This document shows positions 1 to 64,000 of a stretch of DNA of 64,000 bases, piece by piece (the stretch's first letter is position 1; each line of letters begins with the position of its first letter). The position numbers were made by a program, and so were the translations under genes. Below the pieces are notes generated by a model. The model saw nothing but the letters and a program-made list of their open reading frames with translations. It had not been told where the DNA came from and made no database searches. Origin of the DNA: Bacillus sp. FSL H8-0547 (GTDB taxonomy: Bacteria > Bacillota > Bacilli > Bacillales > Bacillaceae). The stretch spans positions 1,922,001-1,986,000 of the forward strand of contig JBBODD010000001.1 of the NCBI GenBank assembly GCA_038002745.1, read 5' to 3'.

Positions 1-1419
1 AATCAGCTTCTGAAGGAGCAGATCACGGCACTTGAAGAACGCTTGAAAAAGCTGAGCGATAACGTTAATTCAGGGTCAGCAGCCATCCGTTCCCAGGAAC
101 AGGCGGTTTTAAACGCCCTGCCGGCTGAACGAAAACAAAAGCTGGAAGCAATCTTTAATGAACCGATCAAAAACGGTTCAATGAATGAAGTATTAAGCTA
201 CCACACGGTTCTTGCTCAATATGAAGCAGCCGTTTCGAGATTAAACAACCCTTCAGTACCGGCTAAAGATGCCGTGCTTTCAGATGAATGGCAAAAGACG
301 AAAATCAATACCATCCTGTCCATTAATTCAGAGGAGCAGGGAGCATGGGATAAGCTGAATCAGGAACTTCCCGAATCAGAAAAGCAAATGGAAGACCTCC
401 AGGCATCAGCTCTTGCTTTCATGGATGAATACAGTGCAGAGCTTGAGACGCAGCAGTCAGCCATCCTTGAAGATCTTATTGCGATGGAAGAGAGCGCAGC
501 AAAGGTTCTCAGCCAGGTTCAGGAATCAGGCGATACAACTTCAAGAATGCCTCTTGAAAACTCGGATGGAACGACACTTGTCTCCAATCAGCAAACGATT
601 GGACAGGAAATCGCGATGATGACAGAGCTTGTGAATTCACTTGGCGAGAGACAGGATACGGTTGTCAGCAGTACAGACGACCTTCAGCAAAAAGTGAATC
701 AGGTTCAGTCCGAAGCCGATGTCCTGAATGAAAAGTGGTCAACAAACGTAGCGTCTACCCAGCTTGTAAGGGATGATGTGTTCAGCATCCTCGGCAACAC
801 ATTTGTAGACGGACAGAACAACGGCTATGTTTACGAACACCTTGCAAATCCGCTTCAAATCAGCGGAGATGCACCGGCAGCGCAGGCGAAAGCTGTTCCT
901 CCTGTCGTGATATTGGTCATTATTTTAATCAGCAGTCTGCTGATCGGCTACTTCAGCAACTATTTCAAAACGGCTCCGATGCTTGTCAGAGGTTCCATGT
1001 TTACACTTCTGAACCTCCTTGTAGGGCTGATTATCAGTGTATTTGGTCTGAATATTTACACCTTGACGAATGAACGGGCGATCCAGTGGTCCATTTTCAC
1101 CATTCTGCTTGTATTCGCCGCCTCAACAGTTGTCCGGACGGCTTTCCTGTTCAGCAATTTCTTAGGCTGGGTTGCAAGCGTAGGACTTGTCGCATTCTTT
1201 GTAAGCCCGCTGCTTGCACTGGCTGCGCCGAATTTCAACTACGAAGATCCAATGTCGAAAGTGTATATTTCAATCCAATACGATGCTGAAAACCTGTTTA
1301 CTCAAGGGATACTTGTACTCGCAGGCATCATCCTTGTCCTGACCATTCTGCCGTTTGTCGTCAATGCTTTTAAAAACACAAATGAACCGGCTGATCAGGA
1401 TCATGCGCATGAAATGTAG
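1..1419 (+). CDS. esaA: EsaA (YueB-like) type VII secretion membrane protein, 5'-truncated by window edge
   Basis: C-terminal 472 residues of a larger protein; the frame is open to base 1, so the start lies outside the window. What remains is a long Gln/Glu-rich helical, coiled-coil-like region (about residues 1-290) followed by five or six hydrophobic membrane segments, beginning at PPVVILVIILISSLLIGY and ending close to the stop. This long extracellular stalk plus C-terminal membrane bundle is the layout of EsaA/YueB, the WXG100 (type VII) secretion component that also serves as phage SPP1 receptor in B. subtilis. The next gene is an EssA-like protein, matching the yueB-yueC order. The assignment rests on architecture and neighbour; the N-terminal part is not visible. 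Confidence 0.8.
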   Translation, partial: NQLLKEQITALEERLKKLSDNVNSGSAAIRSQEQAVLNALPAERKQKLEAIFNEPIKNGSMNEVLSYHTVLAQYEAAVSRLNNPSVPAKDAVLSDEWQKTKINTILSINSEEQGAWDKLNQELPESEKQMEDLQASALAFMDEYSAELETQQSAILEDLIAMEESAAKVLSQVQESGDTTSRMPLENSDGTTLVSNQQTIGQEIAMMTELVNSLGERQDTVVSSTDDLQQKVNQVQSEADVLNEKWSTNVASTQLVRDDVFSILGNTFVDGQNNGYVYEHLANPLQISGDAPAAQAKAVPPVVILVIILISSLLIGYFSNYFKTAPMLVRGSMFTLLNLLVGLIISVFGLNIYTLTNERAIQWSIFTILLVFAASTVVRTAFLFSNFLGWVASVGLVAFFVSPLLALAAPNFNYEDPMSKVYISIQYDAENLFTQGILVLAGIILVLTILPFVVNAFKNTNEPADQDHAHEM

Positions 1420-1912
1420 AACACTCTCAGCGGCGATTCTGCTGCTTGCCCTCGTCTTATCGGGCGGGGCATCAGCACTTGCTGAGACAGATCTCAATCA
1501 GCTTGACCCGAATATTTATGAAGAAAAAGAGCGCAAGGAAAACACAGAGTACCTTCACGAAAAAGGTCTCTATGAAAAAAGAAAAGAAATTCCGGAAGAA
1601 CAAAAAAGTTTAACCTTTCAAAAACCCGGAAGAGATGCTGAGGATGAACTGAAAGACCGCCTTTTCACTCAATACACAAAAGAGAACAACACCATTAAAT
1701 CCAAAGCGGAGCAAATGGGGCTGTTCTCAGAAAGCACAGACCAGGCGTCAGGGACAGTCAGCACTGGCGAAGAACAGCAGCAAAGCGGGAACACAGGACT
1801 GCTGATGACATATATCCTTCTGATTGCAGTGGGGGTTTTGCTTATCATCGGAATTCTGATTCCTAAAATGACACAAAGCAAAAAAGCAGACAATTTGAGA
1901 GGCAGCCGGTAA
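1409..1912 (+). CDS. essA: EssA-like type VII secretion protein (YueC)
   Basis: About 167 residues. It has an N-terminal hydrophobic segment (TLSAAILLLALVLSGGASALA, a signal peptide or anchor), a charged extracytoplasmic middle containing the LDPNIYEEKERKEN stretch typical of EssA, and a C-terminal membrane helix (GLLMTYILLIAVGVLLIIG). EssA is a small membrane partner of the EsaA/EssB/EssC secretion machine. The gene overlaps the end of esaA, implying translational coupling. I chose the ATG at 1409 because AGGA lies 8 nt upstream; 1403 and 1382 are in-frame alternatives. It ends inside the rho-independent terminator that closes the operon. Confidence 0.78.
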   Translation: MKCRTLSAAILLLALVLSGGASALAETDLNQLDPNIYEEKERKENTEYLHEKGLYEKRKEIPEEQKSLTFQKPGRDAEDELKDRLFTQYTKENNTIKSKAEQMGLFSESTDQASGTVSTGEEQQQSGNTGLLMTYILLIAVGVLLIIGILIPKMTQSKKADNLRGSR

Positions 1913-1929
1913 TACGGCTGTCTTTTTTT
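1903..1929 (+). terminator. Terminator after essA
   Basis: Six-base-pair stem CAGCCG/CGGCTG with loop GTAATA, followed by TCTTTTTTT. The stem overlaps the last codons of essA and ends the type VII secretion operon. Confidence 0.85.
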
Positions 1930-1985
1930 ATGGCTTCAGAATTTGGTACACTGTAGAAAACAGTTGAACAGAGAGGATTGACCCT

Positions 1986-2951
1986 ATGAAAGCATTAGTA
2001 TTCAATCAGTTCGGCGGACCTGAGGTTCTCGAGATGGCAGATGTTGAGACACCGGTCATTGGCCCCGACGAAGTACTCATACGAATGAAGGCTGTCGGCT
2101 TAAACTTTGCAGATGTTTACCGCAGAAAAGGAAATTACCACTTAGAAGGCTCCCCGCCTTTTATTCTTGGCTATGAAGGAGCAGGAATTGTAGAGGAAGC
2201 CGGCTCCAACATTACTCATATAAGCAAAGGTGACCGCGTCGGCTTTGCGGATGTTCCCTATTCAAACGCAGAACTGACTGCTGCTCCTGCAGATAAAGTC
2301 ATCCCTTTACCAGAAGATATTTCTTTTGAAACAGCAGCAAGTGTTTTGCTGCAGGGACTGACAGCCCAGTATTTAACCTCAGACAGCTATGCCGTTCAAG
2401 AAGGAGATGTTTGCGTCGTACATGCAGCTGCAGGGGGTGTGGGCCAGCTTCTTACTCAAATGATTCGTTTACTTGGCGGAAAGGTAATAGCCCTTGTTTC
2501 GACCCCTGAAAAAGCAGCGGTTGCTAAGATAATGGGAGCGCAAGATGCCTTTTTATACAGTGATCATTGGGTGCAGGAAATTTTGGACGCAACAAAGGGG
2601 AGAGGTGCTGACGTCGTTTATGAATCCGTCGGGTCCACAATTATGGACAGCTTTAAGGCAGTAAGAACCGGAGGCACAGTTGTTTTCTACGGTATGGCAG
2701 GAGGAGATCCTGTCCACATCGATCCAAGGATGCTCATGGATACCTCCAAAACACTGACCGGCGGAGATCTATGGAACGTTCTTACTTCCCGGGATGAACG
2801 TATAAAACGGTCGAACAAGCTGTTTCAATGGATTACCTCCGGATCAATTGCCCTGGCAGATCCCGCTACCTTTCCATTAAACAAAGGTGCTGATGCCCAC
2901 CGTCTGCTTGAAAGCAGAAAAAGCACAGGGAAAATCGTGATGATTCCATAG
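1986..2951 (+). CDS. Zinc-independent quinone oxidoreductase (MDR superfamily)
   Basis: 321 residues, the normal length for NADPH:quinone oxidoreductases of the medium-chain dehydrogenase/reductase superfamily. The N-terminal catalytic domain has the GROES-like features LNFADVYRRKG and PFILGYEGAG, and no structural or catalytic zinc Cys cluster is present. The Rossmann domain carries HAAAGGVGQ (residues 146-154), the nucleotide-binding glycine motif of this family. Expected reaction: NADPH-dependent reduction of quinones or enals in the cytoplasm; the real substrate cannot be read from sequence. It stands alone, after a terminator, with its own ribosome-binding site (AGAGAGG) before the ATG. 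Confidence 0.88.
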   Translation: MKALVFNQFGGPEVLEMADVETPVIGPDEVLIRMKAVGLNFADVYRRKGNYHLEGSPPFILGYEGAGIVEEAGSNITHISKGDRVGFADVPYSNAELTAAPADKVIPLPEDISFETAASVLLQGLTAQYLTSDSYAVQEGDVCVVHAAAGGVGQLLTQMIRLLGGKVIALVSTPEKAAVAKIMGAQDAFLYSDHWVQEILDATKGRGADVVYESVGSTIMDSFKAVRTGGTVVFYGMAGGDPVHIDPRMLMDTSKTLTGGDLWNVLTSRDERIKRSNKLFQWITSGSIALADPATFPLNKGADAHRLLESRKSTGKIVMIP

Positions 2952-3056
2952 GGCGCTGCAGGGCATTCTCCTGATCTTCTTTTCTTCGGTAAAGGAAAAG
3001 GCCTGCACAACCCATTACCACTCCCTGTAAGCCATTCTGAGGAGCGTGAAGCATAC

Positions 3057-3371
3057 ATGAACATTAAGGGTGTTGATCTTGACCGCAATACAAGATGCAG
3101 CCACTATTCTTCCGAAAAAGATATCATTGCCATCAAATTTACATGCTGCGGGATCTATTATGCCTGCTTTGAGTGTCACAGCGAGCTGTCAGGTCATGCT
3201 CATGAAGTTTGGAAAAAGGAAGAGTTTGATACAAAAGCCATCTTCTGCGGAAACTGCCATCACGAGCTCACCATAAACGAATACATGGAAAGCGGGTATG
3301 AATGCCCTTCCTGCAAATCGGACTTTAACCCGGGCTGCAGAAATCACTACCACCTCTACTTTGAGGCTTGA
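3057..3371 (+). CDS. CHY-type zinc-finger protein
   Basis: 104 residues rich in Cys and His. Visible metal ligands: CSHY near residue 14, CC and CFECHSEL around residues 30-42, CGNCHHEL around 64-71 and CPSCKSDFNPGC around 82-93. This CxxC/CHY spacing is that of the CHY zinc finger (zf-CHY), a small zinc-binding fold found in stand-alone bacterial proteins and in the yeast mitochondrial Hot13 protein. Function in bacilli is unknown; zinc binding is inferred from the ligands. A GAGGAG element precedes the ATG at a rather long spacing. No partner gene is evident. Confidence 0.8.
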   Translation: MNIKGVDLDRNTRCSHYSSEKDIIAIKFTCCGIYYACFECHSELSGHAHEVWKKEEFDTKAIFCGNCHHELTINEYMESGYECPSCKSDFNPGCRNHYHLYFEA

Positions 3372-3426
3372 AGCGTTTATTAAGAAGCCAAAATGGGAAA
3401 CTAATCAGAAAGAGGAGGAGATCGAT

Positions 3427-3528
3427 TTGAAGAATTTAATTAGAAAAGCAATTAAATATGCACCTATCGTCTATCCGATTGTGAAAAAGATGCTGAACAA
3501 GCGTAAAGGAAGACGCACAACTTATTGA
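3427..3528 (+). CDS. Small basic peptide, 33 aa, unknown function
   Basis: Short ORF beginning with TTG and preceded by a very strong Shine-Dalgarno (AGAGGAGGAG, about 8 nt away), and followed 10 nt later by an intrinsic terminator. The product starts KNLIRKAIKYAPIVYPIVKK and ends with a run of Lys and Arg, so it could form an amphipathic cationic helix. The good ribosome-binding site and terminator support expression. I do not recognise the family and give no function. Confidence 0.5.
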   Translation: MKNLIRKAIKYAPIVYPIVKKMLNKRKGRRTTY

Positions 3529-3537
3529 TGCATATAA

Positions 3538-3565
3538 GGTCCTGCTCAGGCAGGGCCTTTTATTT
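3538..3565 (+). terminator. Terminator after small basic ORF
   Basis: Stem GGTCCTGC/GCAGGGCC (one G-T pair), loop TCAG, then TTTTATTT. Confidence 0.8.
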
Positions 3566-3618
3566 ATGCTTTTTTCCATAGAAAAAGCACCCGCAGTCAG
3601 CGGATGCCAGGTCTCATG

Positions 3619-3873
3619 TTATGCTGTTTTACGCATTGAGCGTAGAATAAGGCTTAACAAGAATACGAAGATGATTGCTCCAAGCAATGCCGGAATAATC
3701 GCGATTCCTGCTAATGAAGGACCGAATGAACCAAGAAGTTCGCCGCCGATCCATGCTCCGATGATCCCTGCAATGATGTTTCCGATAATGCCTCCCGGAA
3801 CGTTTTTCCCTAAAATAACTCCTGCCAGCCAGCCGATTAAACCGCCGACGATTAAGTATAAAATAATGCCCAT
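3619..3873 (-). CDS. GlsB/YeaQ/YmgE-family stress membrane protein (YwzA-like)
   Basis: 84 residues, almost entirely hydrophobic and glycine-rich with three membrane helices (IILYLIVGGLIGWLAG, a GNIIAGIIGAWIGG core, and AIIPALLGAIIFVFLLSLIL). This is the transglycosylase-associated/GlsB family of small general-stress membrane proteins. I chose the second Met (3873) because AAAGGA lies 9 nt upstream of it and only 3 nt upstream of the first (3879). A SigB-type promoter lies about 55 bp upstream, and the B. subtilis relative YwzA is, as I recall, a member of the SigB general-stress regulon. Its exact biochemical role is unknown. Confidence 0.85.
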   Translation of the reverse strand: MGIILYLIVGGLIGWLAGVILGKNVPGGIIGNIIAGIIGAWIGGELLGSFGPSLAGIAIIPALLGAIIFVFLLSLILRSMRKTA

Positions 3874-3926
3874 TTTCATTCATCCTTTCAGTGTGGTTTT
3901 GTGTATTGCTGTTTCTATTCGTTGTT

Positions 3927-3952
3927 ATTCCCCGGCTTTTTTAAAAAGAAAC
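3927..3952 (-). promoter_or_regulatory. SigB-type promoter for the GlsB-family gene
   Basis: On the minus strand GTTTCT, 14 nt, GGGAAT. The SigB consensus is roughly GTTTAA, 12-15 nt, GGGWAW. It lies directly upstream of a general-stress-type membrane protein gene. Confidence 0.6.
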
Positions 3953-4062
3953 ATTTTGTTTGAAAATTCTTTTTAGGGGCCTACTTCGGGCATTCTGGCA
4001 AGTGACCGGACTTTCATGTAGTATGGGTAAAAGAATTCACAAAAGATTGGACGGAACATGCT

Positions 4063-5250
4063 ATGGAAAAAACCATTTTGATCAAACGAAAATACGCAGA
4101 TGAAATGAAAAGCGGCAATCCGCTTATCCCTAAAGATGCTCTTGTAGATCCCTCCGCTCTGAAAGAAGAAGGGGAATTAATCAGGCTCCTTGATGAGCAG
4201 CGCCAGTTTATTGGCTTGGGCTATTATGGCAGGCAGAATAAAGGAGCGGGCTGGATCCTGACTCACAAAGAAGGTGAACCCATTGACCAGGCCTTTTTTG
4301 ATGAAAAACTAAAAACCGCCCTCTCTTACAGAAAGCAGCTGTTCGAAAGCACGGATACGACAGCTTTTCGCGTGTTTAACGGTGAGGGTGACGGCATTGG
4401 CGGATTAACCATTGATGTTTTTAACGGCTATTACTTGCTGACATGGTACAGCAAAGGCATCTATCAGTTCAGGACAGCCATTCTGGATGCTCTGAAAAAG
4501 TACGCTGAACCTGCAGGCATCTATCAGAAAAAAAGGTTTGATACTAAAGGCCAAGTGGTGGATGAAGACAGCTATGTGGAAGGAGAACAGCCCGAGTTTC
4601 CACTGATCGTGAAGGAAAACGGCGTTAAGTTTGCAGTGTATTTGAACGATGGAGCCATGGTGGGTGTCTTTCTGGATCAGAGAGAGGTCAGAAAAGCGAT
4701 CAGAGATCAATACGCAAAAGGAAGAACAATGCTGAATCTCTTTTCTTATACGGGTGCTTTTTCTGTTTATGCAGCACTCGGAGGAGCCGTTAAAACAACA
4801 AGCGTAGACCTGGCGAACCGCAGCATGAGTAAAACGATCGAGCAGTTCAGCATTAACGGCATTGATTATGAAGCACAGGATATCATCGTGGAAGATGTGT
4901 TTCACTATTTCAAGTATGCCGTGAAGAAAAAGCTGAAGTTCGATATGGTGGTTCTTGATCCCCCGAGCTTTGCAAGGTCAAAAAAGGTTACCTTCAGTGC
5001 TGCGAAAGACTATAAAGATCTGCTGAAGGATGCGATTGCTCTGACTTCAGATAAAGGAGTCATCGTTGCCTCCACAAACTGCAGTACATTCTCTATGAAG
5101 AAGTTTAAAGGGTTTATTGAAACGGCGTTTAAAGAAACGGGTGAATCATACAGGATACTTGAGGAATTCTCTCTTCCGGCTGATTTTAAAACAATCAAAG
5201 AGTACAAAGAAGGCAATTATTTAAAAGTGGTGTTTATAGAAAAACGGTGA
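4063..5250 (+). CDS. RlmI-type SAM-dependent rRNA methyltransferase (YwbD-like)
   Basis: 395 residues, full length for the RlmI/YwbD family. An N-terminal PUA-like RNA-binding domain (about 1-75) leads into a class I methyltransferase fold with SAM motif LNLFSYTGAFS (225-234) and the catalytic DPPSFARS motif (299-306); a Cys follows in NCSTFSMKKF. Relatives methylate cytosine C5 in 23S rRNA; the exact target base here is an inference. The gene is monocistronic and ends in a strong terminator. Confidence 0.88.
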   Translation: MEKTILIKRKYADEMKSGNPLIPKDALVDPSALKEEGELIRLLDEQRQFIGLGYYGRQNKGAGWILTHKEGEPIDQAFFDEKLKTALSYRKQLFESTDTTAFRVFNGEGDGIGGLTIDVFNGYYLLTWYSKGIYQFRTAILDALKKYAEPAGIYQKKRFDTKGQVVDEDSYVEGEQPEFPLIVKENGVKFAVYLNDGAMVGVFLDQREVRKAIRDQYAKGRTMLNLFSYTGAFSVYAALGGAVKTTSVDLANRSMSKTIEQFSINGIDYEAQDIIVEDVFHYFKYAVKKKLKFDMVVLDPPSFARSKKVTFSAAKDYKDLLKDAIALTSDKGVIVASTNCSTFSMKKFKGFIETAFKETGESYRILEEFSLPADFKTIKEYKEGNYLKVVFIEKR

Positions 5251-5277
5251 GCCGGTCTTTAAGACCGGCTTTATTTT
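5251..5277 (+). terminator. Terminator after rlmI-like gene
   Basis: Nine-bp stem GCCGGTCTT/AAGACCGGC immediately after the stop codon, followed by TTTATTTT. Confidence 0.9.
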
Positions 5278-5341
5278 CGCATAAAATAAATGCTTTTACG
5301 AAATAGTAATAAAAAATCCGGTACAGGGGAGATTACTGCAC

Positions 5342-6331
5342 ATGGTTCATCACAATATTAACTTAACAACTCCTGAAATCTCCGCATTGTGGACGACGCA
5401 TATGCAGGAAAGTGCATCTTTATGCTTTTTAAAGCATTTTATCGTCCATATGGAGGACGAGGAAATTGCCCCTTTAGTTAAAGAAGCGATGCAGCTTTCG
5501 GCATCTAACCTGGAAACGGTAAAACGCTTTTTAGAGGGTGAAAACTATCCTGTTCCAGACGGGTTTTCAGATGCAGACGTGGATTTGTCTGCACCGCCCT
5601 TATATACAGATCTTTACGCGCTTAGTTATGTGTACCGGACAAGCCAGCTTACTCTTGTCAGCGTCTCTACCCTCATTACGAATGTTGCCAGGACAGATCT
5701 GCTTGCGTTTTTTATTCAAGCGCAGCAGAAAGTAACAGGCTTGTACAAAATGTCCGTAGATTTGATGCTCTCTAAGGGGATTTATGACCGTCCGCCGAAA
5801 ATGACCTATCCTGACAGTTTGCATTATGTTGAAAACAATTCCTATTTGACCGGCTGGTTTGGTGAAAGAAGACCGCTTAATTCGTTTGAACTTGGCGAAG
5901 CGTTTTTTATTATCGAGCGCAACTATATCGGTATTCTGCTGCTTAAGGGCTTCCTTCAATCCATGAAAGATAAAGAAGTCAAAAACTACTTGATAAGGGC
6001 TAAGAAGCTCGCTGAAAAGCAGGTGGATGTCTTTAATCTTCTGCTGAAGAAAGAAGGTCATTTGGGAACGATTCCAGTATCGCTTGAGGTTACGGATTCA
6101 GAGGTTTGCCCTTTTTCTGAAAAGCTGATTATGTTCATGATTACAGCATCAACAGGCGCCGCCATATCTCTAATTGGACGGAGTTTATCTCTGTCGATGA
6201 GAAGGGATGTAGCTGCCCATTATCTGCTGATAATGAAAGATATTATGCTCTTTACGGAAGATGGCACACAGCTGATGATTCGGCGAGGGTGGTTTGAACA
6301 GCCGCCCCAGTCAGAAATAAAGCCATTGTGA
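5342..6331 (+). CDS. DUF3231 family protein
   Basis: 329 residues, apparently two copies of a ~160-residue helical DUF3231 unit: the first begins near LTTPEISALWTTHMQES, the second near FGERRPLNSFELGEAFFI. Each half contains conserved helix segments with Glu/His residues that recall ferritin-like four-helix bundles, but I cannot confirm metal binding. The family is common in Bacillaceae and uncharacterised. A GGGGAG ribosome-binding site precedes the ATG. The next gene is on the other strand only 13 bases downstream of the stop, so the two are convergent. Confidence 0.75.
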   Translation: MVHHNINLTTPEISALWTTHMQESASLCFLKHFIVHMEDEEIAPLVKEAMQLSASNLETVKRFLEGENYPVPDGFSDADVDLSAPPLYTDLYALSYVYRTSQLTLVSVSTLITNVARTDLLAFFIQAQQKVTGLYKMSVDLMLSKGIYDRPPKMTYPDSLHYVENNSYLTGWFGERRPLNSFELGEAFFIIERNYIGILLLKGFLQSMKDKEVKNYLIRAKKLAEKQVDVFNLLLKKEGHLGTIPVSLEVTDSEVCPFSEKLIMFMITASTGAAISLIGRSLSLSMRRDVAAHYLLIMKDIMLFTEDGTQLMIRRGWFEQPPQSEIKPL

Positions 6332-6344
6332 TCAAGCGGTATCC

Positions 6345-6905
6345 TTACTGGAATCCGCTTTTTTGCCATTCTTCCTTCAGGATAGAATGCATGATCACGT
6401 CATAAGGTTTTTCATCCTGAATAATATAATCTCTCAGTCTTCCTTCCTCTTTAAAGCCAAGCTTTTGAAGAACGCTTCTGGATGGTGTATTTGCAATCAT
6501 GACTACAGCCCCAACGCGAATCAGCCCCATTTTTTCAAAGCCAAAGGACAAAATCGCCTTTATCGCCTCTATGCTGTAGCCCATTCTCCAGTAGTCACGT
6601 GAAATCTCGTAGCCTATTTCAGCGCGCTTGTATTTTGGGGACAGGGAATGATACCCGCACGTGCCTATCAATGTGCCGGAGTCTTTCAGCTCGATCCCCC
6701 AGCGTATGAGCCTGTTTGACTGGTAGCCAAGCTTGAAGCTGTGTATCAGGGCCTCTGCTTCCTCTTTCGTCTTAAAAGCATTCATTCCGTAATACTTTGT
6801 TACTTCCTCTTTTGAAAAGGTTTGATAGATTTGTTCAGCATCAGACTGATCGATGCTTCTCAGTCTGAGCCGGTCAGTTTCAATCAATGGAAATGTTGAC
6901 GGCAT
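6345..6905 (-). CDS. RimJ/RimL-type GNAT N-acetyltransferase
   Basis: 186 residues with a complete GNAT fold. It begins ETDRLRLRSIDQSDAEQIY, typical of RimJ/RimL-class enzymes; the conserved GTCGYHSLSPKYKRAEIGYE stretch and acetyl-CoA loop region (YWRMGYSIEA) follow, then VLQKLGFKEEGRLRDY near the C-terminus. Members acetylate protein N-termini, antibiotics or small amines; the substrate cannot be predicted. It is convergent with the DUF3231 gene and divergent from the actin-like cassette. Confidence 0.87.
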   Translation of the reverse strand: MPSTFPLIETDRLRLRSIDQSDAEQIYQTFSKEEVTKYYGMNAFKTKEEAEALIHSFKLGYQSNRLIRWGIELKDSGTLIGTCGYHSLSPKYKRAEIGYEISRDYWRMGYSIEAIKAILSFGFEKMGLIRVGAVVMIANTPSRSVLQKLGFKEEGRLRDYIIQDEKPYDVIMHSILKEEWQKSGFQ

Positions 6906-7049
6906 ATTTGCTCTCCTCTTTCTTGTTGAAACTGTTTATTTCGACAGCATCCGGTTAAAATCCTGTTTTTTTGGCAGCATGTTTCGCTGAAATTCGACTG
7001 TGTGAATACCCGTTTTTCCGGACATTCTATCAGCATCGAATCTTGGAGT

Positions 7050-7236
7050 GTTTACATGTATACACTAATTGTTTACTTGTAAACAAAATGTAATCTATTG
7101 TATACAAATAATGTTTACAAGTGTACAAATGTGTACGCATGTTGGTATATAAGGGTGTGTACAATTTGTAACGGTTGTATACGTTTTTGTGTGCGATTGT
7201 AAACGAAATTGTTTACATGTATACGTATTTGTAATC
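7050..7236. repeat. Phased GTNTAC hexamer array, candidate centromere (parC-like)
   Basis: The 187-bp stretch holds thirteen exact GTNTAC hexamers in either orientation: GTTTAC at 7050, 7071, 7113, 7211; GTAAAC at 7079, 7199; GTATAC at 7058, 7100, 7177, 7219; GTGTAC at 7121, 7131, 7157. Five near-matches lie at 7090, 7145, 7168, 7189 and 7231. Start-to-start spacing averages about 10.6 bp, one helical turn, so all sites face the same side of the DNA. The 14-mer GTTTACATGTATAC is repeated exactly at both ends (7050 and 7211). Position directly upstream of a ParM-like actin and a ParR-like protein matches a ParR-binding parC region that can also act as operator. Confidence 0.65.
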
Positions 7237-7248
7237 TTCCTTCTTCTA

Positions 7249-7277
7249 TTGACGAATCTGGCAATCTTTAATACTCT
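7249..7277 (+). promoter_or_regulatory. SigA-type promoter for the actin-like cassette
   Basis: TTGACG, 17-nt spacer, TACTCT, 43 bp before the start codon and immediately downstream of the hexamer array, so a protein bound to the array could repress it. Confidence 0.55.
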
Positions 7278-7319
7278 TTAAGTGATTGGATTTTTATACT
7301 AATTCATGAAAGGAAAGGA

Positions 7320-8510
7320 ATGACTGATATGACGAAATCTAGAATTGCAGCAATTGATGTCGGCAACGATGCCGTAAAAGCAATCTTTGGAAAATACGAA
7401 TCTCAACTATACATACCAAACGTGATCGCAAGGGATATTGAAGACCGCCCTGTTATTGGAATTGAAGAACTGGACAGCAAAGATCCGCTGGACGGCATTC
7501 ATATTAGAGTGCACTCCCCTGCCCTGAAAGACAACAATGCGATTTACCGCGTAGGTTCTCTTGCGACAAAAAGCGACAATGCTTCTGAGCTTGATCCAGG
7601 CAGCAGCAAATCAGAAGAAGACCAGACTCTTATTATGCTCTTTGCTTCTATTGCTCTTGATGCCGTGAAGCCTGAAAATGAAAAAGTGTTCCGCAGAAAC
7701 AACAAAGTGATCGATGCCAACTACACGCTCGGAACCGGCCTTCCGCTGAGAGAAGCAAAAGAAGGAAAAGATGTGGGCTATCGTTCAAAGCTTCTTGGGA
7801 ATGTGCATCAGGTTGAATTTTTAATTACACCTAAATACCAGGGGTTGAAGGTCAACATCAAGTTTGATGAAGTGAAAGTTTATCCTGAAGGATTTGCTGC
7901 CTACATTAACCTTGTGATGGATAAAGACTTAAACATTATTAATAAAGATCTGATAGACAAACGCATCATCATTCAGGATATCGGCGGATTATCGACAGAT
8001 ATCGCTGTGATTAAAAACCGCAACGTGGATGACGACAAAGCACAGGGCTTTAACCTCGGTGTTGTTGAATCACTTGAAGCGATCCGTGAGGAAATCCGCA
8101 CTAAGCACGGTGTAGAGCTTGACAGCCGCCGTGATGTAGTCGAGATTATTACGAAAAAACAGGACCGCAACCACATTTATGTAAGAGGAAGCCGCACAAG
8201 CGTCCATGACATTACAGACCGCATCCTTCTTGACCTTGCCAAAAAGCAATACCGTCACTTGCGCAATGTATGGCAAAAGAACTCTCAGACTGAGATCTGC
8301 TACTTCGTCGGCGGAGGAGCCGTTGTGCTGAAAGATTACCTTAAAACACTGAACAACAATCTGGATGGCTACAATATCGACTTCTTTGAAGATGAAAATG
8401 AAAGCATCTGGATGATGGCAAATGCTTATTACAAGTTGATTTTTGATTTTTACCGCAAGGAAAACAAAGATAAAAGCAATGAAGATAAAAAAGCAGCTAC
8501 TGCCAAATAA
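7320..8510 (+). CDS. ParM/StbA-family actin-like ATPase
   Basis: 396 residues, the length of plasmid-type bacterial actins. The phosphate-1 loop is AAIDVGNDAVKAIFG near the N-terminus; the phosphate-2 segment is IQDIGGLSTDIAVI in the middle and an adenosine-binding FVGGGAVVLKDYL motif lies near residue 325. These are the actin/Hsp70 nucleotide signatures in correct order. ParM-type actins form polymers that push apart ParR-parC complexes to segregate DNA. The array upstream and a small RHH-like gene 13 bp downstream make a parC-parM-parR layout, here surrounded by ordinary chromosomal genes. An ATG at 7329 fits the AAAGGA ribosome-binding site about equally well. Cargo is unknown. Confidence 0.82.
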   Translation: MTDMTKSRIAAIDVGNDAVKAIFGKYESQLYIPNVIARDIEDRPVIGIEELDSKDPLDGIHIRVHSPALKDNNAIYRVGSLATKSDNASELDPGSSKSEEDQTLIMLFASIALDAVKPENEKVFRRNNKVIDANYTLGTGLPLREAKEGKDVGYRSKLLGNVHQVEFLITPKYQGLKVNIKFDEVKVYPEGFAAYINLVMDKDLNIINKDLIDKRIIIQDIGGLSTDIAVIKNRNVDDDKAQGFNLGVVESLEAIREEIRTKHGVELDSRRDVVEIITKKQDRNHIYVRGSRTSVHDITDRILLDLAKKQYRHLRNVWQKNSQTEICYFVGGGAVVLKDYLKTLNNNLDGYNIDFFEDENESIWMMANAYYKLIFDFYRKENKDKSNEDKKAATAK

Positions 8511-8523
8511 ATAGGGTGGTTAT

Positions 8524-9084
8524 ATGAATAAGGGCGGTTCATCAGGCATTCAGAGGGGACAGGCGATCACGTTCCGCATCCCCTCAGATACCCCTGAGCA
8601 TATTATCAAACAGCTTCAGAAGCTGAAAGAGACAGAAAAAAGGAATTTCTCAAGCAAAATTGCGGAATTCGTCACACAGGGCGTCAGTGATTCATTTGTC
8701 AAAGACAAAGAAAGCATCACCATCCCCATTCCGCAAAAGCTCAGCAAAGCTCAAAAGGACTGGATCAAGCATGAACACTCTGAAGCGCTGCTTGGCAGCA
8801 TTGTTTATCAGATCCTTGCAGATCCGGTAAGAGCCGCTTCCCTGCTTGCCTCCTTTACGAGCAAATCGCTGGATATTGACGAGGCGCTCTATCTGCAGGA
8901 AGTGCCGAGTGTGCGTCCGGACTCAGATCCAGAACCAGAAGAGGATTTCGATCCTAATCAGGGCCTCGATGATTTTGACTGGGAAAAAGCCCTTCAGGAA
9001 ACAGCTGCATCCACTGAGAAAGAAGAGAAAGAGGAAACCGCAGATGACCTGATTGGCGGGTTTTTGGAAAAAATGAATAAATAG
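8524..9084 (+). CDS. ParR-like ribbon-helix-helix DNA-binding adaptor
   Basis: 186 residues. The N-terminal ~50 residues (QAITFRIPSDTPEHIIKQL then RNFSSKIAEFVTQGV) look like a short beta strand followed by two helices, the ribbon-helix-helix pattern of ParR-type adaptors. The C-terminal third is very acidic (PDSDPEPEEDFDPNQGLDDF and a Glu-rich tail ending GGFLEKMNK), reminiscent of a flexible tail contacting the filament. It is cotranscribed with the actin gene (13-bp gap) and ends in a terminator. The ParR role is inferred from position and this fold-like pattern; I see no long identity to a named ParR. Confidence 0.6.
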   Translation: MNKGGSSGIQRGQAITFRIPSDTPEHIIKQLQKLKETEKRNFSSKIAEFVTQGVSDSFVKDKESITIPIPQKLSKAQKDWIKHEHSEALLGSIVYQILADPVRAASLLASFTSKSLDIDEALYLQEVPSVRPDSDPEPEEDFDPNQGLDDFDWEKALQETAASTEKEEKEETADDLIGGFLEKMNK

Positions 9085-9116
9085 AAAAAGCTAACCTTGA
9101 AACGTTAGCTTTTTTT
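9085..9116 (+). terminator. Terminator closing the actin-like cassette
   Basis: AAAAAGCTAAC paired with GTTAGCTTTTT across an 8-nt loop, followed by T residues. Confidence 0.88.
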
Positions 9117-9154
9117 GTGCAAGAAAGCATATATTCTTACAGGGAGGGCTGAAA

Positions 9155-9814
9155 ATGTATGAAGAGCTGATTGTCTTTCAAAAGAAACACAGAGATAAAG
9201 CTGCCATGATGCTTTCAGAGTCGTTTCACAGCAACCCCTTGTTCATTTATCTTTTTCCAGATGAAAAAAAGAGAAGAAAAATCCTTAAAAACGTGTACAA
9301 AGGAACAGTGGAAATCGTGGCTGCCGTCAGTGATGTTTATGTGACGTCTGATAAGGTTGAAGGAATTTTTGCAGTCAGAAGAACGGATAAAGCTGCTTCC
9401 TATTTTGTATTATGTGGAGCCATCATTAAAACCGTTTTAAGAAGTCTTCTCCTTATCAGGGATGTTCCGCTGATCCCATTTATACGCAAAGCGCAGAAAC
9501 TATCCTCCGTGACTGCGAAAATGGCCATCTATAAAAAACAAAAACCACATCTAGTCATAGACATGGTAGCAGTAGATCCGGCCTGTCGCGGCCAAAAATT
9601 TATGAGCAGAATGATAAGGGCTGCGCTCAAGGAAGCTGACAGCAAAAAAACATTCTGCGTTCTTGAGACAGAGACACTTGAAAATGTCCGTATTTACGAA
9701 CATTTTGGCTTTCAGCTCTCACAAAAGATAGAAGTCATTGAAGGGCAGCTGACTGTCTATGTTCTCATCTATGATCCATATGATCAAACGAGACACTTAT
9801 TTAACATCGATTGA
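9155..9814 (+). CDS. GNAT-family N-acetyltransferase
   Basis: 219 residues. A GNAT core is visible in the C-terminal half: beta strand LVIDMVAVDPACRGQKFMSR (the acetyl-CoA pyrophosphate loop V-D-P-x-x-R-G-Q-x-x) and ETLENVRIYEHFGF, the usual terminal motif. The N-terminal half (FHSNPLFIYLFPDEKKRRK) resembles the group of GNATs that includes puromycin acetyltransferase relatives. Substrate unknown. A strong AGGGAGG precedes the ATG. The 3' end overlaps the convergent ywbE-like gene by 18 bp. Confidence 0.83.
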   Translation: MYEELIVFQKKHRDKAAMMLSESFHSNPLFIYLFPDEKKRRKILKNVYKGTVEIVAAVSDVYVTSDKVEGIFAVRRTDKAASYFVLCGAIIKTVLRSLLLIRDVPLIPFIRKAQKLSSVTAKMAIYKKQKPHLVIDMVAVDPACRGQKFMSRMIRAALKEADSKKTFCVLETETLENVRIYEHFGFQLSQKIEVIEGQLTVYVLIYDPYDQTRHLFNID

Positions 9815-9994
9815 CTTGACTCTTCCAACTTGTCCATCCTGAAGTCTTACCTTAATGCCGTGAGGGTGAAAGGGGGAATTTGTCAAAATGTCTTTTACGA
9901 TGCCAGGCGTAAGCTTGCCGCTTCGCTGGTCCTGCTTTAATACAATTTGAACGGACATGCCGGGCTTAACGTGCTCCCTGTTCTGGCCGTTCAT
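9797..9994 (-). CDS. ywbE: YwbE-family protein (DUF2196)
   Basis: 65 residues. It begins MNGQNREHVKPGMSVQIVLK and contains GKLTPGIVKDILTNSPFHPHGIKVRL-type sequence characteristic of the small YwbE/DUF2196 family, predicted to be a compact beta-barrel. Function unknown. Its ATG overlaps the TGA of the upstream 56-codon gene by one base (TGATG), so translation is probably coupled. Its 3' end overlaps the convergent acetyltransferase gene. Confidence 0.85.
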   Translation of the reverse strand: MNGQNREHVKPGMSVQIVLKQDQRSGKLTPGIVKDILTNSPFHPHGIKVRLQDGQVGRVKSIDVK

Positions 9995-10164
9995 CAGACG
10001 CCCATTCTTCTGCGCTGATTATTTGTTTTCTTTGACACCTGGCTTTTCATGCTCTTGGTCTGGTTTGAACCTTTAGCGCCGGCCTGGCCGTTTGCCTGTG
10101 CCTGTTTTTTGCTTTCAAGCTTTTGTTTAATCGCCTCTTGAAGGGTCATTTTTTTCTCGGACAT
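9994..10164 (-). CDS. Small basic hydrophilic protein, 56 aa, coupled to ywbE
   Basis: A 56-residue frame with an excellent ribosome-binding site (AAAGGAGG, 7 nt before ATG). The product starts MSEKKMTLQEAIKQKLESKK and continues as a Gln/Ala/Lys-rich tail ending in RRRMGV. No hydrophobic segment; it should be soluble, basic and probably partly disordered. Its stop overlaps the ywbE start by one base, which argues strongly that it is real. I do not recognise the family. Confidence 0.7.
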   Translation of the reverse strand: MSEKKMTLQEAIKQKLESKKQAQANGQAGAKGSNQTKSMKSQVSKKTNNQRRRMGV

Positions 10165-10315
10165 GGGACATCCTCCTTTTTAATCATTCATTCATATTAT
10201 ACTACCTTTTAACAGAGAACAATAGAACTCTCTCTTGGGGACGCTTCTTTCTCCCGGGAAAGCAGCGTTCTGCTGTATACTGGTCATATAATCAATCAAA
10301 TAGGAGGATTTTCTG

Positions 10316-11626
10316 ATGATTGCTAAAATACCGGGAACCCAGCTGCAGAACTACCTCAAATTCCGCAAAGATCCCCTTGAATTTTTATACAAAACACATA
10401 CTCTCGGAGAAATTGTCGCCATTAACCCCAGGTCAAAAAATACATCCTATATCATTCATTCAAGAGAAGCTGTCAAACAGATCCTGACGTTAAAAGAGGA
10501 GGCTTTTGTAAAAGGCTCTTCTTCAAAAACTCTGGGAAAAACGCTTGGAAACGGTGTTTTGACGAGTGAAGGAGAAGTGCACAGGCGTCAGCGAAAGCTC
10601 ATGCAGCCGTCTTTTCATAAACGGAAAGTTGCGGAGTATGCAGATACAGCTGTTTCCATGACGGAAGAACTGCTTTCTTCTTACAGGGATGGAGAAACAA
10701 GATCCATTCATGAGGATATGATGAATCTGACTCTTCGGATTATCGTTCAAACCATGTTTGGAGAAAGGCTGAGTAACGAAACAAATCCTGTCGCATCAGC
10801 GGTAAGCGATATTATTGAAAAAACGGCCAATTCTCTTCTGACTCCTTTTTCGCCGCCTGATTTTCTTCCCACTTCGCAAAACCGAAAATATAAGCGCGGT
10901 GTAAAAACCCTGGATGAGCTGGCAGATCTGCTTATTGAAAAGGGCGAGAACAATCAGGACAGCGGTCATTTGCTCAGCCTCCTCTTTCAGGCAGCGGATG
11001 AAAATGGAGAGCCGCTGACAAGAACAGAGCTGAGAGATCAAATTGTCACGATCTTAATAGCCGGCCATGAAACGACCGCAAACGTACTGACGTGGATTTT
11101 TGCTGTCCTGGCCAAGCATCCGCAAGTGGAAGAAAGGATGCTGGCAGAAATAAAGGATGTGGGACAGCTGTCTTTTGAATCGATGAAGGCCCTTCCCTAC
11201 ACGCAGCAGGTGGTGCAGGAAACGCTCAGACTCTATCCTGCGGCATGGATTATCCTGCGGGAAGCGAAAACGGATGTTGAAATTGCAGGAACCCACTTTC
11301 AAAAAGGGTCTATCTTTCTTATTAGTCCGTATGTTATGCACCGGAATCCGGCATTCTTCAGTGACCCCGAAACATTTAATCCAGGCAGGTTTTCAAAGGA
11401 CAGCGGAGAAGAAATTCCCCTGTACGGCTTTTTTCCATTTGGAGGAGGGTCAAGAGGCTGCATCGGCAGCCAGTTCGCCATGATGGAGGCTGTCTTAATC
11501 TCTGCCTCGGTTTTAAGGAAATACAAGCTTGAACTCATTTCTCCTGACGAAAGGCTTCAGCCTGAACCGCTTGTCTCATTGCGTGTGAAAAACGGGCTTA
11601 AAATGAAAGCTGTAAAAAGATCCTGA
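10316..11626 (+). CDS. Cytochrome P450
   Basis: 436 residues, complete single-domain P450. I-helix oxygen-binding motif AGHETTAN starts at 249; K-helix ETLR at 302-305; the haem-binding loop FPFGGGSRGCIG at 373-384 gives Cys382 as the axial thiolate. There is no fused reductase, so electrons must come from a separate ferredoxin or flavodoxin system not seen nearby. The sequence style is closer to the CYP4/CYP102-like fatty-acid hydroxylase group than to class I camphor-type enzymes, but the substrate is a guess. AGGAGG precedes the ATG. Confidence 0.93.
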   Translation: MIAKIPGTQLQNYLKFRKDPLEFLYKTHTLGEIVAINPRSKNTSYIIHSREAVKQILTLKEEAFVKGSSSKTLGKTLGNGVLTSEGEVHRRQRKLMQPSFHKRKVAEYADTAVSMTEELLSSYRDGETRSIHEDMMNLTLRIIVQTMFGERLSNETNPVASAVSDIIEKTANSLLTPFSPPDFLPTSQNRKYKRGVKTLDELADLLIEKGENNQDSGHLLSLLFQAADENGEPLTRTELRDQIVTILIAGHETTANVLTWIFAVLAKHPQVEERMLAEIKDVGQLSFESMKALPYTQQVVQETLRLYPAAWIILREAKTDVEIAGTHFQKGSIFLISPYVMHRNPAFFSDPETFNPGRFSKDSGEEIPLYGFFPFGGGSRGCIGSQFAMMEAVLISASVLRKYKLELISPDERLQPEPLVSLRVKNGLKMKAVKRS

Positions 11627-11723
11627 TATTTTCTGGGAAATAGCTGCTGTTTTATTTACCAGTCCGGAAGTGTACAATAAGAATCTAAGAAAAGACGGAG
11701 AATAGAGAGGAAACTAAATTAGA

Positions 11724-12932
11724 ATGACGTTTTCAGAATTAGGAATCTCAGAAGAAACAGCTGCCGCCCTTAAACGCCAAGGAATCTCAGCACCGACACC
11801 CATACAGGAAAAAACAATTCCTGCTGCACTTGAAGGATTGGATATCATTGCAAAAGCACAGACAGGAACGGGAAAAACCCTTGCTTTCGTCCTTCCGATT
11901 CTTGAAAAAATAGAGGTGGAGCGGAATGAAATGCAGGCACTCATTCTTGCCCCGACAAGAGAGCTTGCCATTCAAATAACGGCGGAAATTAAGAAGCTGA
12001 CAGACAGACTTGGAGGATTCGGCATCCTCGCCGTTTACGGAGGACAGGATGTTGAGAGGCAGATAAAAAAACTTGGCCGCGGCATTCACATTGCAGTTGC
12101 AACGCCTGGCAGAATTCTTGACCACATCCGCAGAGAGACCATCGATCTATCAGGCGTTTCCATGCTTGTCATTGACGAAGCGGATCAAATGCTGCTCGCA
12201 GGCTTCCACAAAGATATTGAAGACATCGTATCCCAAACCTTCCAGTCCCGCCAGACGATGCTCTTCTCAGCCACGATCACGCCAAAAGTGAAAGAGCTTT
12301 CCAGACAATACATGTCGAACCCGAAAGAAATCACGGTGCAGGAAAAAAAGGTTACGGTCGAAAAAATCAATCAGCTTGTTATTGAAACGAATGACAGAGC
12401 CAAACAGGCAGCCCTGTTCCGCTTTCTTGACGAGCAGCAGCCCTTCCTTGCCATTATTTTCTGCCGGACAAAGATAAGGGCCGGCAGACTCATTGATGCA
12501 ATGAAAGCGCGGAAATATGAAGCAGAAGAGCTTCACGGAGATCTTTCCCAGGCTAAAAGAGAAAAAGTCATGAAGCTTTTCAGAGAAGCTAAAATTCAAT
12601 ATCTGGTCGCAACAGATGTTGCCGCACGCGGAATTGACGTAGAAGGAATTACTCACGTCTATAACTATGATATGCCTCAAGATGCAGAAACCTATATCCA
12701 CCGTATTGGAAGAACAGGACGTGCCGGAGGAGACGGTATGGCGATTACATTCGCCGCTCCAAAAGATATGGACGACCTGAATACGGTTGAAAAGGGTATC
12801 GGCATGAAGCTGCCAAGGCAAGTGATTGATATTCCTTCCTCTGAATACACCTCACAGCCGAAAAACAAAGATCAGGTATATCGTCCTGAAAAAGAAAACA
12901 GAGGTCAGCCGCGCCGCAAAACGAGGCGATAA
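11724..12932 (+). CDS. DEAD-box ATP-dependent RNA helicase
   Basis: 402 residues with all helicase motifs in order: Q motif (FSELGIS and APTPIQ), Walker A AQTGTGKT (45-52), PTRELA (about 77-82), TPGR (127-130), DEAD (151-154), SAT, then [11 protein letters not shown] and [10 protein letters not shown] in the second RecA domain. The short Arg/Lys-rich tail ([10 protein letters not shown]) probably contacts RNA; no separate RNA-recognition domain is attached, so it is not the DbpA type. It resembles small CshA/CshC-class cold or ribosome-assembly helicases. The next gene starts 2 bp after the stop. Confidence 0.93.
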
Positions 12933-12934
12933 CA

Positions 12935-13840
12935 ATGGCAAATCCATGGTCACCGGACCAGACTGTTACAGCCGATCAGGCAGAACAGCTCATATCAAAG
13001 GATTTTCCTGAGCTGCATCCGGTTCATGCCGAGCTGCTGGGGTATGGATTTGACAATACGGTGTTCAAAGTGAACGGCCAGTACGTTTTCCGGTTTCCGC
13101 GGAGAGATATAGCGGTTGACCTGCTGAAGACAGAGGAGGGCGTGCTTCCTCTTCTCTCAGATCTTGGAATAGCTGTTCCAGTCCCCTTATTCAGCGGAAA
13201 CTCCGGATGCGGCTATAAATGGCCATACCTTGGCTACAGGCATTTACCTGGAAAAACGCCGGTTAAATGGAATGGGGAACAGCAAAACCGGAATGCGCAA
13301 AAGCTAGCGTATTTCTTAAAAGCATTGCACGGCATCCCTGTTGAGACAGCCAAAAAATCCGGTGCTGAGCCGGACACACTTGGAAGACTTAATATGAACA
13401 AGCGCATCCCAATGATGAGGGAGACCGCGGCTAAGCTAAGTGATCACCTTCCGGAAAGTCCAATTGTACAGCGGCTGAAAACGTATGTGGAAAAACGGAA
13501 GCCTCTGAAGCAGGACAGCTGCCATTGCCTGGTACACGGGGATCTGCACATACGCAATGTTCTCGTAGACGAAGAAGGTTCCCTTTCAGGTGTAATTGAT
13601 TGGGGAGATCTTCATATCAGGCATCCGGCAGTTGATCTCTCAGCGGTTTACGGATTTTTCACACCACATGCAAGAAAGGTGTTTTTTGAGATATACGGTG
13701 ACGTGAGCTCCGAAACTGCAGAACTTGCGAGATTTAAAGGAATCTATACACTATCCCTGCTTTTGCTCTATGGAATTAATCAAAAAGACATTGACTTGAT
13801 CAATTTGTCTGAACAGGCTCTTGGGACAGCTATGAACTGA
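12935..13840 (+). CDS. Aminoglycoside phosphotransferase-family kinase
   Basis: 301 residues with the APH/choline-kinase fold: Brenner motif HGDLHIRNVLV supplies the catalytic Asp, and VIDWGDLHIRHPAVDLS supplies the metal-binding DxG-equivalent Asp. The N-terminal lobe includes GYGFDNTVFKVNGQYVFRFPR. Substrates in this superfamily range from aminoglycosides to small metabolites; resistance cannot be claimed. It is translationally adjacent to the helicase gene (2-bp gap) and is followed at once by a terminator. Confidence 0.85.
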   Translation: MANPWSPDQTVTADQAEQLISKDFPELHPVHAELLGYGFDNTVFKVNGQYVFRFPRRDIAVDLLKTEEGVLPLLSDLGIAVPVPLFSGNSGCGYKWPYLGYRHLPGKTPVKWNGEQQNRNAQKLAYFLKALHGIPVETAKKSGAEPDTLGRLNMNKRIPMMRETAAKLSDHLPESPIVQRLKTYVEKRKPLKQDSCHCLVHGDLHIRNVLVDEEGSLSGVIDWGDLHIRHPAVDLSAVYGFFTPHARKVFFEIYGDVSSETAELARFKGIYTLSLLLLYGINQKDIDLINLSEQALGTAMN

Positions 13841-13874
13841 CGGAATCCAGATGACGGATTCCGTTATTTTTTTG
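13840..13874 (+). terminator. Terminator after APH-family gene
   Basis: Nine-bp stem ACGGAATCC/GGATTCCGT, 7-nt loop, tail TATTTTTTT. The stem starts on the last base of the stop codon. Confidence 0.9.
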
Positions 13875-13967
13875 TGGAGAATTTGCTCGATTAAAAGCAG
13901 TTTAGTAAAACTGCGCCAGAGCAGCCTTTCAGACTTTCAAAAAAATTCCACTAAAGTTATTTACAAC

Positions 13968-14016
13968 GTAACAATGTTATGTTACATTCAAACTAGGCAG
14001 CGTAACAATGTTTTAC
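13968..14016. promoter_or_regulatory. GTAACAATGTT repeats, candidate operator for yhbD-like regulator
   Basis: GTAACA (13968-13973) and TGTTAC (13980-13985) form an inverted repeat, GTAACAATGTTATGTTAC. The same left half recurs in direct orientation 34 bp downstream as GTAACAATGTTTTAC (14002-14016), just before the ribosome-binding site. The downstream gene encodes a MerR-like HTH protein, so autoregulation is plausible. Confidence 0.45.
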
Positions 14017-14031
14017 GAAAGGGGGATTTTA

Positions 14032-14640
14032 GTGGAACAAGAGGTTATTTCGAAAAAAGAACTGCTTGATGCAACCGGAATTTCTTACGGACAGCTTTAC
14101 AGATGGAAGAGGAAAAACATCATTCCTGAAGAATGGTTTATAAAGAAATCAAGCTTCACCGGACAGGAGACGTTTTTTCCTAAGGAGAAGATGCTTGAAC
14201 GTGTGGAAGCGATAAAAGGAATGAAAGATGAGTATTCGCTTGACGAATTGTCGGCGTTTTTTTCCCCGAAGCCTGCGGAAGTGACTCTTAAAGAAGACCT
14301 TCTCGTAAAATTTCTGAAGCCTGAGACATTGAAAGCATTTGGAGATCTGTTCCGAGGGGAAAGTTATGATTTCCACTCTATTCTTTTTCTTTCACTCGCA
14401 GAAGACCTCCGGGTAAAGCTCAATGATGGTCAGTGCAGAGAACTGCTTGAATTTCTGTCGGGCAGGTACATGGAAGCTGAACATAAAACAAGTGAACTGG
14501 TTGGATTTGAAAAGAACGGGGTCACCATGTGGGTGATCATCAGCCCGCCTTCTGAGGTAATTGCGGAAGCGGAACTGCTTGTGCGGATCAATTTGGAAGA
14601 CAAAGTTAATCAGTTGAAAAAACGGCTTTCGACCATTTAA
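14032..14640 (+). CDS. yhbD: YhbD-like MerR-type HTH protein (DUF4004)
   Basis: 202 residues. The N-terminus (ISKKELLDATGISYGQLYRW then NIIPEEWFIKK) is a MerR-like winged helix-turn-helix; the rest (about 70-202) is a helical DUF4004 region lacking a recognised ligand domain. I selected GTG at 14032 because AAAGGGGG sits 7 nt upstream; the ATG at 14008 has none. B. subtilis yhbD precedes two bactofilin genes (yhbE, yhbF); here a single bactofilin-like gene follows 20 bp downstream, suggesting the same operon in reduced form. Confidence 0.8.
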   Translation: MEQEVISKKELLDATGISYGQLYRWKRKNIIPEEWFIKKSSFTGQETFFPKEKMLERVEAIKGMKDEYSLDELSAFFSPKPAEVTLKEDLLVKFLKPETLKAFGDLFRGESYDFHSILFLSLAEDLRVKLNDGQCRELLEFLSGRYMEAEHKTSELVGFEKNGVTMWVIISPPSEVIAEAELLVRINLEDKVNQLKKRLSTI

Positions 14641-14660
14641 TAATAAGGGGATGGGGAAAA

Positions 14661-15443
14661 ATGGAACAGGCAACGAAACGGCATGATTTAAAAATAAATG
14701 GATCCGGTTCTGCAGGCGGCGGCCAGTATGAGCATGTATCAATAAGCGGAAGCGGCAAGATCCACGGAGATGTTGAATGCGAAAGCCTGAAGATTGACGG
14801 TTCCGGAAAAGTGGAAGGCTCTGTTCTTGCAGAGCAGATTAAAATCTCCGGATCTTCAACATTGAAGGGGAAGATTGAAACAAAGCTTCTTAAAACGAAT
14901 GGCAGCACAAAGTTTGAGGAAACGGTTTCTGCTGAAGAATTTACGGTGAACGGATCTGCAAAATTACTGAAAGAATTGACGGCCGGGGAATTTAAAGTGA
15001 ACGGATCTGCAAAAGTGATGGGAAAGATTCAAGCTGAGCGAGTGGAAGTAAGCGGACTGCTGAGTGCATCAAAAGACTGTGAAGCAGAGAGCTTCCGTTC
15101 AAGCGGAGTGATCCATGTCGGAGGACTGCTTAGTGCGGATCAGATTGAAATTTGCGTTGATCACTATTCAAAAGTGAAAGAAATCGGCGGCGAAACAATT
15201 ACCGTCAGTGCCGAAAAATCATTTAATCTCTTCCGCCGCCTGTTCCGTTTTATGAATTCAGAGCCTTATCTTCACACAGAGGTCATTGAAGGAGATTCGG
15301 TCCGCCTTCAGAATACAAAAGCGAAGCTTGTCAGGGGAACGGATATTTCCATCGGTGAAAACTGCGAAATCGGCACGGTTGAGTATACAGGAAGCCTTGA
15401 TGTTCACCCGAAGGCTGCCGTGCAGGAGTCTGTGAAAGTATAA
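14661..15443 (+). CDS. Bactofilin-like polymer-forming protein (YhbE/YhbF type)
   Basis: 260 residues. From about residue 43 there is a regular 17-residue repeat, with units such as LKIDGSGKVEGSVLAEQ, FTVNGSAKLLKELTAGE and FKVNGSAKVMGKIQAER, about eight in a row; this is the right-handed beta-helix signature of bactofilins (DUF583). A second region after residue 185 departs from the repeat. Bactofilins assemble filaments without nucleotide; in B. subtilis BacE and BacF (YhbE, YhbF) are involved in motility. It follows yhbD in the same operon and ends before a 16-bp perfect terminator hairpin. Confidence 0.82.
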   Translation: MEQATKRHDLKINGSGSAGGGQYEHVSISGSGKIHGDVECESLKIDGSGKVEGSVLAEQIKISGSSTLKGKIETKLLKTNGSTKFEETVSAEEFTVNGSAKLLKELTAGEFKVNGSAKVMGKIQAERVEVSGLLSASKDCEAESFRSSGVIHVGGLLSADQIEICVDHYSKVKEIGGETITVSAEKSFNLFRRLFRFMNSEPYLHTEVIEGDSVRLQNTKAKLVRGTDISIGENCEIGTVEYTGSLDVHPKAAVQESVKV

Positions 15444-15524
15444 CTTGCTCATAAGCCCGCTTTACTGCAGCTGACTGACAGGAAATCATTGCTTGCACGA
15501 GCGTTTTGGCTGTTTTATAAAATA

Positions 15525-15560
15525 CAAACAATCCGGCACACCGATGTGCCGGATTGTTTG
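15525..15560. terminator. Long perfect hairpin terminator
   Basis: Sixteen-bp perfect stem CAAACAATCCGGCACA/TGTGCCGGATTGTTTG with loop CCGA; the 3' arm holds GTTT in place of a long T tract, so it may act as a terminator or an RNA 3'-end stabiliser. Confidence 0.65.
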
Positions 15561-15600
15561 GTGTTAAAGAAATTATAAAAGTAATAGGCTGTGGATAACC

Positions 15601-15720
15601 TCGTCCAGCTCCAGCGCCTAGATCCTCTGTCAGAACAAATCCGTCAAAAAAGTCAAACCCGGACTTTTCCGCCGGATTCTTATCTGCCTATCGGATCTGA
15701 CCAAGGCGCTTCCGCTTTTG
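15601..15720. repeat. Dispersed ~120-bp structured repeat, copy A
   Basis: 120 bp, nearly identical to 46451-46570 and related to 55289-55409 and (inverted) 41890-42008. The ends pair (AGCGCC near the start, GGCGCT near the end) and an inner arm AAATCCG...CGGATT also pairs. It ends 3 bp before the stop codon of the minus-strand yfmM-like gene, so that gene's mRNA would run through it in antisense orientation. Confidence 0.85.
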
Positions 15721-15723
15721 TTC

Positions 15724-17280
15724 TTATGATTGAGCCTGCTCCGCCCATTCTTCTACGTTCCAGACCTTTGTGACCCAGTCTTCATAAAAGTCAGGTTCAT
15801 GGCAGACAAGGACAACGGTCCCTTTGTATGCTTTAATGGCCCGCTTCAGCTCTTCTTTGGCTGTTACGTCCAAGTGGTTCGTAGGCTCGTCAAACAGCAG
15901 CCAGTTTGATTCGTTCTGAAGCAGTTTGCACAGGCGCACCTTTGCCTGTTCGCCTCCGCTCAGCTGATTAAGCGGACGGGAAATGTGTTCATTTTTCAGG
16001 CCGACACGGGCAAGCATCGCGCGTACCTGATGCTGGTCAAGGCCCGGGAATGCACTCCATACATCGTCAATCGGTGTAATGTTTTCCGCTTTTACTTCCT
16101 GCTCGAAGTAAGAAGGATAGAGGAAGTCTCCAAGCTGGATCGATCCGCCGAGAGGCTTGATTTTACCTAAAATCGTTTTCAGCAGGGTGGATTTTCCGAC
16201 CCCGTTGCAGCCGACGATTGCGATTTTTTCCCCGCGTTCGATCGTCATCGTCAGTTTTGGCAGCAGAGGCTGCGTATAGCCGATTTCGACGTCTTTTCCT
16301 TCAAAAACATACCTGCTGCTTCCGCGAGACTCTTTAAATTCAAATGTCGGTTTCATCGCTGTCTCAGGACGGTCAATCCGCTCCATGCGGTCAAGCTGCT
16401 TCTGGCGGCTTTTTGCACGTCCGGTCGTGGAATAGCGCGCTTTGTTTTTAGCGATGAAATCTTCCTGTTTTTTAATGAATTCCTTCTGTTTCTCATACGC
16501 GTTAATGTGCTGGTTCTTGTTGATTTCCGCAAGCTCCAGGAATTTTTCATAAGTTGCTGTGTAGCGCGTCAGTTTTGAGAATTCAAAATGGAAAATAACA
16601 TCAACAATCCCGTTCATGAATTCCGTATCATGCGAAATCAAAAGGAATGCATGCGGATATTCTCTCAAGTAATTGCTGAGCCAGTTTATATGCTCAACAT
16701 CAAGGTAGTTCGTCGGCTCATCGAGAAGAAGCACTTCAGGCTGTTCAAGCAATAGCTTTGCAAGGAGAACCTTCGTCCGCTGCCCGCCGCTCAGCGCTGA
16801 TACGTCGCGGTCGAGTCCGATGGCATCAAGGCCAAGCCCGCGTGCTGCTTCCTCCACCTTCATATCAAGCGAGTAAAAGCCTCCGGCGTCCAGGTGATCC
16901 TGAATTTCCCCCATCTGTTCAAGAAGATCTTCAAGCTCTTCAGGAGAGGCATCTCCCATCTTCGCGATAACTTCGTTTAGCTCTTCTTCTTTTTTATACA
17001 GAGGCAGGAATGCGTCTCTTAATACGTCTCTGATTGTTTTCCCTTTTGACAGGACCGTATGCTGGTCAAGGTATCCGTAGTGAACACCGGGTGTCCACTC
17101 CACTTTTCCTGTGTCATGGATCAATTCTTTTGTCAGGATGTTCATCAGCGTCGATTTCCCGACGCCGTTCGCTCCGACAAGGCCTACATGCTCCCCCGGA
17201 AGAAGCCTGAAGGATACATCTTTAAATAAAGTACGGTCGCCAAACGTATGGCTTAATTTATCAATTGTAAGTAAACTCAT
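15724..17280 (-). CDS. yfmM: ABC-F family ATPase (YfmM-like)
   Basis: 518 residues, exactly the length I remember for B. subtilis YfmM. Two ABC domains without membrane segments: Walker A GANGVGKST and signature LSGGQ with LLLDEPTNYLD in the first, then a charged linker (ARYSTTGRAKSRQKQ), then GCNGVGKST, LSGGEQAKVRL and LLFDEPTNHLD in the second. ABC-F proteins bind the ribosomal E site and help stalled translation or confer resistance to ribosome-targeting antibiotics; which applies here is not readable from sequence. Its 3' end abuts repeat copy A. Confidence 0.92.
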   Translation of the reverse strand: MSLLTIDKLSHTFGDRTLFKDVSFRLLPGEHVGLVGANGVGKSTLMNILTKELIHDTGKVEWTPGVHYGYLDQHTVLSKGKTIRDVLRDAFLPLYKKEEELNEVIAKMGDASPEELEDLLEQMGEIQDHLDAGGFYSLDMKVEEAARGLGLDAIGLDRDVSALSGGQRTKVLLAKLLLEQPEVLLLDEPTNYLDVEHINWLSNYLREYPHAFLLISHDTEFMNGIVDVIFHFEFSKLTRYTATYEKFLELAEINKNQHINAYEKQKEFIKKQEDFIAKNKARYSTTGRAKSRQKQLDRMERIDRPETAMKPTFEFKESRGSSRYVFEGKDVEIGYTQPLLPKLTMTIERGEKIAIVGCNGVGKSTLLKTILGKIKPLGGSIQLGDFLYPSYFEQEVKAENITPIDDVWSAFPGLDQHQVRAMLARVGLKNEHISRPLNQLSGGEQAKVRLCKLLQNESNWLLFDEPTNHLDVTAKEELKRAIKAYKGTVVLVCHEPDFYEDWVTKVWNVEEWAEQAQS

Positions 17281-17420
17281 GTTCTTTTTAACCCTCCGCT
17301 GCTTTCTAAACGTTTCATTCTACCATCATACTAAATCCCGATTATTTAAGCTATACCGCAGAAGCGGAACATTATGGCACAATGTTGTCTGAAAACGGGA
17401 AAAAAACTGCGGTGCCGCAG

Positions 17421-17780
17421 CTAGGAAAGGTGTTTGCTTCTTACGTCGGCGAGCATGCGGTCAATGCAGTCGAGGATGATGCTCTTAGGCGTATCAGAGT
17501 TTTCTTTCAGGATGATGCAGGTTTTTCCCGTGATTCTCGTTGCAAGGTCTTCATGATAAGGGGCAACGATTCCGGGGTCCATTAAATAAAACATCAGTCC
17601 TTTTTCCCGGCTTGCAAAGCCTGCAGCCGGTTCGCCCGAGAGCGAATAGACAGGGAATCCGTATTGAAAGCCCTCCTCCGCAGACGGAAGGGCGGCAAGG
17701 ATTTTCTTGCGCAGCAGAACCATATCTGCCAGGTGGTTAATATTTGCTCTTGAAAAGTAATTCTGTACTTCAGCGTGCAT
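17421..17780 (-). CDS. DUF1801 family protein (YdhG-like)
   Basis: 119 residues matching the DUF1801 fold: ILAALPSAEEGFQYGFPVYS, then a hydrophobic core FASREKGLMFYLMDPGIV, then GKTCIILKE near the C-terminus. Some family members are annotated as iron chaperones (frataxin-like fold), but function is unproven. It has its own ribosome-binding site and is transcribed away from the following kinase gene. Confidence 0.75.
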   Translation of the reverse strand: MHAEVQNYFSRANINHLADMVLLRKKILAALPSAEEGFQYGFPVYSLSGEPAAGFASREKGLMFYLMDPGIVAPYHEDLATRITGKTCIILKENSDTPKSIILDCIDRMLADVRSKHLS

Positions 17781-17881
17781 GACTGATCCTCACTTTCAGT
17801 GTTCGTGCTAAACAGCCTCCTGTCTTTGAATATGGTAACATATGAGAGAAATCTTGTTTTTTTCAGGACAGGGGGATGGGT

Positions 17882-18796
17882 ATGGAACTGGAATTAGAAC
17901 GCTGTTTTGACAGCTTCAAGGCCATTCATAAAATAGAAAAAGGATTCTCATACGATAAAAAGTATCTTGCGGTGGACGAAGAAGGAAAAAAATATGTCAT
18001 TCGCACGGCAGATCTGAATCAGCAGGCTTCTAAGCTAAAAGAATATGACATGCTGAAAGAAGCTGAAAAAAGGGGTATTCAGACGTCAGTCCCTGTTGAT
18101 TTCGGAATCATTGAACCTTTGAATATCTGCTATATGATCGTCCGGTATATTGAGGGTGAGGAAGCTTTGGGCGTTCTTCCTATTCTTACAGTCAGGGAGC
18201 AGTACGAGATAGGCTTTGAGGCCGGCCTTGAGCTGCGTGCGCTGCATACGATTCCCGCGCCGCCTGCGCCTCACACATGGTATGAGGCCGCCTCTGCCAA
18301 GCATCAGCGATATTCGGACGCATATAAAAGGCTTAACATCCAGCTTGAGTATGGCGGCTGTGCCGGTCAATTTATTGATGAACATCTTCACTTGCTCAAA
18401 GGCCGTCCGCGCACTTTTCAGCACGATGATTTCCATCCCGCAAATCTTATTGTGAAAAACAGGAAATATGCGGGCTGTATTGACTTTAACCGCCATGATT
18501 TTGGTGATCCTTATCATGATTTTTATAAAGTGGCCCTGTTCAGCCGGGAAGTAAGTGTTCCCTTTTCAGCAGGACAGATTGACGGGTACTTTAAAGACGG
18601 CATTCCGAATGATTTTTGGACGCTTTACAGCCTCTATGCGGCAATGAGCATCTTTTCCGCCGTTGTCTGGACGAAAAGAGAAACACCGCATCTGATGGAT
18701 CAGATGATCTCAAGGCTCAATATGATTGCAGCAGACCATTCAGATTTTGACCAGTGCGAGCCCGAGTGGTACAAAACCTTCAGTGTGAAGATGTGA
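17882..18796 (+). CDS. Aminoglycoside phosphotransferase-family kinase
   Basis: 304 residues. The APH catalytic motif is FQHDDFHPANLIV and the metal-binding motif is CIDFNRHDFGDPYHDFYK; KYVIRTADLNQQASKLKEY in the N-lobe carries the likely ATP-binding Lys. Homologues include fructosamine-kinase-like and macrolide-kinase-like enzymes; substrate unknown. I chose the second ATG (17882), 6 nt after AGGGGG; the first (17876) directly abuts the G run. It is not closely similar to the other APH-family protein in this window. Confidence 0.82.
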   Translation: MELELERCFDSFKAIHKIEKGFSYDKKYLAVDEEGKKYVIRTADLNQQASKLKEYDMLKEAEKRGIQTSVPVDFGIIEPLNICYMIVRYIEGEEALGVLPILTVREQYEIGFEAGLELRALHTIPAPPAPHTWYEAASAKHQRYSDAYKRLNIQLEYGGCAGQFIDEHLHLLKGRPRTFQHDDFHPANLIVKNRKYAGCIDFNRHDFGDPYHDFYKVALFSREVSVPFSAGQIDGYFKDGIPNDFWTLYSLYAAMSIFSAVVWTKRETPHLMDQMISRLNMIAADHSDFDQCEPEWYKTFSVKM

Positions 18797-18833
18797 TACG
18801 ATATACTATCGAATGAAAGTGAGGAATGTGACT

Positions 18834-21011
18834 ATGGGAAAAATTGCAGTACTTGCAGAAAAGCCTTCTGTCGGAAGGGACCTTGCAAGAGTGTTACAGT
18901 GCGGAAAAAAAGGCAACGGGTATTTTGAAGGCAGCAATTACATTGTGACATGGGCTCTTGGCCATCTTGTTACACACGCGGATCCTGAAGCTTACAGTGA
19001 TTCCTACAAGACGTGGAAGATGGAAGATTTGCCGATGCTTCCAAACGAGCTGAAACTCGTTGTGATAAAAAAGACAAGCAAGCAGTTTCACGCGGTAAAA
19101 GCCGTTTTAAACCGCAAGGACGTGACGGAAATCGTCATCGCGACAGACGCCGGACGGGAAGGCGAGCTTGTTGCGCGGTGGATTATTGAAAAAGCGCATG
19201 TCCATAAACCGATTAAGCGGCTGTGGATTTCATCTGTTACGGATAAAGCCATTAAAGAAGGTTTCAAAAAGCTGAAAAACGGAAAAGACTATGAGCCTCT
19301 TTTTCATTCAGCTGAAGCGAGGGCGGAGGCGGACTGGATCGTCGGGATGAATGCAACGCGCGCGCTCACGACGAAGCACAATGCCCAGCTGTCATCAGGC
19401 CGTGTTCAGACACCGACGCTTGCCATTATTGCAGCGCGCGAAGAAGAAATCAGGCAGTTTCAGCCGAAAACGTACTACGGCCTGAAAGCCCAGACAAAAG
19501 AGGGGCTGCATCTCGTTTGGCAGGATGCAAAAACGAAGGATATCAAATCCTTTCAACAGGAGAAAGTGGCCGCTTTAGCAAAAGGGCTTTCCGGGAAGGA
19601 TGCTGTCATCGTGTCGGCGGACAAAGCCCGCAAAAAGACGTTTTCTCCTGGTCTTTATGATCTGACGGAGCTTCAAAGAGATGCGAATAAACGGTTCGGA
19701 TACTCGGCGAAAGAAACACTGTCCATCATGCAAAAGCTTTACGAACAGCATAAAGTGCTGACCTATCCAAGAACAGATTCGCGCTTTTTAAGTACAGATC
19801 TTGTCGAAACACTTGCAGAACGCGTAAAAGCCTGCGGAGTAAAGCCTTATGCAAAGGCAGCGATGAAGATTCTGCAAAAACCGATAAAGGCCAACTCATC
19901 ATTTGTGGATGACAGCAAAGTGTCAGATCACCATGCCATCATTCCAACGGAAGAAACGGTAATTCCTTCTGCATTCAGCGACAAAGAGAGAAAAATTTAC
20001 GATTTAGTCGTCAAGCGATTCCTGGCGGTTCTCTCTCCGGCATTTGAATACGAGCAAACATCCCTCACTTGCAGGATTGGAGATGAGACCTTCCTTGCAA
20101 AAGGAAAAGCGGTCCTCTCTCAAGGGTGGAAAGAAGTGTATGAGTATGAGGAGGAAGACGATAAGGACGGCCTTTCAGAGCAGCAGCTTCCGATTCTGAA
20201 CAAAGGTGACGTGCTGAGCGTTAAGTCACTTGTACAGACAAAAGGGGAAACAAAGCCTCCGTCCCGCTTCAATGAAGCTTCCCTGCTTTCAGCGATGGAA
20301 AATCCGGCAAAATATATGTCAGGAAATGCAGATTTAAAGAAAGTCATCGGCGAAACCGGCGGCCTTGGCACCGTGGCAACCCGGGCGGATATTATTGAAA
20401 AGCTGTTCAACAGCTTCTTAGTTGAGAAAAAAGGAAAAGAACTTTTCGTCACATCCAAGGGGAAACAGCTTCTCGACCTTGTGCCTGAAGACTTAAAATC
20501 ACCTGCCCTCACAGCGGAGTGGGAACAAAAGCTTACACAAATCGCCAAAGGCAAGCTTGCAAAGCAGGCATTCGTCCAGGAGATGAGGGACTATGCAAAA
20601 GCGGTTGTCCACGAAGTGAAAAACAGCAGCAAAACCTTTAAGCACGATAACCTCGTCGGCAAAAAATGCCCTGAGTGCGGCAAGCTTCTTCTTGAAGTGA
20701 ACGGCAAAAAAGGAAAAATGCACGTATGTCAGGACAGGGAGTGCGGCTACAGAAAAGGAATCGCGCGCACAACCAATGCCAGATGCCCTGTATGCCATAA
20801 AAAGCTCGAGCTTCGGGGCGAGGGAGACGGACAGTTCTTCCTGTGCAAATGCGGCCACCGCGAAAAACTCTCCGCCTTTACCGAACGCAAAAAGAAAACC
20901 CAGAACACAAAAGTGTCCAAAAAAGAAGTCGCAAACTACATGAAAAAACAGAATGATGAATTATCAAACCCCGCTTTGGCAGATGCCCTGTCCAAGCTGA
21001 AGTTTGACTGA
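18834..21011 (+). CDS. topB: DNA topoisomerase III
   Basis: 725 residues. The N-terminal Toprim domain has AVLAEKPSVGRDLA and the acidic DAGREGE motif; the active-site Tyr lies in LTYPRTDSRFLS near residue 305; SSGRVQTPTLA is also visible. The C-terminus has two treble-clef zinc-finger-like clusters, CPECGKLLLEV...CQDRECGY and CPVCHKKLEL...CKCG. A type IA topoisomerase that decatenates and relaxes negatively supercoiled DNA. Start at 18834 fits the GAGG ribosome-binding site and the usual MGKIAVLAEKPS start; an upstream TTG/ATG-like extension is unlikely. B. subtilis TopB is about 727 residues. Confidence 0.95.
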   Translation: MGKIAVLAEKPSVGRDLARVLQCGKKGNGYFEGSNYIVTWALGHLVTHADPEAYSDSYKTWKMEDLPMLPNELKLVVIKKTSKQFHAVKAVLNRKDVTEIVIATDAGREGELVARWIIEKAHVHKPIKRLWISSVTDKAIKEGFKKLKNGKDYEPLFHSAEARAEADWIVGMNATRALTTKHNAQLSSGRVQTPTLAIIAAREEEIRQFQPKTYYGLKAQTKEGLHLVWQDAKTKDIKSFQQEKVAALAKGLSGKDAVIVSADKARKKTFSPGLYDLTELQRDANKRFGYSAKETLSIMQKLYEQHKVLTYPRTDSRFLSTDLVETLAERVKACGVKPYAKAAMKILQKPIKANSSFVDDSKVSDHHAIIPTEETVIPSAFSDKERKIYDLVVKRFLAVLSPAFEYEQTSLTCRIGDETFLAKGKAVLSQGWKEVYEYEEEDDKDGLSEQQLPILNKGDVLSVKSLVQTKGETKPPSRFNEASLLSAMENPAKYMSGNADLKKVIGETGGLGTVATRADIIEKLFNSFLVEKKGKELFVTSKGKQLLDLVPEDLKSPALTAEWEQKLTQIAKGKLAKQAFVQEMRDYAKAVVHEVKNSSKTFKHDNLVGKKCPECGKLLLEVNGKKGKMHVCQDRECGYRKGIARTTNARCPVCHKKLELRGEGDGQFFLCKCGHREKLSAFTERKKKTQNTKVSKKEVANYMKKQNDELSNPALADALSKLKFD

Positions 21012-21015
21012 CATG

Positions 21016-21048
21016 CAGCAGTCCCGGATTCGGGGCTGTTTTTTTTGT
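21016..21048 (+). terminator. Terminator after topB
   Basis: Stem AGTCCCG/CGGGGCT (one G-T pair) with outer CAG/CTG, followed by TTTTTTTT. Confidence 0.85.
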
Positions 21049-21079
21049 GCGGGGAGGATTTGAATTCGGTGATTTCCGT

Positions 21080-21866
21080 ACCCTCTAAAACTGAAAAACG
21101 ATGTGGGAGGGTAAGCAGCGGTTTGAATCGTATCCCGCCAAACCGTAAAACGATATGCGAGGGTAAGGAAACGCTGGAATCGCACCCTCTAAAACTGAAA
21201 AACGATATGGTAGGGTAAGCAACGGTTTGAATCGTACCCTGCCAAACCGAAAAACGGTATGCGAGGGTAAGCAAACGCCGGAATCGAACCCTGCCAAACC
21301 GAAAAACGATATGGTAGGGTAAGCAAACGCCGGAATCTTACCCCGCCAAACTGAATAACGATATGGGAGGGTAAGCAAACGCTGGAATCGTACCCTGCCA
21401 AACTGAAAAACGATGTGCGAGGGTAAGCAACGGTTTGAATCATACCCTGCCAAACCGTAAAACGATATGGGAGGGTAAGCAAACGCTGGAATCGTACCCT
21501 GCCAAACCGAAAAACGGTATGCGAGGGTAAGCAAACGCCGGAATCGTACCCTGTCAAACTGAAAAACGATGTGCGAGGGTAAGGAAACGCTGGAATCGCA
21601 CCCTCTAAAACTGAAAAACGATATGGTAGGGTAAGCAACGGTTTGAATCGCACCCTCTAAAACTGAAAAACGATGTGCGAGGGTAAGCAAACGCCGGAAT
21701 CTTACCCCGCCAAACCGAAAAACGATATGGGAGGGTAAGCAAACGCCGGAATCTTACCCCGCCAAACCGTAAAACGATATGGGAGGGTAAGGAAACGCCG
21801 GAATCGTCCCCCGCCAAACCGTAAAACGATATGGGAGGGTAAGGAAACGTCAGAATCGTACCCTCT
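21080..21866. repeat. 52-bp tandem array 1, 15 units
   Basis: Units start at 21080, 21132, 21184, 21236 and so on to 21808, with a partial at 21860: fifteen intervals of exactly 52 bp and no drift. Consensus layout: TACCCTGCC (9), 17 nt, GGGAGGGTA (9), 17 nt. The two 9-bp arms are inverted copies (TACCCT/AGGGTA always kept), so arms alternate every 26 bp. Units differ by scattered substitutions (for example ACCCTC/ACCCTG/ACCCCG, GATATG/GATGTG/GGTATG). Long open frames on the minus strand here are an artefact of the repeat. It lies between the topB terminator and the qox operon. Confidence 0.95.
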
Positions 21867-22282
21867 AATCGCCCAATGCTCTTGCTTAAAAAGTCCTCTC
21901 CCAAACTAGATACAAAGACTGAGAGTTTGAACATATTACAGAGTTTACCCCTTCTGCAGCAAGGGTAAAAGGAGGTTTGATGCTCTCTTTACTTATTTAT
22001 CCTTAAAAAGCAAAATTTTAATAAAAACACTTTCAATTCCATTAAAAGAAAGGACTGGAATAAATATGACTAAAGTATGATGAAAATGTGACATTTGTTT
22101 GAACGACTGATGAAATGTTCGTGACATTTAATGAAGGGTACTCACATGATGAAGCCTGCTCTGCTAGCATATAGAAGAAAAGAAAACGAAAACATCGTTT
22201 TTCTGCCATAATTTAAACGTGCTTTTTTTGCAAAAAGCATGCATAATAGTCATGCCATTAATTAGGAAGGAAGGTGAACCTG
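21867..22282. other. Intergenic region upstream of qoxA
   Basis: About 415 bp without a convincing gene. Seen: dyad TTTACCC/GGGTAAA around 21944-21970 immediately followed by AAAAGGAGG and an 8-codon frame (21980-22006); two direct copies of GTGACATTT at 22088 and 22121; a hairpin GAAAACGA/TCGTTTTTC near 22182-22203; a hairpin GCTTTTT/AAAAAGC near 22221-22239. One or more of these probably belongs to qox regulation, but I could not place a convincing SigA promoter. Confidence 0.4.
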
Positions 22283-23332
22283 GTGTTCAAGCTGTTTAAA
22301 CCGTTTTATGCGTTAGGTCTATTACTCTCTGTCTTTTTTCTGGGCGGATGCAGCAACTATGTGATCCTGGATCCGAAAGGGCCAGTTGCAGCTGCACAAA
22401 GTGACCTTATTCTTTTGTCGATAGGTTTTATGCTTTTCATTATAGCTGTTGTGTTTGTTCTGTTTACCCTCATTGTTATTAAATACCGTGAGCGCAAAGA
22501 CAACCTTGAATATGAGCCGCCTGAAATGGAAGGCAGCAAATTTCTTGAGATTGTCTGGACAGTTATTCCGATTCTGATCGTAATTGCGCTGTCTGTTCCG
22601 ACCGTTCAAACTATTTATGCACTTGAAAAGCCGCCTGAATCATCTAAACATAAGGAGCCTCTGGTTATACATGCAACATCGGTTGACTGGAAATGGATTT
22701 TCTCTTATGAAGAAGAGGGAATTGAGACTGTTAACTACTTAAACATTCCTGAAGACCGTGCTGTACTGTTCAAGCTTACTTCGGCTGACACAATGACAGC
22801 TTTCTGGATTCCGCAGCTTGGAGGACAAAAATATGCGATGTCCGGCATGCAGACTAAGCTTTATCTGCAGGCAGATGAGCCTGGAACGTATGCAGGCCGC
22901 AACGCGAACTTCACGGGTAAAGGCTTTGAAAGACATACATTCGATGTAGAAGCCATGCCTGAAGAAGAGTTTGAGAAGTGGGCAGAAGAAACAAAAGGTT
23001 CTGCACCTGAGCTAACGCAGGATCAGTACGATCAGCTTATGATTCCTGGCACAACTGGAGAAATGACATTCTCCAATACTCACCTTGAGTGGGTGGATCA
23101 TTCTAAAGACTCTGAATATGCAGTGAGAGTCCGCGAACAGACTGATTATGAGCTTCACAAGCACGATGAAGTTGAACACTTGGAAAAAATCGATCCAAAT
23201 AAAGAAATGAACATTGATCATACACAAAAATCAGAAGGTCATTCAGGACATGGTTCAGAACATTCTGAAGACGGGTCAGACCACTCTGAGCATGAATCAG
23301 ACGAAAAGACTGAAGAAGAACATTCTCACTGA
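22283..23332 (+). CDS. qoxA: Cytochrome aa3 quinol oxidase subunit II
   Basis: 349 residues. Lipoprotein signal peptide with lipobox FFLGGCSN, two membrane helices (about 40-65 and 85-110) and a periplasmic-side cupredoxin domain containing [11 protein letters not shown] and [13 protein letters not shown]. The CuA ligand set of cytochrome c oxidases is missing, as expected for a quinol oxidase. The tail is a long His/Glu/Ser-rich segment ([20 protein letters not shown]), longer than in B. subtilis QoxA and perhaps metal-binding. Start GTG at 22283 has AAGGAAGG 8 nt upstream. First gene of qoxABCD. Confidence 0.95.
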
Positions 23333-23352
23333 GAAGGGAGGAAACATCAACT

Positions 23353-25299
23353 ATGAAATGGGATGAATTTATTGTTATGGGCGATCCGCTGATACTCGGC
23401 GCCCAAATCTCAATACTGCTTACATCCATCGCCGTTGTGGCAGGCCTTACCTATTTTAAAAAGTGGAAATGGCTCTGGACAGACTGGATTACGACTGTCG
23501 ACCATAAGAAGCTTGGAATCATGTATATCATTGCTGCCATTCTTATGCTGTTCCGCGGGGGAGTAGATGCGCTCTTGATGCGCGCCCAGCTGACATTGCC
23601 AGATTCAGAGTTTCTGAATTCGCAGCATTACAATGAAATTTTCACGACTCACGGAACGATCATGATTATCTTCATGGCGATGCCGTTTTTGATTGGTCTA
23701 ATGAACGTTGTTGTTCCTCTGCAAATTGGAGCGCGCGACGTTGCATATCCGTACCTTAACTCATTAAGTTTCTGGACATTCTTTGTCGGTGCGATGCTGT
23801 TTAACATTTCGTTTGTTATCGGCGGATCACCTGATGCAGGCTGGACGAGCTACACGCCTCTCGCAGGCAACGAGGCAAGTCCCGGACCTGGACAGAACTA
23901 CTACCTTCTTGGCCTGCAGGTTGCCGGTATCGGTACCCTCCTGACAGGTATTAACTTCATGGTCACGATCTTAAAGATGCGTGCGCCTGGTATGACGCTA
24001 ATGCGCATGCCAATGTTTACTTGGACATCTTTAATCACTTGTTTGATTATCGTGTTCGCTTTCCCTGTACTGACAGTTGCGCTTGCTCTCATGTCATTTG
24101 ACAGGCTGTTCGGAACAGCTTTCTTCACCCTTGAGAACGGCGGTATGCCGATGTTATGGGCGAACTTGTTCTGGATTTGGGGTCATCCTGAGGTTTACAT
24201 CGTTATCTTGCCTGCGTTCGGGATTTTCTCAGAAATCATCTCAACGTTTGCACGAAAAACATTGTTCGGCTATAAAGCGATGGTTGTTTCCATCGTTGCA
24301 ATTTCTGGCCTAAGTTTCGTCGTTTGGGTTCACCATTTCTTCACGATGGGTTCAGGAGCACTTGTTAACTCGTTCTTCTCCATCACAACAATGGCGATCG
24401 CCATACCGACGGGTGTTAAAATATTCAACTGGCTCTTCACGCTTTACAAAGGAAGAATCAGATTTACTGTACCAATGCTCTGGTCACTTGCGTTTATTCC
24501 AAACTTCGTCATCGGCGGGGTAACAGGAGTTATGCTTGCGATGGCAGCAGCAGACTATCAGTACCACAATACGTACTTCCTGATTGCTCACTTCCATTAC
24601 GTATTGATTGCCGGAACCGTCTTCGCATGTTTCGCAGGTCTGATTTTCTGGTATCCGAAGATGTTCGGACACAAACTGAACGAAAAAATCGGGAAAGTCA
24701 GCTTCTGGCTGTTCACGATCGGTTTCAATATCTGTTTCTTCCCAATGTACTTCCTTGGGCTTGCAGGTATGCCACGCCGTATTTCGACGTATGGCGCTGC
24801 AGACGGATGGACGGGGCTTAACGTGGTAGCATCCATCGGTGCAATCGGAATGGCACTTGGATTCGTTGTTCTCGTATACAACATCTACTACAGCTTCCGC
24901 TACTCTCCGCGCGAGCAAACTGGAGATGCATGGGACGGCCGTACGCTTGAATGGTCTACAACAACAATGATTCCGCCTCACTACAACTTCGCGGTTACAC
25001 CTGAGGTAAAGGGTCTTGATGCATTCTGGCAAATGAAAATGGAAGAAAAAGAAACAGGCAAGAAAAAAGAAGTGGAATACAAGCCGATTCACATGCCTAA
25101 CTACTCAGGCAGACCGTTCATCATGTCCGTGTTCTTCGGAATCAGCGGTTTCGCTCTTGTATTTGAATGGTGGATTCCTGCCATTGCCGGTTTAATCGGA
25201 ATCTTTGCCTGCATGATCCTCCGTTCGTTCGAAGAAGATCATGGCTACTATGTAAGTGTTGAAGAAATTAAAGAAACAGAACAAAAAATATCTGTGTAA
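23353..25299 (+). CDS. qoxB: Cytochrome aa3 quinol oxidase subunit I
   Basis: 648 residues with twelve or more membrane helices. Haem-copper centre residues are visible: [14 protein letters not shown] (low-spin haem His), [17 protein letters not shown] (CuB His and cross-linked Tyr), [10 protein letters not shown] (CuB His pair) and HFHYVLIAG (haem ligands). It reduces O2 to water with quinol as donor and pumps protons. The start follows GGGAGGAAAC. It lies 20 bp after qoxA in the operon. Confidence 0.97.
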
Positions 25300-25313
25300 A
25301 GGAGGCGTGAATG

Positions 25314-25952
25314 ATGGAACATGCACATCATCATGAAGAACATGATCCGAGTGTGCCTCTTGAATATCAATCTGAAATAGGCCGATTGAATATTCTTGGC
25401 TTCTGGATCTTCCTTGGTGCTGAAATTGCCCTGTTTGCAACGCTATTTGCGACTTACTTCGTTCTTGCGCCGATGACAGCAGACGGCCCGCTGCCGACTG
25501 ATCTGTTTAAGATTGAAGGCGTCTTGATCATGACGTTTCTGTTGCTTACGAGCAGTTTCACATGTGGCCTTGCAATTCACGAATTGCGCCGTCACAACCA
25601 AAAAGGCGTCATCATGTGGACAATCATCACATTGGCCCTTGGACTGGGATTTGTCGGTTACGAAATATATGAGTTTGTAGAGTATGTTCACCATGGTGCT
25701 ACATTGCAGTCAAGTGCAATGTGGTCAGCATTCTTTGTTCTTGCAGGAACCCATGGACTTCACGTCACCATCGGGATATTCTGGATCAGTTTCATCTTAA
25801 TGCAAGTAAAGAAAAGAGGATTAACTCCTCAAACATCAGCTAAGCTGTTCATCTCAAGTCTTTACTGGCATTTCCTTGATGTTGTCTGGATTTTCATCTT
25901 TTCGGGAGTATACCTGCTCCTTATGATGGGAGGATTAAGTCCGCATGGCTAA
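25314..25952 (+). CDS. qoxC: Cytochrome aa3 quinol oxidase subunit III
   Basis: 212 residues with five membrane helices, starting MEHAHHHEEHDPSVPLEYQS and containing RLNILGFWIFLGAEIALF and LFISSLYWHFLDVVWIFIF, the conserved subunit III helices. ATG at 25314 lies 8 nt after GGAGG; 25311 is an in-frame ATG directly before it. The 3' end overlaps qoxD by 8 bp, showing tight coupling. Confidence 0.95.
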   Translation: MEHAHHHEEHDPSVPLEYQSEIGRLNILGFWIFLGAEIALFATLFATYFVLAPMTADGPLPTDLFKIEGVLIMTFLLLTSSFTCGLAIHELRRHNQKGVIMWTIITLALGLGFVGYEIYEFVEYVHHGATLQSSAMWSAFFVLAGTHGLHVTIGIFWISFILMQVKKRGLTPQTSAKLFISSLYWHFLDVVWIFIFSGVYLLLMMGGLSPHG

Positions 25953-26256
25953 TAATCAGCAAAACACAGCAGGAGATCACAACCACTTTCCGTGGAGTCA
26001 CGTGATAGGGTTTATCTCCTCGATTGTACTGACAATCGTCGCACTTTGGATTGGTTTATATACTGATTTTTCATTATCAATTAAAATAGCCGTTGTTTTC
26101 ACTCTGGCATTCCTTCAAGCTGGCATTCAGCTCTTCATGTTCATGCACATGACGGAATCAGAAAGCGGAAACGTACAGGTTGTCAATACAGCATTCGCGA
26201 TCTTTGTTGCCGTTGTAACAGTTCTTGGATCTGTATGGGTAATGAACGATCACTAA
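25945..26256 (+). CDS. qoxD: Cytochrome aa3 quinol oxidase subunit IV
   Basis: 103 residues with three membrane helices (VIGFISSIVLTIVALWIGLY, IAVVFTLAFLQAGIQLFMFM, AIFVAVVTVLGSVWVM). FMFMHM near the middle is typical of the small subunit IV that stabilises the oxidase core. It overlaps qoxC by 8 bp and is followed by a strong terminator. Confidence 0.94.
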   Translation: MANNQQNTAGDHNHFPWSHVIGFISSIVLTIVALWIGLYTDFSLSIKIAVVFTLAFLQAGIQLFMFMHMTESESGNVQVVNTAFAIFVAVVTVLGSVWVMNDH

Positions 26257-26263
26257 TAAACAG

Positions 26264-26298
26264 AAAAAATCCCGGACTTTGGTGTCCGGGATTTTTTT
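26264..26298. terminator. Bidirectional terminator between qoxD and ywcE
   Basis: Fourteen-bp stem AAAAAATCCCGGAC/GTCCGGGATTTTTT with loop TTTGGT. It ends both the qox operon and the convergent ywcE gene. Confidence 0.92.
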
Positions 26299-26581
26299 AT
26301 TTGATGATATCCAAATTGCTTTTAGGATCGGCTTTGCGTTTTAAGATCGGCTTCGCGTAAATCAGATAGGCTGCAACATGGGCGAACACCAGGTTAACAA
26401 GGAATAGTGACCCCCCGATAATGTGCAGCGGCATGGCAAGCTCCATTGTGGCAAACATTCCGAAGTACACCCACAGCATTAAGATGAACGGTATATGAAG
26501 GAGCGCCAGGCTTTTTCGCTGATCCCACAAGAAGAGCGGCGTAGCACTTACAATGAGCAAATAGACGAAGAATACATCCAT
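26297..26581 (-). CDS. ywcE: YwcE holin-like spore morphogenesis protein
   Basis: 94 residues, three membrane helices (VFFVYLLIVSATPLFLW, ALLHIPFILMLWVYFGM, IIGGSLFLVNLVFAHVAAYL) and a short basic tail. It matches B. subtilis YwcE in size, composition and position beside qoxD; that protein is needed for normal spore envelope formation and germination. I chose the ATG at 26581 because GGGAG lies 9 nt upstream; the TTG at 26590 is less likely. Convergent with qoxD. Confidence 0.82.
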   Translation of the reverse strand: MDVFFVYLLIVSATPLFLWDQRKSLALLHIPFILMLWVYFGMFATMELAMPLHIIGGSLFLVNLVFAHVAAYLIYAKPILKRKADPKSNLDIIK

Positions 26582-26907
26582 GTTTAACAACTCCCGTTTA
26601 AAATTATTGTCAACGCTTACATAAATAAAAATGTGACAAACAAGAAAATATTTTGTGAACGTTTTGTTACAATTAGTATATCACATCAGGGTTAAAATTC
26701 CAGTGTTTCTAACTATTTCTTTTAATTAAATTTTCAAAAAATAAAACATCATACATTCTCTTATTCTTATTCTATTTTTAACTGCCCGCATAAGAACAAA
26801 TTCTTTGTCCATGCCACTAACTGACAGAACCTTATAAATTGACAGATAATTGATGGGTATAGTAGGATTAGGCTAATTTATGTACAACAGGATGGGGGAT
26901 ATATGAA
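26582..26907. promoter_or_regulatory. Divergent ywcE / ATP-grasp intergenic region
   Basis: About 325 bp with AT-rich promoter DNA. For the plus-strand ATP-grasp gene a SigA-like pair TTGACA (26839-26844), 18 nt, TAGGAT (26863-26868) is visible. Nearer ywcE lies TTGTGAACGTTTTGTTACAA, an imperfect dyad that could bind a redox regulator such as ResD, but it does not fit the Rex consensus. No further gene is seen. Confidence 0.45.
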
Positions 26908-27855
26908 ATGAGCAAAGTGTATATTATTCATGAAAATAAAGAGTGGACAGACCATCTGACGAAAAGACTGGACGAACTGAATGTTCCATATGAGGAATGG
27001 CATCTCGATCAGGGGCTTGTGAATCTGTCTGAAGCACCGCCTGAGGGAATCTTCTATAATCGCATGAGCGCTTCTTCACATACGAGAGGCCACCGGTATG
27101 CACCGGAACTTGCAGCGTCTGTGCTGTACTGGCTTGAACGCCATAACCGCAAAGTCTATAACGGCAGCAGGGCTATTCAGCTTGAAGTGAGCAAGGTTGC
27201 TCAGTATATGACCTTAAATGAGCACGGCATTCAAACTCCGAAAACAACAGCTGCTGTTGGAAAAGAGGCTGTATTAAACGCAGCAGCCCAATTTGAAGGA
27301 AAACCTTTCATTACAAAGCATAACCGTGCAGGAAAAGGACTTGGTGTTCAGCTTTTCCATTCCATTGAAGGACTGAAGCAGTATGTGGAAGGTCCGGATT
27401 TTGAGGAGCCGGTAGACGGCATTACTCTTATTCAGGAATACATTCAGGCGCCTGAGCCGTATATCACGCGCTGCGAATTTGTTAACGGCAAATTCCTGTA
27501 TGCTGTGCGAGTAGACACGTCAGAAGGATTTGAGCTTTGCCCGGCTGACGCCTGCCAGATTGGCGATCTCTTCTGCCCGGTTGGAGAGGAAGCTCCTGTC
27601 AAACCAAAGTTCCAGATTGTTGATGACGTGAATGAAGAAAGCATTTCAAAATATGAAACGATGCTGAAAGCAAATGACGTTAAAGTGGCAGGTATTGAAT
27701 TCATCCGCGATGCAAACGGCGAGATCTACACATATGATATCAATACCAACACAAATTATAATGGAGACGCAGAGGCGGCGGCAGGGAAATACGGCATGCT
27801 CGAAATTGCGAAGGTGCTGAAAGCAGAGCTTGAGAAAATGGCGCTGACTGTATAA
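26908..27855 (+). CDS. ATP-grasp family ligase (RimK-like)
   Basis: 315 residues with an ATP-grasp core: KPFITKHNRAGKGLGVQLF is the glycine-rich nucleotide loop, GITLIQEYIQAPEPYITRCE holds metal/ATP contacts, and GIEFIRDANGEIYTYDINTN carries the conserved acidic D-x-N residues. The first ~95 residues form a preATP-grasp domain. Relatives join an amino acid or carboxylate to an amine via acyl phosphate; substrates here are unknown. It is monocistronic with a promoter of its own and a bidirectional terminator downstream. Confidence 0.82.
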   Translation: MSKVYIIHENKEWTDHLTKRLDELNVPYEEWHLDQGLVNLSEAPPEGIFYNRMSASSHTRGHRYAPELAASVLYWLERHNRKVYNGSRAIQLEVSKVAQYMTLNEHGIQTPKTTAAVGKEAVLNAAAQFEGKPFITKHNRAGKGLGVQLFHSIEGLKQYVEGPDFEEPVDGITLIQEYIQAPEPYITRCEFVNGKFLYAVRVDTSEGFELCPADACQIGDLFCPVGEEAPVKPKFQIVDDVNEESISKYETMLKANDVKVAGIEFIRDANGEIYTYDINTNTNYNGDAEAAAGKYGMLEIAKVLKAELEKMALTV

Positions 27856-27876
27856 GAATATAGACTGATAAACAGC

Positions 27877-27909
27877 AAAAGACCGTCTGGGGAAGCCAGA
27901 CGGTCTTTT
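27877..27909. terminator. Bidirectional terminator between ATP-grasp and yjiH-like genes
   Basis: Fourteen-bp perfect stem AAAAGACCGTCTGG/CCAGACGGTCTTTT with loop GGAAG, located between two convergent genes. Confidence 0.92.
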
Positions 27910-27916
27910 AACGATT

Positions 27917-29257
27917 TTAAAACAATATATGAGCAATACCGACAATCACCGGCAGTGTAATCAGTGTACGGAGCAGGAAGATAATCACGAGATCTTTAAA
28001 GGAAACCGGGATTTTAGATCCTAGCAGCAGTCCGCCCACTTCAGACATATAGATAAGCTGTGTGACAGATACACAGGCGATAATGAACCGGGTCATCTCA
28101 CTTGTAATATCAGCAGCGAGAACAGTTGGAAGGAACATGTCGGCAAATCCGACAACAAGTGTTTTTGATGCTTCCTGTGCTTCTGGTATCTGCATCAGTT
28201 CAAGCAGCGGAATAAACGGCATGCCAAGCCAGTCAAAAACAGGCGTGAATTCAGCAACGACCAGCGCAATGGTTCCAAGAGCCATAACAATCGGGGCTAC
28301 ACCCATCCACATATCAAGAATGTTTTTAGCGCCGTCCTGGAAAAATGCTGCTGTGCTTTTATTTTCTTCTGCTTTTTTAAGCGCCTGTTTATACCCCCAG
28401 CTGAATGGCGTATAGCCCTCAGGCACGGCTTCTGAAATTTGTTCCTCTTGTCCGTTGTAATACGTATCTGCTTTTACAGAAAGCGGAGGTATTCTCGGAA
28501 GAACAAGAGCTGCAATGATTCCTGCAAATGTGACTGTCAGATAAAAAGGCACAAACATATGACCAAGGTTAACCTGAGAAATCACGACAAGGCTGAATGT
28601 AATGGAAACCACAGAAAAGCTTGTTCCGATTATGGCAGCTTCCCTCTTCGTATAAAAGCCCTCTTCATACTGTTTGCTTGTCAGCAGCACGCCGATGGTT
28701 CCGTCCCCGAGCCAGGAAGCGACACAATCGACAGAAGATCTGCCGGGAAGCTTAAAAACAGGTCTCATAAATTTAGCAAGCAGTGAACCGAAAAGTTCAA
28801 GCAGTCCGAAGTTTAATAGCAGAGGCAGAAGCAGCCCTGCAAAAAAGAAAACGGAAAACAAAATCGGAAGCAGATCATTAAGCAGAAGTCCTCCGGTGTT
28901 TTCAGACCAGATCCATTCCGGGCCTGCTTTAAAAAGCGTAAGCACGGCGAAAATGGCGCCAAGTACACGTGCAATCACCCAGATAACCGGAACATCAAAC
29001 AAGGTTGTAAAGAACGGGCTCTTTGCAACGAAGTCCGGTTTCATCCATTTGGCTGCAAGTGTCCCGATAAGTGTCAGGATAATGATAACAGTCATGACCG
29101 CCGGAAGCGACGGGCCAAGAGCCTTCTGCAGCATTCCGGAGAAGATGGCGATTGGAATGGTCACTTCACCTTTATAGCTGATCGGAACCATAAATAAAAG
29201 AATTCCCAGCAGGGAAGGGAAAATAAATTTTAGTTTGTTTTTCGTCTGTGAAGTCAA
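27917..29257 (-). CDS. YjiH-family nucleoside-recognition (Gate) membrane protein
   Basis: 446 residues, about eleven membrane helices. The Gate-domain signature GRSSVDCVASWLGDGTIGVL follows the third helix pair, and the C-terminal half contains SEMTRFIIACVSVTQLIYMS and GLLLGSKIPVSFKDL. The YjiH family belongs to the nucleoside-recognition/transporter superfamily; the transported solute is not established. The coding strand opposes the upstream ATP-grasp gene. A GGAGC ribosome-binding site precedes the ATG. Confidence 0.85.
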   Translation of the reverse strand: MTSQTKNKLKFIFPSLLGILLFMVPISYKGEVTIPIAIFSGMLQKALGPSLPAVMTVIIILTLIGTLAAKWMKPDFVAKSPFFTTLFDVPVIWVIARVLGAIFAVLTLFKAGPEWIWSENTGGLLLNDLLPILFSVFFFAGLLLPLLLNFGLLELFGSLLAKFMRPVFKLPGRSSVDCVASWLGDGTIGVLLTSKQYEEGFYTKREAAIIGTSFSVVSITFSLVVISQVNLGHMFVPFYLTVTFAGIIAALVLPRIPPLSVKADTYYNGQEEQISEAVPEGYTPFSWGYKQALKKAEENKSTAAFFQDGAKNILDMWMGVAPIVMALGTIALVVAEFTPVFDWLGMPFIPLLELMQIPEAQEASKTLVVGFADMFLPTVLAADITSEMTRFIIACVSVTQLIYMSEVGGLLLGSKIPVSFKDLVIIFLLRTLITLPVIVGIAHILF

Positions 29258-29461
29258 TTCAGATGCTCCTTACGTAAAAGTACATATTTATGTAACCTGT
29301 GTTATTTTAATGCAAACAGGGAGAAAAGCCAATGCCTTTAAGCAAATTTCCTGTATTTTCTCCTTTTTTTACCCTGTAAAAGTGTTCCCTAAGCCTAGTA
29401 TCTGCAAAAAAGGTGAAACTTAGGTAAGATAAGAAAAACGAACAAAAAGGAGAGGGATCCT

Positions 29462-30211
29462 ATGAACCAGACCATTGAAACCATGCTGTCACACAGGTCA
29501 ATCAGAAAATTCGAAGACAGGGCGCTGAGTACTGAACAAATCCGGACGATTGTCGAAAGCGCCCAGGCAGCATCCACATCAAGCTTCATACAGGCTTATT
29601 CTATTATTGGAGTCAAGAATCCGGAAATGAAGAAGAGGCTTGCGGAGCTTGCCGGCAATCAGCCGTATGTGGAAGAGAACGGTCACTTCTTTGTTTTTTG
29701 CGCGGATTTGCACCGGCATGATGTGCTTGCGGAAATGGAAGGTGTCAGTCTTGACGAATCCCTAGAAAGTACGGAAAAGTTCATGGTCGCTGTCATTGAT
29801 GCAGCTCTTGCTGCCCAAAATGCCGTCATTGCTGCTGAGTCCATGGGGCTTGGAGCCGTCTACATCGGAGGTTTGAGAAACAGCCTTAAAGAAGTGTCAG
29901 AGCTCCTCAAAACCCCTGAAAGAGTGCTGCCGCTATTTGGACTCGCTGTCGGATATCCGGCTCAAAACCCGGATAAAAAACCGAGAATTCACTTGGAGCA
30001 TGTTTATCACGAAGATGTGTATGAAACGGATGAGGCTGTCTATAAAAAACAGCTCGAAGATTATAACGAGCTTATTTCGGAGTATTACCACGAGCGGACT
30101 TCGGGCAAGCGCAGCGATACATGGACAGGTCAAATGGCCTCCATGCTTTCAAAACCGACGAGAATGTACATGAAAGAGTTTACGAAAATAAAAGGGTTTA
30201 ATAAAAGATAA
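29462..30211 (+). CDS. nfrA: NADPH-dependent nitro/flavin reductase NfrA
   Basis: 249 residues, same length as B. subtilis NfrA1. It begins NQTIETMLSHRSIRKFEDR (FMN-binding HRSIR motif) and retains AQAASTSSFIQAYSIIGV, IDAALAAQNAVIAAESMGLG and the family-specific C-terminal arm (SEYYHERTSGKRSDTW). It reduces FMN, nitroaromatics and possibly damaged cofactors using NADPH. A GGAGAGGG ribosome-binding site precedes the ATG. Upstream, CCTAAG/CTTAGG forms a small dyad. As in B. subtilis it lies between sacT and the qox operon. Confidence 0.93.
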   Translation: MNQTIETMLSHRSIRKFEDRALSTEQIRTIVESAQAASTSSFIQAYSIIGVKNPEMKKRLAELAGNQPYVEENGHFFVFCADLHRHDVLAEMEGVSLDESLESTEKFMVAVIDAALAAQNAVIAAESMGLGAVYIGGLRNSLKEVSELLKTPERVLPLFGLAVGYPAQNPDKKPRIHLEHVYHEDVYETDEAVYKKQLEDYNELISEYYHERTSGKRSDTWTGQMASMLSKPTRMYMKEFTKIKGFNKR

Positions 30212-30258
30212 GCCGGGAAAACTTACTGCGAATGACACTTTTTAAAGGAGCGGTAAAC

Positions 30259-30921
30259 ATGGCAAAAAAAATTCTTACAGTCGTGACAACAGCAGATAAA
30301 ATAACCGATGAGCATAAAACAGGGCTTTGGCTTTCTGAATTTGCAGAGCCGTATGAAGAGTTCACTTCAAACGGATATGAAGTGACAGCGGCGAGTCCGA
30401 AAGGCGGGAACGTGCCGCTGGATCCAAACAGTTTAGAAGGCGTTGAAGAAAATCAATGGCAGGAAGCAAGACGTGTTCTGCAGCAAACGGTGCATCTTGA
30501 TGAAGTAAACGGAGAAGAGTATGACGGGATCTTCCTTCCCGGCGGCCACGGGACGATGTTTGATTTTCCGGACAACAAAAAACTGCAGGAGCTCCTGGTG
30601 CATTTCGCTGAGTCTGATAAAGCGATTGGCGCAGTATGCCACGGACCAGCCGGACTTGTGGGTCCCGTTCTTTCAAACGGAAAGCCTTTAGTAGAAGGAA
30701 AGCGCCTGACAGGATTTACCGACGAGGAAGAAGTAGATACAAAGCTCGATCAGTATATGCCGTTTTTGCTTGAATCAAAATTAGTCGATCTTGGAGCCGA
30801 ATTTATCAGAGCCCCTAAATTCACAGACCATACAGAAGTAGACGGCAAGCTTGTGACCGGACAAAATCCGCAGTCAAGCTTTAACACGGCGAAAGAATTT
30901 GTAAAAGTATTATCTAAATAA
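30259..30921 (+). CDS. DJ-1/PfpI-type class I glutamine amidotransferase-like protein
   Basis: 220 residues. The nucleophile elbow is AIGAVCHGPAGLV, with Cys followed by His as in the Hsp31/YhbO group, and GIFLPGGHGTMFDF is the oxyanion-side motif; the acid is probably within DGIFLPGGHG. Such proteins act as glyoxalases, chaperones or deglycases; which is not decided here. The ATG at 30259 lies after AAAGGAG. It is 47 bp downstream of nfrA, so the two may be cotranscribed as a redox-stress pair, and a terminator follows. Confidence 0.85.
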   Translation: MAKKILTVVTTADKITDEHKTGLWLSEFAEPYEEFTSNGYEVTAASPKGGNVPLDPNSLEGVEENQWQEARRVLQQTVHLDEVNGEEYDGIFLPGGHGTMFDFPDNKKLQELLVHFAESDKAIGAVCHGPAGLVGPVLSNGKPLVEGKRLTGFTDEEEVDTKLDQYMPFLLESKLVDLGAEFIRAPKFTDHTEVDGKLVTGQNPQSSFNTAKEFVKVLSK

Positions 30922-30923
30922 CC

Positions 30924-30951
30924 TAATCCGGCAGATTTCTGCCGGATTTTT
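30924..30951 (+). terminator. Terminator after DJ-1-like gene
   Basis: Stem AATCCGGCAGA/TCTGCCGGATT with loop overlap TT, then TTTTC. Confidence 0.88.
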
Positions 30952-30982
30952 CTGTAATAAAAAGAATCATTTTGCTGAAGAT

Positions 30983-30998
30983 TGTTTCACGTGAAACG
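30983..30998. other. parS site (ParB/Spo0J binding)
   Basis: TGTTTCACGTGAAACG matches the 16-bp parS palindrome TGTTTCACGTGAAACA at 15 of 16 positions. It is intergenic, between two gene clusters, in the arc near the origin where B. subtilis carries several parS copies. ParB loading here would support chromosome organisation. Confidence 0.85.
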
Positions 30999-31127
30999 CA
31001 GAAAATGAAACTTAAAATCGATTTATAGCGGATGATCCTGAAAGGCTTAATAGATTGAATATTTAACGTTTTCAGATATACTTTAGAGAAACGACATAAT
31101 ATGCGTTGTCAAATAAGGAGGTTACTT

Positions 31128-32738
31128 ATGAAGTTTGATTATCTGTACCATCCATACCCGTCTGAAAGGCAAACGGTCTTTTCAAAGAAAGGCATGGTTG
31201 CCACTTCGCAGCCTCTGGCTGCACAGGCAGGGCTCGATATATTGAAAAAAGGAGGGAATGCCATTGACGCGGCTATTGCGACAGCGGCAGCACTTACTGT
31301 CCTTGAACCGACCTCAAACGGGATTGGCGGAGATGCATTCGCTCTCGTATGGACGAATGGCAGTCTGTACGGATTAAACGCAAGCGGTCCTGCGCCGTCT
31401 TCTCTGTCCATCGAAGCCGTTAAAGCAAAAGGGCATACTGAAATGCCTGTCTATGGAGTAACCCCGATCACCGTTCCCGGTGCGCCGTCTGCCTGGGCGA
31501 AGCTGTCAAAGAGATTCGGGAGACTGCCCCTGCAGGAAGTGCTGGCCCCTGCAATCAGCTATGCCGAAGAAGGATATCCGCTCACGCCAATCCTCGGGAA
31601 ATACTGGTCACTGGCGTATGATAAATTTAAGCGTACTCTTTCCGGTCCTGAATTTGAAGCGTGGTTCGAGACGTTTGCACCTGATCACCGTGCTCCGAAA
31701 ATTGGAGAAGTATGGCGCTCGCCTGGACATGCTGCCACCCTTAAGGAAATAGCCGAAACAGAAGGAGAAAGTTTTTACCGGGGAAACCTGGCGGAAAAAA
31801 TCAGTTCATTTATTCAGGAACAGGGCGGCTACTTGTCGAAAAAGGATCTCGCTTCCTATGAAGCTGAGTGGGTGGACCCGATTTCCGTCCGCTACAAGGG
31901 CTATGATGTCTGGGAAATCCCGCCTAACGGACAGGGTCTTGTCGCATTGCTTGGTTTAAATATTGTAAAAGGGTTTGATATCCGTGAAAAAGACAGTCTG
32001 GAAACCTATCATAAACAAATAGAAGCCATGAAGCTTGCATTTACAGATGGAAAAGCATACATAACAGACCCGAAAGAGATGAAAATCACCACAGAAGAAC
32101 TGCTGAGTGATGCTTACGGAGAGCAGCGCCGCGCAGAGATCAAAGAGCATGCTGTGGAGCCTTCCGCCTATGAGCCTGCTAAGGGCGGAACGGTGTATTT
32201 AGCCGCTGCAGACGGGGAAGGAAACATGGTTTCGTTTATTCAGAGCAACTATATGGGGTTCGGCTCAGGAGTGGTCATTCCGGGTACCGGCATTTCGATG
32301 CAGAACCGCGGGCATGATTTTTCCCTTGATGAAACGCACCCTAATGCCCTGAAGCCCGGCAAAAAGACGTATCATACGATTATTCCGGGATTTTTGACGA
32401 AAGGGAATGAGGCGGTTGGGCCCTTTGGTGTAATGGGGGGCTATATGCAGCCGCAGGGGCATATGCAGGTTGTCATGAATACCATTGACTTTGGTCTTCA
32501 TCCGCAGGCTGCACTCGATGCACCGCGCTGGCAGTGGATGGAGGGGAAAAAGGTACTTGTAGAGCCGCAATTTCCTTCCCATCTAGCGCAGGCTCTCGCG
32601 AGAAAAGGACATCAGATCAAGGTTGCTGTTGATAAAGGAGCTTTTGGGCGCGGACAGATTATATGGAGAGATCCTGAAACGGGCGTGCTGTCCGGCGGAA
32701 CAGAATCCAGAGCAGACGGGGTCGTTGCATCGTGGTAA
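31128..32738 (+). CDS. ywrD: Gamma-glutamyltransferase-family protein (YwrD-like)
   Basis: 536 residues, a Ntn-hydrolase precursor. The self-processing nucleophile is Thr355 in GGTVYLAAADGEGNMVSFI, and GGNAIDAAIATAAAL and GYMQPQGHMQ are family motifs. There is no secretion signal, so unlike Ggt it is probably cytoplasmic. B. subtilis ywrD is the equivalent, next to chromate-transporter genes ywrB and ywrA, as here. AAGGAGG precedes the ATG at 31128; an upstream ATG at 31101 has none. The stop overlaps the next gene by 7 bp. Confidence 0.88.
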   Translation: MKFDYLYHPYPSERQTVFSKKGMVATSQPLAAQAGLDILKKGGNAIDAAIATAAALTVLEPTSNGIGGDAFALVWTNGSLYGLNASGPAPSSLSIEAVKAKGHTEMPVYGVTPITVPGAPSAWAKLSKRFGRLPLQEVLAPAISYAEEGYPLTPILGKYWSLAYDKFKRTLSGPEFEAWFETFAPDHRAPKIGEVWRSPGHAATLKEIAETEGESFYRGNLAEKISSFIQEQGGYLSKKDLASYEAEWVDPISVRYKGYDVWEIPPNGQGLVALLGLNIVKGFDIREKDSLETYHKQIEAMKLAFTDGKAYITDPKEMKITTEELLSDAYGEQRRAEIKEHAVEPSAYEPAKGGTVYLAAADGEGNMVSFIQSNYMGFGSGVVIPGTGISMQNRGHDFSLDETHPNALKPGKKTYHTIIPGFLTKGNEAVGPFGVMGGYMQPQGHMQVVMNTIDFGLHPQAALDAPRWQWMEGKKVLVEPQFPSHLAQALARKGHQIKVAVDKGAFGRGQIIWRDPETGVLSGGTESRADGVVASW

Positions 32739-33316
32739 AAGAGACACCGCTGATCGTGCAGCGGAATTTGTTTATCGCCTTCTTCAGGTCCGGCATGCTC
32801 GGATTTGGCGGCGGACCATCCACAATCCCGCTTGTCCACAAGGAAGTGGTCACGACATTTAAATGGATGGATGACGACGAATTTTCCGATGTTCTGGCCC
32901 TCGGAAACACACTTCCCGGGCCGATTGCCACGAAAATGGCCGGTTATATCGGGTACCGTGTCGGAGGGGTGGCCGGCATGCTGAATGCGGTCCTTGCCAC
33001 GGCCTTGCCGACAGTCGTTCTGATGATTCTGCTGCTTACAACACTGAATGCGTATAAAGATGAAACTTGGGTCAAAGGAATGTCACAGGCCGTTTTGCCG
33101 GTTGTAGCTGTGATGCTGCTGACACTTACATGGGACTTTTCAAAAAAATCCTCCCAGTCATACGGTGTGATTAAGACGGTTCTTTTAATGGCCTCAGCAT
33201 TGGTTCTGATGGAGGTTTTTCATCTTCACCCGGGCATCTTGATCGGTGTCCTCCTATTGTGGGCTGTTCTATATAAACCCCGGCGAAAATCAGATCAAAA
33301 GGGGATGCCATCATGA
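32732..33316 (+). CDS. ywrB: Chromate transporter, half-size subunit (YwrB-like)
   Basis: 194 residues, a single CHR domain with about six membrane helices. The conserved FGGGPSTIPLVHKEVV and ALGNTLPGPIATKMAGYIGY motifs of the chromate ion transporter family are present. Half-size CHR proteins work in pairs. The GTG start overlaps ywrD by 7 bp and the stop overlaps the next CHR gene by 4 bp, so ywrD-ywrB-ywrA form one operon. Chromate export is the family annotation; actual cargo in the cell is untested. Confidence 0.9.
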   Translation: MVKETPLIVQRNLFIAFFRSGMLGFGGGPSTIPLVHKEVVTTFKWMDDDEFSDVLALGNTLPGPIATKMAGYIGYRVGGVAGMLNAVLATALPTVVLMILLLTTLNAYKDETWVKGMSQAVLPVVAVMLLTLTWDFSKKSSQSYGVIKTVLLMASALVLMEVFHLHPGILIGVLLLWAVLYKPRRKSDQKGMPS

Positions 33317-33843
33317 TTTATATTCACATCTTTCTTGCCTTCTTCCTGCCCGGCATCCTCGGATACGGCGGGGGACCGGCTTCCATTCCGTTAATTGAAA
33401 AAGAAGTGGTCGACCGCTACGAATGGCAATCGGTGAATGAATTCAGTGAAACACTTGCGATTGGGAATGCGCTGCCTGGTCCCATTGCCACCAAAATGGC
33501 CGGCCTGATCGGCTATCAGCAGGGAGGATGGCTTGGAGCCGCAGTCGGGCTTTTTGCCACCATTGCCCCTTCGCTGATTCTCATGCTGGTCCTTTTAAAC
33601 ATCTTGATGAAATACAAGGAATCTCCTCAGGTGAAGCGTCTTTCGGCGGTTGTAAGGCCTGTCATCGCTGTGATGCTCGGTGTGATGACGTATCAGTTTT
33701 TGGATAACTCCGCGAAAGGATCAGGCATTTGGCACACGCTTTTCCTGTTTATCATCAGTCTGCTGCTTTTGGAGAAATGGAAGGTGCATCCTGCTTATGT
33801 AATTGCGGGTGCACTTGTGTACGGAGGGGTGTTCCTGTCATAG
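33313..33843 (+). CDS. ywrA: Chromate transporter, half-size subunit (YwrA-like)
   Basis: 176 residues, second half-size CHR domain, with GYGGGPASIPLIEKEVVDRY and AIGNALPGPIATKMAGLIGY. It is similar to but distinct from the preceding subunit, fitting the pattern of antiparallel heterodimeric CHR pairs. It overlaps the previous gene by 4 bp (ATGA). The stop is followed by CCCCTTTTTT. Confidence 0.9.
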   Translation: MIYIHIFLAFFLPGILGYGGGPASIPLIEKEVVDRYEWQSVNEFSETLAIGNALPGPIATKMAGLIGYQQGGWLGAAVGLFATIAPSLILMLVLLNILMKYKESPQVKRLSAVVRPVIAVMLGVMTYQFLDNSAKGSGIWHTLFLFIISLLLLEKWKVHPAYVIAGALVYGGVFLS

Positions 33844-33937
33844 GAGCCCCTTTTTTGTGCCTTTTTGGATTTTGAGAGAAGTGCAAAAAGAGCTCTGATT
33901 TGCATCAATTTTAAATCATTCACAATAGCAATTTGGG

Positions 33938-34084
33938 TTATCAACACCCCTGTGAATAAAGTTCGGGACTCTATATATATAGTGGCGAACAGTTGTACCC
34001 ACACAAAATGCGGATAGAAATTGTGGATATGTTGATAACTTCTGTTGATAACTTGTGTCGAAGTGTGGAAAATCGTGTGAATAT
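33938..34084. other. DnaA-box cluster upstream of sacT
   Basis: In about 150 bp: TTATCAACA (33938), TGTGAATAA (33951), TGTGGATAT (34022), TGTTGATAA (34030), TGTTGATAA (34043) and TGTGAATAT (34076). The consensus is TTATNCACA or its complement TGTGNATAA; one box is exact and five differ at one position. Two boxes are 13 bp apart. It occupies the intergenic region before sacT, where B. subtilis, as I recall, has a known DnaA-box cluster. Confidence 0.65.
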
Positions 34085-34092
34085 CTTATAAT

Positions 34093-34121
34093 TTGACAAA
34101 AAATTTAAAAACGTTTACAAG
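34093..34121 (+). promoter_or_regulatory. Putative sacT promoter with cre-like CcpA site
   Basis: TTGACA at 34093-34098 is a perfect -35; 17 nt later TACAAG is a weak -10. Within it TTAAAAACGTTTACA (34105-34119) matches the cre consensus WTGNAANCGNWNNCA at 14 of 15 positions (G replaced by A at position 3). A CcpA site overlapping the promoter would repress it when glucose is present. Confidence 0.5.
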
Positions 34122-34206
34122 ATATTTACACAGAATGATGAAATTTGAGATTTTTCGTCATTTTTGTCATGATAAAGAGACTATTAGCAGGAGAGGGTCG
34201 AGTCAC

Positions 34207-35028
34207 GTGAGAATTTATAAAGTTTTGAACAATAATGCTGCTGTCGTCCAGGACGGGGATCAGGAGAAAATTGTCATGGGACCGGGAATAGCTTTTCAAA
34301 AGAAGAAAAATGACATCATCCCAAAAAGCAAAGTGGAGAAGATCTTTGTGATGAAGGAAGAAAATGAAAAGTTCCAGCAGCTGCTGCAGATGGTTCCGGA
34401 AGAGCATATAGAGCTTGCCGAAGAAATCATCAGCTACGCAGAAGGCCGATTGATGTCCCCGCTTAGCAATCATATCCACATTGCCTTGACGGACCACTTA
34501 TCGTTTGCTGTCGAACGGATTCAAAACGGCTACACCATCCACAATAAGCTGCTCAGTGAAATTAAAGTGCTCTATAAAAATGAATTTGAAATCGGACAGT
34601 GGGCGATTAAACGGGCAGAAGAAAAGCTTGGAATCTCTCTGCCAGAAGATGAGGCAGGCCACATTGCTCTTCACATTCATACAGCGAAACTCGACGCTGC
34701 AGACATGAAAGAGACAATCAGGCACACGGCCATTATCCAGGAATCAATCGATATCATTGAGGGTCACTTCAATGTGAGCTTAAGCAAGGATTCCATATCT
34801 TATCAGCGCCTGCTGACTCATTTGAGATTTGCTTTAAACCGTCTTGAGCAGAACGAAGATTTCCACGTGATGGACAGGGAGATGCTGCAGATGATTCAGA
34901 AAACCTACAGCTTCGCCTATGCTTGTTCTGAGAAAATAGCGGACTACTTGAAAAAGGAATACGGTATGCAGTTTCCAGAATCTGAAATGGGATATATTAC
35001 TCTCCATATTCAGAGGCTGAGCGAATAG
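34207..35028 (+). CDS. sacT: BglG/SacT-family transcription antiterminator
   Basis: 273 residues. The N-terminal CAT RNA-binding domain begins [20 protein letters not shown] (about 1-55), followed by two PTS regulation domains with conserved phospho-acceptor His in [38 protein letters not shown] and [12 protein letters not shown]. Phosphorylation by HPr and EII controls dimerisation. I chose GTG at 34207 following AGGAGAGG; an earlier frame from 34093 has no ribosome-binding site. Its RNA target (RAT) lies just downstream, before sacP. Confidence 0.92.
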
Positions 35029-35035
35029 TTTTTTC

Positions 35036-35064
35036 TTGACCCAAGCGTCATCATCCCCTACAAT
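35036..35064 (+). promoter_or_regulatory. SigA promoter for sacP-fructokinase-sacA
   Basis: TTGACC, 17-nt spacer, TACAAT. Transcription would begin near 35071, leaving a leader of about 145 nt that contains the RAT and terminator. Confidence 0.75.
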
Positions 35065-35091
35065 GAAAGCGTATTACTCAACTTTATATCC

Positions 35092-35123
35092 GGGATTGTG
35101 ACTGGTTATGCAGGCAAGACCTA
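35092..35123 (+). promoter_or_regulatory. RAT antiterminator (SacT RNA target)
   Basis: GGGATTGTGACTGGTTATGC then AGGCAAGACCTA resembles the ribonucleic antiterminator element of B. subtilis sac genes (GGATTGTTACTGCGTAAGC...). Its 3' end overlaps the 5' arm of the terminator, so the two structures exclude each other; SacT binding would favour readthrough into sacP. Confidence 0.85.
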
Positions 35124-35190
35124 GAATTTGTAAAGAGATCATTGGAGACACTCTGTCTATGATACCTTTATAAGTTTTAGGTCTTTTTCT
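35116..35190 (+). terminator. Conditional terminator before sacP
   Basis: AAGACCTA (35116-35123) pairs with TAGGTCTT (35178-35185), extended inward by GTAAAG/CTTTAT and further weak pairs, and followed by TTTCTATTT. It is the leader terminator overcome by SacT. Confidence 0.82.
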
Positions 35191-35214
35191 ATTTAAAAAA
35201 AGGAGGAGAAAGGT

Positions 35215-36594
35215 ATGAATTACAAAGATACAGCTGACAAATTGGTTCCGCTGCTTGGCGGGAGGGACAATATTATCAGTGCAACACACTGTGCGACACG
35301 TCTTCGGCTTGTCCTGCAGGATGACAGCAAGGCGGATAAAGGGGAAATTGAAGAGCTTGAAGGAGTAAAAGGAGCATTTGCAAGCTCCGGACAGTTTCAG
35401 ATCATCTTTGGAACAGGCAATGTCAACAAGGTGTATGAACAGCTTCAGCCTCATCTCGGAGTTCAGGAAACAGAGAATGTCTCGCATTCCGATGCTGTTA
35501 AACAGAAAATGAATCCTTTTGCCCGGTTTGCCAAAACTCTTTCAAATATCTTCGTGCCGATTATTCCGGCGATTGTCGCAAGCGGTCTGTTAATGGGGCT
35601 TCTGGGCATGATGAAAGCGTTCGAATGGGTGAGCGCTGACAGTGCCTTCATTGTGCTTCTTGATATGTTCTCGAGTGCAGCCTTTATTATTCTGCCGATC
35701 CTGATCGGCGTAAGTGCTTCAAAAGAGTTTGGGGCAAATCCGTACCTCGGGGCCGTAATCGGAGGAATTTTGACTCACCCCGCACTATTAAATCCGTGGG
35801 GTCTTGCAGAAGCTAAACCGGAATACTTGAATTTTGCAGGCATGGACATTGCGATGCTCGGGTATCAGGGGACTGTTATTCCTATCCTGCTCGCTGTTTA
35901 CGTTATGAGCAAAATTGAAAAAGGACTGCGGAAAGTGGTGCCAAACTCAATTGACCTGCTTGTCACGCCGTTCCTTACCATCATATCGACAGGTTTTATC
36001 GCACTGATTGCCATCGGTCCGCTTGGACGCGGTTTGGGATCAGGAATTACAACAGCTCTCACATATGTGTATGATACGGCAGGATTCCTTGCCGGACTGA
36101 TTTTTGGAGGAACGTATTCTCTAATCGTTCTGACAGGCGTTCATCACAGCTTCCATGCTATAGAAGCAGGTTTGCTTGCTGACATCGGCAAAAACTACCT
36201 GCTTCCGATCTGGTCAATGGCGAACGTAGCGCAGGGAGGAGCGGGACTTGCCGTTTTCTTCATGACGAAAAGAGCCAAAACAAAAGAAATTGCGCTTCCA
36301 GGTGCCTTTTCTTCCTTCCTTGGCATAACAGAACCTGTTATATTCGGGGTAAACCTCCGATACCGCAATCCATTCATCGGCGGAATGATCGGGGGAGCTC
36401 TTGGCGGTGCTTATGTCGTTTTCACAAATGTGGCAGCGAATGCTTACGGACTCACAGGCATTCCGATGATTGCCATTGTGGCGCCGTTTGGCACGGCTGC
36501 CGTTGTGAACTACCTCATCGGTTTTGCCATTGCGGTTGCAGGTGCCTTTATTGCCACGATGCTACTTGGCATAAAAGAGGAAGAGAAGAAGTAG
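35215..36594 (+). CDS. sacP: PTS sucrose transporter, EIIBC component
   Basis: 459 residues: an EIIB domain (1-90) with the phosphorylated Cys26 in ISATHCATRLRL, then an EIIC domain of about ten membrane helices with SASKEFGANPYLG, GVHHSFHAIEAGLLADIGKN and LGITEPVIFGVNLRY. No fused EIIA domain is present, so EIIA of the glucose system is probably used. It imports sucrose as sucrose-6-phosphate. AAAGGAGGAGAAAGG precedes the ATG. Controlled by SacT through the leader. Confidence 0.95.
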   Translation: MNYKDTADKLVPLLGGRDNIISATHCATRLRLVLQDDSKADKGEIEELEGVKGAFASSGQFQIIFGTGNVNKVYEQLQPHLGVQETENVSHSDAVKQKMNPFARFAKTLSNIFVPIIPAIVASGLLMGLLGMMKAFEWVSADSAFIVLLDMFSSAAFIILPILIGVSASKEFGANPYLGAVIGGILTHPALLNPWGLAEAKPEYLNFAGMDIAMLGYQGTVIPILLAVYVMSKIEKGLRKVVPNSIDLLVTPFLTIISTGFIALIAIGPLGRGLGSGITTALTYVYDTAGFLAGLIFGGTYSLIVLTGVHHSFHAIEAGLLADIGKNYLLPIWSMANVAQGGAGLAVFFMTKRAKTKEIALPGAFSSFLGITEPVIFGVNLRYRNPFIGGMIGGALGGAYVVFTNVAANAYGLTGIPMIAIVAPFGTAAVVNYLIGFAIAVAGAFIATMLLGIKEEEKK

Positions 36595-36635
36595 GATTTT
36601 TGGTTTAAAAGAAGAATGAGTAAGGTAAAGAAAAT

Positions 36636-36665
36636 CAGGCAGGGTCCGTAACCTTGCCTGTTTTT
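36636..36665 (+). terminator. Internal attenuator-like hairpin between sacP and fructokinase gene
   Basis: Stem CAGGCAGGGT/ACCTTGCCTG (one G-T pair), loop CCGTA, then TTTTTCC. It may reduce distal gene expression rather than end the operon. Confidence 0.72.
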
Positions 36666-36693
36666 CCTTTCAAAACAGAAAGGTATGAGTGCG

Positions 36694-37644
36694 ATGAAAA
36701 AAGGAATTATCAGTCTTGGAGAAGCGCTGATTGATTTTATACCGGCCGATTCTGAGAACCTTGTGTATCAGAAAAGCCCTGGAGGTGCCCCGGCAAATGT
36801 AGCAGTCGGACTTGCAAGACTCGGTGCGCCTTCCTCTTTCCTCGGCAAAGTCGGGGATGATGTGCTTGGAACTTTTTTGAAGGATACGCTTCGGTCATAT
36901 GGCGTGAATACAGACCATATGCTGCTGACAAAAGAAGCAAAGACGGGGGCGGTCTTCATCACGCTCGCAGAAGATGGCGAGCGGTCCTTCGACTTTTACA
37001 TCGATCCGAGCGCAGACCGTTTTTTGCATGAAGAGAATTTGGATGTGTCCCTGTTTGAAGAAAAGAAAATCCTTCATTACGGATCCATTTCTATGATCAG
37101 TGAACCCTCAAAAAGTGCGACAGTTAAGGCGGTCGAACTTGCACGGGAGAACGGAATGATTGTTTCCTACGATCCCAATTTGAGGCTCGGTCTTTGGGAA
37201 AACGAAGAGACAGCCAAAGAGACGATTTTATCTATGTTCGACAAGGCCGATCTGATTAAAATTTCAGAGGAAGAACTTGAATTTCTGACAGGAGAATCCG
37301 ACATTGAAAAGGGTGTGGGCAAACTATCTGTTTATAACATTCCGCTGCTGTTTATCACTATGGGAAGCGAAGGCAGCTATGCATTTACAAAGAATGGGGC
37401 TGTCAAAATCGACGCGATGAGGGTAAATGCAGTTGACACGACAGGTGCAGGAGACGCATTCGTATCGGGCATCCTTTACCAGCTGCACGAGCTTGAAACG
37501 CATCCGGGTGAGCTGGCTGCGGATGAACTGAAGCGAATCGGCCGATTTGCCAGTGTATCGGGCGGCCTTGCTGCATCTGTAAAAGGGGCTATGACCGCTT
37601 TGCCGACTCTTGGCGAAGTGGAAGACATTCTGAAAAAGAGATAA
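36694..37644 (+). CDS. PfkB-family fructokinase
   Basis: 316 residues. PfkB signatures: GGAPANVAVGLARLG at the N-terminus and DTTGAGDAFVSGIL near residue 250 (the anion hole and catalytic Asp). In this operon the role is phosphorylation of fructose released by sucrose-6-phosphate hydrolysis. I chose ATG 36694; the ATG at 36685 is only 2 nt from the AAAGG element. It is unusual relative to B. subtilis, where sacP is followed directly by sacA. Confidence 0.88.
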   Translation: MKKGIISLGEALIDFIPADSENLVYQKSPGGAPANVAVGLARLGAPSSFLGKVGDDVLGTFLKDTLRSYGVNTDHMLLTKEAKTGAVFITLAEDGERSFDFYIDPSADRFLHEENLDVSLFEEKKILHYGSISMISEPSKSATVKAVELARENGMIVSYDPNLRLGLWENEETAKETILSMFDKADLIKISEEELEFLTGESDIEKGVGKLSVYNIPLLFITMGSEGSYAFTKNGAVKIDAMRVNAVDTTGAGDAFVSGILYQLHELETHPGELAADELKRIGRFASVSGGLAASVKGAMTALPTLGEVEDILKKR

Positions 37645-37658
37645 GGAGCTGAAGCGAT

Positions 37659-39092
37659 ATGACAAAGCGGGACGCTGAACTGAAAGAAGCCGCCTATTTG
37701 GAAGCGGAAATGAATAAAGAAGTGGTTGAAAGCGATCCATATCGCCTTAAGCACCACATTATGCCGCCGGTCGGTCTGCTGAATGATCCGAACGGCTTCA
37801 TTCAGTGGAAGGGTGTCTATCATCTTTTTTATCAGTGGATGCCGTTTAAGACAGGGCATGGTGCTAAATTCTGGGGGCATTACACATCTCAGGATCTTGT
37901 GAACTGGAAGCACGAACCGATTGCGCTCGCACCGAGTGAATGGTATGAAAAGAACGGCTGCTATTCAGGCAGTGCAGTGGACGCTTTCGGTAAAATGCAT
38001 CTCTTTTATACAGGAAATGTAAAGGATGAGAACGGGGAGCGAGAGACCTATCAATGTCTGGCCGTATCTGAGGATGGCCTTCATTTTGAGAAACAAGGTG
38101 TTGTAGCTGAGCTTCCGGAAGGCTATACCGCTCATTTCCGCGATCCGAAAGTTTGGGAGCATGATGGAAAGTGGTACATGGTTGTAGGTGCCCAGACAAA
38201 TGACCTCAAAGGCCGTACAGCCATCTTCTCTTCTGAGGATCTTATGAAGTGGACCTATTTAGGCGACGTGGCGGGTTCTCATACAGAGCAGCTGGGTGAA
38301 TTCGGCTATATGTGGGAATGCCCGGATCTGTTTCATCTTGACGGCAAAGACATTCTGATCGTCTCGCCTCAGGGCCTTGAGCCGCAGGGAATGCTGTATC
38401 AGAATGTCTATCAGTCCGGCTACTTCTCCGGGAAAATGGATTATGAATCATCAAAACTGACGCACGGCGACTTCGCCGAGCTTGACAGAGGCTTTGACTT
38501 CTATGCACCGCAAACAACAGAAGACGAGAAAGGCAGACGCCTGCTGTTCGCCTGGATGAGCGTGCCGGATCAAGCGGAAGACAAACATCCAACTATCCCG
38601 CATAAGTGGATACACACCATGACATTTCCGAGGAAATTGTCGATGCGTGGAGAGAAACTTGTTCAGCAGCCGGTCGAAGAGCTGGAAGCATTGAGGAAAA
38701 CAGAAGAGTCAGTGCCTGGCATCAGGCTGCAGGCGGGAGAGAAGCACCAGACGGCTGGAACTGTTTTTGAACTGAAGCTTGAGAACCTGGAAGTCAGATC
38801 AGGCCTTTCCGTTTCCATTAAGAACAATGCGATTCTTCACTATTCCAGTGAGGAGAAAATCTTTACGATGACCCGCACAAGTTATGACACGGGGCAGCCT
38901 GAATCAAGACAGTGCCGGTTAGAGCACCTATCTAACATTCATGTATTTGTTGACACCTCATCCATTGAAGTCTTTATCAATGACGGAGAAGAAGTGTTCA
39001 CAGCGAGGTTTTTCCCGGAACCGGATGAAAAAAGCATCGTGGTCTCTGCAGAGGGAGAGGCGGCTTTTGATTTGAAGAAGTGGGAGCTGTGA
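37659..39092 (+). CDS. sacA: Sucrose-6-phosphate hydrolase (GH32)
   Basis: 477 residues. GH32 catalytic motifs: LLNDPNGF (nucleophile Asp, about residue 43), FRDPKVW (transition-state Asp) and MWECPDLF (acid/base Glu), then a C-terminal beta-sandwich domain ending DLKKWEL. There is no signal peptide, so it acts in the cytoplasm, splitting sucrose-6-phosphate into glucose-6-phosphate and fructose. It starts 14 bp after the fructokinase gene and ends the sucrose operon. Confidence 0.94.
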   Translation: MTKRDAELKEAAYLEAEMNKEVVESDPYRLKHHIMPPVGLLNDPNGFIQWKGVYHLFYQWMPFKTGHGAKFWGHYTSQDLVNWKHEPIALAPSEWYEKNGCYSGSAVDAFGKMHLFYTGNVKDENGERETYQCLAVSEDGLHFEKQGVVAELPEGYTAHFRDPKVWEHDGKWYMVVGAQTNDLKGRTAIFSSEDLMKWTYLGDVAGSHTEQLGEFGYMWECPDLFHLDGKDILIVSPQGLEPQGMLYQNVYQSGYFSGKMDYESSKLTHGDFAELDRGFDFYAPQTTEDEKGRRLLFAWMSVPDQAEDKHPTIPHKWIHTMTFPRKLSMRGEKLVQQPVEELEALRKTEESVPGIRLQAGEKHQTAGTVFELKLENLEVRSGLSVSIKNNAILHYSSEEKIFTMTRTSYDTGQPESRQCRLEHLSNIHVFVDTSSIEVFINDGEEVFTARFFPEPDEKSIVVSAEGEAAFDLKKWEL

Positions 39093-39144
39093 TGAACTCG
39101 GGTGACAGGTTTTTGATGGAATTAGAGTCCTGTAATCAGGTGCG

Positions 39145-39370
39145 GCTGAAATATGGGGCAGCAAAAGGTGAAAATGGTGCCCTATGAAGTGATGCAGCTG
39201 AAATATGGGGCAAAAAAAGGTGAAAATGGAACCCTATAAAGTGGTGCGGCTGAAATATGGGGTAGCAAAAAGTGAATATGGTGCCCCATAAAGTGGTAGG
39301 GCTGAAATATGGGGCAGCAAAAAGTAAAAATGGAACCCTATAATAAAGCACGGCTGAGATAAAGGGCATT
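39145..39370. repeat. 52-bp tandem array 2, four units plus a degraded fifth
   Basis: GCTGA repeats start at 39145, 39197, 39249, 39301 and 39353: four intervals of exactly 52 bp. Each unit holds TATGGGGCA (9), 17 nt, TGCCCTATA or TGCCCCATA (9), 17 nt, an inverted pair with arms every 26 bp. In two units the right arm reads GAACCCTATA. It lies between convergent sacA and pdxK, just before a bidirectional terminator. The sequence is unrelated to array 1 apart from geometry. Confidence 0.9.
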
Positions 39371-39415
39371 ACAAAGTCGGGCTGGCGGCACAGAGGACAG
39401 TACAACATCCAAAAC

Positions 39416-39447
39416 AAAATCACCCGGCATCCGCCGGGTGATTTTTT
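39416..39447. terminator. Bidirectional terminator between sacA and pdxK
   Basis: AAAATCACCCGGC/GCCGGGTGATTTT stem with loop ATCC and T run. Read on the minus strand it also ends pdxK. Confidence 0.9.
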
Positions 39448-39453
39448 CATAAA

Positions 39454-40269
39454 TTACTTATCTCCATGCAAACGCAATGCAGCATGATTTGTCGGTCCAA
39501 CGTATTCATTCAGCGGGAAGGAATGGCGGATTGCTGCCGTGATGAACTCTTTTGCTGTGTAGATGGCTTCTTTTACGGAAGCTCCTTTTGCAAGTTCAGC
39601 CGCAATCGCTGCAGAGTATGTGCATCCTGCGCCATGCGTGTAAGATGTGTCAATGCGCTCGCCTTCAAGAATCTGAAATTCTTTTCCGTCATAGAGCACG
39701 TCCACTGCTTTCTCATGATCCAGTTTGCCGCCGCCTTTTACAAGGACGAATTTTGGGCCCAGGTCAAAAATCTTTACAGCTGCTTCTTTCATTTGTTCAA
39801 CAGTTGTAATTGTACCAATTCCGCTCATCTGTCCTGCTTCAAATAGATTTGGCGTGACAACTGTCGCAAGCGGAGTGAGAATCTCCCTGAGGGCATCCGC
39901 CAGGTCAGGATAAAGCACTTCGTCTGCTCCTTTGCAGACCATAACAGGATCTACTACTACGTTTTGGACATTGTGTTTCTTTATCGTTTCAGCCGCAAGC
40001 TTGATAATATCAACTGTAGGGAGCATACCGGTTTTCATTGCATCAACGCCGATGCCTTCCACAATGGTGGCTGCCTGAGCTTTAATTGTCTCAAGCTCCA
40101 CAGGGAATACCTGGTGATGCCACTCGTTTGCAGGGTCCATCGCGACTACTACGGTCAACGCTGTCATTCCGTAAACCCCGCGCTCCTGAAAGGTTTTCAA
40201 ATCTGCCTGAATGCCGGCACCGCCGCTGCTGTCTGATCCGGCGAACGTTAAGGCTTTTTTCATTGTCAT
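39454..40269 (-). CDS. pdxK: Pyridoxine kinase / HMP kinase-like (PdxK, YwdB)
   Basis: 271 residues, the length of B. subtilis PdxK. It begins TMKKALTFAGSDSSGGAGIQ, with the substrate loop, and contains VVVDPVMVCKGADEVL and DTSYTHGAGCTYSAAIAAEL (the ATP-binding anion-hole motif with the catalytic Cys-type GAGC). It phosphorylates pyridoxine/HMP. GGAGG is upstream of the ATG at 40269. Position next to sacA is as in B. subtilis. Convergent with sacA. Confidence 0.9.
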   Translation of the reverse strand: MTMKKALTFAGSDSSGGAGIQADLKTFQERGVYGMTALTVVVAMDPANEWHHQVFPVELETIKAQAATIVEGIGVDAMKTGMLPTVDIIKLAAETIKKHNVQNVVVDPVMVCKGADEVLYPDLADALREILTPLATVVTPNLFEAGQMSGIGTITTVEQMKEAAVKIFDLGPKFVLVKGGGKLDHEKAVDVLYDGKEFQILEGERIDTSYTHGAGCTYSAAIAAELAKGASVKEAIYTAKEFITAAIRHSFPLNEYVGPTNHAALRLHGDK

Positions 40270-40385
40270 AAGTATTTGTACCTCCATCCGGGTGATTAAG
40301 CGTATCTTCTCTCCTATTATAACAATTTCAAAAAAGGTTAGCCATGATGGAGGAATTCCTGTAAGCCAGTCTGTTTTCTCCACGC

Positions 40386-40415
40386 AAAAAGCCGGCAATT
40401 AAAACCCGCCGGCTT
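40386..40415 (-). terminator. Terminator of the L,D-transpeptidase gene
   Basis: Read on the minus strand: AAGCCGGC, loop, GCCGGCTTTTT. The stop codon lies inside the loop. Confidence 0.78.
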
Positions 40416-41133
40416 GCGTAGTACATGATACATCCATTTTCACATGAATGTCAGGGAAGTATATGCGGCCCTGCAGCTTGCTTTTGATGCATGAGAGAGG
40501 GTCCTCAGGAGCAGGCTCGGGTTTTGGTTCCGGTTTTGGCTTCGGAGCAGGCTTCGGTTTTGGCACAGGTTTTTCAGCCTGCGGTTTTTCATCAACCGCA
40601 GGAGGTGAATCTGCAGGCAGGGAATTTGGATAGTTGTTTGCTGCGGCAATTGCTTCAAAGGAGTGAGTGGAGTGCAGAATAATAACAGATGTGCCGGTTT
40701 GAACCTGATCAAAGAGATAACGGATTTCTTCATTGTGCATGCGGATGCAGCCTGCACTGGCGTAGGTTCCGATGGAATTTGCGTTGTTATTGCCGTGAAT
40801 GGCGTAAGTGGTGCCCTCCGTCCCAAGTGCCCTGAGGCCGAGCCATCTGTCGCCTAAAGGATTGCGGCTGTCTCCTCCGGGAATGTTCTCTTTGTAGTAG
40901 GGCCGGTTTTTGATCTTATTGACAATTGGAAACGTCCCTTCCGGCGTAAAGGAATTGTCTCTGCCGGTTGCGACATGAAAGACGCGCATGAGCTTTCCAT
41001 TGTCAAAAAAAGCCAGTTTATTGGTACTTTTGTTGATGATGATAAGCTGCGGAATGCCGTCGGCTTTTGCCGGAAATGAAGCTTGAGAAAACAGGAAGAA
41101 AGCCGTGATTAACGCGAACAGCCATTTTTTCAT
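40399..41133 (-). CDS. L,D-transpeptidase (YkuD/ErfK family) with basic-proline tail
   Basis: 244 residues. Signal peptide (KKWLFALITAFFLFSQASFPAKA) then a YkuD domain with catalytic HGNNNANSIGTYASAGCIRM (His, Gly and Cys). A linker follows, then a Pro/Lys/Glu stretch (KPVPKPKPAPKPKPEPKPEP) and a short C-terminal segment with two Cys (CIKSKL... and VSCTTQAGGF). There is no LysM domain. It probably crosslinks peptidoglycan (3-3 links) outside the membrane; the C-terminal Cys pair may form a disulfide or bind a partner. Confidence 0.88.
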   Translation of the reverse strand: MKKWLFALITAFFLFSQASFPAKADGIPQLIIINKSTNKLAFFDNGKLMRVFHVATGRDNSFTPEGTFPIVNKIKNRPYYKENIPGGDSRNPLGDRWLGLRALGTEGTTYAIHGNNNANSIGTYASAGCIRMHNEEIRYLFDQVQTGTSVIILHSTHSFEAIAAANNYPNSLPADSPPAVDEKPQAEKPVPKPKPAPKPKPEPKPEPAPEDPLSCIKSKLQGRIYFPDIHVKMDVSCTTQAGGF

Positions 41134-41290
41134 TTCTCTCTAGTCCCCTTTTAAATGAATACAAGAAAAGATTACCAGACTGGATATGAGGAATGTGTAG
41201 AATCTTCTTGTCGAATGCTGATAAAGTAAGTCTTTCTTTACCGTTCATTCTATTCGTGAGACGCAGCGGAGCGCATAATTGTTCCGTGAG

Positions 41291-41331
41291 AAATAAAAAA
41301 TAGGCGTGCCTCGTATGGACGAGACACGCCT
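41291..41331 (-). terminator. Terminator of the GSP17M-like gene
   Basis: On the minus strand AGGCGTGTCTCG/CGAGGCACGCCT (one mismatch) followed by ATTTTTTATTT. Confidence 0.85.
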
Positions 41332-41370
41332 CACATCTATATTGAGTAGGGGGGAATATAGATTGCGTGA

Positions 41371-41688
41371 TTACTGCTGTGCGATAATGACAACTTTGCC
41401 TTTATCGAGTTCTTCTTCCATGTGTGCTGCTTCATTTTCCGTCAGGCCAAGTGAGGCCATTTTGGAGCGCAGCTCATCTCCGCGTGAACGGAATACGTTT
41501 TTCATAGACGAGAAGACGCCTTGTTCTGAAACGCCTACGCTTTCTGTATCTGTTCCCGATGTAAGATGCTTCGAGCGGTTCGGGTCATGGGCGAAAAGGT
41601 AAATATCATCCTTTGTGAACCCTTCAACTTCAAGGTGATTGATTTTTTCGGTGGCTTGTACGCCGTTTTCAACAACGAATGTCTTCAT
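41371..41688 (-). CDS. General stress protein 17M family (YflT-like), copy 1
   Basis: 105 residues beginning MKTFVVENGVQATEKINHLE and containing FTKDDIYLFAHDPNRSKHLT and FRSRGDELRSKMASLGLTEN; this DUF1269/GSP17M-type pattern is shared with the protein at 44923-45270. The start has AAAGGAGAG upstream. A canonical SigB-type promoter lies at 41723-41748. Function is not known beyond general-stress induction in the family. Confidence 0.83.
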   Translation of the reverse strand: MKTFVVENGVQATEKINHLEVEGFTKDDIYLFAHDPNRSKHLTSGTDTESVGVSEQGVFSSMKNVFRSRGDELRSKMASLGLTENEAAHMEEELDKGKVVIIAQQ

Positions 41689-41722
41689 AATCGATCTCTC
41701 CTTTTGTGCTGATGATTTATAT

Positions 41723-41748
41723 TTACCCCGTGTCTTCATTTTTAAAAC
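41723..41748 (-). promoter_or_regulatory. SigB-type promoter for GSP17M-like gene
   Basis: On the minus strand GTTTTA, 14-nt spacer, GGGTAA. Compared with the SigB consensus (GTTTAA, 12-15, GGGWAW) only one -35 base differs. About 35 bp from the start codon. Confidence 0.72.
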
Positions 41749-41800
41749 AAGCTTTCTAAAAGGCTTTATTATTGTTGATTGCTATTCGTATACGTTTCTT

Positions 41801-42035
41801 TCCGCTCCAGTCACTTGCTTTCCGCGGGGAGGCAGTGGAGCCTCCTCAGCTTCGCTTGCGGGGTCTCCACTTCCCTCTTCATCCCTTAGAAAAGCGGAAG
41901 CGCCCGTTTTGCTCCGGCAGTCAGATAAGAAATCACCCGAAAAGTCCGGGTCCCGCCTTTTTGGGGGATTTTGTTCTGACAGAGGAGCCTGAGCGCTGCA
42001 GCTGGACAAGGAGTCAAGTGCCTTCCGCTGCAATA
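41801..42035. repeat. Second dispersed Bacillaceae-type repeat, split by insertion of repeat copy D
   Basis: Left part 41801-41883 (CCAGTCACTTGCTTTCCGCGGGG..., GCGGGGTCTCCACTTCC) and right part 42009-42035 (GGAGTCAAGTGCCTTCCGC) together resemble a repeat I remember from many Bacillus genomes, with terminal stem CACTTG/CAAGTG. The middle is occupied by inverted copy D of the 120-bp repeat, so one repeat has entered the other. Confidence 0.6.
41890..42008 (-). repeat. Dispersed ~120-bp structured repeat, copy D (inverted, nested)
   Basis: Reverse complement reads TTGTCCAGCTGCAGCGCT... to ...GGGCGCTTCCGCTTTT, keeping TCTGTCAGAACAAA and TTCTTATCTG seen in copies A to C. It is more diverged than the others. 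Confidence 0.82.
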
Positions 42036-42170
42036 CACTTGGTTTGAACGTGTCCCCTTAAAGCAAAAATTGCAATAAGATGGCCTGCTAAATTCAACTG
42101 CCAATAAGCATCCCATGCCCGTTTATGATTTAATGGATAAAAGAACCCAACAGAAATGAGGGATATTCAC

Positions 42171-42974
42171 GTGCGAATATCGATTGTTATTGTGACGTAC
42201 AACCGGTTATATGCACTGGCGGATTTGCTTGAATCCATTGCAGGCCAGACCCGCATGCCGGAAGAAATTATTATTGTGAATGATGGAGGAGAGTCTGTTG
42301 ACTCCCTAAAGGAAATTTATCATGAATTGCCTCTCAAGGTCGTTGATCTTGGCGAGAACTGCGGGCATGTTCATGCGAGGAATGCCGGGATTGAGGCGGC
42401 TTCAGGTGATGCCATCATGCTCAGTGATGACGATGATTATTTCACTCCCGGGCATATTGAGCGGATGGCCCGGGAACTTTCAGACGGTGCTCAGTTTGTC
42501 TATTCAGACGTAGAAATTGTCACGTTTGAAGAAGAGAATCATGTCCGTCTGCCTGTAAGCAGGAGGCTGTTTGCCTATACATATGATCCGGTAGAGATGA
42601 GGCGCTTTTCAACCTATGTCCCGTCCGGCAGTCTTTATTTAAAAAGCATCCATAGTGAAATTGGCTATTTCGATCCGGAGGTCCACAATTATTGGGACTG
42701 GGATTTTTTCCTGAGAGTGTCTGAAGCATTTTCCGTGAAACGGGTTCCGGCAGCAAGTGTTATCTATGCTTTTTCTGCAGGCGGCAGCCATCAGTCTTTT
42801 TCCCTTAATGAAAAAAGACAGTCATTTCTTGAAGTCCTTTGTGAAAAACACGGGCTTGGAAAGCTTCCGCAAAAAAACTTCTTTGTGCTCCTCGAAGAGC
42901 CTGAGCTGAAAAAGAGAGAGGCCGAAAGCCGGATTGTCTGGGACGGCAGGCCGATTCGGTCAAGACTGGTTTAA
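42171..42974 (+). CDS. Family 2 glycosyltransferase
   Basis: 267 residues starting RISIVIVTYNRLYALADL, the GT-A nucleotide-sugar fold, with the DxD-type motif in MLSDDDDYFTPGHIERM (acidic cluster near residue 90) and a second acidic site HNYWDWDFFLRV. No membrane segment, so it is cytoplasmic or peripheral. The sugar and acceptor are unknown. I chose GTG at 42171 because GAGGG lies 9 nt upstream; the ATG at 42156 lacks one. The gene stands alone, followed by a terminator. Confidence 0.86.
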   Translation: MRISIVIVTYNRLYALADLLESIAGQTRMPEEIIIVNDGGESVDSLKEIYHELPLKVVDLGENCGHVHARNAGIEAASGDAIMLSDDDDYFTPGHIERMARELSDGAQFVYSDVEIVTFEEENHVRLPVSRRLFAYTYDPVEMRRFSTYVPSGSLYLKSIHSEIGYFDPEVHNYWDWDFFLRVSEAFSVKRVPAASVIYAFSAGGSHQSFSLNEKRQSFLEVLCEKHGLGKLPQKNFFVLLEEPELKKREAESRIVWDGRPIRSRLV

Positions 42975-42998
42975 CTCCTGCGATGCGGGAGTTTTTTT
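42973..42998 (+). terminator. Terminator after glycosyltransferase gene
   Basis: Stem AACTCCTGC/GCGGGAGTT (one G-T pair), loop GAT, then TTTTTTTC. Confidence 0.87.
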
Positions 42999-43006
42999 CT
43001 TTATGT

Positions 43007-43035
43007 TTGACATTATTGTACGCTCAATATATTAT
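43007..43035 (+). promoter_or_regulatory. SigA promoter for SDR-arsR operon
   Basis: TTGACA, exactly 17 nt, TATTAT. Perfect -35; the -10 differs from TATAAT at one base pair position. The operator dyad begins directly after the -10. Confidence 0.82.
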
Positions 43036-43054
43036 ATGTTTAAACATTTAAACA
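43036..43054. promoter_or_regulatory. Dyad operator TGTTTAAACATTTAAACA
   Basis: Inverted repeat TGTTTAAA, CA, TTTAAACA (43037-43054), overlapping the perfect 12-bp palindrome ATGTTTAAACAT (43036-43047). It covers the transcription start region; the second gene of the operon is an ArsR-type repressor, the natural candidate to bind it. Confidence 0.65.
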
Positions 43055-43079
43055 AACAAACAGAAGGAGACCTTAATAA

Positions 43080-43844
43080 ATGAAAACAGTATTGATTACA
43101 GGAGCATCAGACGGCATCGGGAAAGAACTTGCTTATAAATATGCGCAGGATGGATACCGCTTAGTCCTGGCTGCGCGCAGCGAGGGGAAATTGCAGAAGC
43201 TTGCAGAAGAACTTAAGCCTGCACCTGTCATCGTTAAAAGAAAAGATTTAAGCGATATGAGTCAAGTCCGAGAACTGTACGAAGAACTGAAGGCAGAAAG
43301 TGTACAGATAGATGTTCTCGTCAACAACGCAGGATTCGGCCTCTACGGAGAATTTGTCCGCACATCTGCTGAAGAAGAACTCAATATGATTGACCTTAAT
43401 ATTAAATCCATTACGCTGCTTGCCAAACTGTTCGCACCTGATATGGCCGCCAGAGGTTCCGGCCATATACTCAATGTTGCATCAACAGCTGCCTTTCAGC
43501 CGGGTCCGCTTATGGCTGTGTATTACGCCACAAAAGCATATGTGTTATCATTTAGTGAAGCCATAGAAAATGAACTTAAAGGGACAGGGATCAGCGTTTC
43601 CGTACTTTGCCCCGGACCGACTAAAACCGGTTTCAGCGACCGTGCCAACCTGGGCCAGTCCAAGCTTTTTAAAAGCGGGGTCATGGATGTCAAAGAGGTG
43701 GCGGACGCGGCTTATAAAGGGCTGCAAAAGAAGCAAACCGTTATTATCCCTGGACTAAAAAATAAAATACTCGCAGCAGCCGTACGGTTTATGCCCCGCA
43801 AAACGGTAACAGGGGTTGTGAGAAAAACACAGGAACGTGCGTAA
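43080..43844 (+). CDS. Short-chain dehydrogenase/reductase
   Basis: 254 residues. NAD(P)-binding LITGASDGIGKELAYKY, NNAGFGLYG, catalytic Ser in LNVASTAAFQ, Tyr-x-x-x-Lys YYATKAYV and the PGPTKTGF loop are all intact. C-terminal KNKILAAAVRFMPRKTVTGVV may associate with membranes. Substrate unknown. It precedes an ArsR-type gene by 16 bp and shares its promoter and operator. Confidence 0.9.
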   Translation: MKTVLITGASDGIGKELAYKYAQDGYRLVLAARSEGKLQKLAEELKPAPVIVKRKDLSDMSQVRELYEELKAESVQIDVLVNNAGFGLYGEFVRTSAEEELNMIDLNIKSITLLAKLFAPDMAARGSGHILNVASTAAFQPGPLMAVYYATKAYVLSFSEAIENELKGTGISVSVLCPGPTKTGFSDRANLGQSKLFKSGVMDVKEVADAAYKGLQKKQTVIIPGLKNKILAAAVRFMPRKTVTGVVRKTQERA

Positions 43845-43860
43845 GAAAGGTGTGAAGTGA

Positions 43861-44163
43861 ATGGGAGATCAGGCAATTGATACATTTCGATCTTGCATCC
43901 CATTATTCCATGCTCTCGGAGATCCGGCGAGACAGGATATTATTTTATTACTGGCAGAAACAGAGCGGCTGACCGTCAACGAAATTGCGGAGCAGTCCAG
44001 ACTTTCAAGACCGGCTATTTCTCATCATCTGAAAATCTTAAAAGATCAGGGACTGGTTGTCACTGAACAGCAGGGAACAAAGCGCTTCTATTCTTTAACA
44101 CTTGAAGATTCAGTTTCCATGCTGAAAAAACTGATCTCGTTAGTAGAAGAAACCTGCATGTGA
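43861..44163 (+). CDS. ArsR-family winged-helix repressor
   Basis: 100 residues with a complete wHTH: HALGDPARQDIILLLAE, then recognition helix LSRPAISHHLKIL and wing GLVVTEQQGTKRFYSL. No Cys-rich metal motif of the ArsR/SmtB type is present (the only Cys residues are near the ends), so the inducer may not be a metal. It probably represses its own operon through the dyad at 43036-43054. Stop TGA is 15 bp before the ung start. Confidence 0.87.
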   Translation: MGDQAIDTFRSCIPLFHALGDPARQDIILLLAETERLTVNEIAEQSRLSRPAISHHLKILKDQGLVVTEQQGTKRFYSLTLEDSVSMLKKLISLVEETCM

Positions 44164-44178
44164 TTGGGGGAAACACAA

Positions 44179-44850
44179 TTGAAACAGCTTCTTCATGACG
44201 GCTGGTGGCAGTGGCTTAAACCCGAATTCGAAAAATCCTATTATGCAAAACTAAGAAAATTCCTGAAAGAGGAATACGCTTCTGAAACTGTCTATCCTCC
44301 CATGAATGATATCTTTCATGCACTGGATGCAACATCCTACGAGAATGTGAAAGCCGTTATCCTCGGTCAGGACCCTTACCACGGGCCGAACCAGGCACAC
44401 GGGCTGAGTTTTTCTGTGCAAAAAGGAGTGAAGCAGCCTCCTTCACTGCGCAACATTTTTCTTGAACTGAAAGATGACCTCGGTTACGAGCCTCCGGATC
44501 ACGGCTGCCTTGAAAAATGGGCAGAACAAGGTGTGCTCCTTTTGAATACAGTCCTCACCGTGCGGAAAGGGCAGGCTGCCTCGCATAAAGGTCAGGGGTG
44601 GGAGACTTTCACCGACCGGATCATTGAGCTTTTGAACGAACGGGAACAGCCGGTTGTCTTTATTCTATGGGGAAAGCATGCAACGGCCAAAAAAGAGCTG
44701 ATTGATGAAAACAGGCATGTCATCATTGAGTCGCCTCACCCAAGTCCTTTTTCTGCACGCAGAGGGTTCTTCGGAAGCAAACCTTTTTCGAAGACAAATG
44801 AAGCACTGCGGAAAATGGGAAGAGAAGAAATTGACTGGGAAATCAAATAA
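44179..44850 (+). CDS. ung: Uracil-DNA glycosylase
   Basis: 223 residues. The catalytic motif GQDPYHGP (63-70, Asp65) and the [21 protein letters not shown] motif of family 1 UDG are intact, plus [19 protein letters not shown]. It removes uracil from DNA. I chose the TTG at 44179 ([13 protein letters not shown]), which aligns with the B. subtilis N-terminus and has GGGGG about 9 nt upstream; a TTG at 44164 is less likely. Confidence 0.95.
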
Positions 44851-44885
44851 GCGCCTTGCCCGCCGAAGCATAAAAAACTGAAAAG

Positions 44886-44914
44886 AAAAGGAGGTGCCTC
44901 TGCACCTCCTTTTT
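44886..44914. terminator. Bidirectional terminator after ung
   Basis: Twelve-bp perfect stem AAAAGGAGGTGC/GCACCTCCTTTT with loop CTCT. The following gene is on the minus strand. Confidence 0.92.
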
Positions 44915-44922
44915 GTCAGCCA

Positions 44923-45270
44923 TTAAATTCCGCCGGTTACGCGGTCATGATTTGTCACCATCAGCAGAATTTTACCCTCATCAAGCTTTTCTTCATATCG
45001 CTCAGCTTCATCCTTGCTGAATCCGATTTCTTCAAGCTTTGTGCGGAGCTCGTCTCCTTTTTTGCTGAAAATGTTGCCGACTGCGCTGCCAAGGCCCATT
45101 TCAGAAAGACCGATTGTGTTGGCGTCCGCACTGCCTGCTACACGGTTGGTGCGCTCGTCATCGTGTGAAAGAATATAAATGTCCTGTTTATCAATACCCT
45201 GATTTTTCAGCTCAGTTACATCCTGCTTCAACATTTCATCATTTGTGTATTCTTTAACTGTCGGTTTCAT
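44923..45270 (-). CDS. General stress protein 17M family, copy 2
   Basis: 115 residues beginning MKPTVKEYTNDEMLKQDVTE and containing IYILSHDDERTNRVAGSADA and EEIGFSKDEAERYEEKL. It is clearly the same family as 41371-41688. The ATG at 45270 is preferred; a TTG at 45276 with AGGAG 6 nt upstream is possible. A weaker SigB-like site lies upstream. Having two paralogues 3.3 kb apart suggests an old duplication or a shared stress program. Confidence 0.82.
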   Translation of the reverse strand: MKPTVKEYTNDEMLKQDVTELKNQGIDKQDIYILSHDDERTNRVAGSADANTIGLSEMGLGSAVGNIFSKKGDELRTKLEEIGFSKDEAERYEEKLDEGKILLMVTNHDRVTGGI

Positions 45271-45308
45271 ATTCAATCACTCTCCTGTTTAGTAATACTG
45301 GTTATTTA

Positions 45309-45331
45309 TCACCCGGGCACGAGATGTAAAC
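45309..45331 (-). promoter_or_regulatory. Weak SigB-like promoter for GSP17M copy 2
   Basis: On the minus strand GTTTAC, 11 nt, GGGTGA. The spacing is short and the -10 imperfect. Confidence 0.35.
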
Positions 45332-45365
45332 CTCTTTTTTGCAGGCGGTGTGCAAAAACACCTGC

Positions 45366-45371
45366 TATAAT
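45366..45371 (+). promoter_or_regulatory. -10 element for the 57-codon gene operon
   Basis: TATAAT at 45366-45371 is a perfect -10, 36 bp before the 57-codon gene; no good -35 can be seen at 17 bp. Confidence 0.4.
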
Positions 45372-45406
45372 AGGGAGCAAGGAATAAGAAAAAGGCAGGA
45401 TATCAG

Positions 45407-45580
45407 ATGAACGTTCAGCAGATCAACTGTTTAAAATGTGCACATTACTACGTGACCTGGGATAGACAATTTCCAAATGGATGCAGGGCTTTCGGCTTTA
45501 AATCAGCTGCAAGGCCATCTGCTGAGGTGAAAAAATCTTCAGGTGAAAACTGCTTAAAATATACGCTTAAAAAATCATAA
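45407..45580 (+). CDS. Small Cys-containing protein, 57 aa
   Basis: MNVQQINCLKCAHYYVTWDR then FPNGCRAFGFKSAARPS and ENCLKYTLKKS. The CxxC pair plus two further Cys suggests a small zinc-binding unit. It has no convincing Shine-Dalgarno beyond GGCAGGA, but it sits in a tight plus-strand cluster (ywdI starts 15 bp after its stop), which supports it. In B. subtilis small genes occur in the same ung-ywdK interval. Function unknown. Confidence 0.68.
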   Translation: MNVQQINCLKCAHYYVTWDRQFPNGCRAFGFKSAARPSAEVKKSSGENCLKYTLKKS

Positions 45581-45594
45581 TGGAGGAAAGAAGA

Positions 45595-45885
45595 ATGGAT
45601 ATTCATATTTCAAAGCTGCTCGCAAAAATGGAAAGAGAGGTCCGCATGGCAATGAATGAATCAAGCGAGTCAGAGGTAAGAGAGCGTCTGCTTGCTGTTA
45701 AGACTCTGTGCGACCTTGTCCTTGAAGAGAGAAGCGGGGAGTCTCACGAACCGGGCAAACCGAAACTGCAGGCATCACAGCCTTTAGAAGTGGATGCTCT
45801 TCAGCTGCAGAAAATGATGGGCGCCTCCTCCTTGAATAAGAAAAAAGAAGAGGAAGACAGCGGCGACTCCCTTTTCGATTTCTAA
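45595..45885 (+). CDS. ywdI: YwdI-family protein (DUF5327)
   Basis: 96 residues. Helical N-terminus MDIHISKLLAKMEREVRMAM then ERLLAVKTLCDLVLEE, followed by a Glu/Ser/Lys-rich tail ending GDSLFDF. It corresponds to B. subtilis YwdI by size and position between the ung cluster and ywdK. GGAGG lies 9 nt upstream of ATG 45595. Function unknown. Confidence 0.78.
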   Translation: MDIHISKLLAKMEREVRMAMNESSESEVRERLLAVKTLCDLVLEERSGESHEPGKPKLQASQPLEVDALQLQKMMGASSLNKKKEEEDSGDSLFDF

Positions 45886-45983
45886 TTATCCGTTGACGAA
45901 TACGCTTCCTGCCTTTGCATTGCAGGTGCGTTAAGGTAAGATGAAAGCAGAGCTTAGATTTCAAAACCGGGGAGAAGATAATT

Positions 45984-46355
45984 GTGAAACTATTTTTAAT
46001 TCTTGCTGCAGCAAATGCGTTTCTTTCAGTGGCACTCGGTGCATTCGGCGCACACGGACTTGAAGGGAAAATTCCTGAAAGATACTTGAACATCTGGGAA
46101 AAAGCCGTCACCTATCAAATGTTCCACGCAGGCGGCCTGTTCGTCATCGCGTTTCTCATGGACAAGCTTCCGCAGGCAGGCATGCTGAACTGGGCGGGGT
46201 GGCTGATGTTTATCGGCATTCTGCTGTTTTCAGGAAGCCTGTACGTTCTGGCAGTTACGCAAATCAGTGTCCTTGGAGCCATCACTCCGCTTGGCGGACT
46301 TTCCTTCCTTATTGCCTGGGTAATGATCATCATTGCAGCCGTGAAGTTCCTATAA
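45984..46355 (+). CDS. ywdK: DUF423 membrane protein YwdK
   Basis: 123 residues, four membrane helices, GTG start with GGGGAG upstream. LGAFGAHGLEGKIPERYLNI is the DUF423 signature, and the helices LNWAGWLMFIGILLFSGSLY and GAITPLGGLSFLIAW follow. Function unknown; membership is clear. Followed by a terminator and then repeat copy B. Confidence 0.88.
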   Translation: MKLFLILAAANAFLSVALGAFGAHGLEGKIPERYLNIWEKAVTYQMFHAGGLFVIAFLMDKLPQAGMLNWAGWLMFIGILLFSGSLYVLAVTQISVLGAITPLGGLSFLIAWVMIIIAAVKFL

Positions 46356-46363
46356 TTAGTGTT

Positions 46364-46393
46364 AAAGAGCTCCGCCTGAGGCGGGGCTCTTTT
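46364..46393 (+). terminator. Terminator after ywdK
   Basis: Stem AAAGAGC-CCGCC/GGCGG-GCTCTTT with loop TGA, and TTT. Confidence 0.87.
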
Positions 46394-46450
46394 CATTGTT
46401 AAGGTAATTATAAAAAATAAAAGGCTGTTGATAAGATAACAAAGATATCA

Positions 46451-46570
46451 TCGTCCAGCTCCAGCGCCTAGATCCTCTGTCAGAACAAATCCGTCAAAAA
46501 AGTCAAAAACGGACTTTTCTGCCGGATTCTTATCTGCCTATCGGATCTGACCAAGGCGCTTGCGCTTTTG
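46451..46570. repeat. Dispersed ~120-bp structured repeat, copy B
   Basis: Same 120-bp length and orientation as copy A, with only a handful of differences (for example CAAAAACGG for CAAACCCGG, TTGCG for TTCCG at the end). It lies between the ywdK terminator and the next membrane-protein gene. Confidence 0.88.
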
Positions 46571-46673
46571 TACTGAGGCCGGCCTAATCAGCAGGAAGAG
46601 TTCTGTCCGCCTTTTTGCTACCCTTAAAATTCTGCTGCATGGTAAAATAATGAAAAAGGAAGGCGGGAGAAAA

Positions 46674-47084
46674 GTGAAGAAAATACTGACGATTATTGCG
46701 GGTATCATGATCATTGGAGGGCTTGCCGGAGGGTTAAGCTCCATATCAACTATCTATAAAATGCTGACAGAAGAGAATCAGCAGTATTACGAGCCCTACG
46801 GCCTTTTTTATATTCAGATGCTTCCCGGCCTGTCTATTTTTGTTTACCTGATGATCGGCGGCAGCCTGCTTCTAGCCGTATCGGCTTTTTTAAAGCGATA
46901 TGAGGACAGGACAAGCATCATGGAGAGCTATGTCCATACACTTGTGAAAGAAGAGCCCAAACCAGTGCAGAGTACGCTTTCACAGGCAGAACAGGAAACA
47001 ATTGCCCTTTTTAAGCAGGAAAAGCAAAAGGACGTATCGCTTGACGATACGGGTGAAGACGATCGCTATTATTGGAAAGGCTAA
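46674..47084 (+). CDS. Small two-helix membrane protein, unknown function
   Basis: 136 residues starting MKKILTIIAGIMIIGGLAGG (first helix), second helix near LSIFVYLMIGGSLLLAVSAF, then an acidic tail ending DRYYWKG. I chose GTG at 46674 following GGAAGGCGGGAG; the open frame continues upstream into repeat copy B, which is not coding. It lies just upstream of (and convergent with) gerQ. I do not recognise the family. Confidence 0.6.
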   Translation: MKKILTIIAGIMIIGGLAGGLSSISTIYKMLTEENQQYYEPYGLFYIQMLPGLSIFVYLMIGGSLLLAVSAFLKRYEDRTSIMESYVHTLVKEEPKPVQSTLSQAEQETIALFKQEKQKDVSLDDTGEDDRYYWKG

Positions 47085-47110
47085 AAAAGAGCATACACGG
47101 TATATGCTCC
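47083..47110 (-). terminator. Terminator of gerQ
   Basis: On the minus strand GGAGCATATACCGTGTATGCTCTTTTTT: stem GAGCATA/TATGCTC followed by Ts. Confidence 0.78.
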
Positions 47111-47122
47111 AAAGATCAGACC

Positions 47123-47569
47123 TTATCTAGGCGAATAGGACGCCATGTCGTATGGATAATAATAGGCGATCTCTTCATCAAACGTAATGTAATCAAGGTA
47201 AATGGTCAAAAGCAGGTACCTTTTGGACGTTTTCGGATCACTCAGAATGATATGATCGCGGCCGGCTGCTTCAATCACGCCTTTAAAGATTTTTGAGTTC
47301 CACTCTTTGCTGTTTTCAAATGTCATGTAAATCGTCGCAACTTTACCGCGGTTAAGCCTAAGAATGTTTTCCACATATGATTCTTCAAGCGGCAGCATCC
47401 CGCCCTGTGCCTGAGTCGGGGTCTGCTGCTGCCCGCCCTGCATACCCTGCTGTCCGCCGCCCTGCTGCTGTCCAAATTGCTGCTGCTGTCCAAACTGCGG
47501 CTGCTGCTGACGGTAATCATATCCATAAGGATTGAAGCCTGCTCCAAACTGATTGAAACCTGAATTCAT
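47123..47569 (-). CDS. gerQ: Spore coat protein GerQ
   Basis: 148 residues. The C-terminal core GMLPLEESYVENILRLNRGK, TFENSKEWNSKIFKGVIEAA and YLDYITFDEEIAYYYPY is the GerQ domain. The N-terminal ~60 residues are Gln-rich (PQFGQQQQFGQQQGGGQQG) and contain no lysine; the first Lys is in the LNRGK of the core. B. subtilis GerQ carries several N-terminal lysines, cross-linked by transglutaminase. It is a coat protein needed for correct cortex-lytic enzyme CwlJ localisation in germination. AAGGAGG precedes the ATG. Confidence 0.9.
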   Translation of the reverse strand: MNSGFNQFGAGFNPYGYDYRQQQPQFGQQQQFGQQQGGGQQGMQGGQQQTPTQAQGGMLPLEESYVENILRLNRGKVATIYMTFENSKEWNSKIFKGVIEAAGRDHIILSDPKTSKRYLLLTIYLDYITFDEEIAYYYPYDMASYSPR

Positions 47570-47706
47570 AATAACCCTCCTTAATCAGTAAGAAATGAAT
47601 AAACACCAGAATCATTTGCCCCGGGTGGCGCAAAGAAGCAGTGTGACCGGATGAAAGATCAATCTCACTCATTTATAGGTATGAACGGAGAATAAGCGTT
47701 ATGACA

Positions 47707-47741
47707 CAAAAAAAGCCCCTGCCTGATCCGGCAAGAGCTTG
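47707..47741 (-). terminator. Terminator of hemQ
   Basis: On the minus strand AGCTCTTGCC/GGCAGGGGCT (two G-T pairs), loop GGATCA, TTTTTTT. Confidence 0.85.
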
Positions 47742-47747
47742 TGACCG

Positions 47748-48491
47748 TTAAATATGGAAGTAGCTGTACAATTTATCTTCAGGCAGAATATTTCCGACAA
47801 AGAATGTGCCAAACTCGCCGTAGCGCGCGCTCACTTCATCGAATCTCATCTCATATACAAGCTTTTTGAATTGAAGCACATCATCTGAAAAAAGCGTTAC
47901 GCCCCATTCAAAATCATCAAATCCGACAGATCCTGTAATGATCTGCTTTACTTTGCCGGCATACTGGCGGCCAATCATGCCGTGGCTGCGCATCAGGCTT
48001 TTTCGTTCTTCCATCGGAAGCATGTACCAGTTGTCTTCGCCGTTTCGGCGCTTATCCATCGGATAGAAGCAGACGTGCTTCGCTTCAGGAAGGGAAGGAT
48101 ACAGACGGGCAAGAACCTGCGGATTCTGATATGGATCTTCTCCTGCAGGAAGATAGTTGCTGAGTTCCACCACTGACACGTAAGAGAAGGTTGGAAGGGT
48201 GTAATCAGCAAGCTTTGATTTATTAAACTCTGTTTCAATGACATTCAGTTCTTCCATCGTAGGGCGCAGAATCATCAGCATAAAGTCGGCTTTTTGTCCG
48301 ACGATCGAGTACAGTGCCTGACTTCCCTGCTTCTGCTCATCTGCAAGTCCCCATTTTTCAAGCAAACCCTGAAACTCATAAATGGCTGACTGGCGTTCAT
48401 CGCTGCTTGCCGTCTTCCAGAGCGCCCAGTTCATTGCGCGGAAATCATGCAGGCAATACCAGCCGTCAAGTGTTTGTGCAGCTTCACTCAT
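47748..48491 (-). CDS. hemQ: Coproheme decarboxylase HemQ (ChdC, YwfI)
   Basis: 247 residues, chlorite-dismutase fold. Visible active-site residues: Tyr143 in CFYPMDKRR with Lys147 close by, and proximal haem ligand His170 in [13 protein letters not shown]. It converts coproheme to haem b in the Firmicute coproporphyrin-dependent pathway. Its place next to pta, divergently transcribed, is as in B. subtilis. Mature cytosolic enzyme; no signal peptide. Confidence 0.94.
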
Positions 48492-48642
48492 GTACGTTCA
48501 CTCCGTTTCATCATACTTATTTACGCTATTTACTATACCACAGTTTGTCCATCGAATAATGAAATCAGACTCTGCTGCACATATTAAATAGGGATGTTTA
48601 AGTGTAAAGTTGTTTGTCTATTTAGAAAATAAAGAATTTGTC

Positions 48643-48657
48643 TTGTAAGCGCTGCAT
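48643..48657 (+). promoter_or_regulatory. cre (CcpA) site upstream of pta
   Basis: TTGTAAGCGCTGCAT matches WTGNAANCGNWNNCA at 13 of 15 positions with a perfect TGTAAGCGCT core. Centred about 56 bp upstream of the predicted start of transcription, a location suited to CcpA activation of overflow acetate metabolism. Confidence 0.65.
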
Positions 48658-48671
48658 TGGTCCGGGCTTGT

Positions 48672-48699
48672 TTGAATTTGCCTGAAAGTGGAGTATCCT
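48672..48699 (+). promoter_or_regulatory. pta promoter
   Basis: TTGAAT (48672-48677), 16 nt, TATCCT (48694-48699). About 45 bp before the ribosome-binding site AGGAGG of pta. Confidence 0.5.
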
Positions 48700-48742
48700 T
48701 GTCTGTAGAGTGTTTGTTTTTAACAAATTAGGAGGTTTTGGA

Positions 48743-49714
48743 ATGTCTGATTTATTTAGTCTTTTAAAAGAAAAAGTATCAGGAAAAGAGCTGAAACTTG
48801 TTTTCCCTGAAGGTACGGATGAGCGTATTCTTACAGCTGCAAACCGTCTTGCCGGAGAAGGCATTCTGGTCCCGATTCTTGTCGGAAGCAAAGATGAGAT
48901 CACGAAAAAAGCGAATGAACTGAATCTTACGCTTGAAGGTGTTGAGATCTATGACCCTCAAACGTTTGAAGGCATGAATGAGCTTGTGGCATCTTTTGTA
49001 GAGCGCCGCAAAGGAAAAGCGACAGAAGAACAGGCTCAAAAGATTCTTTTGGATGAAAACTACTTCGGCACAATGCTTGTTTACACAGGACAGGCACACG
49101 GCCTTGTAAGCGGAGCGGCTCATTCAACAGCAGATACTGTTCGCCCGGCTCTTCAGATTATTAAAACAAAAGAAGGCATTAAAAAAACATCAGGCGTGTT
49201 CATCATGGTGCGCGGCGATGAGAAATATGTCTTTGCAGACTGCGCAATCAACATTTCTCCAGACAGCCAGGATCTTGCTGAAATTGCCATCGAAAGCGCA
49301 AAAACAGCTGACATGTTCAACATCGAGCCGAGAGTGGCGATGCTCAGCTTTTCAACAAAAGGCTCAGCTAAATCACCGGAAACAGAGCGTGTAGCGGAAG
49401 CTGTGAAAATTGCGAAAGAAATGGACCCGACTCTTGTGCTTGACGGCGAATTCCAATTTGACGCTGCGTTCGTACCGTCCGTAGCAGCTTCTAAAGCTCC
49501 GGATTCTGTACTGAAAGGCGACGCTAACGTATTTGTTTTCCCAAGCCTTGAAGCAGGCAACATCGGCTACAAAATTGCTCAGCGTCTGGGCAACTTTGAA
49601 GCAGTAGGCCCAATCCTTCAGGGACTGAATGCACCGGTTAACGACTTGTCACGCGGATGCAACGCAGAAGATGTATACAAACTTGCATTGATTACTGCCG
49701 GACAGGCAATCTAA
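48743..49714 (+). CDS. pta: Phosphate acetyltransferase
   Basis: 323 residues. ATG at 48743 after AGGAGG. Motifs: KLVFPEGTDERILTAA near the start, GAAHSTADTVRPALQI, and AKSPETERVAEAVKIA plus VFVFPSLEAGNIGYKIAQR in the C-terminal domain. It interconverts acetyl-CoA and acetyl phosphate as part of overflow metabolism (Pta-AckA); ackA is not in the window. It has a promoter with a CcpA site and a strong terminator of its own. Confidence 0.95.
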   Translation: MSDLFSLLKEKVSGKELKLVFPEGTDERILTAANRLAGEGILVPILVGSKDEITKKANELNLTLEGVEIYDPQTFEGMNELVASFVERRKGKATEEQAQKILLDENYFGTMLVYTGQAHGLVSGAAHSTADTVRPALQIIKTKEGIKKTSGVFIMVRGDEKYVFADCAINISPDSQDLAEIAIESAKTADMFNIEPRVAMLSFSTKGSAKSPETERVAEAVKIAKEMDPTLVLDGEFQFDAAFVPSVAASKAPDSVLKGDANVFVFPSLEAGNIGYKIAQRLGNFEAVGPILQGLNAPVNDLSRGCNAEDVYKLALITAGQAI

Positions 49715-49722
49715 TCGTAGGA

Positions 49723-49752
49723 GAAGAGACAGCGGCCGCTGTCTCTTTTTTC
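49723..49752 (+). terminator. Terminator after pta
   Basis: AAGAGACAGC/GCTGTCTCTT, loop GGCC, then TTTT. Confidence 0.92.
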
Positions 49753-49804
49753 TTGAGCTCATGCTATAATATACATGTTTATAAACGCTAAGGAGTCTAC
49801 GAAG

Positions 49805-50647
49805 ATGTCTTTTGAAACACTGCTGAAACAGGATGAATGGAAAATTGTCGACCAGTCCAGTCTCGGGCCTCATTTTGATGCGAGGCAGTCCTTTGCCATG
49901 GATGACACCTTGTGCACGGCTGTCGGAAACGGCACATCGCCAGCAACGGCGAGAACATGGGTACACCACAAAACGATTGTACTCGGCATTCAGGACACAA
50001 AGCTTCCTTATCTGCAGGATGGAATTGCTTTTTTAAAGGAGCAGGGCTACCGCGTCATTGTCCGGAACTCCGGCGGTCTTGCCGTTGTGCTGGATGAGGG
50101 GGTCCTCAACATTTCGCTAATTTTTCCTGAGACAGATAAAGGAATTGATATAAACCGCGGCTATGACACGATGTGGGATCTGATCAAACGGATGCTGAAG
50201 CCTTATAATGCGGAGATTGAAGCCCGTGAAATAACCGGTTCGTACTGCCCAGGCAGCTATGACCTCAGCATCGGCGGGAAAAAGTTCGCAGGGATTTCGC
50301 AGCGAAGACTTCGCGGGGGAATAGCTGTTCAAATCTATCTTTGTGCAGATGGAAGCGGCTCAGAGCGTGCTGAGCTCATCCGCAGATTTTATGAGCTAGC
50401 CAAAAAAGGGGAGCAGACAAAATTTGCGTATCCGGAAATTGTTCCGGAAACAATGGCATCGCTGAGCGAGCTGCTTCACGATGAGATCAACGTACAGTCG
50501 CTGATGCTTTCTTTTCTGAAGACACTGAAGGAGCTGAGCGGAAGAATCTATTCAGCATCCCTCTCTGTTGATGAGCAGGTGCTGTTTGAAAAAAACCTGC
50601 TTCGGATGTATGACCGGAATGAGAAGGTATTTGGGACCGTTCAATAG
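49805..50647 (+). CDS. lipL: Octanoyl-[GcvH]:protein N-octanoyltransferase LipL
   Basis: 280 residues. Catalytic Cys148 in [17 protein letters not shown] and the lipoate-binding [18 protein letters not shown] loop (about 88-104) are typical. It transfers octanoyl or lipoyl groups from GcvH to E2 proteins such as PdhC. Position next to pta, with the ATG at 49805 after AAGGAG, is as in B. subtilis ywfL. Followed by a terminator. Confidence 0.92.
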
Positions 50648-50652
50648 ATGGC

Positions 50653-50692
50653 AAAAAAGCAGGCAGGAGGGGAGTTCCTTGCCTGTTTTTTT
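50653..50692 (+). terminator. Terminator after lipL
   Basis: CAGGCA-GGA/TCC-TTGCCTG stem with a 7-nt loop, flanked by AAAAAAG and TTTTTTT. Confidence 0.78.
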
Positions 50693-50701
50693 GTACTCGT
50701 C

Positions 50702-51793
50702 TTCACTGTACAAAGTTTGTGCTGTAAACCAGTGCTTAAAAGCACTTTAGCATCTTCCCAGAAAAGAGTTTGTGCAGCAAACCTGGTTTAAGAGCACTAA
50801 CGTATCTTCCCAGAAAAGGGTTTGTGCTGCTAACAAGGTTTAAGAACACTTACACGTCTTCCCAGAGAAGAGTTTGTGTTGCTAGCAAGGTTTAAGAGCA
50901 CTAACGTATCTTCCCAGAAAAGGGTTTGTGCTGCTAACAAGGTTTAAGAACACTAACGTATCTTCCCAGAGAAGAGTTTGTGCTGCTAACCAGGTTTAAG
51001 AGCACTAAGGCATCTTCCCAGAAAAGGGTTTGTGCTGCTAACAAGGTTTAAGAATACTAAGGCATCTTCCCAGAGAAGAGTTTGTGCTGCTAGCAAGGTT
51101 TAAGAGCACTAAGGCATCTTCCCAGAGAAGAGTTTGTGCTGCTAACAAGGTTTAAGAACACTAAGGCATCTTCCCAGAGAAGAGTTTGTGCAGCTAGCAA
51201 GGTTTAAGAGCACTAACGCATCTTCCCAGAGAAGAGTTTGTGCTGCTAGCAAGGTTTAAGAACACTAACGCATCTTCCCAGAGAAGAGTTTGTGCTGCTA
51301 ACAAGGTTTAAGAGCACTAACGCATCTTCCCAGAAAAGGGTTAGTGCTGCTAACCAGGTTTAAGAGCACTTTAGTATCTTCCCAGAAAAGAGTTTGTGCT
51401 GCTAACAAGGTTTATGAGCACTAACGCGTCTTCCCAGAGAAAAGTTTGTGCTGCTAGCAAGGTTTAAGAGCACTTTAGTATCTTCCCAGAAAAGGGTTTG
51501 TGCTGCTAACAAGGTTAAAGAACACTAACGTATCTTCCCAGAGAAGAGTTTGTGCTGCTAACCAGGTTTAAGAGCACTAAGGCATCTTCCCAGAGAAGAG
51601 TTTGTGCTGCTAACCAGGTTTAAGAGCACTTTAGTATCTTCCCAGAAAAGAGTTTGTGCTGCTAACCAGGTTTAAGAGCACTAAGGCATCTTCCCAGAAA
51701 AAAGTTTGTGCTGCTAACAAGGTTTAAGAACACTAACGCACCTTCCCAGAGAAGAGTTTGTGCAGCAAACCAGTTTTAAGAACACTAACGCCC
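50702..51793. repeat. 52-bp tandem array 3, 20 units plus a diverged first
   Basis: CTTCCCA begins at 50754, 50806, 50858 and every 52 bp to 51742: nineteen intervals of exactly 52 bp. A diverged unit precedes it from 50702. Each unit carries GTTTGTGCT (9), 16 nt, AGCACTAAC (9), 18 nt, an imperfect inverted pair (one mismatch), again with arms about every 26 bp. Variation is concentrated at a few positions (CTAACGTA/CTAAGGCA/CTTTAGTA and AAGAG/AAGGG). Between convergent lipL and rsfA; no reading frame is preserved. Confidence 0.95.
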
Positions 51794-51882
51794 CACCACA
51801 ATCCGCCGTTAGCGCTCCAAAACTCTTTTTCAAGCACTTTCTCCTCACGAAACAAGAGCATTCAGCCTTTTAATCTTCAACT

Positions 51883-51912
51883 AAAAAAGATGCCCCATCA
51901 GGACATCTTTTT
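51883..51912 (-). terminator. Terminator of rsfA
   Basis: On the minus strand AAAAAAGATGTCC/GGGGCATCTTTTTT, loop TGAT; also T-flanked on the other strand. Confidence 0.87.
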
Positions 51913-51914
51913 TA

Positions 51915-52676
51915 TCACTCCGCCAGCTTCTCCAAATTGCCGTTCCGGTCCATTTTGAACTTTGTGGCCGGACGCTCTTCTTCTTCAAATAAGACAAGCT
52001 TTCTTGCACGGTTCATGATTTTCATGAGTGTTTCGTAATCTTCCTGCACCATGACGGTATCCTGCTCGAGCTGTGATACTTTTATGGCAAGATCCTGGTT
52101 TCGCATGGAAAGCTCGTAGTTCTCTCGCTTTAATCTCTCATTCTCAAGTTTGAGCGCATTTACGTGCTCGATTGACTGAGAATATGATTCTAGAAATGAA
52201 ATGACCTGGCTCATGGTCAGTTCGGCTGATGGTGAAGGCACAGAAGGCACAGAAGGTCTGCGGGCTGTAAATGGAATCTCATAAGTTTCTTCCATGTGCA
52301 CATCTTCCTGGTAGGCAGGGTGTGTCACAGCAGGCAGTTCTTCTTGTTCATAGACAGCCGTATGAATTTCTTCAGGTACAGGTACATTCTCAGTTTCAGG
52401 CGGAGAGTAGAGCAGCTGCTTTTTGGCGGGCTGTCCTTTTCCGGCTGCGCGCATTTTTTGCTTGCGCTGTTTTTTGGCAAGCTGAAGCGCTTTTTCATAG
52501 TTATGGCGGACAACGGCGTTCCAGCGGAATCCGCAGGCGGCCGACGTGCGGTTAAGCTTGTCTCCTACTTCTTCAAAGGCATTCAGCTGAGTGCTTCCTT
52601 CACGCACATGGCGGAGGACGGTTTCAGCCAATAACAGATCATCTTCTTCTGACCAGGCGTCTTGTCGCTGTTTCAT
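51915..52676 (-). CDS. rsfA: Prespore-specific regulator RsfA (YwfN)
   Basis: 253 residues. N-terminal Myb/SANT-like HTH ([20 protein letters not shown], then [20 protein letters not shown]), a Pro/Glu-rich middle, and a C-terminal coiled coil ([20 protein letters not shown] and [17 protein letters not shown]). RsfA modulates SigF-dependent prespore gene expression in B. subtilis. I chose ATG 52676 with GGGAG 9 nt upstream over TTG 52685. Convergent with lipL across the tandem array. Confidence 0.87.
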
Positions 52677-52883
52677 GTGTTCCAACTCCCTTAATAAAAG
52701 TGTAGATAGAATAATTTCTTAAGATGCGAAGCAGATAAAATGTGCATCCGCTTTTCATTAGATAAATAGTTGTGTATTTTCTTGTTACCATTCTGGCCAG
52801 ATTGGGCGGGTTTTATACAAAAACTTTACAAGGATAGTAGATTTTCTAAAAAGGAATTCTTTCTAGAAGTTATTTCCCCCGGC

Positions 52884-52912
52884 TTGCATTGGCGTTCAAA
52901 TAGCTGTAAAAT
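52884..52912 (+). promoter_or_regulatory. SigA promoter for DUF1450 gene
   Basis: TTGCAT, 17 nt, TAAAAT, 49 bp before the GTG start. Confidence 0.6.
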
Positions 52913-52961
52913 ACCAAATAGTGTTTGAACGTGATTCACAGAAGGAAAGGGTTGTAAGACA

Positions 52962-53186
52962 GTGGCAAATGAATTCAGAATATGCGACGATTGCCAGGCA
53001 ACCAACATGAAGACGTTGCTGCCGCGCCTGAAAAAAGTGGATCCTGATGCGAAAATTGACATCGGGTGCCAGTCATACTGCGGTCCAGGCAGAAAAAAAT
53101 CGTTTGCGTTTGTTAATAACCGTCCGCTATCAGCTCCGAATGAGGACGAGCTGATCGTTAAAATTGAAACAAAACTGAAGAAATAA
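52962..53186 (+). CDS. DUF1450 family protein (YuzB-like)
   Basis: 74 residues. CDDCQATNM near residue 8 and [20 protein letters not shown] near 36-55 give four Cys with the C-x-x-C ... C-x-x-x-C spacing of DUF1450, possibly metal or thioredoxin-like. GTG start with AAGGAAAGG upstream. Function unknown. A terminator follows the stop. Confidence 0.78.
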
Positions 53187-53187
53187 T

Positions 53188-53224
53188 ATCACCATTGGCA
53201 CATCCTGCAGTGGTGATTTTTTTA
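53188..53224 (+). terminator. Terminator after DUF1450 gene
   Basis: ATCACCA/TGGTGAT stem, 16-nt loop, TTTTTT. Confidence 0.72.
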
Positions 53225-53311
53225 TCGGATTCATTTTGAAAATAATGGTTGAAGCCATCATTTCCAAATCGATATAATGGATACAAGTCAAGATGGAAGA
53301 GGGAACTTTAA

Positions 53312-54613
53312 GTGGCCATTAGCGGAAAGCTTTCTGAGGAAAAAGTGTTTAAAGATCCGGTACACAGATACATCCATGTAAGGGACAAGCTGATTTGGGA
53401 TCTGATCGGAACGAAAGAGTTTCAAAGGCTCCGCAGGATCAGACAGCTCGGAACGACTTATCTTGTCTTCCACGGAGCAGAACACAGCCGGTTTAATCAT
53501 TCTTTGGGAGTCTATGAAATTGTGCGGAGAATCGTAGATGACGTGTTTAAAGGACGTCCTGAGTGGAATGATGACGACAGGCTTCTTTCGCTTTGCGCAG
53601 CCCTTCTGCACGATTTAGGGCACGGTCCGTTTTCGCATTCATTTGAAAAAGTGTTTCACATGGATCACGAAGTCTTTACACGGGAGATCCTGACGGGTGA
53701 TACGGAAGTGAATGCCGTCCTGCGCCAGATGGGAGACGATTTTCCGAAAAAGGTTGCCGAGGTTATCGGCAAAACGTATGAGAATAAGCAGGTTGTCAGC
53801 CTTATTTCAAGCCAGATTGACGCCGACCGGATGGATTACCTGCAGCGGGATGCTTATTTTACGGGAGTCAGCTACGGACATTTTGATATGGAGCGGATTC
53901 TCAGAGTCATGAGGCCGCGCGAAGATCAGGTGGTCATCAAGCAAAGCGGGATGCATGCTGTAGAAGATTACATTATGAGCAGGTACCAAATGTACTGGCA
54001 GGTGTATTTTCATCCTGTCACACGGAGTGCAGAGGTTATCCTGACAAAAATTCTCCACCGTGCGAAGCAGCTTCACAAAGACTACTACACATTCAGGCAG
54101 GACCCGGTTCACTTTTATTCTATTTTTGAAGAGGAAGTCACCACGGAGGATTATCTGAAGCTTGATGAGTCCGTTGTGATGTACTATTTCCAGCAGTGGC
54201 AGGAGGAAGCTGATCCGATCCTGAGCGACCTTTGCAGGAGGTTCATGAACCGTAACTTGTTTCAATATGCGGAGTTTAATCCTGCTGCAACAGTGGAAAT
54301 GAAGAAGCTGATGGAGCTTACAGCTTTGTTTAAAAAAGCAGGCATCGACCCTGACTATTATCTTGTAGTGGATTCATCGTCTGACCTTCCTTACGATTTT
54401 TACCGTCCGGGAGAGGAAGAGGAGCGTCTTCCGATTCATCTGCAGCTGCCAAACGGAGATTTGCGGGAGCTTTCCCGCCAGTCGGAGATTGTAGATGCGA
54501 TATCAGGGAAGCGCAGAACCGACCACAAGCTGTATTTTCCATTAGATCTCATAAAGGATATGTCATCAAAACGAACAGCGAAGAAACGGATTATGGAATT
54601 GCTGAATGTTTAG
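53312..54613 (+). CDS. ywfO: HD-domain phosphohydrolase YwfO
   Basis: 433 residues, same length as B. subtilis YwfO. HD metal site residues: HSRFNHSLGVYEIVRRIV, then HDLGHGPFSHSFEKVFHMDH, and QIDADRMDYLQRDAYFTG with the second Asp. Related to dGTPases; nucleotide triphosphohydrolase activity is the usual inference. GTG start after AGAGGG. C-terminal part is acidic (EEEERLPIHLQL) and ends in a basic segment. Confidence 0.88.
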   Translation: MAISGKLSEEKVFKDPVHRYIHVRDKLIWDLIGTKEFQRLRRIRQLGTTYLVFHGAEHSRFNHSLGVYEIVRRIVDDVFKGRPEWNDDDRLLSLCAALLHDLGHGPFSHSFEKVFHMDHEVFTREILTGDTEVNAVLRQMGDDFPKKVAEVIGKTYENKQVVSLISSQIDADRMDYLQRDAYFTGVSYGHFDMERILRVMRPREDQVVIKQSGMHAVEDYIMSRYQMYWQVYFHPVTRSAEVILTKILHRAKQLHKDYYTFRQDPVHFYSIFEEEVTTEDYLKLDESVVMYYFQQWQEEADPILSDLCRRFMNRNLFQYAEFNPAATVEMKKLMELTALFKKAGIDPDYYLVVDSSSDLPYDFYRPGEEEERLPIHLQLPNGDLRELSRQSEIVDAISGKRRTDHKLYFPLDLIKDMSSKRTAKKRIMELLNV

Positions 54614-54689
54614 GCCGGGAGCGGACCGCTTCAGTACACAATAAAAAGAGAGAGATACTGTGAAAATACAAGGTTAGGAGTGTTGGGGT

Positions 54690-55196
54690 TTGCTGAATGA
54701 ACACGCAAAGCTGATGAAGGTCTTTTCTTCTTCGGGTGAGATTACCGGGCGGAAAAAGCTGCAGAAGATGATCTACATAGCCAAAAAGATCAATCTTCCT
54801 TTTTATGAAAAATATGATTTTCACTTTTACGGACCATATTCAGAGGAACTGACACTAAGAATTGAAGAGCTCTGCAATCTCGGGTTTTTAAATGAAATGC
54901 ACGAGAAAAAAGGCGGGTATTTTCAGTACCGCTACTCCCTGACAGAGGCAGGCGAAGAGTTTCTTGCCAATTATGAGCCGGACATGCCGCCGATGCAGGA
55001 ATGCATGCAGGATTTAAACGGTCAGTCCGCCAGATTCCTCGAGCTTGTCTCGACCGTTCTGTACTTCGATTCCCTTGAAAAAGAGGAAGTAAAAGAAAAG
55101 GTCTTTACGCTTAAGAGCAAGCAGAAATATACAGAAGAAGAAATCAGCCAGGCGTATGAGTACATAGAGGCAATTCGTACGAAGGCTTTTCAATAG
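54690..55196 (+). CDS. ywgA: YwgA-family protein
   Basis: 168 residues, TTG start. Short helices (LMKVFSSSGEITGRKKLQKM) and a beta-helical core (KYDFHFYGPYSEELTLRIEEL, GGYFQYRYSLTEAGEEFL) match the YwgA family, which resembles a winged-helix/antitoxin-like fold. Followed by ywhB after a terminator, as in B. subtilis. Function unknown. Confidence 0.8.
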   Translation: MLNEHAKLMKVFSSSGEITGRKKLQKMIYIAKKINLPFYEKYDFHFYGPYSEELTLRIEELCNLGFLNEMHEKKGGYFQYRYSLTEAGEEFLANYEPDMPPMQECMQDLNGQSARFLELVSTVLYFDSLEKEEVKEKVFTLKSKQKYTEEEISQAYEYIEAIRTKAFQ

Positions 55197-55226
55197 AAAA
55201 TCCCCCGGGCTTTGCCGGGGGATTTT
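55197..55226 (+). terminator. Terminator after ywgA
   Basis: AAAATCCCCCGGGC/GCCGGGGGATTTT, loop TTT; GC-rich stem. Confidence 0.9.
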
Positions 55227-55288
55227 GTTTGGTTATTTAGCGGGATTTTCAAGCGATATAAGACTATGAACAACTGACAAAGTTATCA

Positions 55289-55409
55289 TCGGCAAGCGTA
55301 AGCGCCTAGATCCTCTGTCAGAACAAATCCGGCAAAAAAGGCGGGACCCGGACTTTTCTGCCGGATTCTTATCTGCCTATCGGAGCGGGTCTTGGCGCTT
55401 CCGCTTTTG
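55289..55409. repeat. Dispersed ~120-bp structured repeat, copy C
   Basis: 121 bp with the same terminal and internal pairing as copies A and B; the inner arm is AAATCCGGC...GCCGGATT, fully paired, where A and B have T for G. Like copy A it ends 3 bp before the stop codon of a minus-strand gene (ywhB). Confidence 0.85.
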
Positions 55410-55412
55410 TTA

Positions 55413-55598
55413 TTATTGATCACTAAGTCTCTTTCCGCCAACACCATAATGATTTTTGCTCATTTCTTCAATAAATACAGTGACTTTCTCGGCAGGAGCG
55501 CCTGTTGTTTCGGATACAGCTGCAGTTACCTTTTCGACTAATGCCTTTTTCTGGTCTTCTGTGCGGCCTTCAAGCATTTTTACAGTTACGTATGGCAT
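55413..55598 (-). CDS. ywhB: 4-Oxalocrotonate tautomerase family protein YwhB
   Basis: 61 residues. The catalytic Pro1 is exposed after Met removal (MPYVTVKMLEGRTEDQKKAL), and GAPAEKVTVFIEEMSKNHYGV completes the small homohexameric tautomerase fold. Physiological substrate unknown. A GGAGAG ribosome-binding site precedes ATG. Confidence 0.87.
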   Translation of the reverse strand: MPYVTVKMLEGRTEDQKKALVEKVTAAVSETTGAPAEKVTVFIEEMSKNHYGVGGKRLSDQ

Positions 55599-55683
55599 GT
55601 TACACTCTCCTTTTTGTATTCTAGCTGGATTCTTCTATAGTATACTTGAAGGAGAATAGAATGTTTAGCGAGGAGAATGATTG

Positions 55684-56346
55684 GTGGAATTTTTGGCGTT
55701 TGAATTGGAGCTCATTCCGTACGTTGTGATTGTGCTTGCGATTGCGTTTTCGGTGCATGAGTTTGCCCATGCGTATGTGGCCTTTAAATTTGGAGATCCT
55801 ACTGCAAAGAATCAGGGAAGGCTGACCCTGTCGCCGCTGAAGCATCTTGATCCGATCGGGACGATCCTGATTTTTATTGCCGGCTTCGGATGGGCGAGGC
55901 CGGTTCCGGTCAACCGGTTTTATTTTAAAAAGCCGCGGCTTGCCGGAATACTCGTATCGGCTGCCGGGCCCCTCAGCAATTTGCTCGTCGCTTTTATTGG
56001 CCTGGCGTTATGGTATATACTTTTAAGTACAGGGGTTTTGACCGGTTTGTCATCAGGTATGGCAGAAAGTCTGGAGCAGTTTTTTAACATCCTTGTGGGA
56101 TTAAATATTACCCTGTTCATTTTCAATCTGTTTCCGTTTCCGCCGCTTGACGGATACCGGATCCTTGAAGATCTGGCGCCTTCGCGCATCCGGGCGAAAA
56201 TGACGCAGTTTGAAAACTACGGGATTGTCGTCTTTTTGATTTTAGTTTTGACACCGCTTGGCAAGTACACGATTTATCCTGTTTTTGATTTCGGCAGAGA
56301 AGCTGTTATGACTGTCTTTTATACAATACTCACCCCGTTTTTCTAG
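55684..56346 (+). CDS. ywhC: Site-2-type zinc metalloprotease (M50, YwhC)
   Basis: 220 residues. Zinc-binding HEFAH in AFSVHEFAHAYVAF (helix 1) and the third ligand region NLFPFPPLDGYRILEDLAP are both present, plus about six membrane helices. Probably an intramembrane protease; B. subtilis YwhC is the equivalent. GTG at 55684 has GAGGAG 8 nt upstream; TTG at 55681 is possible. It starts the ywhC-ywhD pair. Confidence 0.88.
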   Translation: MEFLAFELELIPYVVIVLAIAFSVHEFAHAYVAFKFGDPTAKNQGRLTLSPLKHLDPIGTILIFIAGFGWARPVPVNRFYFKKPRLAGILVSAAGPLSNLLVAFIGLALWYILLSTGVLTGLSSGMAESLEQFFNILVGLNITLFIFNLFPFPPLDGYRILEDLAPSRIRAKMTQFENYGIVVFLILVLTPLGKYTIYPVFDFGREAVMTVFYTILTPFF

Positions 56347-56358
56347 GAGGTTATTTTA

Positions 56359-56874
56359 ATGGAGCAAGATAAGAAAAAGAAAAAGGTCGCGTTTAATATT
56401 ATTAAGAACGATCCCACTGACGGCCACGGCGGCTACGGGGTCGGTGCACTGAGCCTTGAGAATATTTCGCCTGTCTTTATAGATGTAAATGAAGGGGAAG
56501 CTTTTGTCGACATCGGTGCGATGCATGCGAGAAGCACGGTTGAAAAGGGCATTAAGTTTCTTCCGAACAAGGAAGATGTGCCGAACGGAAAGCCGTTCTG
56601 GCTCGTATGGGTGACCATTGACCGCAAAGCGGAAGGGCCGTACTACGCTGGTGTAACGGCTTGTGAAATGACGGTCGACCGTGAAATCAGAAGGGGCTAT
56701 AAGTCGCTGCCTGAACACGTAAACAAGATGGATAAATCCCTTAAGCGCCATATTATGGTTGATCACATGGATGCACCTTCTAAAGGGGTTTTGATGAACT
56801 TTTTGAAAAACCATAACGCAGACATGTGGAACAACTCCGGTGCGGAGCTGAAAACAGGGCTCGGAGAATCGTGA
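56359..56874 (+). CDS. ywhD: YwhD-family protein
   Basis: 171 residues. VAFNIIKNDPTDGHGGYGVG, IGAMHARSTVEKGIKFLPNK and GYKSLPEHVNKMDKSLKRHI are conserved in the Bacillaceae-specific YwhD family. Soluble, function unknown. It follows ywhC by 12 bp with an AGGAGG ribosome-binding site and ends before a bidirectional terminator. Confidence 0.88.
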   Translation: MEQDKKKKKVAFNIIKNDPTDGHGGYGVGALSLENISPVFIDVNEGEAFVDIGAMHARSTVEKGIKFLPNKEDVPNGKPFWLVWVTIDRKAEGPYYAGVTACEMTVDREIRRGYKSLPEHVNKMDKSLKRHIMVDHMDAPSKGVLMNFLKNHNADMWNNSGAELKTGLGES

Positions 56875-56957
56875 CAATCCTGTGACGTTCCTGTGAACAA
56901 ATTGTCAAATTCTTTCGATTTTAGTAAACTGAAGATAGCTTATAAAGCTAGGACACG

Positions 56958-56991
56958 AAAAACCCCGGACCATGGGCGGTCCGGGGTTTTT
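56958..56991. terminator. Bidirectional terminator between ywhD and pbpG
   Basis: AAAAACCCCGGACC/GGTCCGGGGTTTTT, loop ATGGGC. Confidence 0.9.
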
Positions 56992-57014
56992 CATCTTTTA
57001 GGGGCGGCTGCTGC

Positions 57015-59081
57015 CTAGTCCCACCATTTCCATACATTTTTGTACCACGTTTCTTCCTGCTTTTCTTCACCTTTTTGAGGACTGCTGTTCCCGTCTTCTA
57101 AGTGATCAGTGCAATATTCCGTCGGCTCTGTGCCTTTTACGAAATAAGCGAATCTCTTAGTAGGACAGTTGTCAGATGCGAGCTTGCCTGTCTTCGGATT
57201 GATGTAGACGCCGATGACGCCTTTTGGAGGGGAGAAAGCCTTCACGGACTCATCCTTCAGCGCTTCTTCCATAAACCCGGCCCAAATATCCTTGGCATAG
57301 CTGCGTTCTGCTACTGCATCGATTGTCTGGTCTTTATCGTAGCCTGTCCAGACACCTGCAACAAGCTGCGGGGCATAGCCGATCATCCAGCTGTCGGTCT
57401 TTGTCGTACCGGATTTTCCTGCATATTCCCGCGAAAGCTTCGGGATGATGGCATGGCCGGTAACGGATGTATAATCATTCAGCTGCTCATCAAACATTCC
57501 AGTCATCAAATGGGATGTGACAAAGGCTGCTTCTGCGTTCAGTACTTGTTCACCTGTTTTTTCCTTCTGGTAAATAACGTTTCCTTCTGCATCTTCCACT
57601 CTTTTAATGAAAGAAGGCTCGATTTGCTTGCCGCCGTTTGCAAGCATCCCGTATCCGCCGACCATTTCAGAAAGTTTTACGGGAGACGTGCCTAATGCAA
57701 GGGACGGCACCTTCTGCAGCCTGCTTGTAATGCCCAGTGCTTTTGATGTATCAATCAGTTCATTCATGCCAAGGAAAAGGTGTGTTTTCACAGCATAGAT
57801 GTTGTCTGAAAGTGCAATGGCCTGTGCAAGCGTAATATCGCCGTCTGCATAATAGCCATTATAGTTGCTTGGCTTGTAAACCGATTTGCCGTCCTCAAAT
57901 TTGAACGTATACGGTTCGCTTTTCAGCAGGGTAGAAGGGGTGAACCCTTTGTTCACTGCGGCATAATAGAGAAACGGCTTCATAGTCGAACCAGGCTGTC
58001 TCTTAGCCTGCGTAGCCCTGTTGAAGGGGCTTGCTGAATAGTCTCTTCCGCCGATCAGCGCCTTTACCTGCCCCGTTTTCGGGTCCATGGCCATAAAGCC
58101 TGCCTGGATGGCTGAGTCTTCATCAATGATGTCCGCCATCTTCTGCTCCGCCATTTTTTGCATCTCAAGATCGAGGGTTGTGAAAATCCGCAATCCCCGC
58201 GTTTCAATTGTGACTCTGTCAAGGTTGAGCTTTTCAGACAGCTCTTTCATGACAGCATCCTGGAAATACGGGGCTGATTCGGGTGCTTTGACAGCTTCGA
58301 CTGCTCTGTATTTTAATGGCTCATTATAGGCTTTATCTGCTTCTGCCTGAGAGATCAGCTCTTGGTTCACCATCGTTTTCAGGATCAGTTCCTGCCTGCT
58401 TTTCGCACGCTCCTGATTGTCAAAAGGAGAATAAGAGCCTGGGGCTTTAGGGATTCCTGCAAGCATTGATGCTTCAGCCAGGGATAATTCTGCGGCCGTT
58501 TTGTCAAAATAATACCTGGCGGCAGCTTCAGCTCCGTATGCCCCGTGTCCGTAGTAAATTGTATTTAAATAGCCTTCCAGAATTTCTTCTTTGCTGTAAT
58601 TCAGCTCAAGGCGTATGGTGTAAAACGCTTCTGACAATTTTCGCTTCCATGTTTTATCGTGTCCAAGATAAAGGTTCCGTGCGTATTGCTGGGTAATGGT
58701 GCTCGCCCCCTGAACCTTTGCCATCGCTTTTAAGTCTGCTATCGCAGCACCGGCAATCCGTTTATAGTCAAACCCGTGATGACTGTAAAAGTGCCTGTCC
58801 TCGACGGCCACTGTCGCTGCCAGCAGGGAAGGGGACATTTCTTCGAGATTCACCCAGTACCGTTTGCCGCCGTGGTGGGTCCTTGCAATCTCAGACCCGT
58901 CACCTGCATACATAATGGAAGACTGCTGAACGGCCAGGGAAGGAGCACCCTGCCATTTAGCTGTAAGCATGATGGTGCCGAGCAAGACTGACCCTGTAAA
59001 AATGGCAATAAGACTGATAAAAAAAGCAGCTCGTACGGCTTTGATAGTTATGCGCATTCTCCGCGGCGTCATAACCTCCAT
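57015..59081 (-). CDS. pbpG: Penicillin-binding protein 2d (class A)
   Basis: 688 residues, bifunctional. N-terminal anchor (AAFFISLIAIFTGSVLLGTI), glycosyltransferase domain with EDRHFYSHHGFDYKR, QGASTITQQYARNLYLG and the conserved GYLNTIYYGHGAYGAEAA, then the transpeptidase domain with the active-site Ser in KRQPGSTMKPFLYY (STMK), SDN and KSGTT. It polymerises and cross-links peptidoglycan; in B. subtilis PbpG is expressed in the forespore under SigF. ATG 59081 follows GAGGTGGGG; the upstream in-frame Met (59129) has no ribosome-binding site. Confidence 0.94.
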   Translation of the reverse strand: MEVMTPRRMRITIKAVRAAFFISLIAIFTGSVLLGTIMLTAKWQGAPSLAVQQSSIMYAGDGSEIARTHHGGKRYWVNLEEMSPSLLAATVAVEDRHFYSHHGFDYKRIAGAAIADLKAMAKVQGASTITQQYARNLYLGHDKTWKRKLSEAFYTIRLELNYSKEEILEGYLNTIYYGHGAYGAEAAARYYFDKTAAELSLAEASMLAGIPKAPGSYSPFDNQERAKSRQELILKTMVNQELISQAEADKAYNEPLKYRAVEAVKAPESAPYFQDAVMKELSEKLNLDRVTIETRGLRIFTTLDLEMQKMAEQKMADIIDEDSAIQAGFMAMDPKTGQVKALIGGRDYSASPFNRATQAKRQPGSTMKPFLYYAAVNKGFTPSTLLKSEPYTFKFEDGKSVYKPSNYNGYYADGDITLAQAIALSDNIYAVKTHLFLGMNELIDTSKALGITSRLQKVPSLALGTSPVKLSEMVGGYGMLANGGKQIEPSFIKRVEDAEGNVIYQKEKTGEQVLNAEAAFVTSHLMTGMFDEQLNDYTSVTGHAIIPKLSREYAGKSGTTKTDSWMIGYAPQLVAGVWTGYDKDQTIDAVAERSYAKDIWAGFMEEALKDESVKAFSPPKGVIGVYINPKTGKLASDNCPTKRFAYFVKGTEPTEYCTDHLEDGNSSPQKGEEKQEETWYKNVWKWWD

Positions 59082-59193
59082 GTTCCCCACCTCATTTCTG
59101 CATCTTTTCGGAATACGTGAAACCCGCATCCTTTCCTGTTAATCAGTATGAGAAAATCTCAGTCTTTTTAAACCTTTTCTATTAAAATTCTTC

Positions 59194-59221
59194 TTGCAAT
59201 TTTGCTAGATTCATCTATACT
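59194..59221 (+). promoter_or_regulatory. Promoter for speE-speB
   Basis: TTGCAA, 16 nt, TATACT, about 107 bp before the speE ATG. Confidence 0.55.
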
Positions 59222-59328
59222 TTTCCGTGAGGTTTTGAACTCGAAATTTGGCGAATCAGAATGACCGATTAGGGAATAATCGTTACTGTAGCTTTAAAAG
59301 AAACTATATATAGAAAGGAAGTTTTAAA

Positions 59329-60159
59329 ATGGGAGGACATTGGTTTACAGAAAAACAAACCGAAAACTTCGGTATTACAATTAAAATTAACCGCACTTTA
59401 CATACAGAGCAGACAGAATTCCAGAAGCTTGACATGGTCGAAACAGAAGAGTGGGGCAACATGCTTCTTTTGGACGGCATGGTTATGACGTCACAGGTGG
59501 ACGAGTTCGTCTACCATGAAATGGTTGCTCACGTACCGCTGTTCACTCATCCAAATCCTGAAAACGTTCTTGTTGTAGGCGGAGGAGACGGCGGGGTTAT
59601 CCGTGAAATCATGAAGCACCCAGGCGTGAAAAAAGCGACGCTTGTTGATATCGACGGAAAAGTGATCGAGTACTCTAAAAAGTACCTGCCTGAAATTGCC
59701 GGAGAGCTTGAAAATGAGCGCGTAGAGGTTAAAGTAGGCGACGGATTTATGCACATCGCAGAGAGCAATAACGAATACGACGTGATCATGGTTGATTCTA
59801 CAGAGCCTGTAGGGCCTGCTGTGAACCTTTTCTCTAAAGGCTTCTATGCTGGAATTTCAAAAGCGCTTAAAGAAGACGGCATCTTTGTTGCACAGTCAGA
59901 CAACCCTTGGTTCACGCCTGACCTGATCCGCAACGTGCAGCGTGACGTTAAGGAAATTTTCCCGATTACCCGTCTTTACACAGCAAACATCCCGACATAC
60001 CCAAGCGGACTTTGGACGTTCACACTTGGATCGAAAAAATATGATCCGCTTGAAGTAAGCGAAGACCGCTTCCATGAGATCGAAACGAAGTATTACACAA
60101 AAGAGCTTCATAAAGCAGCGTTTGTCCTGCCGAAATTTGTAGCAGATCTTATCAAATAA
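59329..60159 (+). CDS. speE: Spermidine synthase
   Basis: 276 residues. SAM-like cofactor loop [19 protein letters not shown], the acidic [16 protein letters not shown] gate and [10 protein letters not shown] substrate loop are all present. Catalyses aminopropyl transfer from decarboxylated SAM to putrescine. Start after AGGAAGT. It precedes the agmatinase gene by 16 bp in an operon, so arginine-derived putrescine can be used at once. Confidence 0.95.
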
Positions 60160-60175
60160 TCAGGAGGAAACACAA

Positions 60176-61057
60176 ATGCGATTTGATGAAGCCTATTCAG
60201 GCAACGTTTTTATTAAAAGCCACCCGACATTCGAAGACAGCGAAGCCGTTCTGTACGGCATGCCGATGGACTGGACGGTCAGCTACCGTCCAGGCTCCAG
60301 GTTCGGTCCGACGCGCATCCGCGAAGTGTCTATCGGTCTTGAAGAATACAGCGCGTATTTAGACCGCGAGCTTGAGGAAGTAAAATACTTTGATGCAGGT
60401 GACATTCCGCTTCCGTTTGGAAATGCGCAGCGCAGCCTTGATATCATTGAAGACTTCATTGATAAACTACTGGCGGAGGATAAGTTCCCGCTTGGCATGG
60501 GCGGAGAACATCTCGTTTCCTGGCCGGTCATTAAAGCAATGTATAAAAAATATCCGGACCTTGCGATCATCCATATGGATGCCCATACAGATCTTCGTGA
60601 AGAGTACGAAGGAGAGCCTCTTTCCCACTCAACGCCGATCCGCAAAGCAGCCAATCTGATCGGACCGTCAAATGTGTATTCATTCGGGATCCGTTCAGGC
60701 ATGAAGGAAGAATTTCAGTGGGCAAAGGAAAACGGCATGCACATCTCGAAATTCGAAGTGCTGGAGCCGCTGAAGGAAATCCTTCCGACTCTTTCCGGAC
60801 GTCCGGTTTATGTCACAATCGACATCGATGTTCTTGATCCGGCACATGCACCTGGAACGGGAACTGTTGATGCCGGCGGGATTACATCAAGAGAACTGCT
60901 TGCTTCCATTCATGCGATTGCAGGCTCGGACATTCATGTTGTCGGTGCAGACCTCGTAGAAGTCGCGCCTATCTATGACAACTCTGAACAGACGGCCAAT
61001 ACAGCAAGCAAACTGATCCGTGAAATGATTTTAGGCTGGGTGCAAAAGCGCCCGTAA
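60176..61057 (+). CDS. speB: Agmatinase
   Basis: 293 residues, ureohydrolase fold. Mn-binding motifs: MGGEHLVSWP (109-112 GGEH), MDAHTDLR (135-139) and DIDVLDPAHAPGTG. It converts agmatine to putrescine and urea, supplying speE. ATG follows AGGAGG. Terminator right after the stop. Confidence 0.94.
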   Translation: MRFDEAYSGNVFIKSHPTFEDSEAVLYGMPMDWTVSYRPGSRFGPTRIREVSIGLEEYSAYLDRELEEVKYFDAGDIPLPFGNAQRSLDIIEDFIDKLLAEDKFPLGMGGEHLVSWPVIKAMYKKYPDLAIIHMDAHTDLREEYEGEPLSHSTPIRKAANLIGPSNVYSFGIRSGMKEEFQWAKENGMHISKFEVLEPLKEILPTLSGRPVYVTIDIDVLDPAHAPGTGTVDAGGITSRELLASIHAIAGSDIHVVGADLVEVAPIYDNSEQTANTASKLIREMILGWVQKRP

Positions 61058-61060
61058 TGA

Positions 61061-61093
61061 GAAAAGCTCCAGTTCAAAACTGGAGCTTTTTCA
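61061..61093 (+). terminator. Terminator after speB
   Basis: GAAAAGCTCCAGTT/AACTGGAGCTTTTTC, loop CAAA. Confidence 0.9.
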
Positions 61094-61150
61094 TTTTTGG
61101 GTATAAATGACCCCAGAACGTCAACGATGATAACTACTACTTGCCTTCTA

Positions 61151-61179
61151 TTGAATTTTCTGCCCGAAATCTTTATACT
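61151..61179 (+). promoter_or_regulatory. SigA promoter for ywiB-argS
   Basis: TTGAAT, 17 nt, TATACT, 42 bp before the ywiB ATG. Confidence 0.75.
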
Positions 61180-61220
61180 GGATAAGTTAATAGCGGATAC
61201 TTTTATAAGGATGTGTGACA

Positions 61221-61652
61221 ATGACGGCAAGCAAACCAGTTCAAGTGATCGTAAAAACGGAGATCAATCAGGGCGGGGACACAGAAAACCTGGAGCTTTT
61301 TACTTCCGGCGAACACTATGTAAAAAACAACGCCTCCTATTTAAGCTATCACGAGGAACACGAGTACGGAAAAGTAAAAACGGTCGTCAAATTCAGGGAT
61401 GATGAAGTGTTTATTATGAGGTCCGGGGCCGTCTCCATGAAGCAGCGCTTTGTAAAAGATGTGGACACCATGACAAACTACAGGACGCAGTTCGGGGAAC
61501 TCAGGCTTGAAACGTGGACAAAAACCATTTCTGTCAGGATGACTGACGGGAACGCAGGCGGCATCATCCGTGTTCAATATGAACTTCAAATCGGCGAAGA
61601 AGATTCGCATTCACATATGTTAACGATCATGTTTAGGGAGGAAAAAGGATGA
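61221..61652 (+). CDS. ywiB: YwiB-family protein (DUF1934)
   Basis: 143 residues. [20 protein letters not shown] and [20 protein letters not shown] plus [10 protein letters not shown] match the DUF1934/YwiB lipocalin-like beta-barrel family. It starts at ATG 61221 after AAGGA (not the upstream GTG 61215). It overlaps argS by 4 bp, so the two are coupled. Function unknown; the strict link to argS is conserved in Bacillus. Confidence 0.85.
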
Positions 61653-63319
61653 ACATCGTTGAGCAGGTTAAAGAACGGTTAAAGGACGAAATTAAAGCAT
61701 CAGTACTTAAGGCTGGACTTGCAGAAGAAAGTCAGATTCCTGACGTGATCTTAGAGCTTCCGAAAGAAAAAGCCCATGGAGACTATTCAACAAACATGGC
61801 GATGCAGCTTGCGCGTGTTGCAAAAAAAGCACCGCGAGCAATCGCAGAAGATATTGTAGCTTCTTTTGATAAAGGAAAGGCGTCAATTGAAAAAATTGAA
61901 ATTGCCGGACCCGGTTTCATCAATTTTTACATGAATAATTCATACCTCACAGATCTTATTCCGTCTATTCTTGACGCAGGAGAGGCATACGGCGAAGTGA
62001 ACATCGGCAACAATGAAAAGCTTCAGGTTGAGTTTGTATCAGCCAACCCGACAGGCACGCTTCACTTGGGCCACGCCCGCGGTGCAGCGGTCGGCGATTC
62101 CCTGTGCAACATTCTTGATAAAGCAGGCTACGATGTTTCCCGCGAATATTACATCAACGATGCAGGCAATCAGATCAACAACCTCGCTCTGTCAGTTGAA
62201 GCGCGCTACCTTCAGGCTCTCGGACAGGACGCAGCGATGCCTGAAGACGGCTACCACGGCAAGGACATCATTGACATCGGCAAAAAGCTTGCTGATGAAT
62301 TCGGCGACCGGTTTGTGTCAGAAAGCAAAGAAGAACGCCTTGCGTTTTTCCGTGAGTACGGCCTGAAATTCGAAATGGATAAATTGAAGAAGGATCTGGA
62401 TGCTTTCCGCGTGCCGTTTGACGTCTGGTATTCAGAAACATCTCTTTACCAAAACGGGAAAATTGACGATGCTCTTGCCGTTCTCCGCGAAAAGGGACAT
62501 ATTTTCGAGGAAGACGGAGCGACATGGTTCCGTTCAACTGCTTACGGCGATGATAAAGACCGCGTGCTTATTAAAAACGACGGCTCTTACACGTACTTAA
62601 CGCCGGATATCGCTTATCACAAAGATAAGCTTGACCGCGGTTTTACAAAGCTGATCAACATCTGGGGCGCTGACCACCACGGCTACATTCCGCGTATGAA
62701 AGCGGCAATTGAAGCCCTAGGATACGAAAAAGACACGCTGGAAGTTGAAATCATTCAGCTCGTTCACTTATATAAAAACGGCGAAAAGATGAAAATGAGC
62801 AAACGGACAGGCAAAGCTGTGACGATGCGCGATCTGATGGAAGAAGTAGGACTTGATGCTGTACGCTATTTCTTCGCGATGAGAAGCGCTGATACCCACA
62901 TGGACTTTGACATGGACCTTGCAGCATCACAGTCAAACGAAAACCCGGTATTCTATGCCCAATATGCACATGCCCGCATCGAAAGCATGCTGCGCCAGGG
63001 GGCAGAGCAGGGACTTTCATACGAAGGTGTTCAGGACTTTAAAGATATAGCGTCTGAAAAAGAAGTCGAGCTTCTGAAAAAACTCGGCGAATTCCCGCAG
63101 GCAGTAGCAGAAGCAGCTGTAAAGCGGATCCCGCACAGAATCACAAACTACATTTATGATCTGTCTTCTGCGCTTCACAGCTTCTACAACGCAGAAAAAG
63201 TGCTTGACCCTGAAAACGAAGCGAAAAGCAAAGCGCGTCTCGCTTTAATGAGAGCAACACAAATTACATTGAAAAACTCGCTTACACTAATTGGAGTATC
63301 TGCTCCTGAAAAGATGTAA
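61649..63319 (+). CDS. argS: Arginyl-tRNA synthetase
   Basis: 556 residues, class I synthetase. The HIGH motif variant [12 protein letters not shown] (139-142) and the KMSK motif in [12 protein letters not shown] bind ATP. N-terminal additional domain (about 1-115) recognises the tRNA D-loop; the C-terminal DALR-type anticodon domain includes [20 protein letters not shown]. Starts at ATG 61649 overlapping ywiB. No T-box leader is visible before this operon. Followed by a strong terminator. Confidence 0.97.
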
Positions 63320-63324
63320 GGAAG

Positions 63325-63355
63325 AAAGAACGGCTGATGGCCGTTCTTTTTTTTG
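63325..63355 (+). terminator. Terminator after argS
   Basis: AAGAACGGC/GCCGTTCTT, loop TGATG, TTTTTTTT. Confidence 0.9.
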
Positions 63356-63365
63356 TAGGAAATGG

Positions 63366-63686
63366 CAGGAATCGTATGTTAAAAACGGCCGGCGCCAGGA
63401 AATAGCATAAGTAAAAGGCAGAATCGTACGTTATAAGTGACTTGCGCCAGGAAGATAGCATAAGAGCACAGGAGAATCGTACGTTATAAGTGGCTAACGC
63501 ACGGAAGATAGCATAAGAAAACAGGAGAATCGTACGTTATAAGTGGCTGTCGCACGGAAGATAGCATAAGAAAACAGGAGAATCGTACGTTATAAGTGGC
63601 TGTCGCATGGAAGATAGCATAAGAAAACAGGAGAAACGTACGTTAAAAATGGCTGGTACCGAAAAGATAGCATACAAAAACAGCAA
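63366..63686. repeat. 52/53-bp tandem array 4, six units
   Basis: AATCGTACGTT (or variant) begins at 63370, 63422, 63475, 63528, 63581 and 63634: intervals 52, 53, 53, 53, 53. Each unit contains the palindrome CGTACG and GATAGCATAA. Inverted arms are much weaker than in the other arrays (CGTATGTTA/TAGCATAAG in the first unit only partly pairs), so geometry is less clear. Located just after the argS terminator. Confidence 0.88.
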
Positions 63687-63793
63687 AGACCTCAAATTCA
63701 GTACCATCCACCCATAAAATTTCCTTAAAAAGGGTTTAATCGGTATGAGGGTGAGGTATGAAATCAACAGAATACATAAAGGAGGTCATGAAG

Positions 63794-64000
63794 ATGGGAT
63801 GTCTTTCTTCCATGATGAAAATTCCGGGCACAATCCTTGTCCTGTTTCTTGGGTGGGTTGCAGTGGACGGCTTGTTTAAAAATCTTTCGGCGGGAGCAAT
63901 GGGGTATGCGGCAGCAAGCATGGTTTTCCTTGCGGTGTTTGCTGGGATTCTGTACATGATGTGGGGGAAAAACCGACATAGAGTCAGATCCAGAGTGGGG
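63794..64000 (+). CDS. Small membrane protein, 3'-truncated by window edge
   Basis: Open frame reaching the end of the window (69 codons visible, no stop). It has a strong AAAGGAGG 8 nt before ATG 63794 (63788 and 63758 are alternatives). The product starts MGCLSSMMKIPGTILVLFLG and contains two membrane helices (IPGTILVLFLGWVAVDGLF, AASMVFLAVFAGILYMMWG) and a basic tail (KNRHRVRSRVG). I do not recognise the family; the C-terminus is not seen. Confidence 0.6.
   Translation, partial: MGCLSSMMKIPGTILVLFLGWVAVDGLFKNLSAGAMGYAAASMVFLAVFAGILYMMWGKNRHRVRSRVG

Follow-up and report, generated by a model that had tools for sequence, protein, structure and literature searches.

Why should tandem arrays that differ in sequence share one unit length? 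The question is raised by a window of 64,000 nucleotides from Bacillus sp. FSL H8-0547 (the whole stretch of DNA analysed), in which a preliminary description had placed four intergenic arrays with units of 52 bp, or 52-53 bp in the fourth. TRF confirms all four at these places. Array A1 (21077..21865, + strand, about 15 units of 52 bp; family FA1) lies between topB(+) and qoxA(+), and its purine-rich GGGTAAG sense is the + strand, which is also the leading strand. A2 (39139..39368, + strand, about 4 units of 52 bp) occupies the convergent spacer between scrB(+) and a pdxK/thiD-like gene(-). A3 (50702..51793, + strand, 50714-51791 by TRF; family FA3) has about 21 units of 52 bp (20.7 by TRF) and is flanked by a convergent pair, a lipL-type octanoyl/lipoyltransferase gene(+) and an rsfA-type regulator gene(-). 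A4 (63369..63686, + strand, 63369-63656 by TRF; family FA4), directly 3' of argS(+), contains 5.5 units of 52-53 bp; successive starts are separated by 52, 53, 53, 53 and 53 bp, and a degenerate final unit reaches about 63686. Hairpins with a T run that resemble intrinsic terminators, recognized by eye on the + strand, directly precede A1 (21018..21046, 3' of topB), A3 (50660..50693, 3' of lipL) and A4 (63326..63354, 3' of argS).

Self-identity at lag 52 is 0.74-0.85 in A1-A3, where lags 48-51 and 53-55 give 0.17-0.37; in A4 it is 0.76 at lag 53. Of the six possible pairs of window units, five do lack sequence similarity (p 0.18-0.98), as had been supposed for all four arrays, while the A1/A4 pair is borderline (p=0.056). 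A1 and A4 have GAATCGTAC in common, and the A1-family profile gives weak scores for A2 (p=0.02) and A4 (p=0.03). We considered this likeness too weak to merge A2 and A4 into FA1 (z 2.6 each), or A2 into FA4 or F277 (z 2.8 and 2.3). The window arrays do not have the layout of CRISPR arrays, as whole 52-bp units are alike and there are no identical repeats separated by unique spacers. Open frames on the minus strand across A1 are taken as chance, not coding: a 52-bp unit does not keep a reading frame in threes, and A3 has no ORF of at least 90 aa.

Contrary to the initial impression that no named family resembles them, the arrays belong to an already published class, the 52-nt repeats listed across Bacillus by Subirana & Messeguer in 2021, which include the B. 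indicus family of A1 (PMC8161180; family 7_52_18 in its Table 1, compared by eye). Such repeats were described in 2020-2021, with no function assigned to them (PMC8161180, citing a 2020 paper). B. indicus averages 90 tandem repeats (PMC8161180). Like the Bacillus and Paenibacillus repeats described there, the arrays studied here have a constant unit length of 51-53 nt, are non-coding (52 is not divisible by three), carry characteristic words together with their reverse in the same unit, and form several unrelated families per genome: 136 unit consensuses of three species fall into 25 greedy clusters (single-linkage clustering, which lumped 133/136 units, was set aside). The published families are species-specific and partly conserved between strains, and ours are species-specific and partly conserved between relatives. 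The 20-21-nt Bacillus repeats (PMC8161180) are likewise constant in length and close to a whole number of helical turns, in their case two, but consist of one word and a variable spacer. This class is present in our genome as well, where several clusters show TTGGATTGTTAG spaced by multiples of 21; the word set shows no consistent orientation with respect to replication in that genome.

Is 52 bp a property of the window or of the genome? A genome-wide histogram of unit lengths had been proposed as a test that could refute the pattern; here it was applied to a sample of the genome. In 464 kb, comprising the window and 20 evenly spaced 20-kb stretches of the same genome, 15 of 36 TRF arrays have units of 52 or 53 bp, 11 of these 15 lie outside the window, and the range from 25 to 107 bp contains units of no other length. 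A larger set of 75 arrays was drawn from about 1.02 Mb, partly picked by BLAST hits to the families. Their anchor-to-anchor spacings between 40 and 64 are 52 (510 cases), 53 (113) and 51 (9), with one each of 48, 54 and 59; 20 spacings of 44, paired with 20 of 8, apparently come from an anchor word present twice per unit, and the few further spacings outside this range are missed or doubled anchors. The length is kept while substitutions build up. Set against 1677 substitution variants, the 75 arrays have 67 distinct indel variants (0.040). In intergenic DNA that is free of arrays and aligned to M. indicus, 228 gaps accompany 2087 substitutions (0.109); in this comparison aligners and penalties differ between the two sides, and TRF favours regular arrays. 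At least one indel is present in 36 of the 75 arrays.

The sequences themselves turn over rapidly. Between 364 kb of our genome and a largely syntenic 335 kb of M. indicus, five arrays are common with differing copy numbers (possibly collapsed in the drafts of M. indicus and M. idriensis), and A4, a147k, a288k and a332k have no counterpart. At the A4 and a332k sites M. indicus has a short unrelated stretch, with no target-site duplication visible by eye; at the a288k site another repeat intervenes, and the right flank of a147k was not found. Each of five families searched matches just 2 or 3 of 7 genus members, three of which (G045, G048 and G050) match none. Such turnover and patchy distribution would be expected of selfish satellites without host function, whose 52 nt would be set by slippage or rolling circle-like amplification at the replication fork. 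A length fixed at birth alone, however, predicts neither rare indels nor the common helical modulation described below, and we regard this origin as rather unlikely.

If length is constant, internal layout is not. The 9-bp arms with 16-18-nt spacers reported for three arrays are seen by eye in A1-A3, while in A4 the arms are 11 bp long and include conserved mismatches, and the spacers measure 20 and 11. Alternation of arms every ~26 bp is not general: measured from start to start, the inverted words are offset by 30 in FA1, 28 in F277, 31 in FA4 and 17 in F332, and the sole value common to these layouts is the total of 52/53. Within a family the offset is fixed, at 30 in 39/45 FA1 arrays and at 28 in 40/40 F277 arrays (arrays with each word found exactly once).

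Arms of this kind recall RNA hairpins, and transcribed arrays acting as folded RNAs or sponges have been proposed (in PMC8161180 and in PMC8625621, the latter also reporting transcription of 52-nt satellites in B. coagulans). Palindromes reach p<=0.05 in 37/75 units (mononucleotide shuffles) and the + strand RNA folds below -2 z in 23/75 arrays. Against this, arm columns pair no better than permuted ones (FA1 p=0.11; F277 p=0.72), conserved inner arm positions are mismatched, the leading sense is the more stable in 38/75 arrays, so that no RNA sense is preferred, and a search of the window with Rfam at gathering score gives 0 matches. Inverted words at fixed offsets without arm covariation argue against an RNA hairpin, and the missing covariation and RNA sense together point to duplex rather than RNA. 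A 10.4-bp modulation would also be meaningless for RNA. The RNA fold suggested in the preliminary description as a source of the constraint therefore finds no support, and a role as RNA elements is, in our estimate, quite improbable.

The same features, inverted half-sites at fixed offsets and conserved mismatched inner positions, are compatible with sequence-specific operators, in which a separate dimeric protein for each family would bind dyad half-sites, cooperatively along the array. The 25 greedy clusters in three species would then demand many proteins. In about 1.02 Mb only 5 of 1105 word matches lie outside arrays (outside versus inside 2/327, 2/590, 0/68, 0/57 and 1/58 for the five word patterns; reversed-pattern control 0 each), where a palindrome is counted twice, on both strands, and array zones take in 60 bp on each side. 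Solitary sites are thus almost missing, which speaks against ordinary regulatory operators and led us to reject decoys for ordinary transcription-factor operators; it also fits the selfish satellites considered above. We hold sequence-specific operators of this kind to be improbable.

What the unrelated arrays do share is a helical pattern. In a pooled set with one representative per cluster (25 Metabacillus clusters covering the 136 unit consensuses, and 15 arrays of other genera), the fifth harmonic of the unit, 10.4 bp, was compared with that of 52-mers from intergenic DNA without arrays; it is raised for AA/TT (p=0.001; next harmonic p=0.066) and for A/T (p=0.0007), and harmonics 6 and 11 are raised as well. 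For A/T in the Metabacillus representatives, harmonic 11 (p=0.001) stands out more strongly than the fifth (p=0.013). Taken by themselves, the 15 arrays of other genera give a weak signal for AA/TT (p=0.07), but one for A/T that is not weak (p=0.0075). Published consensuses behave alike: in 19 of 27 from Table 1 of PMC8161180 (excluding indicus, three of 50 or 54 nt and four look-alikes, with n positions filled randomly) the fifth harmonic is the largest of 13 for both A/T (z=6.3) and AA/TT (z=4.0). It ranks first of 13 in 38/136 unit consensuses, against 10.5 expected, the families not being independent. Arrays with units of 15-106 bp number 63 across 80 named loci, and in 51 of them the unit length is no more than 1.05 bp away from a multiple of 10.4, against 22% of integers; these are mainly the 20-21 and 52 classes. 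The modulation, together with fewer indels than in other intergenic DNA, backs the early idea of a geometric constraint of five helical turns.

The second shared property concerns position and polarity. With our own gene caller, and ORFs mostly within an array set aside, none of the 75 arrays is spanned by a called gene. Among the spacers of stretches that measure about 20 kb or more, arrays occur in 6/64 convergent, 12/305 co-oriented and 1/74 divergent ones. Their raw median distance is 101 bp to 3' ends and 214 bp to 5' ends. The leading strand is the purine-rich one in 62/75 arrays, including 20/22 convergent ones and 4/4 with both neighbours on the lagging strand; between leading-strand genes the purine-rich strand is lagging in 9/39. 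Mean purine content of the leading strand is 0.585 in convergent arrays versus 0.517 in 32 array-free convergent spacers (p=4e-5). FA1 is oriented with replication in 19/19 arrays of our genome, 5/6 of M. indicus and 12/13 of M. idriensis (36/38 in total, p=5e-9), the stretches of the latter two (4 of G047 and 16 of G046) being chosen at FA1 matches, not randomly, and their replichores being set from the GC skew of about 20 kb of draft genome. Two FA1 near-members below the score cut are scored against replication (3358769) and with it (3397719). F277 follows replication in 16/24 arrays (counted by eye, two ambiguous). Among FA1 arrays whose neighbours are not both leading-strand genes, 8/10 follow replication (p=0.11), and the effects of replication and transcription on array polarity are only partly separated. 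Outside Metabacillus the purine-rich strand is leading in 14/16 arrays, a count that includes L116 once and omits L059, L060 and L070 (which agree) and L108 (which disagrees) as Metabacillus or its group.

Polarity is compatible with the selfish satellites discussed above, and it also resembles that of transposition, since insertion based on single-stranded DNA gives polarity. Intergenic location, and palindromes that reach p<=0.05 in about half of the units (37/75), likewise recall REP/BIME elements mobilized by a RAYT (Y1 HuH) transposase. The corresponding domain, PF01797, has one match in M. indicus (G047) and matches 33/80 family genomes, but is missing, with 0 matches, from our own genome (G000), G046 (M. 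idriensis) and G064, all three with 52-bp arrays. A RAYT/REP origin was rejected on its absence from our genome, and mobilization of this type is highly improbable for the arrays in general. BIME-2/REP arrays of E. coli, which contain gyrase sites, are intergenic arrays of imperfect palindromes; the arrays described here are intergenic too, and differ in a unit fixed at 52/53, free sequences and a genome without Y1 transposase. E. coli gyrase has a long degenerate motif in which GC is modulated at 10.75 bp, and BIME-2 shows an enrichment of gyrase cleavage sites (PMC6379681).

In the main text of PMC8161180 we saw no mention of helically phased base composition, polarity with replication, suppressed indels or words at fixed offsets that lack covariation. 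As far as the literature was searched (that text, the available parts of PMC8625621 and PMC6749651, and literature searches), the following observations are apparently unreported: a 52/53 bp length kept under substitution, A+T modulated at 10.4 bp in unrelated arrays, families with inverted words at fixed offsets around locus-specific spacers and no covariation of arms, array polarity with replication, and the near confinement of word matches to arrays in a genome without Y1 transposase.

The once-per-turn pattern and the replication polarity suggest that the job of 52-bp arrays is shaping DNA. We tentatively propose, giving it somewhat less than an even chance, that they are architectural duplex DNA built of five-turn modules and bent or wrapped by protein near gene ends. 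Each unit of 52 (or 53) bp would make five helical turns on which A+T-rich and G+C-rich faces alternate once per turn, so that all units of one array could bend or wrap in one plane, and a DNA-wrapping or DNA-bending protein may occupy successive units in phase. If this protein reads mainly shape and spacing, sequence would be free and families could come and go, while a change of length would break the phase and be removed. The role may be local topology (handling of supercoils) or nucleoid organization, which the intergenic sites, commoner between convergent genes, and the replication polarity would fit; our guess for the ligand is gyrase or a nucleoid protein. Against this architecture, the conserved inverted words at fixed offsets, whose retention in each family the model does not explain, suggest base-specific recognition, for which a pure shape code has no need, and it would take several proteins to serve the unrelated word sets of one genome. 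We likewise rate below even the possibility of a largely sequence-independent code of DNA shape. Under such a code, satellites of different genera and unrelated sequence would have only one rule in common, a five-turn module in which A+T rises and falls once per turn and the leading strand is the purine-rich one, and near gene ends they would serve as wrapping platforms with several sites, for gyrase or a nucleoid protein.

Helical modulation and replication polarity turn unexplained repeats into a testable claim about duplex geometry. If the claim is true, shape-coded satellites would be a bacterial counterpart of nucleosome-positioning DNA, and some Bacillaceae would hold about 100 of them (an extrapolation, the 400 kb sampled beyond the window having 11 arrays), which may organize supercoiling or the nucleoid.

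The four intergenic arrays of the preliminary description were all recovered by TRF. A1 (21077-21865, 52-bp period) is neighboured by topB and qoxA, A2 (39139-39368, 52-bp period) by the convergent scrB and a pdxK/thiD-like gene, and A3 (50714-51791, 52-bp period) by convergent lipL-type and rsfA-type genes; A4 (63369-63656), with successive units of 52, 53, 53, 53 and 53 bp, has argS as its neighbour. By eye, the gene upstream of each of A1, A3 and A4 is followed by a hairpin resembling an intrinsic terminator, and the array starts just beyond it. GC skew turns from negative to positive near 1.80 Mb, which places the window (1.922-1.986 Mb of the 4.11-Mb chromosome) near the origin. A separate segment of the window, 7164-9084, may be a chromosomal centromere-actin-adaptor segregation cassette: a 22-bp tandem repeat (3.3 copies) lies immediately 5' of a ParM-like actin ORF (7320-8510; NCBIfam FcmB and ParM matches far under cut-off), alongside a 186-aa ORF at 8524-9084.

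The 52-nt repeat class has already been described by Subirana and Messeguer in 2021 (PMC8161180), who found it in about 30% of the Bacillus species that they examined. Its size is constant, its sequence varies and its units hold short words plus their reverse; the authors suggest a role for nucleoid proteins or small RNAs. In Table 1 of that paper, B. indicus averages 90 tandem repeats, 96.6% of them 52-nt, and one family consensus, compared by eye, is that of the A1 family (FA1). The closest relative found for our genome is Metabacillus indicus LMG 22858 (LipL 98%). A genome titled Peribacillus frigoritolerans F-D2 (G049, stretch L060) falls into the same genus group, with LipL identity of 91%, and is probably misnamed.

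Within the 464 kb sampled (the window and 20 evenly spaced 20-kb stretches), the 52-bp length stands out: 15 of 36 arrays have units of 52 or 53 bp, and the range from 25 to 107 bp contains no unit of any other length. Among 80 named Bacillaceae loci (1.61 Mb), unit lengths cluster at 20-21, 41-42 and 52-53 bp; of the 63 arrays whose units measure 15-106 bp, 51 lie at most 1.05 bp off a multiple of 10.4, compared with 22% of integers. About 1.02 Mb of our genome, partly chosen by BLAST hits, yielded 75 arrays of 52-53 bp, none of them spanned by a called gene (ORFs mostly within an array set aside). In the longer stretches, an array occurs in 6 of the 64 spacers between convergent genes, in 12 of the 305 between co-oriented genes and in 1 of the 74 between divergent genes. 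A match to another 52-bp family, F277, at 67006-67385 of the 112-kb second contig (G000:C2) means that this family is not restricted to the main contig. Two further repeat classes were observed. Units of 122-123 bp (L014:17061-17450, L019:455-683, L024:3482-4227, L026:15856-16235) have CCGCTTTTCG-like and CCAGCTCC words in common, on either strand. In a 21-nt class, the word TTGGATTGTTAG is spaced by multiples of 21 bp (G000:C1 977363-977437 and other clusters), with 21 reverse and 5 forward matches whose orientation does not follow replication consistently.

Unit anatomy was compared in 136 consensuses (75 from our genome, 44 from M. indicus, 17 from M. idriensis), of which TRF gives 109 as 52 bp and 27 as 53 bp. 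In each large family, a pair of inverted words keeps a fixed offset, and the spacers are locus-specific. Counted in arrays where each word occurs once, the offset from TACCC to GGGTAAG in FA1 is 30 in 39 of 45 (four 53-bp units have 31, and two have 29), and from TTGATGG to CCATCAA in F277 it is 28 in 40/40; it is 31 in 9 of 12 matches to the words of FA4, the A4 family, and 17 in 7/7 for family F332. Word geometry varies by family, and only the 52/53-bp total is common. Mismatches at inner arm positions are conserved, and arm pairing is no better than in permuted columns (FA1 p=0.11, F277 p=0.72). Five of 1105 matches to five word pairs fall outside arrays. With regard to a REP/BIME-like origin, a Y1 transposase of PF01797 is absent from our genome, from M. 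idriensis and from G064, a genome of another genus; M. indicus has one.

The 75 arrays hold 67 distinct indel variants against 1677 substitution variants (0.040), while intergenic DNA free of arrays, when aligned with that of M. indicus, shows 228 gaps against 2087 substitutions (0.109); the factor is approximate, since separate alignment programs were used, TRF is biased to regular arrays and at least one indel occurs in 36 of the 75. All but one of the listed indels are of 1-2 nt. Turnover of arrays is fast: largely syntenic regions hold 11 arrays in 364 kb of our genome and 5 in 335 kb of M. indicus. A1, A2, A3, a277k and one more are common to both, with copy numbers that differ (the M. 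indicus draft may collapse copies); A4, a147k, a288k and a332k are without counterpart in M. indicus, and comparison of a12k and a35k is incomplete. In G064, an array of 13 52-bp units lies downstream of lipL, as A3 does; the two arrays share no detectable similarity (p=0.31), and rsfA was not found beyond it in the short stretch available.

Helical phase was assessed in 25 cluster representatives, one per cluster, plus 15 other-genus arrays, with array-free intergenic 52-mers as control. The 10.4-bp harmonic exceeds control for AA/TT (p=0.001; next harmonic p=0.066) and A/T (p=0.0007); for A/T, harmonic 6 (p=0.015) and harmonic 11 (p=0.004) are raised as well. In Metabacillus representatives alone, A/T harmonic 11 exceeds the 10.4-bp one; other genera alone give p=0.07 (AA/TT) and p=0.0075 (A/T) for the latter. 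The harmonics were also computed for a second set, from 11 other species, comprising 19 of the 27 Table 1 consensuses of PMC8161180 (indicus, three consensuses with units of 50 or 54 nt and four look-alikes were omitted). At 10.4 bp, z is 6.3 for A/T and 4.0 for AA/TT, in each case the largest of 13 harmonics. A+T content therefore tends to follow the helix while the sequence is free. Neither an RNA origin nor a purely mutational one accounts for this phase.

Arrays are also polar. Of 75 own arrays, 62 have their purine-rich strand as the leading strand: 30/39 between leading-strand genes, 20/22 between convergent genes, 4/4 between lagging-strand genes, 4/6 between divergent genes and 4/4 with one neighbour unseen; outside Metabacillus the purine-rich strand leads in 14 of 16 arrays (duplicates dropped). 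A general purine excess is reported for the leading strand of Firmicutes (PMC4070872). The skew is weaker, however, in array-free DNA of that class: convergent spacers (n=32) have a mean leading-strand purine fraction of 0.517, versus 0.585 in convergent arrays (p=4e-5). FA1 keeps one orientation to replication in 19/19 own arrays (two near-members under the score cut excluded, one of them disagreeing), 5/6 in M. indicus, where two appear orthologous to our own, and 12/13 in M. idriensis, most stretches being chosen at FA1 hits. Replication is the likely, not proven, cause, because F277 is weakly oriented (16/24, by eye) and few FA1 arrays separate replication from transcription (8 of 10 follow replication, p=0.11).

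Any explanation has to account for a unit length that is constant and a sequence that is free, for an A+T wave that recurs once per turn, and for the rarity of indels. It must also fit the intergenic position, with its preference for convergent spacers, as well as the polarity and the fast turnover of the arrays. A precedent for the reading of such phased DNA is E. coli gyrase, whose sites are reported to be enriched in BIME-2 arrays and whose degenerate 130-bp motif has a 10.75-bp GC modulation (PMC6379681), a period unlike the 10.4-10.6 bp of the arrays; by this analogy, gyrase is a candidate ligand. A model of duplex DNA bent or wrapped in five-turn modules explains the constant length, the A+T wave and the rare indels, and is compatible with the position and polarity of the arrays.
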